Positions 1 through 64,000 of a stretch of DNA of 64,000 nucleotides are shown piece by piece. The stretch spans positions 496,001 through 560,000 of the forward strand of contig JAWWNJ010000001.1 of NCBI GenBank assembly GCA_037176885.1, given 5' to 3'. Within the stretch, counting starts at the first letter, position 1, and every line of letters begins with the position of its first letter. The position numbers and the translations under genes were made by a program. This DNA comes from Favolaschia claudopus (taxonomy: Eukaryota; Basidiomycota; Agaricomycetes; Agaricales; Mycenaceae). Below the pieces are notes generated by a model. It ran no database searches. It was given only the letters and a program-made list of their open reading frames with translations, and had not been told where the DNA came from.

Positions 1-611
1 GGAAATCTGGGAATACGGTATCAGTCGAAATAGAGTGCTTCGATGATGGATCCCTTCAAGATCCCTTACCTGGAAGACTTGGAAAGCTTCATTGAGGATA
101 TCCTTGCATCTGTTGATCTCATCTCTGTCGGAGAATCTTGCTATCACCCTACGAAGGATGCAGGGGCGAACAACGTAGGAGAGCAGAATCTTTTGGACGC
201 TTTCGAGCTTTCTGTGATTGTACAAATGATTCTTCAGGGATTTACATGAGACTGAAACGCACCGCTTATATTTCTCGAGATCATCAAGCACGCCTGGTAA
301 AACATCGTCTCTCTTTTTGTTCTTGAACACGTCGATTAAGGAGTAGGTACGCTCAGCAGCATAACCAGCAACTTCAATCGCGTCTCTTCGATTCTTGGCG
401 ACCGTCTGAATGCAGGCAATGAACAACTCATACCTTATTCTGGAGTTACTACCCGACGAACCTGAGCGATGTCGATAATCTCCAGAGCTATCCCAGCAAC
501 CGATTTCAAGCACGGAACGTTGATAGCGCCATCACCGAGGCAGGCGACGATCTTCAACAACGATTTGACCTGGTCAAGGCCATCGCAAACGGTAAGGTCT
601 CCAGCGGGCAT
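1..611 (-). CDS. MLKL-NTD-like adaptor protein, N-terminal part (runs off the left edge)
   Basis: Three exons can be read on the minus strand: 611-462, 405-263 and 211-70. They are separated by 56- and 51-nt GT..AG introns, and a further GTAAGG donor starts at 69. The start is the ATG at 611. The protein opens with a helix-rich stretch containing VPCLKSVAGIALEIIDIAQ followed directly by TVAKNRRDAIEVAGYAAERT, then ..DRDEINRCKDILNEAFQVFQ. This order matches the four-helix adaptor (MLKL N-terminal-like, related to HeLo-type domains) that sits at the front of many basidiomycete NLR, kinase or ankyrin proteins. The effector or repeat part would lie left of the window, so its type is unknown. By family analogy it is a signalling or cell-death adaptor acting at membranes; that role is inferred. 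Confidence 0.72.
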
Positions 612-1289
612 TCTTCCTAGGCGGCGAGGATTCAGAGGCGGGGGAGCTCTGAAAGATTAAATACCGCAGGGCATTCCGCAGTTACACCATTGTATTAGGT
701 ACCAGCCCCTCCTCGCGTTGCTGTTCTCCCAGGTCGAAAGCCTGATGAGGGAAAGAAGTCAAGGGCGATCGATGGAGTTACTATAATACGATGATACTCC
801 AAGGGACAAGGCGCGAGAAACAATAGCATCGAATAGCCTCTCGAGTCACGACTTCTTGCTTCCGCCGCCACGATCCGGAAGCTAATTAATATCGTTTTCC
901 AGAGCCGCCGATGGTGTCCCATAGGTGGGTGAGCCTTGAGGCTCAAATGGGCTGTCATTTGATTCTTGAATGCGAGTCGGTGCCATTGACGTCTAGACAC
1001 GGCAACTAGATAAGGGACAGCCTTGAGGCGACTCGGGTCAGGGCCAATCTCAGTGAACATGCCCGACAGACAACTCCTGAGCCCAGGAGGGCAGAGGAAC
1101 TGTAGCCGACTCACGCCGAAGCATCAATAGCCTGAGGAGTAAGCACTGGGGACAATCAGGACACATATAGCCCTATTTCGAAAGTCATTAGATCCAAGTG
1201 ATGGTGAAAATTCTTCGTAAAGTAAAGATACAAAACTAACACACTATTTCTTGGTTCATTGAATTTCTGAAGCCAAAAAAGATCGAAAT
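612..1289. other. Intergenic, no gene recognised
   Basis: This stretch lies between the start of the MLKL-NTD-like gene and the 3' end of the LVIVD gene. A 139-codon minus-strand frame is present at 695-1114 but shows no motif, no splice structure and arginine-rich shadow-like composition. I see no repeat or RNA gene here. Confidence 0.5.
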
Positions 1290-3202
1290 TCAGGCCGAGC
1301 CATTATACTTCACGACAAATAGCCCGCGCTCAATCGAGTTGACGACGATGTACCCGCTCGGGAAGTAAGGGTATACGCTCCAACTCCCGTAAAATTTGGC
1401 CTCTCCACCGACATCGTCGTCCTCGGGATGCACTAGAGCAGGACCAAGCAATCAGCCTCAAACCGCAAAGCAAAGTCAGGGCGAAACAAGAACATCGAAG
1501 TGCGGCATAGTTTCATAACAATCGCACTCACCATCGAAGAAGGCAACTTCCTTGAAAGAGCCGCCCGTGGGGTCTTGCGCGACGCTGCTGACGTCAACGA
1601 TGCGCAGACCGCTCCCATAGTTGCTCTCGTAGGCCCAGCCGTTCTGCATATCGATCTGAATCCAGCTGATACAGCGATAAGGTAATGGGCGTACATGGAC
1701 GTAGAGGTTATGATCGATAGATTTGACAGGTGAGCTATAATGCCCTGTGAGTACGGGTTTCTCGAGGTTCTTGATGTCCCAGATGTAAGTAACGGTGTGA
1801 GAGTTATTCGCCCAACCGCTCTGCATGAATTTATCAGTCGAAGGTCCCTTGAACGTGGGATCATGTAGTGAAGCTCACCTGGTAGACCTCGTCTAGCTCG
1901 TCGTCTAACAGCAGATACGATTGCTCCTGCTCGTCGACGACCCAGCCTTGGTGGGAGTAGCTGACGCCATAGTAAGCCGTCGTAGAAATGACGGAGGTAT
2001 CTTTGGGGTCGGTGATATTGTAGATGGTGAACGAATCCTCGTTGAAAGCGTAGCAGATATCGGTGCCGACCTAAACGCATCGTTGAATGGGAACTCAATC
2101 GCCTTCAATTGATAAAAGACTCGCATATTCGATATGGGGTCCGTAATAAGTCAAACACTGCGCGCTGAAAACAAAAGATAGCAAAAAAAAGAAGAGGTCA
2201 GAGTTTTGGGACAAGTATAGCAGCCTATTGACGCACTCATGCACATAGCCATCCTGACCAGCACATCCAGCGGTCGTGGGATTGGTAGGGTCACTGACAT
2301 CGATCAAGATGAGGCCTGAAGCACACGAGCTACGGATTTTAATGAGCTATTGGAACGCCAACAATATTCTCAAGCTAGACTCGACTGACTGATTTCTTGG
2401 AATCGCGCCGACAGCTGCAATGATGTTCTTCTGTTCGTGTGCCACGATGTTGTGGGATGCACCGAGAGGAAGTTCGCCGTAGTGAGCAGCCACCCCAGTC
2501 TCAAGACTGAATTCTTGCGGCGCAATCGCCAGCGAAGGGTCAAGGAGCTATATCCGCCTCTCAGACATTCATTTTCTGACTCACAACGGAATCTGCGCGT
2601 ACCTTTGTCAAATCAAAGACTTGAACACCATGACCAAGAGCCTCGCTTCCGATATACGCATAGTTTCCAATGACCTTGATATCTCTCCAAGTGCTATTGT
2701 CGGTTTGTGTCGGCAGGCGCCCGAGATACGAAACTTGACCTGTAGGCAGCACCTCGACGAACGCAGTACCGTCGCGCTGTCCAACCAAGGCGAATTCCCG
2801 CGTCCCATCTTCCTCGGTATGCGTCCACCCCCATATATCGTTTCCCATCTTAGTCTTGCTTCCCAAATCGGCGTGCGGAGTGAATGAGTAAAGGTCGAGG
2901 TTGTTGCACGAGTAAGTATTTCCCTCTTCAGTTCCAGCATATCCCCCAACACACGGCGTATACTCCGTGATTGCGTGCAGATTCAGTAAGAGTGTGTCCA
3001 TGTTCGCCTCGATTTCCGCGATGGAGGTCTCCAGCATCTGCATCATGAGACCGTGGACCTCCCCGGAGGCATAAGCGTCGGGAGGTGCAAGCGGGACATG
3101 GATAAACGGATGTTCTTCTCCACGATTGAGGATTTCGTCGTTGGGGAGCCCCCATGCTAGGGCGGGTAGCAGACTGAGAAACTGCCAGGTAAGCCTCGTC
3201 AT
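1290..3202 (-). CDS. Secreted choice-of-anchor-B / LVIVD-repeat protein
   Basis: The start at 3202 gives a signal peptide (MTRLTWQFLSLLPALAWG). A large first exon (3202-2603) carries an N-terminal domain and the first beta-propeller-like motifs (TWRDIKVIGNYAYIGSEALG). Later short exons contain HNIVAHEQKNIIAAVGAIPR, SGLILIDVSDPTNP, a DDELDE motif, YIWDIKNLEKPVLTGHY, NGWAYESNYGSGLRIVDVSS, and finally GSWSVYPYFPSGYIVVNSIE, with a stop at 1290-1292. This series of ..IDVSDPxxP.. repeats and the terminal FPSGYIVVxSIERGLFV are typical of choice-of-anchor-B family proteins found in many agaricomycetes. Introns of about 50-90 nt interrupt the repeats; I placed only some of them. It is predicted to be extracellular or cell-surface; the ligand is unknown. 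Confidence 0.8.
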
Positions 3203-3497
3203 TGTCGTCGAAGAGGGAGGGAAGCGCCTTATCCTTATCGCATGTCGATTATATAGCAGACATATGGTGCGCCGCAGTTTCCCGGACCATGAATAGGTAC
3301 TTACATCATGCGGGACACCAAGGCGCCATAGCGGGAGAAAATTTCGTGGGCATTGATTGCCGCGGCGAACTCAAAACTCTTTTTGCGAAATTTTGCCTTA
3401 ACCTTGAGTCCACAGAGCTTGATGAGGTTCACTTGGTTGAGGAAATCATAGGGTGAATTGGTAGTACATATTAATCGAGAGGTAGCTATCTGAAATC

Positions 3498-6400
3498 CTA
3501 TTGAAAACCGCCGAAACCATTATCCAGCTCTTCCAGATATTGATTCCAGCCTTGCCAGCTTTCGTGATATCCATGAGTTGAAATACGGACAGCACGAAAA
3601 ACAAAGAGACGCACTCATGGTCGGTCACCGATTGTCCTTGCCCGAAATATCCGAGTCCACTCGCTCCGTTGTCCAAGTTTGCTGTCAAATAATATAAAAA
3701 TGTGAGCCTTTGCGATTACAATAGGCGTACCGTTGTACCCATCAGCTTGGAAAGCGTCTGCTTGAGATTGAGAAGACAGTCCGGACGAGTCGAGCTCGAG
3801 AAGCCAGTTCCCGGAGTGGCGCAACGACCCACTAAAGGGATGATCAAAGCTTTGTACAGCCGGCCAATACAGCCTCGGCGCCGCCGAGCTCAGCTCGGAG
3901 CTCGCAGGTACAACACTGGCAACGCTTTGCTTCGGTGCAATGGAACGAACTGCTTTAGCAGAAGGAGTCTGCACCGACACCGCGTTCGAAGTATTAGTGT
4001 TAGAATTCCCTAGATTGAGCATCGTCGTGATAATGTCGTATTTCCTGCCGGCCAATCGCCACCTGTGGCTCCAGCTTCAAAAGAGATCGAATCCGCACTG
4101 GAATGGGAAGAACCTACCGCTGTTCGTATAGCCGAAGCACTCGCGCGCAATTGCGCACATCCGCTATTGTGCGATCGGCGGATGCGGACGTCCCCGTCAA
4201 TCGAGCGTTGACCATGAGAACGACAGCGCAGTCGAAGAGCACGATCTGTCCGTCGCTAAGAGTGATAGCCAAAGGAAGAGGTTCTACTTTACTACGTACC
4301 ACAACGTGAGCATTGTGTAGAAGTCGTCCTTGGCGGGCTTGTACGTCCAAGAGATGTACGCATGAACGAGCAGCTGTTGCACAGATTGCGAGCGAGGGGC
4401 AATTAGTCTGTGTAAGCAGTCCTTCAAAACATCTGATCAAAACGGAAAAGAAGGTGCTTACATTTGACATTGTCTGTGTTCCAATCGGCGGAATAAAATG
4501 GCGGTGTAGTAAAATTTCCGCTATTCGAGACGCAGGATAAGCCCATATCACGACACCGAGATTGAACCTCACTCTGATAATAGAGGCAATGCCTAGCTCG
4601 TTTCCGTTAGAAAGCTACACAGTCTTCATTCATAAGGGACGTACAAAGCGGCAGATTGATTGAGTACAATCTTGGGTTTGGAGGTCAGACAACAAGAGAG
4701 CATCATGATAAGCGGCCAGAATTACACGATTCTGCTCCGAAGGATCCCACCGCACTTATCCGGAATTTTCAGTCTCATACATCCGACGCGCAAAAAGACA
4801 CTCACGCTGGACCGGTAGCCCATCAATCCAGCTGTTGAGCGCGGAACTGCTTGGAATGAGAACATCGACCATCGTAAGACAGCAAAGGGCTTACTCCAAC
4901 TCAACGACCACATCTTGAGAACACGGTCGCCGGTCGGGGGCGTTCTGACAAAATTAGCATAAAACCTGTGGAGAAGATATTGACTCACAACGATCTCTTG
5001 AACTCGACGAAAGATCGTCAGTAACTGTATGTAGGCGGTCATGAAAGCCTCCTCAGGGTGAACTTCATCTGCAGTTGCTTTGTCAAAGGCCAGCGGCAGC
5101 TCGAGATCGAAGCTAGATATTCGGATATCAATAGACGGCGGAAACAGCTGTAAGGCGAAGACGCACTCGGCAGGCTGTATCGTACTAGAGACACCTCTGA
5201 ATGTCGTCATGAGCGTGTCCGAAACAATGAGAAACCAAAAAGCGCGTTTGTATTGCTCTGCGGTTGCGGGATCCATGCCGATGTATCCATCGCGCCGGTG
5301 GACCCCCGCAGCTTGAGCGAAACGAATGCCGATGTTTGCCCAGATCCAAAAGTCTGGGCTGAGACCGGAGCCCGCGAGGAACTTTATCGATAACTAGCAA
5401 AGATGATTAGATGGTTTGTGAGATCGATCCAGCGAAAAGCGGGAGACGTGCGTACACAGATGAGCTGTAATTGATAAAGGGAATGTTGGCGAGAGAACGA
5501 GGGCGAAAGAAATTTCTGTGCCTGTTGTTTCGTCAACAGTGAAACAAGGAAAGGGTGTGAGTATGCTGGCCTGTCGAAAGAATTTCAGCCCTCGGCTGTG
5601 TTCTGAAGTGAACCCCTCTGGCAGCACTCGAGGGTCCTGCGATTGTCGACTGGCGATTGAGCACACAGCCAAAACTACAGCCCCAAAGTGCGGATTGCGG
5701 AGATGCAGACCGTCCGAGACGGATTCACGAAAACTGCGTGAATGAAGGATTCCTGTGATCGAATTGATTTCTTCGAAGTATATGTCCACCAGGGAATCCA
5801 ACAAGTCCGTCTCGGGGAAAGTTTGCTTTGGCTTGTCTGCTACTAGTAGTCTGGACCACTGCATCGAGTCCAAGTCAATTTATGCGTCGCAGAACTTGCG
5901 GGTGGAGCTCACCGGCTGCGGAGTCCAGAATTCAGCCCGACGACCGCTAGGGGAGGGCAAGGTGTTCCCATGACCATGCAGATGTTTGAAAGCGGCCTGG
6001 AGGAATTGGTCACTGAGGCACAGTGGGAAGGAGCCACGGGCGATTGGCGGGACTGCTTGAGATCCAACTTGCAGATCTGCGAGATCCTCGTTAGAGGAGG
6101 GTTCGGAACCGTTCTCCGGAGGCGGCGTATCCGAGGAAGCTTTGACTACAGCACGCAGTTGGCGTCGCAAAGTACCAACAGCGTCTTCCAGTGCGCGCGC
6201 GTACTGAGCAACCTCAACTAAAATTTCGTGGACAATGTCGGGGTCATTTGGACGAATGTAAGGGACGGAGGTTGAGAGAATTTTGGCTACATGTGACTGG
6301 GCAGACTTCCAATTGGGCGTGGAGAAGTTTCCCGAGCTCTATCCCACAGTAAACCAACCCAGTGAAGCGCTGGCAAATGACATAAAACACACCTTTTGAG

Positions 6401-6650
6401 CCGAGTGAGTGCATTCGGTTTTGAACGCGACACAATGGGAGCATGGCTCCCCCGGTTTCTCCGCGCTGTCACCTGAGATGACCATTCAAGAAGGTATTTG
6501 AGCTGTCTGACTGGCCAACTTACATCGAACTACCAAATGTCCATCAAATTAACATTTTAATTTTTGTTTTCTTTCTCCGCACTCACTTTTGCGTTTTCTA
6601 CAAACGTCACATGATCCCCTCAGCCTCCTCCGTTTAGCGCTGTCGTGCAT
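3498..6650 (-). CDS. Zn2Cys6 transcription factor with fungal-specific TF domain
   Basis: The start ATG at 6650 follows from reading the zinc cluster: exon 6650-6587 ends in CDVCRKRK, a 6-nt exon (6529-6524) follows, then exon 6472 onward reads DSAEKPGEPCSHCVAFKTEC. Together these give C-x2-C-x6-C-x9-C-x2-C-x6-C, a complete binuclear cluster. Downstream the fungal TF middle-homology region is recognisable: the piece with AFMTAYIQLLTIFRRVQEIV near 5.0 kb, then CPSLAICATAARSCVHLLDV, and SDGQIVLFDCAVVLMVNA near 4.2 kb. A Ser/Pro-rich tail follows. The last exon probably reads WQGWNQYLEELDNGFGGFQ, with a stop at 3498-3500. At least eight introns are present. It is nuclear and DNA-binding; targets are unknown. 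It is divergent from the F-box gene on the other strand, with about 200 bp between the starts. Confidence 0.85.
6524..6529 (-). other. 6-nt microexon inside the zinc cluster
   Basis: Exon TTCGAT lies between a 57-nt intron (6586-6530, GTGAGT..TAG) and a 51-nt intron (6523-6473, GTAAGT..CAG). It supplies the last two bases of an Ile codon, a whole Arg codon and the first base of the third zinc-cluster Cys codon, giving RKRKIRCDS. Skipping it keeps the frame but deletes two residues and would destroy that Cys. Confidence 0.8.
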
Positions 6651-6853
6651 GGGGTACCCAGCAGAGTTTAAACGGATACAGTATACTCAGGAGTGCAGCC
6701 GAGGTGGGAGCTGGGAAAGCGCAGTTTGTTGATTTGTCTTTGTCATACTCTGATACCACGTGCAGTCACGCGCAACGTGATGTGACGACTTCACGTTCTC
6801 CCTTTACCACCAGTGGCACCACTCCAAACTTCGCAGTTGACTTTGCCTTGTGG

Positions 6854-8359
6854 ATGGACTCCGTATTGATCCCAGACTGCTTGAAATGCTGCTCAAACTG
6901 CGGTATTCCGCTGCTCCTCCAGTCCACTTCAGAGGATTCGCCACACTGGTCGCTCCCGTCGCGTCTTCTCACCACAAACGACGCTGCTACCGACGAGGAG
7001 GCGACGGGAATAGCAGATATGATTACAAATCTGAAAAGTAGGGTCTCAAATCTGGAGGAATCCTTGAACTATGTTCGAGCCATCTACGGACATCTCCAAA
7101 ACCAACGCAAAACCGCCCTCACGGAACTTCGTCGCGGCGAGGGGGCACTCTCTGTGGTTCGGCGGCTTCCGGAAGACATTTTATGCGAAATATTTCTCCA
7201 TACCCTCTCTGACGAATCGAATCGTCGCCGTTCGCATTTAATGGATCGAAGTCCTTGGGTTCTCGGACGTGTCTGTAGCCGCTGGAGATCCGTCAGCATA
7301 GGATACGCGAAGTTGTGGACCCACATCGATACAGAGATCCCGCGTCCTTTGCTTGAAATGCAACTAGAGCGCTCCGCCCACTCTCCATTATCCGTACGAC
7401 TGCTCTACTCCAACGTCGACGACTGCCAGCCACTAATATCGCGCTCCAATCGCTGGGAATCTGCAAATTTGCAGATGGGTGTCCGCATGCTGGCAAGTCT
7501 GGAGCCAATTCATGGCCAGCTGCCTCTGCTCCGGCGGCTGAAATGTACGGATAGCACAGGCGTTGGCCCCTGTGCGGCGTTCCAGGTCGCACCCAACCTC
7601 ACCACTGTCATTCTGACAGGCAAGCCAACTCTGGAGCTGCCGTGGTCCCAATTGACGCGACTCCAACAACGAATCCCTTCCATGAACAACTTCGATCAAT
7701 TGGATTGCGCACGCAATCTCGTCGAACTGTCCCTCACCCACCCTGTTCCCCGCTCATTGTTATTACAAAGAGCTTCCGAAGAAGCCGTACGCGTCCTCGA
7801 ATTTCCCTGCCTTCGCAGACTTTACATAGAGGACGGTCAATTCCTCGTTTTCATGGACCTACCAGCGCTAGAGGACATCTACGTGCGAGACACAGCATCG
7901 CACCTCCGGGAACTCATCGACAGATCTTTCTGCCGTTTGCTCCGCGTCACCTCTATGGACGAAGTTTTCGACTTCATCTCCGTCCTGACTCGTTCTCCCG
8001 CTCTCCTCGAGCTGCGCATCAAACCACTTTACGACCGCCTCGCCATCCTCATACCGGCTCTCGCCGTCGAGCACGGCTTCGAGCCCCTTTGTCCGAAACT
8101 GTCCTCGATATCACTGGGCATCAGCCCCGACATAAATCGTTCTCGTGGACTGGTGAATATGGTCGACTCGAGATTGCACTGCGCTGGCTGCTCGCCTATA
8201 AAATTCTGCTATATCATCGACACATATAATCCTTCTGCTCCTCAGCACGCGAGCGCTACGTTGGCTGAACTAGCTCGCAGAGGCACAATTGCTGAATGGC
8301 GAGTGCAAAAGCCTGCGACGCGTCGGATGGATGAGTGGAGGGAAGAATTCCCGCATTGA
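6854..8359 (+). CDS. F-box protein, leucine-rich-like C-terminal region
   Basis: A single uninterrupted reading frame. I prefer the Met at 6854 (MDSVLIPDCLKCCSNC) to the upstream in-frame Met at 6704. The later start gives about 500 residues, begins with the pattern usual for this agaricomycete family, and leaves a normal promoter between it and the divergent zinc-cluster gene. A short coiled region (LKSRVSNLEESLNYVRAIYG) precedes the F-box (VVRRLPEDILCEIFLHTL.. then VCSRWRSVSIGYAKLWTHI). The remaining ~340 residues are irregular leucine-rich strands (for example NLVELSLTHPVPRSLLLQ). By family, it would be the substrate receptor of an SCF ubiquitin ligase. These genes are highly amplified in mushrooms, and substrates are generally unknown. 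Confidence 0.85.
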   Translation: MDSVLIPDCLKCCSNCGIPLLLQSTSEDSPHWSLPSRLLTTNDAATDEEATGIADMITNLKSRVSNLEESLNYVRAIYGHLQNQRKTALTELRRGEGALSVVRRLPEDILCEIFLHTLSDESNRRRSHLMDRSPWVLGRVCSRWRSVSIGYAKLWTHIDTEIPRPLLEMQLERSAHSPLSVRLLYSNVDDCQPLISRSNRWESANLQMGVRMLASLEPIHGQLPLLRRLKCTDSTGVGPCAAFQVAPNLTTVILTGKPTLELPWSQLTRLQQRIPSMNNFDQLDCARNLVELSLTHPVPRSLLLQRASEEAVRVLEFPCLRRLYIEDGQFLVFMDLPALEDIYVRDTASHLRELIDRSFCRLLRVTSMDEVFDFISVLTRSPALLELRIKPLYDRLAILIPALAVEHGFEPLCPKLSSISLGISPDINRSRGLVNMVDSRLHCAGCSPIKFCYIIDTYNPSAPQHASATLAELARRGTIAEWRVQKPATRRMDEWREEFPH

Positions 8360-8911
8360 CGCTTCATCATATGTACGAAATACGCTGTTGCCTCGAGGGA
8401 AAATTGAAATGGAATCAATCTGCAGGCTTTTGGGACAACATACAGAGCAAGCAAGCAAGAAGGCGAAAACCATCATCGTGAGGATGATTCTGTCTCTCTG
8501 CATTTTCGGAGCTCAGCTTGGGTAGTCGGGTTAGGATGCTGGACATATCGATTTTTTCTTCTTCGCCTCGCGTCGGACGACATGAAATATGCGGCGCCCA
8601 CAATTCCCAGATTCAATCATCAGACTACTGGAGTAGTAAATTCAAACAGACAGGTCCTGCCTATATTCTTTCCACGCCACCGCTACCACAATAACAGTCT
8701 GTCCGTGAACCATGAAAACACGAGAAGAGGCTCGAAAGTGGGTAGCGTCAAGTATCGCCGGAGGAAAGTTCGCTGCTACAATGGGAAAAGCGCCGGGCGG
8801 CGGGCGGGATAAGTGAGAACATCCTCCGCCCGATTGACACGGCACGGTGACGGGATGACATCGCTTCTGCTCAGACAGAACCTCTTTGATGTGGGCGACC
8901 CTGCGCTCCGC
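8360..8911. other. Intergenic, no gene recognised
   Basis: Downstream of the F-box gene. Only short frames without motifs are present. It ends at the 8-bp target duplication of the adjacent hAT-like element. Confidence 0.5.
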
Positions 8912-8919
8912 TTCTAAGT

Positions 8920-9350
8920 AGGCCCCCGGCTACTCCCTATAAGGTCGGTCCGCCCATTTGGGCAGATTTACCCTATGAATTTTGGGCGTTTGGGGGCAGA
9001 TTTACCCTATCCCGGACCGACATAGCCTAAAATAATCGAATTTTCGCCTATTTTTCGGTGATTTCTTCGTGTTTTCGCCCCATTTTCGCTCCGGCGGCTC
9101 TTTTTCGACCGTTTCCCGTCGTTTCTGGCCGAGGCGGTCACCCCTCCGTCAACATGGGTCAGTAAAATTTTCTCGACCGCCGCAATTAGGTTGAAAATTT
9201 TGACCTTGGGCCCCCAGATTTACCCTATCCCCGGACCGACCTCGCTCGATTGGAGGCAGATTTACCCTATTTCCCGGACCCAAAATCGCGATTTTTCGAG
9301 GCAGATTTACCCTATTCCGGACCGACCTAGTAGGTAGTGACCGGGGGCCT
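8920..9350. mobile_element. hAT-like non-autonomous element (431 bp)
   Basis: The element begins AGGCCCCCGG and ends CCGGGGGCCT. The inverted similarity continues inward, with interruptions, to AGGTCGGTCCG. It is flanked by a perfect 8-bp direct repeat TTCTAAGT (8912-8919 and 9351-9358). An 8-bp duplication is the signature of the hAT superfamily. It has no coding capacity. The inside is built from spaced copies of a CAGATTTACCCTAT..CCGGACCGAC unit, as expected for subterminal transposase-binding sites (inference). Confidence 0.8.
8963..9315. repeat. Five interspersed copies of CAGATTTACCCTAT
   Basis: Identical 14-mers start at 8963, 8997, 9215, 9257 and 9302, all on the same strand. Copies 2, 3 and 5 are followed by CCGGACCGAC, and copy 4 by a shorter CCGGACC. 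They lie inside the 431-bp hAT-like element and probably act in its transposition. Confidence 0.85.
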
Positions 9351-9358
9351 TTCTAAGT

Positions 9359-12300
9359 TCTTACCAAATTATCTAAGCCAGCGCTCCCCGACGGGCGGGA
9401 ACTAGAGCAATGAATACGCCGCATCAGGTTTCGCACCAATTCGTCATATGTGCATCGCAAAGAGGTGATACACATCTCCGCTCGTTTGCATGTTCAAGAT
9501 GAAAAAATTCTTTGCGCCGTGCCCTGCCGCGTTATGTAGCAGTTCGCCGCTGTCCATGCATGTCGACGGCTGAATCGGAATTTGGATTTCTTTCACCGAT
9601 GGTTGGGTCCTCGTCGCTGGGCAATTGGTGCATACGCACTCTTTCGCGAATGCTCATCCAATTCGAATTGCACCCTACACTAGTACACACGATCCCCGGG
9701 ACTTTTGTTTTCTGCGCTGCATTTTTACTCACGTCATACACGGAATTCGTTGCTAACTTCCAATTTTGAAATGCATCATCTTCGTCGCCGAGCGCTGCAA
9801 GCCCTCGCTCAATTTACAACAATAGCGCAGAGCATCCCAAGTGCTCTTCTCCTCAAGGCTGGTCTATGAGCGCTAAAACTTTTCTGTGAAGGTGAAGAAG
9901 GGCATCGTAAATCCATCACCTAAAAACGCCACTGATGGATTATCGAAGTAGCCCGAGTCGGCCGAATTCAATACACGCGAAATCCTAACAGCGCGTAAGA
10001 CGCCGAAAAAAATTAGGGTTGTTTAGATTCTGTTGATAAATGAGTTTCGCGCCTTTGAATTTTCCAACTTGTGGACTTGAACAATTCGAGGTTCCACTGA
10101 CGTCGACTTGTAGCATTTTGCAAATTTCCTTGACTTCGTTCCGCTAAAACGGAACGGGACTGCTGTCACTGCCGATCTCGCAAATCCAGGTACGCTCGAT
10201 CAATTTCCTTCGTCTTCAACCACTCAGCTAGAGCGGTTCAGCGTAGTTCAGCGTCGAATCCGAAGATGATGCCTCCGACGTCGGCGCCCCAGAAATATGC
10301 ACCCGCGCGGTTTTCGCCAAATACTTCTAGATTCCGGTTGCGCGGTTGTGAGGTGGCGTCGGCCTTGGGAACTCTTTTAATTGAATTGATTTTGCAATTT
10401 GAACGGGGGTTGCGCATTTAACTGTCAACGGCCGGCTGATCTGCGGAAGCGGGTGGTATGGTCGGACTCCAGTCTTCCGTTGCACACGGTTGCTGAGGGA
10501 TTTGCGAGAAGCCGCCGGTGATACACTTGGGCACCGGGTGAGTTATTTTTTTCTGTCATTCGCGAAATTCGCAAGATTCATTTTATTGGTGCTCTCCAGC
10601 CCCGGTCGATGCACAACCCCCACCTCATCGACGCCCGCCGCAATCTGGCGCATCATCGAAGGCGCATCAACCTATCATCGGCTGCCAAAAACATTTAAGA
10701 TTGCATCCGAAGGGAGAAAAAGAAACCCGCGGCTTCTAAACAATTAGATTATCTGATTGAAAGGTCATCAAGCTTCGTAGCACGAGGCTCACAAGCTTTA
10801 TATCGTCTAGCCTGGTCTTAGGACTACTGAGCCAGGGCTAGAAATTCTGAATCAGAACTCTTCGCTGTTCGCGGGTTCTCGTTGGTAGTCATTTGGTTCT
10901 GCTGGGCAGGCGGTATATGAAGCTCAGGCTGATGATGCAACTGACCGGACTCTTGGCTGTTCTTGTAACCTCACAGACTTCTCGACAATCGGATGGAAAT
11001 GGAAGGTCAGATATCAGTAGAATCAGTGCATGAATCGCCGCCTTCTCGATGCCTATGGCTCCAGTTTCTATCATATCATCACGAATCCGAACCATCTCCG
11101 CGCGCTGTGAGCGTTACATTGTGGACCAGGTGAGTCTATCGTATGGTCTGCCTCGCGCGACAGAAGCACACTTCAGCAAGTCGAATTGTTGAATTGCCGC
11201 CCCATTGAAAGAAATTGCCGACCAGTCGCGTACGCGACCCACTCTAAAGGTTAAGTTCGAGTCGGAACAAGATTCCGTTTACCCGACTCAATGCCGGCGG
11301 GACTGAGTGCAAGGGACGCGATACCGGTGATAAAATCGACATCCGATACACAACAGCCGCAGGTACGACGACCAGTCTGCCGTAGTTTGGTCCGGAATGA
11401 TTGTTAGTATTCACCGACAAAAAATCGAACTCGAATAGATCCAGAACAGTGCAACGAATTAAATTCATACCAGCGCCGCCCGAGCGACATACCGGTTTCA
11501 ATGTTAGACTACACTAGTAAGCGAGCCTCAAACCAACAACGGCGGCGGCCGTCGGGCTAGTACTTACAGTACCTGGCTCAAACTTTAATAATGTCGGGGG
11601 CGGCCTTCAGGACGTTACTTACTTATGCCTATCCCCTCAATTTCTGCAGGAAATGCCAGGAAACAACCCTTGTTGAAGTTAGTTGAAAATCGAACTCCGC
11701 CCTCCGGTTCACATGCCGTTGTACTTCTGCCAATCGGAGCGAGGTATCCGGTGAAGGCCATCAAATGAAAGCAGTGCCGAGGCTCGGCGCCGAATTCTGG
11801 ATTTCACTTAGACTTCCCAGTCAATCCCCCACCGAGCGCAAGCTTGAGCCAACCTCTCCCTACAAGTCTTTGCGTCTACCAAATTCGCTCTCCACTTCCC
11901 GACGATCTCCCCATTCGACAGCTCCAGGCTAAAAATTTCAACTTCAGATGTCCGACTCAATTCATAGACAAATATCCATGATATTCCTTCGTCCCATACA
12001 ACAACAAAATGAAATAGAGAACTCGCATATAAAGTAATATAACAACAACAGAGATAAAAAACAAATGTAGACGGACATGTAACGGCTGTAGTGTAGTTAA
12101 TCGAACCATATCGTAGGTGTATACTTTCCGTGGGCTGGGCCTGTAGGGTAGATTGTGATGAGGGTGAGCATGAGGAAGGCGAAGTGGTAGTGGTGGTGGT
12201 AGTACAATGCGTGCGTAATGATGTGTAGGAATGTGCGATATGAGTGGAATGAATGGAATGGGATGCATGCGTGTTTTTGCGATGAGGATGTGTGTGTGGT

Positions 12301-12673
12301 GAATGTGGTGAATGCAGCATGCGGAATGTGAGGTGCGAGGTGGTACATACATACAGTGACAATGAGATGAGAGGAGGAGATGGAGGGTATGCGCAAGAAA
12401 GACACGATGAGAGATGACGATGATGATATGAGAGAAGACGATGAGAGATGAGATCCGATCCATCCAGGTAAGCAAACGAGAGACCATCCAATGAAAGAGA
12501 GAAACTGAGATCCGGTGGTGAGGAGTGAGTGAGCACAGACCCGTCGTGGGGTATACCAAGGGACACGGAAAGGAAGGTGCTTTTAGCGAGTGAGTGCGAG
12601 TGGCGGGCTTTTTGAGGCTGGGGTGGGGTGAGACAGGGGGCGGCGACGACGTCGAGGTCGAAGGCAGAGGCTC
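9359..12673. other. Gene-poor stretch and probable 3' UTR of the C2H2 gene
   Basis: From 9359 to about 11.8 kb I find only short motif-free frames and mixed-composition DNA. From about 11.8 to 12.67 kb the sequence, read on the minus strand, is CA/CT-rich (long His/Ser/Thr runs in translation). It lies directly after the stop of the C2H2 regulator, so it is best read as its 3' untranslated and downstream region. Confidence 0.45.
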
Positions 12674-15331
12674 TCAAACCCTCCCCACATAATCCTTATG
12701 CACCCGCATATGCTGCCCAAGATTATCATGCCGCGAAAAGTCCTTGCCGCAGCCGGGGTATGGGCATTTGTGGGCTGCGAAGGCAAGACGCGTTAGCATC
12801 GTCGATAACAAAAAATCGAAAGGGAAGATATAGGGATCGAGAGAAAGTCGACGTCGAAGATGGGGTTGGGAGATACGATGATAAAAACGTAAAAAACACC
12901 ACTCACGTTTCTCCCAAGTATGTATACTCCTCACATGTCTCTTCAAATGCTCCCCCCGCGCAAAACACTTCCCGCACCCGGGGACTTTACACGTATACAG
13001 CCGCGCGGGGGTTTTCCCGCCGTTGGACGAGGTCGAGGCGGCGGAGCGGCGGCCTAGGCGAGCGTTAGCGAGCCATTCAAGCGAGCGCGTAGAATGATAA
13101 AAAATGCGGAGGAAGGAAAACTAAGAAAGGAAACAACACTCACCTCCTTGACCCTCCCCATACAACATCCCCACAGTCGGCACCCTCCTCCCCCGACTCT
13201 TCTTCGTCAAATTCGGAACCGGGATCGGAATGGGCAGCGCCGCGCTCGGGCGCGTGCGTTGTCTCCTCCCTTCTCCTCCTCCACCACCAATCCCCCCGTC
13301 GACGCCAAGGGAGGAGGAGAGGGAAGGATGCGAAGGATGCGGGAACCCAGATGATAACATCGGGAACCCCGCAGACGAGGAGGCGGAGGAGGGAGAGTAT
13401 GATTGCGAGGGGACGGTGTACCCCGCTTCGTATACGCCTAACACAAAAACGATCATCAGCAACGCATCCTTTCGGTCGTATCAAATGAAAGAGAGCTCAC
13501 CATCATACCCCATCCCCGCATCAGCATACCCATACCCACCCACATTCCCACTATTATACCTCCCTCCCCTCCTCTGCCGCCTCACCCCCCTCGGCAAAAA
13601 CTCCTCATCGCTCCCCTCATCCCCGTCCACATCCTCCTCCTCCTGATACTCCCCATCATCATCCCCGTCCTCATCAGGCGCGTACTCGCTCGGACTCTCA
13701 TCGCTCGCCGCACCTTCCTCGACTCCGCGTCTTTGTGATTGCCTTTGCCTGGTTTCCCGCTGCGACGAGGCAGCAGCAGCAGCCGCGCTAGCGAACTCGA
13801 CATCCCCATCAACCTCGCCCTCCGCGTCCAAATCAGCCTCGGCCTCCCCATCCGCGTCCGCGTCGATTTCCCCGTCGAATCCCCTCCCCGAAACGTCCAA
13901 CCCCAACACATTAACCAACGGACTCCCGCTCTGACTCCGCCCCCCGCTCCCCGCATGACTCAACGAATGCGCGCTCAGCGCAGGCGACCCGCCGCCCAAA
14001 ACATACCGCGGGTCGATGTGCCCGTGCCCGTGTCCGTGGCCGTTGACGTGGCTCATGGCGTGCGGGTGCTGTTGAGAGGGGACGAAGTGCCCGTTGACGC
14101 CCGCATGCACGTTGACGTTAACGTTAACGAACCCCGCACCCTCCCCCGCGGGCATCACCCCCGAATGCGAATGCGCGTGTGCCATGGGGTACGCCTGATG
14201 CTGAGGTTGAGGCTGGCCGCCCGTCACCGCGCCTTGGATCGACGACGGCGACCCTCCTCCTCCTCCGCCTGCCCCGTTACTATGGTGGGAATGCGAGTGC
14301 GAGTGGGAGGACGAGAACGAATGCGCGGACAAAGCGGGGGAGGCGAGCGTGTGGGGGTGGGCGTAGGGCGATTGCGAGTTGGCGTGCTGAGGGGGGTGAG
14401 AAGGGTGGGGTGAGTGGGATGAGTGGTGCGAGGATTGGGAGTGGGTGTCCCAAGGGGAGGTGGGGGAGGTTGGGGAGGGGGTCGTATCGTACTAAAAGAA
14501 GTAGAAGGGCGAGTCAGTATGGATTGAATGGTAGGAAGAAGGAGAGACGAGGAAAGGTAAAGAGAGACAGGGATGTCTAATTGCGTCGAATCAATCGCAA
14601 AGTACCGAGTCGTCGAAGAAGGACTTCAAAGAGGGAGAAAAAGAGAAGAAACCCACATGATACCCATACACCGCATTCGCACTATAGCTGCGCTGCACGC
14701 CTCCGGGGTGAACGGTGTTGTACAGCTGGTGGTGCTGGTGGTGGTGGACCGCCGAGATGGGGCTGCGATACGTAGAGGCGCGCCAGTCTTCTGCGGCAGG
14801 GAGGTCGAGAAGTTGGGGATGGTGTCCTGAGGACGCGGAGAGGGCTGCGGATGGGTGTTCGAGGGCGGGGAGGTGGTTCGGGGGACCGGAGAGCGTGAGT
14901 GGCAGGTGCGTGTTGTGTTGCTGTGAAGTCGAGTCAGCGGGAGAATAGACGGAAAAATAGAGAAAAGACAAAACGAGACCCACATAACCCTGCGCCGCTT
15001 GCGCGTTGTAATACCCCTGCGCGGAAAAGATGCCCGCGCCGACCAAGCTTTTCTTACTCGCCGACAAAACGGGACTGCTCCACGGCAAATGCTGGTACGC
15101 GAAGCCTAGATGCTGTTGCTCGTCGTGGCTGCCGTTGCTGCTGTGGTGCGCCCCGGCGTACTGCGCCTGGTGGTGCAAGTCAAAGGCGTCATCGAGAGGC
15201 GAGCGTATCGACTGCGAGTCTGCGGTGAACTCGCTGCTGCTGGCGCTGAAGTCGGTGTAGGTGGGCGAGACGGGCGACGGGGGCGGGCCGGGGTGTGAGT
15301 GTGATGGGTGTGTAGCAGTAGCAGTAGCCAT
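12674..15331 (-). CDS. C2H2 zinc-finger regulator, Msn2/Msn4-like
   Basis: The start is at 15331 (MATATATHPSHSHPGPPPSP). About six exons follow on the minus strand, and the stop is at 12674-12676. The long N-terminal part is low-complexity: His/Ser-rich blocks, an HGHGHGH run, an Asp/Glu-Ala region (ADADGEAEADLDAEGEVDGD) and a second acidic patch (EYQEEEDVDGDEGSDEE). Two C-terminal fingers follow: TCKVPGCGKCFARGEHLKRH..H and, after an intron near 12.8-12.9 kb, CPYPGCGKDFSRHDNLGQHM..H. The linker and helix residues (R-x-EHLKRH / R-x-DNLxQH) match the Msn2/4 stress-response pair that binds AGGGG-type elements in yeasts. It is predicted to be a nuclear transcription factor. An exon around 13.2-13.45 kb carries a basic KKSRGRR segment that could serve as a nuclear localisation signal. 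Confidence 0.85.
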
Positions 15332-16489
15332 AGTCGTCTCAGTCTAGTCCAAGCGTCGAAGAGCAAGGGAGAGAGACGAGATGGAGGTGAGATGAGAGTT
15401 GTGAGACGGGTTAATTAAAAGGCTTGTTGTGGATGAAATAGGGATTTCACAAGCCAGACCCTTGTCTGTCGTCGGATACGATCGACCCAAAAGTCTACGA
15501 TCGTCATTCAATCCACTTTCAATTTCACATTTATCAATCCCTGGCCCTTGCTCTCTCTTCAATTATCCTACTAGTACTCTCTACTCGCACATATCAGCGC
15601 CATCTACCAACGAGCAAACGAACCAGCTCACCTTTTTTTCTCCTCGCACCTCTCGCGCACATCGACGCATTAGGAAATCCTTCCCTGCCTCCCACATCAT
15701 CACATGCCGTAACTTTCTCTGGTTCCTGTGGCTGTCCTCCCGATCCTTTTTTCTAATCGGATCTCAGATTCATTTCGCTCTTCACCCGATTTGGCCTTCG
15801 AGGCGAAGTTATTGGTCAGCAATTCATTCCGCCTTTTCTGGACAGACAAGGCGCATCAGATGGGCGCGGGAACGGCTGTCGGCTGTCTCCTTGTTGATCG
15901 GATGAAGGCAAGTAAATCACGCGCTTTGGGTCTTGTGCGTGCGGAATGGCAACGACGACGATGTGGAAGGCGAGATGGAAGACACCCCAATTTTGAGCTC
16001 ATCCTCGGGACCAGATCTACTCCCGCCCGCTCGCCGCCACTGCAAGCAAGCTCCGACACAGCTCATACCCTCAAGCCTTCACCAGTCCCCCTCCCTCTCC
16101 ACCGCCCAAAGGTACGACGTCCACTCACTGCCCACCCACCCGACAATCGCAATCGCAAACCCATCCCAATCCAAATACAAATACTCAAACAACAAATTCA
16201 AAATCCCCACCTGCAAGTCATCATGACATCCGTTCTGGCAGACAGACAGCGACGTCGGCACCGGCATCGACTCTCGTCTTGGCATCGGCACTGGTGTCCC
16301 GTCACTCAAGCACGCAAATCCTGCCACCTTTTTCAACGTCGATTCGACCTCTCAAGTCGAATTTCACCACAGCCCGCCCGAAATTTCTGCCTGCCCGTCC
16401 ATCCGCGCATTCCTAAAATGCAGAATATTTTTCAAATGCCAAAGCTCAAACTACGGCACCGCTCCAAGTACCGAAGTCAACCAATGACA
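15332..16489. other. Upstream region of the C2H2 gene, no gene recognised
   Basis: Pyrimidine-rich leader-like sequence lies next to the C2H2 start. A 295-codon plus-strand frame (15728-16615) shows no motif and overlaps the following repeat; I do not call it a gene. Long regulatory upstream regions are common for fungal C2H2 regulators. Confidence 0.4.
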
Positions 16490-16905
16490 TTCCGATACCG
16501 AGCACGCAAAAATTCCAACCCCGCTTTACTCCGGGTTCCCTTCATACAGCCAGCCCTTCAGTTTGTTCCAACGACGCAGCGAACTAAAATCAGACAACGG
16601 CACCGGGCGGTGTAGCAAAAAATTCAACCCCGCCTTACTCCGGCTTCCCTTGCTGCAACAACCAGCCCTTCTCTCGCCGACATCTTGCCCTGCCGACAAC
16701 ATAATTATATTTCAACGACGCCGCAATCCGCGAACTAAACTCAGACAGCGGCGGCGTTGCAATAAGAAAGAAATTTTCAACCCCGCCTTACCCCGGCTTC
16801 ACGAATCCTGGATGAATCGCGTATGAAGGAAATTGCCAACAAAACGCCGCACGACGCCGCTAGTCGAAGCGAACAATATTATATGGGCAACAACGACATC
16901 GAGCA
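16490..16905. repeat. Degenerate tandem repeat, 110-150 bp period
   Basis: The block CAACCCCGCYTTACYCCGG recurs at about 16,514, 16,624 and 16,778. The block AACGACGC..CGAACTAAA.TCAGACA recurs at about 16,570 and 16,714. GAGCACGCAAA flanks the array at both ends (about 16,499 and 16,901). Units have diverged and contain indels. No coding frame is conserved. Confidence 0.6.
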
Positions 16906-17889
16906 CGCAAATCCTCCATTTTTTCTTTGCTTTTCAAAATTTATTTTCACGCCTTCCTTGTCTTTCCACCTCGTAACCCAAACCCACTTCCAGATGAATT
17001 CCTTGAACTGGCCTCACTTCCAGACTTCCCCGTCGATACACCGGCACCCAACTCCCACGCGACTTCGGACGGGCACCGCTCAACCTCACCGAATCACCAT
17101 TGAATATAAATAACCGCACTCCCGCGAACCACAGTCACTCCACCTTCCTCACCAATAGTACGCAATAAAACAAAATTAACCGCTCTGATTGGACGGGGTG
17201 CATGTATAGGTATGATGCGCCACCACCATAATATTCTACGCGACGACGCCACCGCCACATTGATCACTACTTCCCTTGCGGCGACCAATGAGATCCGTTC
17301 TTCTGACAGTCCGACGTTGGATTGGACATAAAACCTCACCTTTACCTCGCCTCTTACTTTTGAAGTTCAGCCGACGTTAACGGGGACGGTCCTGACGATT
17401 CGTGTTCAATGTCAATGCGGTGTGAACTCAGACTGAATTCAACCTCTCCAACTTACTCGTGGCATACTGATGAGATGATACTCTACTCGGAACACCACAC
17501 CCTGTGCTTGCAATGGCCTCCGATACTTACTCGTAACTGAACTCTGTCAGAAATTCTTACCCGACATCTGGTTGACGACGACTCGGAGGCGGGTGGTTGA
17601 CCGTTGACAACGAGTACCCCGATAACTGCCTCCGAACACCGAACAAAAACAGAGCAAACAAGGACCGACAAACCTCGACTCCAGAAAATAAAATTTTGAA
17701 CGCCGCTGACGTTATTCGGAGTCGAATAAGGTATGATCAATCCGACCCTGAACTTGATTCTGAAACAACGCTTACTCGGAACGCTCCTTGTTTTATTTTC
17801 CTTCAAGCAAGTCTTGTAAAACTGTCCTTGTTCTCTTCTTCAAATTTTCAACGATTTTCAAGCCAGAGCCTGGATGAATGTTCCTGTTA

Positions 17890-18134
17890 CTGTACACTTT
17901 CGACCAAAGGTTCAGGTGACGGGTGACGGGGACCCGTGAACTGAACAATTTTGAAGGTGGTGACGGGTGACACCGACTTTTTTCGTCCAAAAAAGGACAA
18001 AAAACGTCAAAAATCGCGGGCCGGCTGACGCCGGCCTACCATATATGGTAATTTGCTGTGCTGTGAACTATTTGTTCAGTGAACAATGAAGGTGACGGGT
18101 GACACCCCGTGAACCTTTGGTCGAAAGTATACAG
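17890..18134. mobile_element. Tc1/mariner-like MITE (245 bp)
   Basis: The terminal inverted repeats are about 23 bp: CTGTACACTTTCGACCAAAG.. at the left and its near-complement ..CTTTGGTCGAAAGTATACAG at the right. TA dinucleotides flank both ends (17888-17889, 18135-18136). Three direct copies of GGTGACGGGTGAC lie inside. There is no coding capacity. The TA target duplication points to a Tc1/mariner transposase acting in trans. Confidence 0.75.
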
Positions 18135-21100
18135 TATTCTCCTCCTCCTCCTCCACATCAATACTATCACAAGAAAATCCTTGTTCCCTCCATAGCGTAA
18201 CTTTTCGTACCTCTCGCTCTCGAGCTCGTGCCTGGCCGGAAGCCCGACCTGTTATGGTTCAACTTTGTTCCGTTTCGCGGTTACCTGACACCTTATGGCA
18301 TAACATGGCCTTGTTTGACGCTTTTCCGTAGCTTTCCGTCTTGTACTCTGGGAAACGGTTCCTGGCTGCTGACTAAAAGCTCTTGTTCTCGCTCTTTCTG
18401 TCATTTCGTTTTCATTTCCACTTGAACGCGGAGAAATCGTACCTCGAAAGTTCATCCTTGTTCTCGTTCAAGTCAAGTCCAAGATCCTTGAATTGTAATT
18501 CAAAAATGAAATCCAGGAAAATTCTTGGATAGAGCAAGCTTTCGCCCATCTCAAATTCCCTCGGCATTCACGAAACCGGCATTCACGAATACCGAAACCA
18601 TGCTCAACTTGAACAGAGGCTGAACTTTCACCACCGGCATCTCCCGTGATCCCATCATCCTACTTTCGTTTTCGTTTTCTTGCCGATTCCTTACTGACTG
18701 GCCTGCACTCCAGGATAAGAAGCCTGCCAGTTGGTTAAATTCACCCTTCAACACTACTCAAATCGTTCGTAGAAATCGCAAGCCATTCGTATTCAGGAAA
18801 GGTTCCTCATTGTCGTTGATTCGATTTTCGGCTGCTCTAAATTTACGAATGCTTCATCTTCGGGAGCCACGCAAAACAATGGAACGCGCAGCAGAAAATT
18901 CCTCCCCTCCCTCGGCACCGGATACCGACCTTCTCCTCTCCATCCCCACCCCAACCGGAGTCTAGACTGTAAACCAAATTCAACCCTATCCTCACGTTGT
19001 GGTGCGGCGCAAGATTCAATCCATGGAAGCATTTCCTCGGTTTCGAGCGTAATGTCGCACAAGTAACTCTTTGCTTACCAGCCCAAAGATGTATGTACCT
19101 CGTCTGAGCGTTCCAAGTTCAACTGATGGCGCATCAAAAGGTATTGATGAGGCTCTTCCTCCCTCTCAATCTGTCCTCGAAGTAATTACTCCCGCAGCAG
19201 AGAAAAAACGGAACTAAACACTACACCGTCAATTTGTTTCCGCCCTCCTCAATCTTACTTCTCTCCTCCTCTCACAACCTCCTCGCCACACGGAACCAAG
19301 TAAGCCCCTGCGGCCTCGAACTTGAAATGAATCCCTATATTTCATTCATCGTAAGAGGATCGGGGGCAAGGGAGACGCGCCTCTTAATAATACTAGTTCT
19401 GCTATCATGATCATATGCAGTCCTCCGACTCGAAACGACTCGATTTTCAGTTGAAAAGATGCCGGCGGTGCCGAGCTGATGTATTCATTTTACGATCATC
19501 GGCATTTTGCGTGATTCAGTGCTTATTCGAACCTTTCACCTCAGCGCGAAACCCGGAAGAGTACTTGAATATGGTTTTTGTGCTGCTAGAACACACCTGA
19601 AACTCCTATATACTCCAATGACAAACCGTGATTCAGCCCGTCCGTTCAATGTAGACTCCGTCCTCCGAAATCCTCTTGGCTTAATTATGCTTCCCCATCT
19701 CAACTCCTCTCTGCTCCAATTTCGCTGCTTCCGCCGCTTGGATAAATTGTTTCCCCTCTCCCAAAAGCCTCCGCGGCGCCCACAAACAGAATTCGAACGT
19801 CAGATAGGGGTCAATTATGACATAGGGGTCTACACAATCAGAAGAGTTGTGGACCTACAAGCTTTTTCACAGGGAGGATTTGCTTGATCAGCGTCCGTTT
19901 CTCCACTTTGCTTCTTGATTCGCGCAAATCATTGCAAAGCGGATAATCAGCTGTGTTGAGAGCGGAAGGTTCAGGAAGGAAGTGAAGTTGAGAGTGCCAT
20001 CAGGAGATCACGGAACATGCCGAGATATGGTTGAAAGTTGAGTTTCGTTCAATGGACCGCGTTGTTCGTTTCATGCTGTGTGTAGAGTACTGAGTTTACC
20101 GCTTTATTTTCCTGCTCTACTACTATTTGTGAGACTGACTGTGGACTCTTCCAGTTTCGCATGTTGTCGGAAATCAATTCTGGTTCAACTTTTTCACCAA
20201 ATCCAGGCCACGACGCGAAGTCGTCGGGTTTTTCAATCACATGCCTATCGTTTGCGCTCTGTCAATGTTCAAGTTGGCCTGCCTCGAGATCTCATTCCTC
20301 CTTGGCACTCCATGATAACATTTGCCATTCACTTGTACATGTCCTCTGACTTTTCTCCACCTGCGTCATAATTAAAATGTTCATACCCACCGAGAAATAA
20401 GGCTCCAACTGCCAGCGCTCACGTTTCAACTACGTATTCTCTTGTAGTGCAGTGACATGTCTAATAACACGCCAACGCTGATCGAATATATCGGGCGCAC
20501 GGAAAATAGGAGTGAAAAAGTGTGCCTCAGAAAGAAAAATATGCCCAGTCAAGCGGGTCTCTAATATAATACATCCCCACACAACCATCAGAATTTCAAG
20601 GTGCGATCCCACCTCCCAGTTGATTCGACAACTCGAACCGCATCACCGACGCTGCACCGCCGCCACTCGATCAGCGATCTTTTAATTTTGCGGAGTTCCC
20701 ACCGAAATGATCCGCTTCCAGTGCTGTGCCATTTAGGAGGCACTTTTCTTTACTGCACAAAAGACTGAATGTTTCTTGATCAGGATATATTCAAGCTTGA
20801 ACAATAAACTCCACGAGCGTTGGTGATCTAGAATTATGAGAATCTGAACAATGTCCACCCGCCGGAGCATCTCGGCACTCAAATTCTGAAATTCACAGGA
20901 AGGCATTTAAGGTTCGCGCTGCGTTTTCTTGCTATCAATCGCATTTCTAACGGGTTCTTTTTGAGGCGGTGAAATCGCAATGCTGATCTGGTTACAACTG
21001 AATGTGGCCGACCCGTCGCGAACCTACAGCTCTCTTGTCGTTTCAGTCTGCGTGCCTCACAACTCCCGCACATAACTTGTATGTCATTTGCTATCGTCGC

Positions 21101-24100
21101 AAAATTGACCTACTTGAACTTGAGTTGAAAGCTAGATTTTCGTACTATTTCATCATTCCATCCAACTGATTCAAAACCTTCCATGGGGCTTCTGAAGAAC
21201 TCTACCTATTCATCGCGTCAAGGGATGATTCGGGACCACTTGTTCATTCAGCTCAATGCGTGAATTAACAAGTAAATTATGATGTGATCGGCATAAAAAC
21301 TGAAATATCGTGTCAATGGTACCTTCCTGAATGAGAAGCCGGCGGCCACCACTGTCAATAATATGGATGATGCATGTTCTTCACCCAACAGTTTATACGC
21401 TATATTTCATACTATCCCGACTGCACATCTTCTTTTTGTGATGGTCGAGTGGCATCGAATCGACAAACTAAATTCGCGAAAAAAGTAAAACTGTCCCACA
21501 GAATCACAAGCCAAAAATTATTCGAATGGCTGGTTAGTAGCCAAGCACAAATTGCTATTCAGGGGCCATGAATTCTGTTCCGTTTCCGTCGACGCGGAGT
21601 TGCAAATTCCATGGATCTGTGACGCGCGCTATGTCCGTTCCGTTCGTTAGAACTTTGAATATTGACACCAATTGAAATCGATGTGCCTTGTACCTAGCTG
21701 CACTCGAATCCATGGAAGGAGAATGAATAAAAGAGAGATAAAAGATTCGTAAGGCAAGGATTCTCCAACGCGAGACTCCACTGGGACAAGATAAATGCGT
21801 TGGATTTCACTTCACTGCTGTACTTATATAGTATTATTGGTTGGGTTTCCACGCGAGAACTCCACTCTGTTGAACGACATTGACCACTGTCCCAGTCACA
21901 AGTGGGACAATAAACGTGACGATTGACTGCCACAAATGCCAGAGACCTTGGCGTCGAAGAAGAAAAAGAAAATTGTACACATTCTGTCTACGCACCTTGC
22001 ACAGTGCTTGAGTCAGGCCCAGGGACACAGGTAACAGAGACATCAGGCACCGACTGTCCCGTTATCATCCCGATTATTTTGTGATCAAATTGCGATTCGG
22101 TCTCGTCGGACGATCAGGGGATATTTTACCTTGTTGGCGATCGACATTTCCATTCCAAATCCGGGTACGCAAGCGGTGTCAATATTTTATATTCGGCGTA
22201 TGTGGGAGCAGTACAACAGCTCCGATGCTGTTGGGAATCGGCGATGGTATGGGAATCAAACCGCAAGTAGAATTGTGCAGCGTCGCAAAGAACAGCGCCT
22301 TCAATTTGGAAGATTTAAAGCACAATTTTCAGACGGTACTGCGCCTGACGATGCCTGACGATGGAATTTGAGATCGGAGCTGGCTGCAGGCGGCAACTTG
22401 GAGCGTGTTGATTGTTGAATGAGGCGCTGGATAGCGCGTCAATTATCCTGTAAATTCCTTCGATATACAATACCGGAATAGCGTCATTTTTAGCCATGCT
22501 TAAACTCTTCACGCACCGACTCCATGGCGAGCAGAAGGCGCAATCCATGATTCATGAAGCACACACCAAACGCTCCGGCGGCCGCAAGGCCCTCGTCTGC
22601 GTAGTTTACATGCGTCTCGCCGTGTCAAAGTTCAAACGCGGAACAACTTTTGTGGCGTGGTGCTTTGAAAGTAAAGGCTGTTTCAAAGCGGCAGTTGTGC
22701 ACCATCTGACTCGAAGTGCTTGCTCCGGTGGGTGAAAACAAACAGCCCAGAATAGTGAATTGCTGTGAAACAATATTGAATGGGGCGAGATCGATTTATG
22801 TAGCTGCGTCTCAGGAAACTTGTTTCCGAGGCTGTTGATTTAGCATCCCAGCACCGATTAAATCACAGTTGAAGCATATAAAATTCGAAGCTAGTCAGTC
22901 TAGTAAGCTGCTCAGAGAAACTCCTGATCACTTACGACCAGCATCTAATTAATATGAGAGTCAGAACCCTAGGAAAGTTCGTAGTTCGGGTGCGCAGTTG
23001 CGGTCCACGGTGAATTTTGGGGCTGAGTTGCGCATGCCGAGAGGAAAAGGCTGCATAATTCGGCACCTTCGAATACTATAGTACGGAATTTTGAACCCGC
23101 TGATAGATGGAAGAGAGATGCCGCCCGCCGATGAACCCATAGTCATGAATGTTCGAAACTCTGCATCCGCATCTGTCTATCTGCGAGGGAAATATCAGTC
23201 CAGTCAGAGATATAATATCATTCAGTAATAGATTTGAAGCGACGTATGCCGGGGCCGCGGCCTGCGGGATGGTATGCCACAAATTACATTCATGACGGGG
23301 TACCGTTATCGATATATCAGGTTCCCGCGAAGGGGTCCAATTTCTTGACTCTGGATTGCATTCAAACCGAAGAGGAGGAAGCTGCGTACACGCACCGAAT
23401 TGAATTGAGTCTTCCTATCACCGACCGTTGCGCTTTAAATTTAGTTGCCATGCAATGGATCGCCGCCCAACTCTTTTCCCAGTCCCATTCAGGGATGACG
23501 GACTAAGACGGACGTGTGACGCTTTCTATCATTAATAGCAGGTAATGGAAGCTATGAAAGAATCTGAGACCAGTTTGTACACGCACCCAGTCTCAGGATA
23601 TGTCCATGTTCACCCCCGGCTCACACCGAACGAACAGTGAGCGAAACAAGATTGGGTTATCGGACGGCGACGCCAGTTCTTTCAGGTTTCAACGGATTTG
23701 CCGTGACGGTACGTCCCGCCAATCAACGAACGCCTCGCCATTACAGCTAACATTGCTGGAATAGGAACTGAATAGAGAAGGATGGAGGAAGAAACGTGCC
23801 TCGCTTTGTCCATGCCGAGAATTGAATTGAGTAGAACAGCTGTATGTGCTGAATTTGGAAATGGGCATGAGGCTACGAAGGAGCGAAAGAGGAAGGAGGG
23901 GAGAAGTGTCTCTGTCTAAACGACGGTATCAGTATGATAGCGTGAACGGGGAACAAGAAATTACTTACATATACACAGGAATTATCATTATGGACGAGAT
24001 GAATCATGGCATATTGTCGCTGATCCGTTGTTCAGTGTTCGCTGTGAGAGGGCGGATATGTCAGGATGAGAGATCGCGCGGGTGATAATCTGCGTCTGCG

Positions 24101-27100
24101 TCGAGGAGAAAGCTGTAGATGTCCGGTTACAATTTAGTTAGTTACTGTATGTGAATGGAAGGCCACTGCTGTTGAACTTATCGCATCTACCGGTTTCTTC
24201 GTCAAGACTTAATTGATTTAAGCCGCTCAACATATCCTCAGCGCGTGGGGAGCGGAGATGGAGAGCAGTCTTCTCTTCGTGGAGTTGACCTGAGTTTGAT
24301 TGCAGGCTATGATTGTGGTAGGCTCACTGGTATTCAATCATGAGCGAGTGCATAGCATCCACAGAACGCAGTGATTATTCCGAAGCTGAATTCTAATCAA
24401 TGCTGTCAGACACCAACGGCCAACTATTGAAAGGCATATGCATATCTGAATCAAGGCGGCCGCGGCGTGAATTGAGCAGACGCGAGAAAAGATATCGATA
24501 TCCGAGACTTCGAGCTTGGACAGAATTAACCCGAACCAGTTCAGTTGAGCTTTGCCGACCCCAGAGAAGCTGCCTCCGCGATGCTGCGGGGAGAAGGATG
24601 TTCAAGAAGATAAGAGGAAGGAGCACCGATGACGAATGACTCCACGAAGGGCAACGTTATCCGGTGGCTCATTCGGAAGGTTAAGGTATGTCTGGGCGGA
24701 GAAGAGCGAAGGAGACCATCCTAAAGATACGAGTCTCCGACATTCCCTTTGGACGGGTTCTCTGTAGTCGGCGCAGCAGACATGATATTGGTGGCATTGA
24801 TCGGGGACTGGAGCGGCGAGCTGGCGCTGCGCTATGGCTTCGCCCGAAGCTTTGTAATTTCACCTGAACTCAACCTGAACTGCATTCGATTATTTTTGGG
24901 AGTTCGAAGAGAATTGGAGCGCAACTCACACACCGGAATCGATGGGTAGCAAACAAATCGCCACCGAAAGTTCATTAAGATCCGGGGTACCCATCTGCTA
25001 GTACCTATGAGTTCGTACGTTGAGACCGCGAGCAAGTGACCAGCGGAAAGACGCAGGCGCGGGTAACTCTAGTGCTCGCTAAATCGAGGTGCCAGAAGAA
25101 GAACTTGAAGGAGTTTCGCGACGGCGGTCTACGCCGCGACTAAAGTACAAAAGCCCAGGAGACCCGAAATGTCAATTGCGCAGTTGAACGTGCGGATGCC
25201 ACCGCGATAAGACCAAGCACCATGAATCAAGTACTCGTAGGACCCGAAGGGCTGGCTGTACGGCAGACGCCGAGTAGCGAGAGATTACAGCAAAAGGGAA
25301 GAGTAGAAGCGAGTAGACCAGTGAAGTTTCGAGAAGTTAGAACTCTAGATCTGGAGCTCAATTTGGATGAAGTTGCGACTCCGACATGATGGTTCGGGGA
25401 GAGGAACGACTTGTGGGTGACGGCCAGTGCTACGCATGGCAATACGAATCCTGCCGAGGATTCCTGGATCTGATCCTATTTCATCCGTCATCCGAATAAA
25501 TTCAGACAAGTATCTTTCAGCGTTGTGGCAATGGAACTATACTAGCGTTGAGTGTAAGTCAAAGTATTGAATATCGGGATTGTATATATATATTGTATGC
25601 TGGTGCAATCATGCACTGAAATGACGAAAAAAAATGAGGGTAAAAGATTGAGGGAGAGTCGTACCGACCAAGTTTCGACATATCTAACTCGGAGAGGGTA
25701 TGAATAACGAGGCAGAAGTGATATATGAGGAAGGAAGGGTGAATTACTGCGGAGGTCCCAAGCAGGAACAAGCAGGCGCTGTACCGACATACAACGTGTC
25801 CTGATGTATGCTACAGACATCATGAGGTGTCTATGTTAGGTAGTCTAAGGTATGAGGTATTATATAGAGTTTCCCAAGGGCAGTGGAGATGAAGTGAGCA
25901 CAAGTTTCCCCAGCTACTCTGCAAGCTTCACAGGATGGGGACGTACCGAGGCAGGATCGGTATCGGTGAGCATTGAGAGCCGAGACATCTCTTCGAAGAT
26001 GGGCAAGGATAGAGGCAGAGGAAGTGGATGTGCCAATGAAGCACCCGAACAGGAGACTTGTGCGATTGCACAGGAGGCGGACAGCATGAGGATTTTAGTA
26101 CGACGGAGTAGAGAGTGTTTGCAAAGAGGAACATGCAAAGAGAGAGGCTGCCGCTGGGAACGGAATAATGATTGCCGTCCACTGACAAAGGCACCTGTTT
26201 TCTTAAACAGTGTCCATTGGCTTTATCAGTTCATACAACCGTGCTGTGAGAAAGGGCATGAAGGAATGAGAGGACCAGGAAAGAAAAGATGGGAGAGAGG
26301 TAGTCCCCGGCATCCCCGAGCGGAGCCAGAAGCAAAATTCCGCGCAACATGACGGGGATAGCTAGGCGGCGGTATCTGCCCCGCATCTGTAGTGTCACTG
26401 CCGCATGACGCAGTGTGGGTCCGGCTGTTGAAGGTGGACGTCCTGCGGCGTGCTATCAACTCGCAAGTGGGCGATTGAGGGCTCTAGTCAGCGGCCCAAA
26501 CGATCCCGATACTCTTAAGAGTCGGGTAGGTGACTGAGATTATGAAAAACACAGTGATCCCAGGGAAGGGTACATGCCCAAACGAGGGAAACCACCGGAG
26601 TATACTTAGAAGAACCTGAATGCGGTCAGCAACCGAGAAATCAGGTGGGTGGAGTGGGTCAAAGTACGCACCGTCTGCTCCGTCATATCCATTATCTTCG
26701 CCGCCGACACGAAACATCAGCGACGGCACGGATTATATTGCCATGACATTAGGGACGGTCAGGATAATCGCCTCATAATCGCCTCGAAAACGCTACTCTG
26801 TTCGTCCCTATTGACGATTCCAATTCGGCCTGTCGTCCCACCTGCGCTCACGGCCACCGTGGTCCGTCGTAGCAAGCTCGACCAGAGGAGATCTCTCGAT
26901 CGTCTGCAAGAGGAGTGACTGCGACAGGCGCAAGTACACCGGGGAATGAATGTAGACTATGCCCCATACGGTCTGAGGCTGCCGTATGAGTCGACGAAGA
27001 CGAATCAACGATAAATCCGTCAGAAGTATGTGGGAGGTCATGGGTATCAGGTTAACCATCGACCCCGCAACCAACCGCTCAATATTCAGTCTCGATCTTG

Positions 27101-28575
27101 ATACTGTCTCAAGCTGGCAGCACTGACGTAGAGCCTGGGTGTTGCACGAAGTGAAATGCAGACTGCGACGAGCGAAACGTTCCACCATGGGCTACGTGCT
27201 CGTTCCGACCTTTGACTCTGACAAAGCGCGGGATGAGTTATGCATCTCTGTGGCTCGAGCCTGAAGGTAAACGATGAAGAGATGCGTCGAGCACGAAGTC
27301 GGTAAGAGACATGATGAAAGCGAGAAACGTCTGGAGCGGAGGCGGTTTCGTCGAGCAATATGTGCGGGGTAGGCATGGAGTGTCGAAGCTTTAAACGCTT
27401 GCAACAAGGTCGGGAAGTTCTTGTGCATGACGAGACACCGATGCTGTAGAGGAGAGCGATATGGGGCTGTAATATGAGGTTCCCGAGTCCGAGAGCGTAG
27501 ACAAGGAACGTGTGGCAGGCGAGCAACGGAGTGTCTTGAGTTGTGGAGAGCTCGAGAGGTTCGGCACGGAAGGTATACCAGGCTTCAACAGAGCTGCTGC
27601 CCATAGCTGCCCATCGTCGTCGCCTCGGACCTCAATGCCTGACACACCGCGACTTGTAAGCCACCAAATCCTAACAGTAACGTCAGGACCGTAAGGCAGC
27701 TGCCCCACAACATCTGTTCCGCCCATGGTAGGTCTTTAGGAAAGAGACAAGAAGCCCAGTAGTAGCGAAACAAAGAAAGATGTATACTTTTAATTAACAT
27801 AACATTATTTAATTAAGATAACATTTTCCGGATTCGAATTTCACGGTCACAACAGGTCACACGCACGTGGTGACTTATTGCAAAGAAGGCAAATGGGAAT
27901 TAAAAATAGTTTATAAACCCAGATTAAAAATAACCAATTACCAAACCCGGCCAAAATCAGATCTTTCATCAAACCATCAAAACCAATTTGCGGGCCCCAT
28001 CTGACCCCATCTTACCCCGTCTGTTGGTATTATGCTAAGTGGGGGGGTCAAAGAAAGAACGAATCCTTCCTAACGTCAGGATTCGTAACGGCTTGTTCGG
28101 CATCAAGCATCGGCATTACTCGGCATTCTCACTTGGAACTTCAACAAGTCAACTTGAAGTTTTAACACAAAGGCAGAATAGAATACTATTGTGCCCAGTC
28201 GGTATGAGTCGTCCAATGGGTCTGAGCTTCCAATATTTCCTACTCCGCCGTCCATGGTTTGGTCCCGGATTTTTCGGGATTTATTCTTTCACTGATTCTC
28301 TGCCAGAGCCCCAATGCACTTGAGCTACGACAAAGAACCCATCCCGAAAATTCCGGAGGCCAAAGGGTTGAAGGGTCGGAAGCAGAATTATATGAAATTC
28401 AGACCCATTGCACAAAATATTTAGGACATGGTTTCTTCATCTGTAATCTCTACGGCTTGGGCTGAGCAGTCCTAGTAAGTGACGGTGGAGCTCATACAAG
28501 GACACTAGTCGGGAATTTCATGATTCATATTCTATGGTCGGTATCGATTCATCTGAGCCAGCAACTACCAAGCAA
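18135..28575. other. 10.4-kb gene-poor stretch
   Basis: No gene with a recognisable domain or convincing splice structure was found on either strand. Protein-like fragments without support are a 90-codon plus frame at 23234-23506 (starts MKRRMPGPRPAGWYATNY) and hydrophobic minus-strand frames at 25.5-27.8 kb. The latter could be remains of a membrane-protein gene. Base composition is closer to AT-balanced than in the flanking genes, with no long tandem repeat. Confidence 0.35.
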
Positions 28576-29359
28576 CTACTGCACATCCTCCGTCTTCACC
28601 ACCGTCGCAAAGATATCTGCCAGTTCCATCAAGACCATCCAGAATACAATCTTCAGAATCTCCTTCAATAAACAGTGAGTATATATTACCTTGGTCACCT
28701 CCTCCCCCCGCGCACCCCCCTCCCCACCCTCCACAGCAGGGATATCCCGATCCCCAATCGCATCCGCCACAACATACGTATCGTACCCGAGCTCCTGCGC
28801 CTGCCGCGCGGTTGTGCTAACGCAGACGTGCGCCATGTACCCCACCAGCACGACTTTGCGTACCCCAGAGTTCGTGATGATTTCGTTCAAGGGAGTTTGG
28901 GTGAAGGCGCCGGGGAAGCGTTTTGATACGATTCGCTCGAAGTCGACGTTGGAATCGGAGGAGGCGAGACGAGCGGGGAGAGGTGTGAGTTCAGGGAAGA
29001 TGTCTGCGAGGGGGGTGGAGGGGGTGAATACGGAGGCGCCGGGGGCGGTGAGGTGTTGGATGTGGACGACGGGAGCACGGGCGGCGCGGTAGCGCTGTAA
29101 AATCAAGGTTGTTAGCATCATCCCACTGACTTTTTTCTTTTTTGTTCAAGCGGGGTGAAGAACGACGTGGTACCTCTAGTAGCTTGAGGATGTTAGGCCG
29201 ACTGTATGCGAGATTGTCCTTTGAGATGGCGAGGAGTCCGTCGAGATATTCGTTCTGGGCGTCGATGATGATGAGGATGGAGTCGTGTGCGGAGGGAGGA
29301 ATCGTGGAGGTTTGGGGGGAGACGCCGAGGTGTTCGAGAAAGGATTTGGGGGCGGACAT
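28576..29359 (-). CDS. Isochorismatase-family cysteine hydrolase
   Basis: Exon 1 (29359-29174) and exon 2 (29094-28576) are joined in phase 0 across a 79-nt intron, giving about 234 residues, normal for the family. The catalytic triad of the superfamily is visible: Asp in ILIIIDAQNEYLDG, Lys in VSKRFPGAF and the nucleophilic Cys in GYMAHVCVSTTARQA, followed by the usual DTYVVADAIGDRDI strand. The fold hydrolyses isochorismate, nicotinamide or related amides. The true substrate cannot be told from sequence; no signal peptide is present, so it is predicted cytosolic. The C-terminal part (after EEVTK) contains a GTAATATA..GAAG stretch that might be a very short intron. The frame is open with or without it, so the last 40 residues are uncertain. 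Confidence 0.85.
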
Positions 29360-31479
29360 GGGGCTGGAATGGGTTGTTGACGTTGGAGTGAGGACTTAGA
29401 GATGAGGCGAGCTTTGGGGGAACGACGGGGAGATGCTTCGAAGGTATAATTGATACGTTGAATTAGTGATCCCGAAGTATGCCCGGCGAGATTCTTAATA
29501 AGAGTTTACCAAGCCTCTCCGACGAACATGGCGAGAGGCAAGAGGGTGCGGTGTGTTTCGGCAGCTTGGCGTAACACAGCTTCAAAGACAACTTGAAGCT
29601 TCAATTGAGCAGAAGAGGCCAAAACTGATTCAACATCTTTCGATCCCTAGACGTAGAAATAGACTCCAATTCGCGTTCCAAGACTCTCCAAGCAATCGAA
29701 AAATAGGGAGGAATGTTGTCACGGACACCGGTGAGGCGCTCGTATTTTCCGGTCGACGCGAATCGGTGTACAGAGTACGGAGCTCCCGTTGTAGTTGGCC
29801 TGTGAGTTGCTTGTTCTACTCGTCGTGAAAACGGTGAAAATCATAAACAGCCTGAGTGCCGGATTTGAGCAAGGTTTGAGGTAGGAGCGTTGGGTATTGA
29901 GATCATAGCTCTTCCGGACTATATTCGCGAAAATAACAGAGGGAAAGAGTATAGCGCCATCCCTCTCCGTTGAGGGCATGATGACTGGCCGACGAGGCAA
30001 GGCGTGACATGGCGTGACTTCCCGAATTTGGGCACTCTCCTTCCAAAACGGGACTTGCCTTTCGCCTCCACCAACAAAGTGTTTTCTCAAATGGCTTCAA
30101 AGCTGCTAGTTGCACCATTCCCAGATTAACTGGTCACTTGCTGCGTACGGTATGTTAAGGACTGCTACTCTTCGATTCTGGCTAACCTCTTGAAATCTTC
30201 GCTTTGCTCTAACCCAGGCCCGATAAGTACTTGAAATATGGAAGAAAATTGTGCTGGTGATAGTGAAAGCCTACACACGCTACACACAGCTGAATAGAAG
30301 ACAGCCCTGGGCACCTTTGGCGCATACGTGCCACTGGCGCCGCTACGACTCGGGGATGGGAGGATTGGATGCGGCAGAATATATTCTCGCTCACAGTACG
30401 TATGATACCCTTCTGGGTGGCTCCTCCGCTACTTCACAGTCAAAGCCATGCCTTCTAATGGTCTCTGTATCCATTTTTCAGTCTTCGAAGAGAACGAAGA
30501 CTGTCCTGTCGTGACCCCACTCGAAATACTCGAGACCAAACTGAGCCCGTCGTTATCCGCCCGACCTTCATAGGTATCTCTAGATCTTGGGCGCATCCGC
30601 AACGACGCTAATATCATATCCAAGCGGATTGTGCATGCCTTGCGGTCGTACTGGCATAAATGTGGACCCCTCAAGCCGACCTCGCAGACACCATGGTCTC
30701 ATGGACCTCAGGTTCGAGCTCCGCCTTCGTAACGGCCTTCAAGAAGCGTTTCGTTTTGGTTCCTCGATGTTTGGCCATGAAGGCGAAGGCGGACTCGAGG
30801 GTGTCGGCCAGAGCTCCCCCTGAAGGAGCTTCGAGATATATGTGCAGTACGCGGATGCGGAAGCCTAGGCGCGCGGAGGGCTCCGTCGATCTCGAAGCAT
30901 TGGCTTTGAGTGCCGGTGATGATGAAGCAGAAGGAGCGGGAGATATGACGGAGAGTTGGGAGCCAGAAGGCATGGAAAATTTGGAATTTGGAACCGGGGT
31001 TAAAGGTGCGTCTCGGCTCCACCGTGGATATCCTTCCTTTATACTGACAAGTTTTCTGCCCAAAGTGTTGAGGCGTCGCTGAATCCAGGACAAAAATCAG
31101 GCAAACACGCGAGATTCCACGAGAACGAAATTTGAAGCTCGCTCTCTGTAAACTAGCGCGGGCACCTCAGTCGTCTTCAAGACCCAAGTCAACGATATGG
31201 ATTTCAAGTCATTGGGATAATACCTGGTCAGTCTTCTGACGCCAGTTTTGGCTTCGTCTTCATCATGTCTCAGTCTCATCTTCCAGGCGGCATGCGCTGC
31301 TGCGTCGACCTTAAGCACTCCTTCGGCTCCCCACGTCTACGAAAGTGCTCCAAACGTCCTACGCGTCTGCATAGAGAGCAAGTAGCATCGGAATCCCTCC
31401 GAGTCATTTGTCTCGGCGCATCAATTCGGCTTCCTCGTCTACATTCCGATTGCATGAAAACCGCCCGAGGGACTGTACG
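29360..31479. other. Intergenic, one unsupported frame
   Basis: A 140-codon minus-strand frame at 30671-31093 (starts MSWIQRRLNTLGRKLVSIKE) has protein-like composition but no motif or neighbouring exons I can join. Nothing else is recognisable. Confidence 0.35.
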
Positions 31480-32110
31480 ACAAACGACCCGCCGACAATC
31501 TACATCCATCTTGGTGGTCTACGACTGCGGCTGTCGTTTTCGCAGGTCCTCCGGGCTGCAAGGCAAGCGCAGTACTGCGAACCTCCCCATGCGGTTGCGT
31601 CCACCCCGAATCCGAATCCGACTCCTCTCCAGTCGATCTTCATCATCCGGCATCCGGAGGCGGCTCCCCCAGAACGACAATCCCGCATTCATGAATCGCT
31701 ACCGCCAGTCTGCCTTCTCTCTCCCCCAAACCGCCTATATTATATGTGTCTCTTCCGCCTCTGCATGCACGCCGAGAGCAGGGAGAGCGCGGCGTTGGAT
31801 TGATGGTCCCCGACTATGACTGTCACCCTCGGACGTCCTCCGGAGTTCAGGCTGCAGGACCAGCGAACTCACCCCGTCCCGCGAGTCATACCCACGCACT
31901 GCAACGGATGCGATTCTTTGCCAGTCGATCTTCTGGATTCGGCGCACCAACGCGCCTCCCTCGAATCGACATTCCCGCATTCAGGAATCACTACCGCCAG
32001 TCTGCCTTCTCTCTCCCCAAAACCGCCTATTATATACATTACCTTAGGCTCCCCATACACGTCGACAGCAGGGAGCGTAGCGGCGTTGGCGTACGCAGAA
32101 AGAAGCGTCG
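31480..32110. repeat. Two diverged tandem copies, ~310 bp each
   Basis: The unit at about 31.49-31.80 kb is repeated at 31.80-32.11 kb. The best conserved block is CCGCCAGTCTGCCTTCTCTC followed by CCC(C)AAACCGCCTAT(AT)TATA at 31,706 and 31,997. It is preceded in both by CAGTCGATCTTC and CATTCCCGCATTCA-like segments, and followed by CGA(C/G)AGCAGGGAG. The copies are clearly diverged, with indels. Confidence 0.7.
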
Positions 32111-33499
32111 ACGCTGGACTAGTTATAACTTATGACGCGTCGAATCTGGCGACAGGAATAAATGTCGCTGCGGGAGGCGAGATACATGCGGGTCGCATGG
32201 TGAAAGCGGGTCCGTCGTTCTTTTCGTCCGCGTTCGACTTGTCGGCTGATTGGCATGTATAGTCGAAGGATTGATTGGCTGCTGTACTCGTTGGGTTGGA
32301 GAGAAACAAGTAGACTGTGACGAGGAAGGTGGATATATAGGTATGCTGCATACCCTTTTTCTGCCCAAGCCATCGCATGCTGATGGTCATCAGACTCTCT
32401 ACTAGGCTTTCATCGACGACACTCCGACTGCGTCATCGACGATACGCTATGCAGCAAATTACTGAATACGCAATACGCTCCTACCGGTGAAGATGCTGCG
32501 GCAGATCCTTCTCTTGGTCGTCATGCGGAAGGAAGGCGGGCCGCAGCGAGATCGATGCACAATCTATACGGATGCACGGCGTTGCTGTGGGACTCCGTAC
32601 ACAACGACATCTGCGTGGTGGTATGGTCCTTTCCTGCTCTTGCCACTGCCTCGTGTACATATGTCCTCCCGCTTTCCTGCCCCATTCCCGCGGACCCACA
32701 AACCCAGCCACACCATCCATCTGACCTCGTTCCCGGGCTGTTACGTGCCACTCTGCTTGAAGCTTCGGTATTCTCTTTTCGCTGTCCGGCACAGCACCGC
32801 ACGTTGACCGAGTCGTCAAACGGTCTCTACATGCGTCGCTGTCCGTCCGTCCGTCCGGTTTGACCACTTTACCACCAATCGCCCCGACGGCTGCATTGGT
32901 CGTCGACGCCGAGGGAGAGGTGGTCCTGGAATTCGGGCTGCGGCATCGGAGAGACGGTGTCGAGAGTAAATTATATGCCCTCAGTGGCGCGCAGTCATTC
33001 TCGCGACACGGGTGCGTCTTCATTGTCATCTGCGTTCCACCCTCGCTCAATCCTATCTAAGGTGACTGCTCGTGCTCGCGGTAGGTAAAATGCCGAAGAT
33101 GCGGGGTTCGCAGTATCCTCATCGCAATTGCCGGTACGCTATGCGCATACGACTGCCGTTCTGCTGCTGATGTCGCTATCTATAAAAGGAGGCCGGCGAC
33201 TCATCGACCCGCACCACTTGACTGCTTCGCCTTCAATGCTGGTGTCGATACGTTGTCGCCCCCAAGCATAGAGTTACGCCTTGGCTACATTTTATCAAGC
33301 TTTGGCTGTAATCAATGATGGCCAACGGAGGCGGTGGACGAATACGCTGCAAAAGGGTTTACAAACGGAATTGCAGCGTCACTGCGGGACAAGCTCGAGC
33401 CGGGGACATGCTGTGGCGACGGTTGGGCCTCCAAGGTTCCGTTCCCCGCGCATCCAGTCCTCCTTCCATTTGGTTCTTGTGCAGAGCAAGAGCAAGTGT
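32111..33499. other. Intergenic, no gene recognised
   Basis: Short mixed frames only. The stretch adjoins the dispersed repeat at 33.5 kb and may contain its more decayed left part. Confidence 0.4.
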
Positions 33500-34570
33500 C
33501 TGCCGGGTACCACATAGGCACCGTCAGCTCATTGACCTTCTCCCGCTCCTCCGCGCATTTATGCTCTCACCTCCCCACCCGAATCTTCCTTCCACAATTT
33601 ACGGAAGCTCCGATCCCGCTCTCTCCCCCTTCCTTTGCTTGATTGTGGTTCTAGTCACCCAAACACATCCATTTATCATCGACAATGGCCATAGCGTCAA
33701 TGAGCGTGACGCACCTATCCGAGAGATGCTCATATGTGCAATAGGCGGGGTTCGCTGGTTTTCTGTATTTGTGGGGGTCGCACGGTACGGATCAGGACCA
33801 GGCGGACCTCGTCGAGGGGTGAGGCGTCGTGAAAGACGAGAAACCTTGGCCATATATATACAGGGGCACGAGGGCCTTGTATGCGTCAGCGCCGCGAGTG
33901 GACGTGCGTAAACACCTCATCGACGTGGAGGAGCTTGACCACATTGAGGATGACGACTCCCTCAGCAGTGAGAATGTATGTCCTGCAGCTTTGCTATATA
34001 GTTCCTCCGCAGCGCTTTGCGATCTTCCAGTATCTTTGATCCTCCTCGATCGCCGGTTACCGGTAGATGTGGAGAAGCTCGACAAGGTCGAGGATGGGGA
34101 TCATCTCGAAGACGTCGAGGGCGGCCAAGATCTAGAGGTGATCAAGACTTCGTCGACGCCGGGAACGGCATCGAGGGTCACGCTGCTTTGGCTCAACGGC
34201 GGCGCCTTGAATGACGCATGGACATGGCCATTGCGTGTCCTCGATCCTCGAGGCGGAAGATGTGGAGGTGGATGTAGCAGCGCGCTTGTTGCAGGAGGGG
34301 GAAACTACAAATCTTTCACGCTGCGCAGCTCTTCAAGCTCAACTCGCCATGTGAAGCTGCTACGAACTACCGCTCTGTCTAGCGATACGGTACTACCTAC
34401 TCTGACTATTGTACTCGTGCCCATGCCCGCGCTCGTCGATCTTCCTCCATCCCCACGATACACACCTCCGCCGACGACGAACGAATAACGAGGCGAGTGT
34501 CAGCGCGCGCATGCTTAGACATCATAGTTTCCGGCTGCCTGCGCTGGTGCTAAGTCATGGTATATACGAA
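33500..34570 (+). repeat. Dispersed ~1-kb repeat, copy A
   Basis: Colinear similarity, same orientation, to 62.77-63.80 kb. Matching blocks include ATAGGCGGG (33,740 / 62,963), CTCCTCGATCGC (34,040 / 63,304), AACGGCGGCG..TTGAATGACGCA (34,195 / 63,455), TGTCTAGCGATACG (34,376 / 63,622) and CACCTCCGCCGA.GACGAA (34,464 / 63,710). Overall identity by eye is about 65-75 percent with indels. An open frame in copy A (33829-34488, repeated VDVE(K/E)LD motif) is broken in copy B, so coding is doubtful. Confidence 0.7.
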
Positions 34571-34622
34571 GTAACGACAGTCAATATTGACAGTGGGAAT
34601 GCCCAAAAAAAACATAAAATCA

Positions 34623-34841
34623 CTACGCGTCTGGATGGTAACTCGGCGGGGCTATCGAGTCCCTGTGATCTCGCTCCGCCAATCGTCGCACCTCCTCTGT
34701 CAAATTTCTCAGCTGTTCCATCACTGACAGATCTGCGGCTGCGGCTGGCGAGGAAGAACCGCCATTTTCTCCTCCTCCGGCAGTCTCGCCAGGCTGAGTC
34801 GCTGAACCTGAACCTGCGTCAATCTGATAAGAATAGTTAGG
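34623..34841 (-). pseudogene. Stranded 3' end of the pepsin-like gene (C-terminal tail)
   Basis: A minus-strand frame from the left border of the 23-kb transposon to a TAG at 34623-34625 encodes 72 residues ending in EEVRRLAERDHRDSIAPPSY and four more. This is a typical cytoplasmic tail of basidiomycete membrane proteins (an MEQLRNLTEEVRRL helix, then APPSY). Its frame joins exactly, across the TAGG duplication, to the fragment at 58113-58182. The fragment no longer has a start of its own and is separated from the rest of the gene by 23 kb. Confidence 0.85.
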
Positions 34842-34889
34842 CACTGTAGAGAGAAGTCGCAGCCGGAATGACCGCGCCGCGGTTATTTG

Positions 34890-35215
34890 ATTTTTCGCGC
34901 AGTTATTCTGACCGCCTAAATTTTGACCGTGGCCTGCCACGGTCATGCCGACTGTGCGCCGCACAGTCATTCTCAACACAGTCAAACTGGCTGTTCCTGT
35001 TATATGTTACTACAAGTCTTTATTTTGCTCCTAGAATACACAATATCATGCTATGAAGTCTATACTGCCTATCACTGCCCATAAATTCCATGTTGTTACA
35101 AGATCGTAAACTACGGTCAGATCAGCCGCGTCGGCGGTCAAACCGGCTGTGGTGGCGCGGTCAGCCTGACTGCGGCCCTACAGTCGGACCGTCCTGTACC
35201 ACGGTCAGCTTGACC
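34890..35215. repeat. Left subterminal palindrome array
   Basis: Short inverted motifs such as ACCGTGGCCTGCCACGGT, GACTGTGCGCCGCACAGTC and GGTCAGCCTGACTGCGG are clustered here. The same kind of motif occurs inside the right border (57834-58080). They are probably binding sites for the element's transposase. Confidence 0.75.
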
Positions 35216-35441
35216 CACGAAGCGTTTTTTCGCAAAAATCATGCAAAGCAAGGGTTTTATACAATAGAAGATTGTACATGGTGGCACTCTGCGCTCATAG
35301 CAGATTTTTTTTGTATCGAAATTTTATACTATCGTTCCCATCACCTCGTTCCCGCCTAATCGACCAAGGTAACCTTACACCTCAAAAGCCCTCATCGTCG
35401 CTCGCGCTACTCGGGCGCTGGACCGACACACCAACACCACC

Positions 35442-36497
35442 ATGCCCCACGCATCCCAGCCGAGCACTAGTCGAAGACGACAAGTAGAGGAGCTCCTTCA
35501 CCTGATGTTCAGTGCCGACTTGACGAAGACCTCCGCTGACCTACCTCTAGACCGCGCCTGCCGTTCCACCGGAGACTTACGACGTTGCACCAACTCGAAA
35601 CGTTCAACGATTACGGTGGCTTCGTCTACACCTTTGAACAGAGGGTCTTGGACCCACAAACGGGGCGTGTGCTGGGGACAAGGGTCAAATATGGTATGAT
35701 GAACAACATTCAACGGCGACAAGGGGAATACCGGCACTGTGGGGAGATCGGTTGGCTATACTGCTGGCCAACAGAATGCGTCCGCTTCACAGGTCAGTCC
35801 AGTAACTTCTTTCTTTCCCCTTTCGCCCACATCGGAAGTAGAAGCAGCCATTCATCGACAGCTGCGGTCGCGCGGCGCATGCCTCAAAATTTTTAAGTGT
35901 CGCTGCGGGCATCGGCACCGTGAATTCTTCGAAAAGTCCAAGATCGGGGGTCGGGGTGCCATATGTCGCGCAGTCGAAGACGTTTTGAGGGCTACGGGTC
36001 AGATCGTGCAGAGGTCAGTCATCTACGCACATCGAAATCGTTTGACCACTTACCGTTGTACAGAATCATATTATAGCAGGTTTTGTATCCATTATGGCAC
36101 TGATGAAACCCTTGCACGCGAAATTCTTGATGAGAACTCACCCGCCTACCGATCTCCATCGACTGTGAAGACGCTGAAGTCATCATCGCGACTACCGCGC
36201 TCGACTTTCAAGCAGCGAACCTTGAATCGTGGGCGAATTGAAACCGGACACTCGCTGCTCGAAAATCCCAAATCCCCATCAACACCACCGCCGTGCCCAC
36301 AGCACACGCGTTCCGCCCCTCTCACACCTCTCAAAGTCCTTCGAACGCCTTGCCTTCGTGAACAACAGCCACGCCGACATCATCGGCTCGGCGTCGGACG
36401 CTCCCGCCTATCCACCGCGTCTAACCTCACCCGCGCGCCAACGAATCGAATCCCCTCGGCGTATACGCAACCGGGGCTGAACTTGTTGCGCCGCTGA
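35442..36497 (+). CDS. GIY-YIG / T5orf172-domain protein (transposon cargo)
   Basis: The recognisable core is GGFVYTFEQRVLDPQTGRVL, then RVKYGMMNNIQRRQGEYRHC (GIY-YIG strands with the conserved KYG..N..RR), EIGWLYCWPTECVRF, an intron beginning near 35,790, then SEVEAAIHRQLRSRGACLK and FKCRCGHRHREFFEKS. This is the order of the T5orf172/MUG113 branch of GIY-YIG domains, which is abundant in basidiomycetes. The N-terminal exon is not resolved: an ATG at 35442 is in another frame and would need an intron ending at about 35,548. Another intron (GTCAGT..TTATAG, ~36,013-36,077) is likely, so the C-terminal end is uncertain. Predicted role: a DNA-nicking or DNA-binding helper of the transposon (inference). 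Confidence 0.65.
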
Positions 36498-37345
36498 TAC
36501 CGTCTACTACGAGTCGGTGATCGACTCGCTCGCTCGCGCAAACCTCGCGCCGCCGCTGAATTTTACCCGGGACTCCCCCTGGGACATCACTGCTCTAAGC
36601 CGGTGTTGTCTCGCGATGCCCGTGCCCTCTCCTACGTTCTCCTGCGTCTCCTTCTCTGACTAACGCTTCCTCCTCGCCCTGGTACGCTGCGTACTCCACC
36701 GCCCCGGGGCTAAGACGAATAAGACTGAGTCAGCAAAGACATCGTCGGTTCGATGACATGCGTACCATCTCGGGGTCCGAATACTCGTCGTATTCGAACG
36801 CCCTCGAGACCTCGAGCGTAGAACACCGTCTACATCCGACCCGACCCGTGTCGCCGCCGCCGCCGCCGTAGCCGTAGCTGCACACTTGTCCGCTTGGCAA
36901 AGGGCGTCGACGTGAGTTTCAAGCTATGTTTTTGCACGTATCTCCCAAATTTCCCGCTCACGAAAACGCTTGCTGTAGCGTCAGATAAGCAGTCTAAGTG
37001 CGATTGACCTGCGATATGTTCTGTATATACTGTAGTCAGTAAAGTGAATCGAATGGTATTAGCTTCGACACTTACGTGCATTGCGAATCAGTGCCGTTTG
37101 AGTTCTGCATTCAAGATACCAAGTCGGGGAGCCTCCGGACCCGTCTCGCCTATGTTAGCACGAGCTCGACCTATGTAACCTTTCTGAGGATGAGGTTCGT
37201 TCCCCCGCATCCTTTTCTTATTTCCATAGTTTGCATTGAAATGAACGCCTTACTTGCACAATGACATCCAACTGTAAAGAAAACTCGTTAATTTCCGTAT
37301 CCTACAGCGCGGATACATCGTAAGCGATTTAAATCTGCAAGAATA
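36498..37345. other. Intergenic inside the transposon
   Basis: Lies between the GIY-YIG gene (+) and the 3' end of the transposase (-). It is GC-rich at 36.5-36.9 kb with a CCG-type run at about 36,850. No further gene is recognised. Confidence 0.45.
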
Positions 37346-40300
37346 TTAGCACCTGATAGACTGAATAGTCGGACGAGGGGCATACACACAAGAAATTTGA
37401 CGGTCTACACCGTCACAAACGACGGATGCAAGAGGCCCCCCGCTCCGATCTACAATGCCCCACTCGCCCCTTGTCGGCATCCGCCCGACCACCGCAACTA
37501 CTGTACGTATGTCCTGCACGATCGGCTGCGTCTTTTGGGTATAAGAAACGACCTCATTGCAAGCATCCCTGCCAGCAGTCGAGCAGGGTTGTATCACAGC
37601 CAGCAGCCTGGTTTTTTCCGGCCAATTCGCCGAAAGCCCTGCGATCGGGCAATTCGCACACCAAAATCTCCTGAATCTCTCCATAAAACACCTGAGGTAT
37701 CCATCTATTGTCGTCTCCCCGCACATTGGGCTCGTACTGTAGACCACTTGATGTTAACTCCCATCGTATAAATGCAAGATATTACTCACACGCCCGTATA
37801 ACATCTCTCTCTCGCTAGCTTCGTCTGCATCGCTGTGGCTCGCACACGCGGCGCGGAAACTGTCCCCTCCCAAGATGCGCATCTTGCCCCATCGCGGCAT
37901 GACTTCAGGTAACCACTTTTCGATGGTAGCACGTTTTGACGAAGTTACTGCCGCAAAATAATTTGCGATACGTGTCCGGGTAATTGCGTCAGGGACATGT
38001 CCGCCTCTGTATGGCACTCGCATAACATAGTCGTCGTCTGTACGAATGTTAGTCAGATGCCGGAATCCAGGTATAACTGACAACTCACAATCCTCGTACT
38101 GCTTCTCAGATCTTGAGAGCAATGCCATATCCCGCTTGGAGTGTCGTGAAAGCTCCTCTCCCAGGTCATACCTAGCTCTGAGCTGCTCCAAATATGCCAG
38201 ATGCAAAATACGATTATTTAGGTTCGCCCATGGATACCGCCGCGAGCGCAGCGTCGACTGCATGTAGCCACAGAAACGTTCCATCCAAAAGGTCCACGTA
38301 GCCCAGACGGGACCACAAAATCTAATGTCATCCGCTATATGCAGAAATCCATGGACAGTAAGCGGACATGCACTTAATCTTGACTCTTCGTACTGGTAGT
38401 AATATCTGCCAAATAATATCAGCGCGGGAAGCTGTAAAATGAGGAGGGACACATACTCCTCGTACTTGCGCACCCAATCAATAATCTCGGCTTGCAAATT
38501 GTCAATCTCAGCGTGCGTGAGTTTGAATGCAATACACGTCTTGAGGATTTCCGCAAACTGACATGCGTGTGTGTAGTACTTCTCGTTGTTGAACCGCCCC
38601 CGCAGCAAGATTGGAGCAAGATACATGAACCAGAAGAACCATGCCTCCGCCGTATAGTATGATGGGTTGCTGGGGAAGGAACGCACAAACTGGGAAGGTA
38701 TATATTTGATCGCGTCCCGGGTTTCCTGCCAGATCTCTTCCCAAACGGCGTCCGAAATTTCGTAGTCCTCGGACCCAGTATCCAACCCTTTGTATTTACC
38801 ACTCCATAATTTGACCAGATTGGGGATCATGTTCTCCGCCGGCAGATGCATGAAATCCCAGGGCGCAGACTTTGAAAAGTCTATGGATCCTACTCGCCGT
38901 AAAACGGGGAGACCTTTGACACCATGCCTCTTCGAGATGGCTTCCTTCTTTTTGCGGGTTGCGCTGGCCTCGATCTCAGCAGCTACTCTCACTATGCTCC
39001 TGTGTGTCCGCAGAGGAAGCTGGTCTGGTATCCATGACCGACGTACGATGTTGCCGGCTGCATCTGTCTCCGGAGGATCCGTCGTGGGGGCAGTGAGGGG
39101 CACGTAGTAGATTGTCTGAGCAGCGGTAACGTTTCGGGTTCCCTTGATCTGACAAGATCGACAAGGGGAAAATCCGTTGTGCCCTTTGATGTTCAAGAGC
39201 TTCTCGATAGCGATGATATCCCCCAGCTCGAACAAATTGTATGCCCGCAGGGCGAACTCTTCTCCTGCGTAGGAATCATAAGTGCGGACTCCATATGCCA
39301 GAGCCGCTAACTCGTCGTCGTACGGGATAAGGAAGCTGCGAGCATCCTTTGGTCCATGAGGTCCAGGGATGATACCGCTGCAGATTGTTTGGTCGAGGTG
39401 GGTTTGTATGGATGGAGGGAGATTGAAGTTCTTAATCAGAATGGGAGTTGCGGAGGGGCCGCCACGGTTTCTCTTGAAAAGAAGGTAGGAGTCCACGCAT
39501 ATGCCGAGCGCAATGTCATTCTTATGACAGAAATACTTGTAGGGCATCATCTCCCCGTCTACTGTGACATTTTTCTTGCATAAATTGAGATAATGTTGGG
39601 CGTCGAAAACATCGCGTATAGCATCTGGATCCTGCTCATATTCATGCCGATAGAGGAGCAGTTTTACTGTCTCGGGGTTTTGGAAATAGCCTTGAAGGCG
39701 GGGAATGAGGGGGAGGTAGCAATATAAGCGGCGTGGCTTGTGTAGACCGGGGGTATATCGTGGTTCCTGACAATATTTGCACACATCCAAGTCTGCATCG
39801 TCACCCGTGTACGCCATACAAGAATTCACGCAGCAGTGATGCCAGATCGGTTCCACCTGAGATAGTACCGCCATGCGATGAATCATGACATATTCAGAAC
39901 TAATGTCGAGCTTGTGGTCGAAAGCGTAACGCATTTGTTCAAAAACTTCGCGAGCCATGTTGGACATCATTTTGAGATTAAAAGCGCGTATATTGTCTCT
40001 ATCGCGGTCCGACATCGCATGATTACCTGCGGCAGATTAGTACACAAAGAAAAACGGAATGTCAGAGAATACACACGAAGATCCCACCTGTCGCGAGCCT
40101 CATCTGGGGACAACATTTCCTCCAGAGCCCTTGATTCTCATCTCGCGAGTGTACGGGCGGTCGGCATCCAACTCCTCGTCAAAATATTGCCATCCCACGT
40201 ATTCCGCGAGTTCATCTTCTGGTAGCTCCAACTTATTGAATCCGTCGGAGCCGTCAGAGTCCGCATCGCTTTCTTCCTCCTCGTACTCCAGATCAGGTTG

Positions 40301-40594
40301 AGGACTCTCCGGCGGGCTAGTGTCCAATTGCATCGGAACGGGCGATTCCCCACTGCTCATGGAGTGATCTTCTTCATCGGCCTCGCGCTCACTCCCTTCC
40401 TCCATCGCGGAGTCAGACTCAAATTCCTCTTCTTGGTCACCCACATCCGAATCTGACGACCGCGCTTCTTCAGGGTCTGCTCTATCATAATGCCTCCTGC
40501 GAGAGCGGCCCTGGAGGGCTTTATTGCAAAACTTCCCGCAGCGGCATATCTTGACGCGGTCCTCGTGCGGTCGGCCACGAGTATGTCCAGGCAT
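37346..40594 (-). pseudogene. Tnp2/Plavaka-type transposase with two frame breaks
   Basis: Exon 1 starts at 40594 (MPGHTRGRPHEDRVKICRCG) with a CxCxxxC-like start and an acidic region. After an intron, a 753-codon frame (40015-37754) carries the Tnp2 core: DVFDAQHYLNLC, DIALGICVDSYLLFKRNRGG, the GxxPGPxxPKD motif (IPGPHGPKDARSFLIPYDDE), a zinc-like HNGFSPCRSCQIKG, the conserved LKDxMHL-like SAPWDFMHLPAENMIPNLV, and VWATWTFWMERFCGYMQ. A last exon adds FYGEIQEILVCELPDRRAFG and GRMPTRGEWGIVDRSG, with a stop at 37346. Frame breaks occur at about 40,127-40,133 (before the exon-1 donor) and in a T6 run at 37,612-37,617. The protein would catalyse cut-and-paste transposition; as written it is broken. 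Confidence 0.88.
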
Positions 40595-41012
40595 TTTCGA
40601 GATCCTAGAAAAATAAATTCAACACTGAGGAGCATTGTATCAAAGCGTTCTCTCACTTACACTCCCTACAAGATTTTCACAATTACTTACACTGAATTCT
40701 ACATTGATTACATGGATGCTCAAGTCAAAACTGTAATAGCTTCCGAGCTCTGGTGGCATCAGAGATCATTGCGCCCAACACGGCACGAACTGGCCGCTTT
40801 CTTCGCAATCATCAGACTGCATTGTTGATTGATGGTGGCTCACTAGTTTTCTCACCCGTACCACCACGTCGTAAGTAGCGAAGTAGAATAGAATAAAGCT
40901 ACATTCACGCAATTGCGCGTTCTGAGGATAAGAATACATAGAGCTCAAGTGGACTTGAAGTAAAAAATCAAAACTATCTTTCTGTTTCTACAACACCCCA
41001 CACAGACGATCC
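40595..41012. promoter_or_regulatory. Divergent promoter region inside the transposon
   Basis: This 418-bp AT-richer spacer lies between the divergent starts of the transposase (-, 40594) and the SPT5-like gene (+, 41013). The position implies a shared bidirectional promoter. No specific motif was identified. Confidence 0.45.
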
Positions 41013-43340
41013 ATGACTGACCGCAGCGCCGACGACGACCAATGGTGGGAAGACAACTATGAACAAGACACTATGGAGAGCGTGTCAAAATCTGAAGGAA
41101 CGGCGCTGGGGTACCTAGAGTTTTATGGGGACGAAGAGGAGGACGACGACCACGGTACGTGCACTAGACTTGCTCACATGCGCGGCGCGTTGACCATGTT
41201 TTTCTCCAGACAACACCGCTATGGATGCACAGCCTACCAATGTTTTGGATCCCCCATCTACACCAGGTAAATCATTGTAGGCTCAGAGAATGTGTCTGAC
41301 TGTTTTTTGGTGGCAGGAGCTCTCGCGACCCAACAATCTATTCCAGCGACAACAAGCACTAATTTACCTGAAGTATGTGCTTTGTGTTGATTTCAACAGC
41401 TGTTAATTTGAGTAGCCACCCCCTACGCAGAATCTGGAGCGGGAGGATACCGATGAGGTCTCCATCCCCCGCGATGTCATAAAGTTTTTCGACCTGGAGG
41501 CGCTGGATGGAGAGGATGAGGTAGACGAACCAGCAACGGTGGAAGACCAGGGTAAATTTGGGATCCGTAATCTTTATATGCACGCTAACACTTTATAACA
41601 GATTTTATTGACGACCAACAAGCGACCGAGGAAGGCGCATCGATTCAATCTGCGTTTCCGACTCTGCATCTCGACGACAGCGAAACCCCCGATGAGATTG
41701 TACGCAATTTACGCTCCCGATACGGTGTCGTGAGGGCCAGGCTTCCCAAAGACTCCGATTTCTCTGCGCCCCCCAACCTCCCAAATGCCTTCCAAAAACT
41801 CCATCTCGTCCCCACAATCCATGACCCCGAGCTCTATCGCGTGAAGGTGCACCCTGGGTGTGAATACGCCTTCATTCATTGGCTATACTCCCTCGTTCCT
41901 GACAACTCCACCAACCCACTGCTTCTCTCGGCATTCTACCGCCCAGATACTCGCGGATGGGTTTACGTCGAGACTCTGGATCGCAAAACCCTTCAATGGG
42001 CTTTGCAGAATCAGCGAGTGAAGCTTGGTGATTTGGTTCCCGTGGTTGACCGTGTCGCGCTACTCCAAGTACCCAGCAGCCACCTTCATCCCGGTTGGGC
42101 CAAGCTACAAAACGCCGGGATATACAACGGCGATATCGGGTTCGTGAGTAACGTGCACTCAGATCCAGCTTTGGTATACGTCGTGCCGCGATACCACGCC
42201 TTTGGGGACGAGACAGTAGACTCACGGGGCAATAAAATACGACCTCCTCGAAGACCATTCACCATGAACCGGCGGTGGGCTGGTGCCGCCTCGCGACCTA
42301 ACACGCGAGTGAATCGTGCGGCGCGCGTTGCTATGTCGGATGGGTCGATGTTTGAGGACGGTTTGACCTCTGTCTTCTTTCGTGCCAGTCAGCTCGAGCA
42401 ACGCGGAATCCGACCTAGCGAGAGTGATCTCGAGTTTTTCCGTGCAGCGCGAGTGCGGGATCTGGATGAAGCGGACTTGGAATTCCCTTCGCTTGCCCTC
42501 CACGAGGGGGAGCGGTTTGTGATCCCCGATGGGCGGTCCTGGTCGTTTGTTGACCGCAAGGGCAAAAAAAGGCACAAGCACCTCAGGCACCGCGGGTGAC
42601 ATCCTGGCTATCAAAGATGTCAATGGGGAGCGCATGGCGGCATGCAGAGATAATTGGGATGAGGACGACGACTTCAAGATCATCCCCGTTCGCTTCATGT
42701 CACGCAGTCAGATGAATTACCCACTCACCCTGCGGCTTTTCGACCGAGTACTGATAGTAGGGGGTCTTGTTGGTCGTGGGCGCACAGGGCGTGTTGTCAG
42801 CATTGATTCGGATGGAATCGTCGAACTTTACCTCACCTCTCCTCTCGCCGACGAATCTTCGTCCAGTGCAGACCAAGTCCCGTTTGAAATGTCCGATCTA
42901 GCAATTTGCTTCATACCAGGAGACTGGGTGGACGTTGTACGAGGGACAGACAACGGGCTGAAAGGTCTCATCGTTGGTTTTCGCTCCAGAGGTATCGTCG
43001 AGGTGTTTCTGGTAAGATTATATAGAGCTTTATCTCGTGGGTCAACTAACCATGGTGTCAGCCCCCGACCTCCAATCAAGACATTGGCAACCTCATTCAG
43101 GTCCCGTTCTACGCTCTAAAGCAGTCGCGTCCCGAAGAACCACAGTTTGTGCAGTGGAGTGCCTCACTCCCCGCTCCGATTGACGATGACTCGGATTCGC
43201 TGTCGCAAGAGATCTACTCCGCCAAGGAGTCCAGCTTTGCTACGGTCCTTGAAAAGGGATCGGCTCTCCGGCATTGTTTTGCCCAGGAGCTTCTGCGACA
43301 GGATGCGAAACTCAGGCACAAGGTCGCGCTCGCCATGAAA
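41013..43340 (+). pseudogene. SPT5-like elongation-factor mimic, N-terminal part (interrupted)
   Basis: The start at 41013 opens an acidic N-terminus (GDEEEDDDH) over several short exons. It is followed by an NGN-like stretch (LYRVKVHPGCEYAFIHWLYS.. GWVYVETLDRKTLQWAL) and KOW-like segments (WAKLQNAGIYNGDIGFVSNV; LFDRVLIVGGLVGRGRTGRV; IPGDWVDVVRGTDNGLKGLI). This architecture copies the transcription elongation factor SPT5. The frame shifts by one base in an A7 run (42,564-42,570): VDRKGKK continues as GTSTSGTAGD only if one A is removed. At codon ..ALAMK (43,338-43,340) the gene is cut by the 6.6-kb inner element and resumes in frame at 49,939. It is probably nuclear; a role in helping transcription of the transposon or host is inference. 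Confidence 0.8.
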
Positions 43341-43791
43341 CACTGGGGGCACACCATCATTTCCAGGGCCGGGAAATAGCTGGGAAATAGGCGGGAAATA
43401 GAATATCTCCCTATTATTTCCCTATTATTTACAGGCCAGGGAAATACTAGGGAAATAAATTATTTCCCTTAAATTTCCCAGATATTTCCAGGCTAGGGAA
43501 ATAGAATATTTCCCTGATATTTCCCCGGTATTTCCCCATTATTTCCCCGTGTGGGAAAATTTCCATTTCCAGGGCTGGGAAATAGTAGGGAAATAATGAA
43601 CCAAACAAACCAAAAAGGAAATAAAAGACTTGCTAAAAAAGGCAATTTTTTATGGCACCATTGATTGGGATTCCATCGAATGATGGGGATTGTCTATGAA
43701 TTGATTAGGATTCAGATTCCAACCATAAATCTGAAAAACATATGTTTAAAGAAAAGAAAAAAGGTTCAGGGCCTATTCTGAATCAATAGCT
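43341..43791 (+). repeat. Left terminal inverted repeat of the nested element
   Basis: It matches the complement of 49488-49935. Over the first ~260 bases only one substitution is visible (CCCCGTGTGG against CCCGGTGTGG); a few substitutions and small indels lie further in. The outer 270 bp consist largely of GGGAAATA / TATTTCCC motifs in both orientations. Confidence 0.92.
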
Positions 43792-45920
43792 GTGAGAGAA
43801 CCAGTTGCAGAGAGCATCTGCATGGTGGCTATGTGATAATCATCAGAATGAACTTCAATTGCCTTATAAAGGTTATCTCAGAAGCCTTGTCACAATTAGG
43901 TGCTGCGAATCTTTGAGTTATGTTTCCCATCCCCTATAGGAAGCACCGACTCCATCGGCAGACACCTTGCTTGAGGTCAAAGGAGTTTTGATTAGCTCAC
44001 TGCGAGCGGGCACTTTAAAATGGGTGCTTAGATTGAGCTGCAATTTAAGCAGAGGCTGAGATTCCTGGCTGAGAGACTGAGAGCTTAGCGAGGAACCGGG
44101 CTCGTTGGAGACTCCCAGAGATGAGGTAATATTGAGGGGAATAGGATCATCGGGTTAGTGAAATGGCGCTGCAATTATGGGGGTGGAGAGACCTTGACAA
44201 GCAAGGTAATGATTGTAGTTTGAATTTTGGGCTTGCTTAATAAAGTGATGTATAAATAGCCAATGCTTGTGTATAATTATAACCCGCCAAGTGTATGTCT
44301 GCCTAATTGTGACAAAGGGAACCAGTAAACAGCCTATAAACCAGTGTACATTATCAATAGCGGTGCGAGCACCGGTCCCCTACTCTGATAGGCTGTCAGT
44401 AAAAAAAAAGATACTAAGCTTTAATGTATACTAAGGCGGCTGGCCAAAGCTCGCTCGGTCCTTGCGCGTCAACCAGCTCTCATTGGCAGGTGAGGTTTAA
44501 CTTTGGTATCTCTATAGCTATATAGTGAATTGTCAAGCACCTGGTATTTCTCGGTGAAAGAGCCGCGCCAAAGCTCACTCGGTCGACACTTGCGTGCCGA
44601 CCAGCTCTCATTGGCCTTGCCAGCGGCCAGCACCTGATGACATCATATGAATCGGGCAACAAAATCCGTGGACGTAACATTGATATCAATGATGGCATTT
44701 GAGTGAGGGGTGGATTGGGAGTTCAGCACCACAGAACCCTACCTCTGTAAACAGAGTAGGGGATTCATGCTTATGAATTTACTGAACTAACTATAATCTT
44801 TATTGCTCTAGGCTTTGGATCTCCCACTTCTTTCTCCCATTGCATGAACAGCACTGAGAGCTGCAAAACTATTCTTGTGCTCTTCCTCCCTGCCTTCTGG
44901 TTACCGCTCAAACGATAAGAATCTGGAAAATGATATTGTCCAAGCAGCTTACCTGTGCTGTTTTCAGATGCGTTTGCAGATTGGTGTTTGCATGTTTCAC
45001 TTCTCAAGCTCCTCTCGCTGTTTGATAACTTGTTCCTCAAGTTCACTATGCAACAGTTGCTATTAGATGCTAGAAAGGAAGGAAAATGACAGACCGGATA
45101 GTCTCTATGTTTTTGATCTGTTCCTTCGCAGCTTGGTCTTTGAGTATTCTGTCTGATAATTGGAATGGAATAAATTCAACATAAACAAAACTTACAGAAA
45201 GGAATCATTGATTTTCTTATTTTCATCTTTCAGAACTTTCAAATGCCTCTAAGTGTTCCTTCCTGAGAAGTTGGATATCATGATGGCTTGTGGCTTTCAA
45301 ATCATTGAGTGTTTTGTCATGTTCCTGTTCCATGAGCATATGTTGTTGTTGCAGGCTAAGAATTGATTTAATTATATAAAAATGAAGACACTACATACGT
45401 ACTGTGTATGCTCATCTTGCAAGCTCTGCAAATATTGTAGAGCTTGCAGCATCTGATCATGATACTTCTTCCTCATGTCTAGCGATGAATCAGACACAGA
45501 TGAACATGGCACCAAAGAGTATCAGATCCTTGCTCCTGCATGGAGAGCACGCCGGAGTGGCTGGGTGGATTAGAATGTTTGACTCTGTTCACAACATTCT
45601 CAAAAAAAGTGGAAGCACAACAGCCTCTCAGGGAACCTCTACTCACTACCGTGTTGTGCTGGCCCGAAAACGGAGGCACCAGCAATAAATTGTGCCTGGA
45701 TTTGCCCATCAATGTGTATGATGAAGATTGGATTGACCGTGATGTTCGACGGAAATATGATCTTCGTCCTTCTATGCAATCATATGATTTTACTCATGAT
45801 GATGACATTATAGAGTATGTGCTCAATCTATATCTTGTTTTGCAGTGTGGAGAGAACTCATATTTATTTCAGGTTGGCAACATCGGGCAGCAGAATCTAG
45901 ATAATCACTGGAGACTGTAT
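43792..45920. other. Non-coding-looking interior of the nested element
   Basis: No gene recognised. It holds an imperfect ~58-bp direct repeat containing CCAAAGCTC(G/A)CTCGGTC and GACCAGCTCTCATTGG, at about 44,442-44,495 and 44,568-44,617. It also has AT-rich, intron-like short frames near 45.4-45.9 kb that are antisense to the gene below. Confidence 0.5.
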
Positions 45921-46974
45921 TCATATTACATATATCAAAATTGTGAATCCTTCTCTGATGACATCCCACAGCCAGCGAACCTCTGCTGCTGCCATTCCAC
46001 GAGATGTGAGATTTTCTAGAAAAGGATGAAAATCCATGCATTCGATCCAAATGTGTTGAATATCTTCAATCACATCTTCCATGTATCCATGTGCATAGAG
46101 GTAATAGCTTGCTGGCTGTCCCAGATCGTGATACACATTATAGGTCTGTGCATTTGATGTGGATCCATAAACAGTGTCGACAACTCCTGAGAAATTTCTA
46201 ATATATGATTCCACTAAGTCTGTTCTGTTTTCTTGGAGAGGTGGGGACCTTGTTGTTGATAGTACAAGGCCAGTGGTAGATGTAGACGTTTCTGCCCGGA
46301 ATTCTAGATCCAAATGATTATTAACACTGTACAGATTTCAAGGAGAAGAAAAAAGGGCTTGCCAATGCCATTCTGAGCAGTCAAATCCATTTCTCGCATT
46401 GTTTGAATGTTTCCTTTCAACACCATATATACTAATGCCTCTTGTATTGTTGGAAAACATCGATATTTGCGAGAAGAGTAGCCAATAACTTGAGCTAAGG
46501 CTTCATCTCTTGGTACCAGTAGTGACTCATATGAGCATAGCAATATATGTGAATAAATATTGAATATTCTCACTGGTCTGCTACATAGATAGCCCTTTTA
46601 GTTCTGCCTTTATAGACAGCATAAAATGGTCCAGAAGCTGTGAAAGTCTTCTTCACTCTGCTTGACTGCACAATTTCCTGTGCAAATAGAGCTGGGCTCT
46701 TTTCTACAATATTTAGACCTAGCTCTTGAAGTATAGGCTGCAGTTTCAATGCCATCTCAGCATCTTGAGAAGTCATGCACTTTATGACTATGGGCATTAT
46801 AGACGCCGTCTTGCTGTAGTCCAGCATTGGGCTTTGAATGAAATTAACATGAGATTATTTCAATCTGCAATCAGACAATAGAATTCACAAGACTGCTGAA
46901 GTTCTGGGGTTTCCACCACCAAGCACTGTATAAAGTGTATCTTGATCATGATCATGAACTTCAAGGGATGCCAT
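45921..46974 (-). CDS. RNase H1 N-terminal (viroplasmin-like) domain protein, cargo of the nested element
   Basis: The start at 46974 reads MASLEVHDHDQDTLYTVLGG. A 67-nt intron joins it to PMLDYSKTASIMPIVIKCMT and the domain start FYAVYKGRTKRAIYVAD. After a second intron the domain completes with DEALAQVIGYSSRKYRCFPT and QEALVYM. The order YAV-KGR-x-IY .. V-GY..-KY-K/R-F-T..EA is that of the RNase H1 N-terminal / Cauli_VI fold, which binds RNA:DNA hybrids or dsRNA. No catalytic RNase H domain follows. The C-terminal part (to 45921) is unassigned and its exons are tentative. Such stand-alone domains are common in mushroom genomes and often lie near transposons. The function is unknown. Confidence 0.65.
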
Positions 46975-47103
46975 TTGAATTGTTCTGGAATTTGAAAACA
47001 GGGGAAAATACATGTGATTAGAATAAATTCTCAATGTCATGTGCTTTAAGCATGCTCATAGGCTGATCATGATATACTTATTACTTCATAACGAGCTGTA
47101 CAT

Positions 47104-48836
47104 GTGGGGCCAGGACCTGTGCCTTCAATTTCGAATTCACCACTCATGGTCCCTTTAACAGTTCAGATTTCGCACTCACTTGCTGCTTTCAAAGCCGACG
47201 GCCCTGCACTGCCGGTTGTAGATGCTCGCGTTTCAAGGCCAACGGCCCCGGTGCACATGCACGTTGCCACAGGGGATTCCCAGGCTTTGACAGAAAGTCA
47301 CGGGGTAAAATTCCCTTTCCTGGAGTTGCTAATAACTCAATTCTGGAATTCATTCTTTCTTACTATGTTTGTGCTTCCTAGTGCGGAATCTATCCTTGAC
47401 GATGTAACTGAGTCTTTCCATTCTGTTCCACCTCTATTGAAATATTATTCAGGGGAACCCAGAAGTCCTTTGTAGCATGGAGAATTTACTGGAGGAAGAA
47501 GTTTTGCTGAGAGATCAGGCAAGCAGACGGCTGCAGGCCACTGACATCTCCCAGGAGTTCCCCAGTGTGAGTTGGCATGTCTATTTACAATGTAATCTGA
47601 CCACCTTGCAGACTCATTTGCTCACAGTTAGTGCCATATATTCTGCTATGAGAGAAAGCAAGGTGTGTACATGGAGTCAGACATTGTTTGCTGTGGACAG
47701 CTCAATATCCCAGCAATATTCTTCCTTTTACTTTGCCATGCTCATGGCTACTGGGGAGGCTTCCCGCCCCGTTTCTGTGCTGGTGCCCAAGCTTCTTGAT
47801 CACGATCAGAGCTTTGACCATACAATCCGCTGTTTGGACTACATGCCTCTGATGACGGGAATGTTCCCTTGCGAACCATTTCGAACTCATACACTGTATG
47901 CCAGTCTTCCAGAATTTGGACTGCGGTTTGCAGTTTGTGTGTGCGAACAGCGTGATCATATCTACGGATTTCCCAGCAATGCTTTTGTCAATGGACTACT
48001 CGGTTGCAACACTCCAGGCTGGTTTGGAAACGTACTGGTGGTTCAAATGAACAGTGATAATACAGATATTACACATTTTACTTCCAATGCCAAAGAATTG
48101 TTTGCAATTGTTTTTGCAACAAGACGGTAAATTATCTTTTGGTTTTTCTCCGTGTTTCACTTTGCCCTCATAAAGTGTTATATAGGATCCTTTCAACCTG
48201 TTTTCGTGAGCTGACGAATGAGCTATTACCGGTGCGCATATGACAAGATTCTTCATATTTTCGTCTCAAAATATCATGATCAGATTGTTCCTCGTCTTGC
48301 CATGTAAGCATGTTCCCATGTACTCCAGATGGAAACTCTTATGAATCAATCTATCAGGAAACGAAAGACAATCAGTGAATGGTTCATACACAATCGCCAT
48401 GTACTGTTTTCATTTCCCATGCCAAAAAAAACTGATCATGATCAATCTGTTAGGCACTTTCCATTGGTGTACAAGCTTTCCTTTTTTCAGTTCAAGAAGA
48501 ACTGCCTATCAAAGTCACAGCCACCAGTGATCCAGGGTCCACTTTGAACAGCATTAGTGACCTAGTGTACACACCCTGGCTGTTTGGAAACACCTATCAA
48601 TTTTTGGGACATGTTGCTCTTGATGTGCAAGTGGATGGGGTGTGTTGGACGGTACTTCATATTTGCCAGCACGAAATCAAGTTCAAAAACCTGTTCAAGA
48701 ACAGTACAATATCTACTCTGCTGGGGCTGGAGTGGCTTGGCAATGTGATGGCTTTCAAGAAAGATAACTACCAATATGTTGGTGTTGGAGATATGGGTGA
48801 TGATTTTCTGATGGCACATCGTGCAGTTCAGGTGTG
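47104..48836 (+). CDS. Protein of unknown function, cargo of the nested element
   Basis: The strongest exon is 47477-48127 (starts MENLLEEEVLLRDQASRRLQ). It has a short coiled start and ordinary protein composition (LLGCNTPGWFGNVLVVQMNS), ending at a GTAAAT donor. A second good exon begins after TTTTTTCAG at 48491 and runs to a stop at 48834-48836 (LVYTPWLFGNTYQFLGHVAL .. LGLEWLGNVMAFKKDNYQYV). An upstream frame (47104-47475) may be an earlier exon. I recognise no domain. Placement beside the RNase H1-N-like gene, both inside young inverted repeats, suggests captured or selfish cargo. Confidence 0.5.
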
Positions 48837-49487
48837 AGTTGTTACAGTCTTTCTCCCTGTAATACAAAGACATCCACTCACTGTTAAATTAGTGCTCTGA
48901 AACAATATGTCTGCCAGTGAGGTTGATGACAGCAAAAGGAGTACTCTTGCAGTCTTGATATTGCAGGCTAAGGAGTCACTTTACGTGGAATTTCTACACC
49001 AAAGAATTGTGTACACTGGTGTCAATTTTATGAGTAGGGTATTGGAACAGATATTGGAACTATACATGATCAGAGCCAAAAAAACACTTTTTATTACTTC
49101 AGTTTGAAACATCACTGCTCCCATCAATGATAGGGCCACATGTGATGTCACCCATTGCATCACCAATGGTGGGACCTGGTATTAGCCAGGCGCACCATAG
49201 AAGGCTTCTGGGATAACCTTTATAAGGGAATTGAAGTTGATTATGATGATTATCATGTTATTCTAGATCATAGATCATTGCTAGTGCTGCCAGGCCGCCA
49301 GGTCGAGGCCCTCGGAGGTGAGGTGACCTTGGTACTCAAAAACCGGTTAGCACTAGAGAAACATGTTTGCTCATGAGTGGGTCACCAGAGCCTAGCTGAA
49401 CTTTTCCGTGGCTCAAACATGGGCCATCACCTCAAGGTACCTCGATCTCGCCTTTGCAAGAAACTTGCAAGAAACTGGTCCTCACAT

Positions 49488-49935
49488 AGCTATTGATTCA
49501 GAATAGGCCCTGAACCTTTTTTTTTCTTTGAACATATGTTTTTCAGATTATGGTTGGAATCTGAATCCTAATCAATTCATAGAGAATCCCCATCATTCGA
49601 TGGAATCCCAATCAATGCTGTCATAGAAAATTGCCTTTTTTAGCAAGTCTTTTATTTCCTTTTTGGTTTGTTTGGTTCATTATTTCCCTACTATTTCCCA
49701 GCCCTGGAAATGGAAATTTTCCCACACCGGGAAATAATGGGGAAATACCGGGGAAATATCAGGGAAATATTCTATTTCCCTAGCCTGGAAATATCTGGGA
49801 AATTTAAGGGAAATAATTTATTTCCCTAGTATTTCCCTGGCCTGTAAATAATAGGGAAATAATAGGGAGATATTCTATTTCCCGCCTATTTCCCAGCTAT
49901 TTCCCGGCCCTGGAAATGATGGTGTGCCCCCAGTG
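49488..49935 (-). repeat. Right terminal inverted repeat of the nested element
   Basis: Complement of 43341-43791, as described there. The inner limit was set where the AATCAATAGCT match ends. Confidence 0.92.
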
Positions 49936-51042
49936 AAAACGGGACGCGAATTCTTCGGTCAGCAAGTACGAGTGGTTGGCGGGGCAAGTGGGGACAAGAA
50001 AGCTTTTGTCGGTGATGCTTTCAAAGGGCAGACGGGTCAAGTAGTTGGCGGAACGCTAGCACAACGGTCTCCGTATCAAAACTCGTCGCAGCGGGAATCG
50101 TTGGAAGAGACTGTTGACCACGTTCTACGAGGTGAAAAGCACATCTGGAGGGGAGCTATGATGCACGTTCAACTTGAAGGGCCGACTCCGCGGCGAGTGC
50201 AGGTCGCGATTGACCATTTGCAGGACACCAAGTGAGTACCGTCTAAGTGTCGAGTAAGCTTATTCTGATCGATATATCTTCTAGTACCCGTCTCCCCCTG
50301 ATATCATCCGGCCACGTTCCATGGACGGGTCCACCCCGAGCTGTTACACCCCCGCCTCCCCCCGAAGAAGCTGTTTGGTTCGATACACTAGCTCCTCGAG
50401 ATCCCAAAGAACAGATGGAATTAGACGCTCGAAAAGGTACGCATCTCAATTTTTTTTCCAGCATCACTTGTCTCACCAACCTCAGCGGAGCAATTCGGTA
50501 CTTGGCTGTGTCAACCAGCCCTTGCTGGGAAGCGTCTCGACATCCAGGTCGACGTCTCCGTTGTGCCAGCACATTGGGCTCAGAAATGGCCGAAAAAATT
50601 GGCTTCTTCGCACGGGGAGACTGGATACGTCGTGATGAAGCACTCATTCGACCCCAAACGAAAGAAAGCGCTGGCGAAGATCGGGGTCATGGCTTCAAAT
50701 CTTCATTGCCCTGTCGAGAATCTGAAGCCCATGCGCACTCTCTTCGTCCCACACATCCACGCGGGGAGGGAGAGCATCTCAGAGCGCGCTGTGCGTGTAG
50801 TTGTCATCGGTCCAGATGTTGCCGGTAATAATCAGCATCTGGGACAATATGCTCGTGTTATGCCGTTCAAGTCTCAATTGAAAGACGCTGTCCAAGTCCG
50901 TTTCGCCCTACCGGAAGGCGGAATAGGAAATTTCCCACTTTTCTCATTGTGTCGCGCGTTGAATAGGCAGCCAGCGGGGGAAAAAGACATGGTTTCCCGA
51001 TTTTCTCTATCCGATCCGACGCAAAATGTAGACGATATATGA
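49936..51042 (+). pseudogene. SPT5-like elongation-factor mimic, C-terminal part
   Basis: It continues the gene cut at 43,340. After the AAA duplication it reads TGREFFGQQVRVVGG (KOW-like), then FVGDAFKGQTGQVVGGTLAQ. An exon after a ~50-nt intron has TPPPPPEEAVWFDTLAPRDP, and the last exon runs from ASLVSPTSAEQFGTWLCQPA through GETGYVVMKHSFDPKRKK to GNFPLFSLCRALNRQPA, with a stop at 51040-51042. The frame is open across these exons. Without the first half it has no start codon of its own. See the N-terminal entry for function. Confidence 0.8.
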
Positions 51043-52128
51043 TCGATCCGAATAAGTACATGATCCTCCCAAATAAGTAGAAATTGTATTTTGGTCTGAC
51101 GCAATGGAATAAAAAGGTGACGCGGGACATGTGACCGCGTCCCTTCCTTTTCCTTTACCCCCAATGGCCAAGAACGACAAGAAGTCTGCCCCCAAGGCCA
51201 AACCCGCATCAGGTCAAAAGAAGACGACCGTGAAACCTCCAGAAACACTCGACGAGAAAGAAGCGCGTCTCGCGGCGAAGGAAGCCAACCTCGCTGAACG
51301 CGAGGCCGAGTTGGGTATGTCGCGTCGCTCTCAGTAACAGAAACGCGCTGATCATTCCTTCAGATGGCAAAGCTCGTGCATTAAAGCGTAAGCGACAAGC
51401 CAAGCTGATCCCTGCGCCCCCGGGTCAGTCCGGCCGCAAGAAAGGTGGATACAATCTCCAGGAAGTATTGGAACTGAGCGACAAGGATTACCAGCGGCGT
51501 TACGTGAGCCACTAGATCTTTTGCTACGTCTGCACCTACTGACACGACTCATCAGCGTATGGTTAAGCGATTCACCTACGAACACATGTCGAACTTTGAG
51601 GCATATGGACACCAATCGAAGCAAAAGGCTCAGCAAATGTTGATTAAAGTAGTTATTCGTCTCTTGACCTCTCGTCATATTCGTGGAGCTTACCTCAAAC
51701 AGGTTCAAGAGGGCATTCCCTATTTCAGACAATTTGAAAATGCATGGGCTGCGAAGGAGATCGCGCGGACCTTTCTGGGCGGCGAGCAAAAAAGGCGGAG
51801 GAAAGACGATGCAGAAGAGGAGGCCGCATGGGCGAGGGAACAGGCGGAGTTGGATGAAGAGCCCAGCTCAAAGCGTCCTAAACTACCTACTTCCTCAAAG
51901 CATAAATCTAAGGCCACTCAGAAAAGAACGGTACGCCATTTCTTCCTGTCTACTATCTTCTCTGACTCTTTGTATCTTTAGTCCAAGCGCAAAATCGTGG
52001 AGAGTCCATCAGAGTCGGAGGAGGATGCTGCGGTCTTGTCTGCGGGTCCTGATGATGACGATACGGACTGGGAGGATATAGAAGAAGAGGACGACAGCTC
52101 TGATGTGAAGCAAGTGAGGATGGACGAT

Positions 52129-52325
52129 GTAAGTTCCCAGTGTTTATTATGCCTCCCACACCTACTCCTTCTTTTCCAGGCGAACGAGCAGGGACGGTTC
52201 CCCGACAACGACGATCAAACGGTCGATGTCAGTACCCAGGATTTATTATCCTTCGCATACCCACTCATTTTCTCCAGGAATACGACCAAGGATACTTCCC
52301 CGACAACGACGATGATCCCCGGGAG
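52129..52325 (+). repeat. Tandemly duplicated intron-exon unit
   Basis: Intron 52129-52179 plus exon 52180-52227, and intron 52228-52277 plus the exon from 52278, are copies of each other (unit ~98 bp). The introns share CCCAG.(G)TTTATTAT..CC..C.CA.AC..CTC.TTTTC.CCAG. The exons share GA.CA.GGA....TTCCCCGACAACGACGAT, giving QGRFPDNDD and QGYFPDNDD. Confidence 0.8.
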
Positions 52326-53544
52326 TTCCACGACCACGTCATCATTGTAGATGAAAAGGTTTGTTGTTTTTCATACGTTTAGGCCATCGCTGATCACAAT
52401 TAGGAAAATCGAGCTCCCAGCCCCGCGTCTCCCGCTGCAGCTGGCGTACAAACCCTCGCAACCCCTGCCAAGAAGATTGACAAGGGTAAAGGGAGAGCCC
52501 ACACCGCGCAGGTCTCACGGGCAGCTCGAAACAAAAACGCCACCGAAAATCCAGAAGCGGCTCTGACCTGGGAGACACTTCCAAAGACATGCCCAAGTAT
52601 TCTGTGCACCGATGCGCTGCCTCGTGAACCCGTCGCAAAAATTCTATCCCTATTCGAGAAGCGCCGTGCGCAACAAAAGCTCGGCGACAAAGGCGTGCAC
52701 ATCATCGAGCTAGAAATATGTTCCGCCATAACTACGGAGCGTCGCAAGGGAGCGGTATTCGCGTTGGGCCAGCGCAGGCAGTGGCTTCCAGAATTTGATC
52801 CACAGGATTTGGCGCGTCGTCTGGTGGAGAACGAGTTGTGCAACTCCTATGTGCAGATGATCCTCGAACCATACTACTTGGCATCGCAGCCAATTTGGGA
52901 GGAGTTTCTCCTGGCGATAAATTACAAGCTCCTGGCCTTCGAGGGTTCACAAAATAAGAGAGAATTCCCTGCCCTGTTGGAGCATCGGTCATGCGGCTAG
53001 TAAGTCTTGTGTGCTCGACCATGTTGTTGCGACTCAAGCGATTCGCAGTTATGGACCTCAGGGCGTGTACTTGATCACATCATGCCTTCGACGATTCATT
53101 TCGACGATCACCGACCGCATGAATCTAGAAGTAATGCTATACAACACCGTGGATAACATTGTTGCCCACGACGAGGTCAATTTCAACTATAACGACTTCG
53201 CGTCGGCCAATCACATCAGCCTTCAAGATTTCGTGGATTGGATTCTGGTCCCGTATGCAGCCACACGGCTCATCATGCAGGATCTTGGGTACGACAACTA
53301 CGACAACGCCTCCTTCGAGAGACTCAGCAGCAAAGAGTACGGAGAGCTATTCAATCCGGAAGACGATTTCGACGAGGCTGCTGATGATGTTTTGCGCACC
53401 AACGCGCGTGAGATGAGGAAGCTTGCCGGGGGCGCAACAATTCCATATCCTGCACCCGCGACTCAAACCCGCTGAGCCCCCCGCCACTTCCGCTTCCTCG
53501 GTAGGCGAAGGGAGCACGCGACCCGCTCCCCCGGCTCTGCCGTC

Positions 53545-54054
53545 CAGCTCACGCGACACCCCTCCCGTCACGCATCAAACATATGCCCCTGCTTCCGTAG
53601 TCCGAGCGATCGCGCCTCCCGCTCCCAACGCCTCGCAATCGAGCTCACGCGACACCCCTCCCGTCACGCATCAAACATATGCCCCTGCTTCCGTAGTCCG
53701 AGCGGTCGCGCGTCCCGCTCCCAACGCCTCGCAATCGAGCTCACGCGACACCCCTCCCGTCACGCATCAAATGTATGCCCCTGCTTCCGTAGTCCGAGCG
53801 ATCGCGCCTCCCGCTCCCAACGCCTCGCAATCGAGCTCACGCGACACCCCTCCCGTCACGCATCAAATGTATGCCCCTGCTTCCGTAGTCCGAGCGATCG
53901 CGCCTCCCGCTCCCAACGCCTCGCAATCGAGCTCACGCGACACCCCTCCCGTCACGCATCAAATGTATGCCCCTGCTTCCGTAGTCCGAGCGATCGCGCC
54001 TCCCGCTCCCAACGCCTCGCAATCGAGCTCACGCGACACCCTTCTTGACACGCG
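53545..54054 (+). repeat. 96-bp coding tandem repeat, five copies plus a partial
   Basis: Copies begin at 53545, 53641, 53737, 53833 and 53929, with a partial at 54025. Each encodes 32 residues (SSSRDTPPVTHQ.., ..YAPASVVRAIAPPAPNAS..). Copies differ at only a few bases (ACATATG against ATGTATG; CGATCGCGCC against CGGTCGCGCG), so the array expanded recently. Confidence 0.93.
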
Positions 54055-54837
54055 CCAACCCCACGTCGGTGGAAGCGGCTCACTTTTTGCTGCTTCCCCA
54101 TGGCTCGGTCCTAAATCTCCGCCTTCCTCCGCCTTCGGAGATGCTTTCGTTCCCTCAAGCTCTGCTCTCAACAACCGTCGATATATGTTTCCCACAACTG
54201 CATCTCCCTTCGGTGGCCCCAGCACCTCTTCTCACAGATATCCTCATTCGTCGGTTACTCCGGGCAAGACTTATGTTGACGTACTCATGGGCCCCAAGCC
54301 AGTGACAGCACCCGTGAAGATGGAGCCATCGGGGCTTACCACACCGCTGCTCAACATATCCGCTCCTCCCAGACATCGTCGCGCATTGGCAGCTACGAGA
54401 CCTCCGTCTGTGCAAAACGCGGTGATGACGGAAAAATCCACGCCGCAAGTGATCGAGGTCGACGAAGACGCCTCTGTGGCCAAACCGACGACAAAACCAG
54501 TTGAGGTTGTGGCAGGGGGTACAGCGACACTCAAGGTCGGTGTTGCCGTTTTTCTTCGAAACATAACTGACGCCTTGGGTGGTTATAGATTAAGTTGCCT
54601 CCCCCAAAAGGCGTGGTGCAGAAGCCAATAACGCTTGCGGACTACGAAGAGGTGAGCCGTATCTGAAGATCAATAGACTTCGCTGATTTTCTGCCCGTTC
54701 AGCCCGTTAAGCCCAATCAGAAGGCAACGAAAACAAAGCAGGTAAAGAAACAAAATCCGAAGGCCCCTGGCGCTGTAAAGGATAGCGGAGATGCGAAAAC
54801 ACGGCGCACGAGCAAGCGCCTGAATCCTGAGAACTAA

Positions 54838-55548
54838 TAGGTTTCAAAGTTTGGACTTTGTCATGGACTAGGACTTTTTCGCAGATTTTTTCTTGGACTC
54901 TCTCGTAGACTTACTTACCGTAGCATGAACTAACTAGCACTACCATCACGTATAACCCGAACTACTGTAGAATAACCATTTTGAAGAACTACGTAGCGCC
55001 GAAAAAAAGATTTGCCTCCGTGTTTATTGTTGTTTACTCGACACGGTCAATAGCGTGTTTGTTATTGTTGATGCGTTTGTTGACGCGTCTCTTCCTTTCC
55101 TCCCACCACCCTGCCCGACCCCGCGCTTTCTGCAGCCTTCTACGCGTCGCATACGGCACACACTGACTCTAGATGTCGCCCAACACCTCCCAACCGCCTT
55201 GTAGTGTCTCCTTGGCAGGTTGCTTGCCCGCTCGCAAGGCTGACGCGTCCGACGCGTCAGGTTTCCTCTGTCGTCAACGGGCGCCACCACACGCGAAAAT
55301 CGGTCACCCACGGCGTTTTTGGACCCCATGACGCGTCCTGTCTTCATTTTGACGCGTCTGAGGGAGGCGAGAGGGTCACATGTCGCGTTGTTGACGCGCT
55401 CTACCTCCCCCTCGATCGCTTGATGATCCGCGTCTGACGAGCTCTCTCCATTGCTGAGGGTCCCAGAGCTCGCTCTCTGGCTTTCCAAGACGCGGCATCC
55501 AGTCGGTAGCCGGTCCTCATCACTCGGTCTGACGCAAAAACAACAAGC
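54838..55548. other. Intergenic in the transposon, with an ACGCGT cluster
   Basis: Six ACGCGT hexamers occur at 55083, 55142, 55243, 55252, 55331 and 55352, mostly as TGACGCGTC. ACGCGT is the MluI cell-cycle box of yeast MBF-type factors. The cluster lies just upstream of the microexon-rich gene and could be its promoter, which is inference. Confidence 0.5.
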
Positions 55549-57719
55549 ATGCACCGAGGTCGTCAACTCGTGCCGGGTCCTGCTCTCCTAGGGATGTCCG
55601 CGACGGTTATCGTGGAGTTCAGGTCGGTGCATGTCGCGGTGCATTTAACGGTGCGTGTACTCGTATGCTTTGTTTAGTCCAGCGATGCTAACTACTTCAC
55701 GCGCAGGATATGTGCTCTTGTTCTCCGCGTCACGCTGGACCCCTGACTTGTATTTGACGGCGACGACAACTTCCAGTTTAAGCCCGAGGAATAGGCCAAT
55801 AATATCAACGGCTTTCATCAGTACAAATGCGGTCGTCAGCACCCAGCTGCTTCATCCTACGCTCTGCTCCGTCCTACGCTCACACTGAGGTTGCAGGATT
55901 TCGCTTCCCAATCAAATCTCCGCATCGCCGTCTCTTGCACGGTGTTTCTTCTTGCTGATCCATATGGATATGGGTATTATACCAGCTCAAACAGCATATC
56001 GACTTGGGCGTCAACTGGTCGTGAGTGCATCTTGACACCATTGCAAATACACGGGTGCGTTGATCAGCATCCTCTACTTACGGGTTTTCTCGTTGACTGA
56101 CAAGCACAACAGCGTCGGACGTACAGAGGCCCTGCGGCAAGTCATCCCGCTCCATGAGTGACGCCACGTCTGACCACCTCCCGGGACTTGAAAGGATGCG
56201 GCGGGGCCTTCACGTCGTCGAATTGATATCCAGGTAAGTGCTTAATCTGGTGCTTTTTTCTAAGTGTTATCCTAACTAGTTCATTGCGTGTTACACGCGC
56301 AAAAAATACCGAGGGAAGTTGCCATCTGGGTAAGTGCGCCGCTATTTTTACGGGTCTGCGCTCCTGACGCGATAAAATTGTGCAGCGCAGGGTTGATGAT
56401 GGAGCGGGTACGTGGGCCGCTCATTTGCAAACAGAGTCTCAAATCCGGTCCACATAGGTATAGTGATCAGGATTGCTGCCTTCGGCTGCGAAGGATGTGC
56501 GCGGTGAGTCGCTTCGCTGTACATTTATCAGGACTGATTTATTCTCGTGACTTTTGTATAGGTCGGCTTTGTGACCCAGTTGAAGCTTAAGGTAGGATTA
56601 TACAGGTATCGCGAACACTTCGGGCGACTGATTCGTGTATAGATCTTCCACTTGCCGCTCACAGTTGACTTCGCTGCTGCTTTCTAGTGGTTTTGATGCG
56701 GATTGAAGACTGGTCAACACTGTGATGTTCCATCATCGGCAGGTACGGGCGTCTGCTTTGTGTTTGGGTACAATGCTGACACTTGGACTTCAGGAGTCGT
56801 GAGTTGGAGCTGGCATCGTGCGACTTGAGCTAAGTTCCCGTTAAAATGTGCCGACGATGGCTGATGTATTCTGGAAGGCACGGTTGTTCGTGATACGTGC
56901 TATTCAAGGGCAGTCAAAGGTATGGTTTGCTTTATACTCGGACTTGAACCTGCCGCAAACTTGGTACCATTGTAGGTCGGTGGACTCGCCATCCGGCGCT
57001 AGGAGAGTACGAGTCGCAACCTTCGACGGTGTGCGATTCAAATAAGATATGTATTCATTTTCTCACATCATGTGCAGCGAGAGGCTGCCGCAGCGCAGCA
57101 TTATTGATGCAGTAAGTTCTTCTCGCTCGACTGGGTTCTGCTATGTCGCTTGCTAACGGGAATTTCTTTGATAGATCGGTCGACATGAATTTGGACCTTT
57201 GAAGGTATGTAAGATATAAGATATAGTTCATACAATGGCTAACATATGGTGGACAGCACCGGCTCACTATGCGCGCCGGTATTAAAAGGTACATTTCCGT
57301 CTGTACGAGAATCTCGCTGATTCCGCCCCACTCAGATGTTGCGAAACAACGGGCAACGGGACGACACGTACCATTCAAAAAGGTACATCGTTACCTATAG
57401 GAGAATCTCGCTGACTTCACTCCCACTTGACGCTTAGATTTCGTGAACAATATGTGGTTTGGTTACAGCTAAGTGCCATTACATCGAGCGATGAATATGA
57501 TTCTGAGACATGTCATAGATCCACCGAAAACGCGTCTAGGTGAGTGCTGTGCGATGGTCAATACTTTGAGGATTCTGATATGAAGTTGGATAGGAGACGG
57601 CGGGTCGTTAACTCATGGGCGTGGTCTTGGAGGATATTTGCTCGGCCAGTGAGTGGGTAGCTCATCGAAGTTCCTTAACTGATTTCCTTTGCTAGGATTG
57701 TGAGGATTATCAATTGTAG
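55549..57719 (+). CDS. Putative microexon-rich gene (unknown function)
   Basis: At least thirteen GT..AG intervals of 46-79 nt occur in a row, many with CTAAC/CTGAC/CTGAT branch sites 8-30 nt before the acceptor. They leave exon-like blocks of 17-55 nt: 56280-56329, 56391-56407, 56458-56503, 56562-56591, 56878-56919, 56976-57006, 57078-57111, 57175-57204, 57257-57288, 57336-57382, 57438-57539, 57594-57648 and 57696-57719. From 56878 to 57288 one frame stays open over five blocks (..GRWTRHPALGDERLPQRS, IIDAIGRHEFGPLKHRLTMR). Skipping the 47-nt block at 57336 keeps it open to a stop at 57717-57719 (VNSWAWSWRIFARPDCEDYQ). Including that block gives a stop at 57470. The 5' half, including the start (an ATG lies at 55549), is not resolved. 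No domain is recognised. Confidence 0.5.
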
Positions 57720-57833
57720 GGGTATAATGGGCTATAGTACAGCTTGGTGGTGGTAGTAGTATGCTAGATTGAATAGTAATACAAGATTTTATCGGGAATT
57801 GGATCGAGCGTAAGCAAAGAGTACAATGACTGT

Positions 57834-58080
57834 GTAGACACAGTCAAGTGGACTGTGTGAATGCGCGCCAGATTGACTGTGAGGGTACTGCTAGGCTGGC
57901 TGTGAAGGCGCAGCTGCACTGACTGTGGGCCGCGGTCGGGCTGGCTGTGGTAGCGCAGCCAGGTTGACCGCAAAATTGGCCATAACGCAGCTGAGATGGC
58001 CGTGCGGGCACAGTCAGCCCGACCGCGGTTGCGCGGTCAGGCTGAGCCCATCCCACGGTCAAACAAGCCAGCGCTCGCGC
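57834..58080. repeat. Right subterminal palindrome array
   Basis: Many GACTGTG/CACAGTC and GCGGTCAG/CTGACCGC-type motifs are spaced 15-30 bp apart, mirroring the array inside the left border. Confidence 0.75.
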
Positions 58081-58112
58081 GGCTGTTCCGGCTGTGACTT
58101 CTCCCCACAGTG

Positions 58113-58182
58113 TAGGGTTTGCACCATTCGCTTCGAACTTGCTCTTGAATCGCCGTTCTGCCGATTTGAGCGGTGCCATTTC
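58113..58182 (-). pseudogene. Middle fragment of the pepsin-like gene's last exon
   Basis: About 20 codons (PLKSAERRFKSKFEANGANP on the minus strand) lie trapped between the right border of the 23-kb transposon and the left border of the small hAT element. They are in frame with the upstream part (..RPEMA, 58746 onward) across one GCCATTTC copy and with the downstream part (NYSYQIDAGSG.., 34841 downward) across one TAGG copy. Confidence 0.88.
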
Positions 58183-58745
58183 CAGTGTTCGTCCTTAAGC
58201 CTTAAATTGAGGTCTGGCCGACCCTTAAGGCTTATTAAGCCTTATCCCTTAATAACCCTTAAGACCTTGAAGGCTTAATTTCCTTTTTAGGTAGTTAGTT
58301 CCCACCCTCAAACAGGCGCAAATTTTCAGTGGAGTGTATATATCGGAGCATATTTGCGCATGAAGCACTTCAACCTTTAGTTGTTTTAGGTCAAGGTCAG
58401 TTACTTTGGATTCTACCAAATTCTTGAGCAGTCGGGGAGGTTTGATGAATTTGATGACACCCCTATCAATTATTAGGTCAATTATTTGGCATTTCAGGCG
58501 GCGCGGCATGCATCGACCTTGTTCCGAAGGCAAAATTGCCCAAGACCGAGGAACCCGACAGCCACCATATGATCGGACGGTTTGTTGGCAGGTGCCGGAG
58601 ATACCCGGGTAGTCGGCACGAAGCTCGGCATTACTCTTAAGGGCTCTTAAGCCCTGGATACCTGAGCGGCCAGAGCTTAAGGCTTATGTTAAGGCCTTAA
58701 TAAGCCTTAACCTTAATAAGGCCTTATGCCTTAGGGCAAACACTG
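58183..58745. mobile_element. hAT-type non-autonomous element (563 bp)
   Basis: Ends CAGTGTTCGTCCTTAAG and (complement) CAGTGTTTGCCCTAAGG form a short inverted repeat with the CAGTG start seen in hAT elements. A perfect 8-bp duplication GCCATTTC flanks it (58175-58182, 58746-58753). Subterminal regions are packed with CTTAAG/AAGGCTTAA-type motifs on both sides. No transposase is encoded. Confidence 0.88.
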
Positions 58746-60575
58746 GCCATTTCTGGGCGCTGGTCACTTGCGACAAAGGGTTCTGGTACCAAGTCCCAGT
58801 TAATGCCGCCGTCATATCCGGCCGCCAACTTCGCGTGTTCTTTTCGTCGACGCCTGCGGGTCAGAAGTAATGCAGTCAAAAGGGCAGCACAGAGGACCAA
58901 GGCTCCGATCACTCCCCCAATCACAGCGGCAACAGGTGCTTTCTTTGCGGAGACTGGGGGTGTCGACCTCGGTGGCACAGTGGAACTCGGGGGCGATGAC
59001 GCCGAGCCTGACGAGGCTGTGGAATGCAAAGTCGGTGACAGGGCTGGAATGAGGTCAACTGTGAAGATCTGTCCCGTTATTCATAGGACTACTGCACGAA
59101 CCACCACCACCTTGCTCTGAAAGATCTGCGAACCCAATTGCTGGTGGGTTGCCTTGCCGCAACACTGTATACACGCCTCTCTGTCAAATGTGTCAATGAC
59201 AACTCGAGCAAATGAACTTCAGTTGACTGACCAAAAATGCCTCGCCGAAAACCCAGCCAGGCTGATCCTCCGCCTCACCAATTTCGATCGCACCGAAGCA
59301 CTGTGGATCTGAATCGTTGCCAACCGTGCTGAGCTTCCCAGCATTCAGCTCTGCAGGGTCAAGCGTCCAACTTCGTCCTCCAAAGGACACTGAAACATTC
59401 AAGGTGGTGGAGCATGCTTGAATGAAATAAAGGCCAGTTGAGTACAGCAGCGGTTCGACGTACGATATAGAAATCTTGGGGAAGCTGAGCTGGCTCCCGG
59501 AACTTGTTCCCAAAAGGCTGCAACGGAGCTTGTTGGACCATAGATCCCTGTCCCTTCCAAGTCGAAAGCGACCTTGGTGTGGCCTTGTGTGAGGGGTACC
59601 TCATGTCCTTGAATAGTGAGTGCTGGGAGTGGAATGAAGAATGAGAGAATGAGCTTGATCAACTTGAATACGCACTTGTGATGTTCAGCACCCACGCCGA
59701 AGTGGATGTCGAATCCAAAAACTCAATGTCGCCAGTATACAATGATGAGTTGGTTCCGCCGAAAGTGAATACTCCCGGTGTCGGCGCTTTCGAAGTGCTA
59801 GTGTTGTGCGCGCGCGAAAGCCAGATGCCCATCTCTGGTGCATCGACGGGGTTGCTCGAAAGCAGAGATTGCCATAATGAGGGCAAATTTTGAAAGGAGG
59901 CGCTGGGGAAACCGACTCCGAAAATGCCAGGGTCACCTGTTAGGATGATAGTGTCGTCGTATACAACTGGGGTGGGTGGCTTGAATTAGATGTAACTAGT
60001 CCAAGAAATGACCACACACAAAATGATGCATCTGAAATAGAGAATGGACCAAAGCCAATCACGTCTGTGAAAACACTTCCTGGGAAGGTCGCGTCAAACA
60101 CACTGATAGTTTGCATGCTGGTAGATTGGTTCCGCGCAGACCGTGACTTGGTGTAGTTGAAGTGATTCGATCCGTCGCTGCATACTTTTGCAAAGCATCC
60201 GGGGACCATGGCACCGGGAATAGTGAGAGAGAGGATAAGGGGGAGTGTTTGTGTCCTGTAAAGGATGAGCGCGCTGAAAAACTACCACGGGCAATTCACG
60301 AACGGTGTGCCAAAAGTGATGGGGATGAGGTATTCTTCCGATGGCTGCAAGTACTCGGTTAATATAAGGCGAGTGCCGACTGCGCGTCCACGCACTGCGA
60401 GACCGAGACCGACATCAACCCTGTTCCTCCGCTCGACACCGAGCAAAGAACGGGCCATGGCAGAGCCGGAATGGGGCAACACCTGGCGAATGAGCGGTAG
60501 GTGAACAGGCTCTGCGTATGCTAGAGAAAACAAGGAGAGTAGAGACCCCGGTACCAGCCAGATGAGCAAGAACAT
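58724..60575 (-). CDS. Membrane-anchored pepsin-like (A1 family) protein lacking the catalytic DTG motifs, C-terminally truncated
   Basis: The start at 60575 gives a signal peptide (MFLLIWLVPGSLLSLFSLAY). Exons then read YLIPITFGTPTQTLPLILSL (the A1 N-terminal strand), GIFGVGFPS-like and GVFTFGGTNSSLYTGDIEFL, VAFDLEGTGIYGPTSSVAAF, ISYVEPLLYSTGLYFIQACS, VSVSFGGRSWTLDPAELNAG and VYTVLRQGNPPAIGFADLSE. These are landmarks of fungal A1 peptidases in the right order. Where active enzymes have D-T-G-S/T, this one reads SLTIPG after LIL and D-L-E-G-T-G in the second lobe, so it is probably inactive. A Ser/Pro stalk, one membrane helix (VAAVIGGVIGALVLCAALLT) and an RRRRRK stop-transfer follow. The hAT insertion supplies a new end (ASVCPKA, stop at 58724), removing 91 tail residues. 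Confidence 0.82.
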
Positions 60576-62769
60576 GGTGAAAGACGTGGAGGAAGAAGGT
60601 AAATGAGGGAGTGAGAGGATGAATTGACACGACTTTCACTCTGTGTCAGGACTCAGGAGCGGGAGAAGATCATGAAAGCAACAGCACTGGTAGGCAGGCA
60701 GGTGAATATCAAACGGCATATGTATGGAGGGCGTTGCCACCAGAGGCATCAACATGTATTCCATTTTATGGACTGCGCTGTGCCCAAGCCGAGCCCTGTT
60801 CAAATTTTCCTGTTTGGTTCCGTAAGTTACGAGCTGTGGAAAAGATAGACTTTCACTCGCTTTGTGAAGCTGATGTTGCGAACCGACATCTCAAAGGGCT
60901 GGAAGTTCACAAGCACCGCGACCCAAAGCTGGTCCTGGGGCTCGCGCTGGATCCAAGGTGAGGGCAGAGTCATTTTGGATATTGTTTCGGATTCGAGCAG
61001 ATTCGAGCGCAAAACAGGAAAAATAAGCAGCGTTGAGCGGTAGTATAAGTGTCGCATAAACAGTTAGTTTCAAAATCAGACAGAAATCCCACACAGCAAG
61101 TCGTATCTGAGAGTTGAAGCGCTGAATGGCAAAGACCGGTGATTTAATGCTGATTTCGAGTCGACGTCTTTCATTCCCACCGGGCAAAGATTTCTGCAAA
61201 AATTGGTAGAAAGTGGGGGACAGGCACTCTTCAAGAAGGACTTGGAGGATTGAACCGCGGCCAATTCGTCAACCAGTACGTGCAGGTGGAGGACAAGTGT
61301 CAAGGAAGGCTCGGCTGGGTTCGGCAACTTTCGGGTGGTGCCGCCAAACACAACCAATCGTTAGCCTTTGCTTTCAATCTGCCACTTCATGTGAGTTTCT
61401 TGCAAGTTTCTTGAGTTTTATTAATTTGAACATTACTCTGACTCATATTTATACTATCCAGGCCTAGCAATTTTACAAACCCATCTTGGCGTAATCAGAA
61501 ATGTCGGTGAGGCCACTGCCGGACTCCCAAATTTGAAGTTTTCTGTGGTGCCCAAGTGGTGCCGGCGCCTCAGCCGTTTTCAAGAGGAAAGTGAAAGACC
61601 TGGGCTGCAAGTTATCGGTATAATACGGCTGCAAGTAGGTGAGGAAGTACATGCGTTGCAACCTAACGCACTGTGTGTTGTCATGACACGTCTGTTTCCG
61701 CTGACATTGTCAATCCAGATTTTTTTATGGCCCGTACTCCGTACAACCTTCGTCGCTATTGGTAATTCACTGGTAATTCTCATCACAGCCGCCTGCTCTC
61801 GCCCTCGTAGAATCTTAGGAGTTAATAGGTGGGAAAGGCTAGTGATTAGTGAGTCCTCATTCTAGGCCCGCACTTCGCATCTGATGCGTTTGCTGCAGTC
61901 CATCCCGGTGGTCGCTTTGTCTCGTTCACACTAGTGGGAAGTAGGGAATACCGGTGGTGTGACAGACGCGGCACGAGAGCTGATCGCTCTAAGCAAGCTC
62001 TAAGTAGTACGCTGCGCTTGTTTGTTGCTACCAACGAAGCTCACGCTGATCTCGTTCTCTTAGATGGACTCGTTGCGCCGCTCGTTATACCGCTTCGGTC
62101 AGCGCCTTCCCACCACCAACCATTTCTACCCGCGGTGCTGGACACATCAATCGCGATGCCGCTGCAACGATACCTATGGTCATCTCCACGCACTGTAGTA
62201 ACAAAGCACCGGCACCCAAGCGGCACCTGCACGTCCGAGTCGGCCTTTCCGCTTTCATGGACTCGGAGCTCCGCTGGTCAAGTTTCGCGCTCTTCTGCTC
62301 TTCGTGCTGCATTGACACTCTTCGCAGCTCTCCCGCCGATTCTCTCGAATCCGATGCTTTAAATCCTTAAATCCTTGAATCATGCTCATGCACGAGCTTC
62401 GTTGGTTCCATCTCCCTTGTGAGCCTCACTCCCGCCTCTGGGGATCTGCTGTTATCTTGCACAAGGCCCTACTAGCGCGGCGTCACGCCACGCGTACCCT
62501 CCGACACCATGTCCGCTGATAGCGACGGCATTATTTTGGAGACCCCGTTGTCCGCTCCGACCTTCTCAAAGCTCCATCATTCAAGCCCGTTCAGAGCCCC
62601 GTTCGATGCCATGGCGTATGGCTTTCCCCGCATATGTCAAGGCTGCCTCTAGGCTGTCGCTTTCACTGTCTGTCAAGATCCCAGCCCGCAACGTCCGAAG
62701 CATGAATTCTTCTCGTGCCCGGATTTGGCCTCCCTCCGGACATCATTCAGCTTTTTTTGTGCACATGCA
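60576..62769. other. Intergenic, no gene recognised
   Basis: Upstream of the pepsin-like gene. Frames at 61213-61467, 61533-61865 and 61934-62362 have no motif or splice support. Confidence 0.4.
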
Positions 62770-63800
62770 CAGCGTCCCGCCCATAGATGTACCCTCTCCG
62801 CCACTCCTCGCGAGTCGCAGCCTTTCCTCTTCCGCCGATTTCCATCCTCCTCGGCTCATCTCCACTCTCACTCGTCTTATCCCCAAACACATCTTTCACA
62901 TCATGATGCGCCAACGATAGCCGTAGTGTGATGCGCTTCCCCAAGGGATGCTGATTTGTACAATAGGCGGGATACGCGCGGGCTCGCTCGTTTCCTGTAT
63001 CCTGATATTGGTGGGGTGATGATCGGATTGGATCAGGCAGACCTCACCGGGAAGAACAAGAACCTTCAGCATATACGAAGACCTCGTACGAGTCAGCCGT
63101 CGCGAAGTGGACGTGCGTGGATACGTCGATGTGAAGAAGCTTGACGATGTCGAGGAAAGCGAGGATGAGGTGCCTTGTCGGCAGTGATGCAGAGAGCGTG
63201 TCCGCCTGAGGCTGCAGTTTCGGGAAGCGCCCACAAGCTCCTGCTTCGTCCAGCTTACTGTACGGCTTCTCCGTCGCGATTGTCGATCTTCCGGCATTTT
63301 CGATCCTCCTCGATCGCAGGTCACCGGTAGATTCGGAGAACCTTGACGCTGTGGAGGTTGGGGAGGGTTTAGAAGACGTCGAGGACGACCAAAGCTTCGA
63401 GGGTGATCACGGTCGATGTCGGGGAGAACATCGAGGGTCATGACGTTTTGCCCCAACGGCGGCGGCTTGAATGACGCACGTCCATGGCAATTGTGTCTCT
63501 CGGTGTCCTCGAGGCGAATGACGGGTGTGCTTGTGCAGGGGAAACTGCTGATAATCATCCTGCAAATCTTTGACGCTCTGCAGCTCTTCAAGTTCATCTC
63601 GCCGCTACGAAACCACCGCTTTGTCTAGCGATACGTCTACGGACCTATGTAGTGTACTCGTGCCGATTCCCGCACTCATTCGTCGATCGTCCTCCATCCC
63701 CATGATGTACACCTCCGCCGATGACGAATCAGACGAGCGTGAGTGCGCGTGCCCTTCGATCGTACTGTCCGGCTGCCTCAATCACTTGCGCCGTCGTCCC
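62770..63800 (+). repeat. Dispersed ~1-kb repeat, copy B
   Basis: Colinear with copy A at 33.5-34.57 kb; shared blocks are listed there. A 233-codon minus-strand frame (63597-62896) exists here but is not preserved in copy A. Confidence 0.7.
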
Positions 63801-64000
63801 GAAAGCTCGAAGGCGAAATTCGACATCCGGAACTACTCACCGGAGTTGTTCTCCGGTGCTGCCAAACATCGAAAGGATGAGCTGCGAAAAAAAAAGCGGT
63901 CAAGGCAAGATCGAAATTGGACGCCGCATGTCAATGTACTCCAAGCTTTTTCATTGAGCACTTGTACCTCCCTTGACTTGTGAACATTCGAGACTCCCAA

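Follow-up and report, generated by a model that had tools for sequence, protein, structure and literature searches.

A pepsin-like gene of Favolaschia claudopus split in its last exon by a hAT-type and a CACTA element, with a third element nested in the latter

Introduction

A pepsin-like gene of Favolaschia claudopus lies on the minus strand from 60575 to 34623 (positions in the window, the 64,000-nt stretch of DNA analysed here), and the locus raises the question of what has come between the beginning of the gene and its end. A preliminary description had proposed that two insertions split a single host gene and that a third is nested inside, and the borders, target duplications and uninterrupted copies reported below bear this out. 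The last exon is split by two separate insertions, a hAT-type element of 563 bp with an 8-bp target duplication and a CACTA element of 23.3 kb with a 4-bp duplication. A third element, of 6.6 kb with CACTG ends and a 3-bp duplication, lies inside the SPT5-like gene of the large CACTA element. We put at about 0.97 the probability that a tandem membrane pepsin-like gene was hit in its last exon by the hAT element and a CACTA element of ~16.7 kb, and the SPT5-like gene of the latter by the third element, with a truncated protein as the predicted outcome.

Results

The features of the locus are collected in Table 1; no RNA families or tRNAs were found within the window.

Table 1. Position of the gene parts, insertions and element genes in the window.
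Feature	Position	Strand	Remarks
Pepsin-like gene, 5' part	59058..60575	-	PF00026, 103 bits
Pepsin-like gene, exons 1-6	60575-60304, 60255-60020, 59966-59676, 59607-59464, 59416-59232, 59180-59111	-	in frame, GT..AG introns
Exon 7 part a, up to hAT element	58746..59058	-	codes membrane helix and juxtamembrane part
Right copy of 8-bp duplication GCCATTTC	58746..58753		hAT target
hAT-type non-autonomous element, 563 bp, CAGTGTT ends	58183..58745		ends, duplication, genome copies
Left copy of 8-bp duplication GCCATTTC	58175..58182		hAT target
Exon 7 part b, between both insertions	58113..58174	-	62 nt, about 20 residues
Right copy of 4-bp duplication TAGG	58113..58116		CACTA target
Large CACTA (EnSpm) element, CACTG..CAGTG ends	34842..58112		23,271 bp counting inner element
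Left copy of 4-bp duplication TAGG	34838..34841		CACTA target
Exon 7 part c, stranded tail and stop codon	34623..34837	-	about 71 residues; tblastn of P0007 80.6% over 72 residues
T5orf172-matching ORF in large element	35703..36497	+	20.0 bits, exactly at cut-off
Tnp2-type transposase gene of large element	37754..40618	-	PF02992
SPT5-like gene of large element	41013..51039	+	cut at 43340/49936; limits set by tblastn with P0017 and P0018
Inner element, 6,595 bp, CACTGGGGGCACACC ends	43341..49935		AAA on both sides
RTC4-like ORF in large element	52921..53475	+	PF14474 27.8 bits, cut-off 23.7

The introns of the pepsin-like gene measure 47–68 nt, with GT..AG borders and exons in frame. A candidate frameshift in exon 4 was rejected: the intron at 59463-59417, absent from the preliminary description, is needed for the frame of that exon and restores it. 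The annotated public protein P0001 corresponds to this gene with slightly different splicing and ends in RPEMASVCPKA, running six hAT-coded residues into the hAT element before a stop. With both inserts removed, the joined protein has 595 aa, its stop codon ends at 34623, and P0007 aligns with it ungapped over both joins. The lost tail comprises 91 residues; all had been placed about 24 kb away, which holds for the 71 beyond the large element, the other 20 lying between the two insertions.

All three insertions have exactly the borders and duplications first described, and the joins RPEMA/PLKSAERR, ANP/NYSYQ and LAMK/TGREFF read as claimed. The reading frames had been taken to prove all six borders. 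Frames alone cannot do so, because any exonic insertion rejoins in frame when removed with one copy of its duplication; the proof comes from uninterrupted copies. Nor are the joins due to chance, since paralogs carry the same tail and run through the sites without inserts. Orthologous proteins lacking the tail had been named as evidence against the proposal, and we found the tail in 9/10 close F. claudopus paralog proteins (P0002-P0011; absent from P0010). At the DNA level, 11/14 paralog loci contain neither insert and align along the 427-nt joined site up to at most 10 nt from either end; of the remaining three, L019 and L021 aligned partly and L026 was cut off by the end of the fetched stretch. 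All eight letters of the hAT target are kept in 8/11 continuous loci, bases are missing at the CACTA site in 3/11, one has a 3-nt gap there, and both targets are kept in L015. No second allele was found in the genome, where nothing exceeded 77% along most of the gene. Other gene-body copies are only 74–77% identical to it (a single 650-nt piece reaches 80%), and the empty sites of the hAT and large CACTA elements are therefore those of paralogs rather than alleles. For the stretch at 13.1-33 kb, 94% copies were absent among the 37/894 candidates scored, which says little.

The protein shares a whole-domain match (1.2e-30) with A1 pepsin-like aspartic peptidases such as 6r61 'Major aspartyl peptidase 1', from which it differs in its replaced catalytic motifs, its membrane anchor and its conserved cytoplasmic tail. 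The two D-T/S-G motifs are missing from the joined protein, whose first site has LSLTIPG and whose second has DLEGTG. None of P0002-P0011 has an intact motif at either site in an alignment with P0002-P0014, P0011 lacking the first stretch altogether. The stranded tail piece contains a conserved helical-looking stretch and a C-terminal PPSY; PPxY motifs are common binders of WW-domain ubiquitin-ligase partners. Its 71 codons have no stop, and their median dN/dS is 0.37 against ten paralogs, compared with 0.43 among those paralogs. They are thus not visibly decayed, which makes the damage recent relative to paralog divergence. For the 21-codon middle piece, dN/dS was 0.63 for the window and 0.28 among paralogs, from few codons.

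The hAT element has at least 45 genome matches, from 40/305 candidates scored. Among the copies read, this one included, the duplication is exactly 8 bp in 5/8, 9 bp in 1/8 and absent in 2/8, a count that omits two more fetched copies matched only in part. An 8-bp duplication, short CAGTG ends and many copies are common to this element and to non-autonomous elements of the hAT superfamily, compared with which it is a 563-bp sequence with no transposase, for which it is too short, and with imperfect inverted ends.

The ends of the large element (CACTGTAGAGAGAAGTC / GACTTCTCCCCACAGTG) are CAC..GTG terminal inverted repeats common to other copies, three of which have both ends, measure 16.2–16.5 kb and are uninterrupted at the inner-element site. 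Its transposase has an open frame of 760 codons (37754-40036) plus a likely upstream exon (40100-40618), and matches PF02992 (Tnp2) at 46.3 bits (cut-off 28.6). Among the candidates scored, 230 related proteins reach E <= 0.001, the best from Mycena venus (63%), and dN/dS was 0.10–0.35 over ten pairs of element copies. Viral contigs gave no match for the transposase or the SPT5-like protein. The family mostly makes 4-bp duplications: of eight copies read with both ends, including this one, six have 4 bp, one 3 bp (C27) and one 5 bp (C33), although at a single site such as this a 4-bp duplication looks no different from one of 3 bp with an unpaired terminal base beside it.

In the passages of Kojima 2025 (PMC12730594) that describe these families, EnSpm/CACTA elements of fungi, within the CMCT clade, share CAC..GTG ends, Tnp2 (PF02992) and short duplications with the large element. 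Duplications are given there as 3 bp for EnSpm and 2–5 bp for the wider clade, so the large element, mostly at 4 bp, falls in the clade's range but departs from the family's usual length; it also adds SPT5-like, RTC4-like and T5orf172-like ORFs to what those passages describe. The same passages place Plavaka, agaricomycete DNA elements with TGT..ACA ends (2-bp duplication) or CATCA..TGATG ends (2–3 bp), in the same wider clade. Plavaka membership was rejected against these descriptions, as the ends are CACTG..CAGTG and the duplications mostly 4 bp. Judged by sequence, the large element is an EnSpm/CACTA element with a Tnp2 transposase; of its earlier label, CACTA/Plavaka-like, the first half stands.

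The inner element has terminal inverted repeats of 466 bp (97.4% identical), CAC..GTG ends and a 3-bp duplication (AAA), and a relative at C1:4273093-4276386 has CACTG ends and the duplication TCA. Ends and duplication agree with its description as a second CACTA element; no transposase match was found at E <= 1 in the 10 long ORFs scanned, of 69 open stretches >= 45 aa listed, and the only hit, to an RNase H1 N-terminal domain, stayed below threshold (18.4 bits, cut-off 21). It could be a non-autonomous CACTA member. The order of the CACTA pair had been read from the nesting, which does establish this copy of the large element as the one that the inner element entered, but fits an arrival either earlier or later than the copy's own move into the gene. 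The hAT and large CACTA insertions may have come in either order, as neither lies within the other and the genome search gave no allele.

The SPT5-like gene matches P0017 (91% over the query), which reads LAMKTGREFF without an insert, and 4/4 other copies read through the inner-element site with a single AAA. In the annotation, P0018 runs into the inner element and stops there with LAMKHWGHTIISRAGK. A candidate second frame change near 50480 proved to be an intron by comparison with P0017. The protein matches PDB SPT5 chains at 6e-9 to 1e-8, with domain scores of 21.4–21.7 bits for Spt5-NGN (cut-off 22.4) and 13.5–18.7 bits for KOW7 (cut-off 27.1).

Discussion

In the history that we propose, the target would have been a gene that has tandem duplicates and codes for a single-pass membrane protein whose ectodomain is pepsin-like. 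Its last exon would have been entered by a short non-autonomous hAT element, which duplicated 8 bp, and by an EnSpm/CACTA element of about 16.7 kb with SPT5-like and RTC4-like genes, which duplicated 4 bp; a CACTG-ended third element would have entered the SPT5-like gene of that CACTA copy, duplicating 3 bp, before or after the copy's move. The predicted protein would keep its ectodomain and membrane helix, lose a 91-residue cytoplasmic tail with PPSY and gain six hAT-coded residues. We infer production of the truncated mRNA and protein, and likewise any effect of the tail loss.

Collapsed or wrongly joined repeats might have placed the transposons inside the gene in appearance only. The assembly, a PacBio/Falcon draft, has 86.8% of its BUSCO genes duplicated (PMC10905254), and many copies of the hAT and CACTA ends occur across the genome, but exact target duplications, and termini common to other copies or relatives, at all three insertions are not expected from misjoins, and we regard an artefact as exceedingly improbable. 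Alternatively, the hAT element could be spliced out as an intron, the gene still reaching at least part b of the tail. Transposon ends are known suppliers of splice sites, and of the donor and acceptor sites tried around the termini of the hAT element, two GT..AG pairs (550 and 574 nt) would preserve the reading frame and introduce no stop. Against this, the other introns of the gene are far shorter, and the public protein stops inside the hAT element; the pipeline that annotated it had RNA-seq at its disposal (PMC10905254), though reads may or may not have covered that place. Even with the hAT element spliced, the 23-kb CACTA would still sever the last 71 residues. We consider such splicing very unlikely, and prefer the truncated gene.

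The SPT5-like gene, for its part, may be a host gene caught by chance in the element. SPT5 is a universal host protein family, and a literature search found no SPT5-bearing CACTA on record. No SPT5-like match adjoins the high-identity transposase fragments on C25 and C96 (88–95%) or the CACTA ends on C4, C16, C21, C33, C40 and C248, but these pieces also have no near-complete transposase and look like deleted derivatives. All five genome places found for the SPT5-like gene, in contrast, lie beside the five long transposase copies, three of the four others being flanked by both element ends, and dN/dS was 0.07–0.34 in 8/10 non-independent pairs (163–168 codons of one exon), which also counts against chance capture. 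Capture therefore seems very unlikely, and the CACTA family appears to have the SPT5-like gene as a standing component. Beyond this observed placement and low dN/dS, we infer a role in transcription: the family perhaps keeps its own SPT5/NusG-type elongation factor under purifying selection and may use it for transcribing long genes through silencing chromatin, a proposal that we hold tentatively. If true, this would be another solution to a difficulty for which other fungal transposons are believed to rely on TET/JBP dioxygenases; no match to these was found in the subset of large-element ORFs scanned.

The damage to the pepsin-like gene is of an ordinary, known kind, unusually well documented by intact sister genes. 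The locus offers a clear example of a single gene truncated by transposons of independent families, each of the three sites having uninterrupted relatives within the same genome, and it illustrates how automatic annotation renders such damage as apparent genes whose ends lie inside a transposon (P0001, P0018). A more useful by-product is the mostly-4-bp CACTA family itself, in which all five long copies found with a transposase also contain an SPT5-like gene. A further one is the family of membrane-anchored pepsin-like proteins, which is tandem and diverging and lacks the catalytic motifs.

Insertions in the pepsin-like gene

The pepsin-like gene starts at 60575 on the minus strand and has seven exons, joined in frame across GT..AG introns of 47-68 nt. 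Its product matched PF00026 (Pfam) at 103 bits and comprises a signal-like start, a pepsin-like domain, a single membrane helix and a basic stretch, the signal and the helix being assigned by visual inspection. The nearest annotated proteins came from the wood-inhabiting mushroom Favolaschia claudopus itself, and the family occupies at least 15 loci, the window locus included. Direct reading confirmed all three insertions proposed in the preliminary description, with their borders, ends and duplications.

Insertions in the pepsin-like gene and in the SPT5-like gene of the large element (window coordinates)
Element	Position	Target duplication	Reading
hAT-type element	58183-58745	GCCATTTC	borders and ends read directly
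Large EnSpm/CACTA element	34842-58112	TAGG	borders and ends read directly
Inner element	43341-49935	AAA	466-bp inverted ends, 97.4% identical

Removing both host-gene inserts, each with one duplication copy, restored a 595-residue protein with its stop ending at 34623. The preliminary description took such frames as proof of the borders. Frame continuity alone is weak evidence, because for any exonic insertion the frame is restored once the insert and one duplication copy are taken away. The comparison with uninterrupted relatives argues strongly against chance joins. The same tail was present in nine of the ten close F. claudopus paralogs (P0002-P0011; the exception was P0010), and the P0007 stretch EMAPLNSAERRFKRKVQANGASPNYPYQIDAG aligned ungapped over both joins. 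Around the second join, P0003 and P0006 were missing about 11 residues; at the first, P0005 was missing a few. At the DNA level, 11 of 14 paralog loci aligned insert-free across the joined site, covering its 427 nt but for at most 10 nt at either end; L019 and L021 aligned in part, and the compared piece of L026 ended short of the site. The whole 8-bp hAT target was kept in eight of the 11, while three lacked bases at the CACTA site, one had a 3-nt gap there, and one (L023) had a tail that reads with stops. Locus L015 (C1:573058-578000) was 86.4% identical over the joined site and kept both targets. These paralogs and the SPT5-like copies described below support a host gene split by two insertions with a third nested, an event of an ordinary kind that is unusually well documented.

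The annotated protein of the broken gene, P0001, ends in RPEMASVCPKA, six residues into the hAT-type element. The lost tail has 91 residues; the earlier claim that it lies stranded about 24 kb away holds for the 71 beyond the CACTA element and fails for the about 20 between the two inserts. A GT at one end of the hAT-type element and an AG near the other would, if spliced, keep the frame and add a few residues. Scoring 40 of 305 genome candidates gave 45 matches to this element, the best full-length relative outside the window among them being 93% identical. Duplications were exactly 8 bp in five of eight copies read, 9 bp in one and absent in two.

Timing and likely consequence of the damage

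The stranded 71 codons contained no stop, and their median dN/dS was 0.37 against ten paralogs versus 0.43 among those paralogs (45 pairs; L019, L021, L023 and L026 were excluded from all these comparisons). The 49 codons before the hAT-type element gave 0.63 versus 0.64, and the middle piece 0.63 versus 0.28, its 21 codons being too few to weigh. Judged from these sequences, the damage is recent relative to paralog divergence.

The broken gene's product would retain the outer domain and membrane helix and lose the tail, which would include a stretch like EQLRNLTEEVRRLAER and a C-terminal PPSY. This PPSY was found in nine of ten close paralogs and in the more distant P0012 and P0013 (Mycena venus). 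PPxY motifs commonly serve as docking sites for ubiquitin-ligase partners with WW domains, so the most likely effect of tail loss, if the protein does anything, would be that it persists longer at the membrane. Since the family lacks both catalytic motifs (intact motifs were absent from the alignment of P0002-P0011), the truncation probably costs no protease activity.

The large element and its SPT5-like gene

The large element has a Tnp2-type transposase frame (PF02992; 37754-40036), an RTC4-like ORF and a T5orf172 match whose score just equals the cut-off. Three other copies had both ends (C123, C27 and C20; 16.2-16.5 kb), and for one on C56 the left end alone was found; all four carried the transposase and SPT5-like gene in the same order. 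By contrast, no SPT5-like match lay next to the high-identity transposase fragments on C25 and C96 or next to the element ends on C4, C16, C21, C33, C40 and C248. These pieces also lacked a near-complete transposase and are probably deleted derivatives. Transposase dN/dS was 0.10-0.35 in ten pairs of copies, which are not independent. The transposase frame in the window stays open for 760 codons, whereas the four other long copies all carry a single-base difference at exon position 1588, either a mutation or a consensus error. A 96-bp tandem repeat (53546-54041; 5.2 copies, 98% matches) lies within an open frame of the element.

Target duplications were 4 bp in six of eight copies with both ends read (TAGG, CAAG, CTTA, TTGA, GGGA and AAAA, the last within an A run), with TCA (3 bp) and ATCCG (5 bp) in one copy each; four of the eight were shorter derivatives whose ends were paired by nearness. 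Published target duplications are 3 bp for EnSpm families and 2-5 bp for the wider clade, and the Plavaka ends described differ from those of the large element (PMC12730594).

A DNA search of the genome placed the SPT5-like gene at five sites, the window included, all inside these CACTA elements. Measured over 163-168 codons within one exon, its dN/dS lay at 0.07-0.34 for eight of the ten pairs, which are not independent; the remaining two, with three changes each, gave 0.00 and 0.63. The gene is likely a standing part of this CACTA family, and is the freshest element of the findings. No paper on such a gene in a CACTA family turned up in the literature searched, which is weak evidence, since most subscription titles lie outside it. 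The reading frame of the window copy shifts at a run of A residues near 42565, which may be a consensus error of the long-read draft or a mutation; no such shift occurs in P0017, the SPT5-like protein assigned to the C123 copy by the length of its contig (735,237 bp). The annotated window protein, P0018, steps over this change and then ends within the inner element.

In all four other SPT5-like copies the site of the inner element is uninterrupted and has a single AAA, and the inner element is therefore confined to the window copy among the five. The nested order proposed for the CACTA pair thus stands as far as the inner element lying in the large copy; nesting does not date its entry, which may have come either before or after that copy moved into the pepsin-like gene. 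A relative at C1:4273093-4276386 had the same ends and a TCA duplication, and a second pair of ends on C23 had inverted flanks and no usable duplication. No second full copy was found among 40 of 767 candidates scored, and no transposase in ten long ORFs scanned.

Assembly and neighbouring repeats

The genome searched was a 264.6-Mb assembly of 460 contigs, in which the window occupies C1:496001-560000 (C1, 5,047,229 bp); the genome report describes a 265 Mb PacBio/Falcon draft in which 86.8% of BUSCO genes are duplicated (PMC10905254). Flank 2564-8360 had two further copies at 94% (C224 and C32), as if three haplotypes were assembled there, whereas the pepsin-like gene region (58754-61500) matched those contigs at only 74-77%, with one 650-nt piece at 80%. 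Fast turnover and balancing selection are both possible explanations of this contrast. The closest pairs listed in the pepsin-like array were 81% identical within C224, 87% within C81 and 87% between C73 and C32. Segment 25409-28090 recurs on C48 (one copy, 99%) and on C9 (two copies, 96% each) and is probably another recent mobile element. A repeat of about 250 bp (about 17888-18137) had many copies genome-wide, most at 94-98%.
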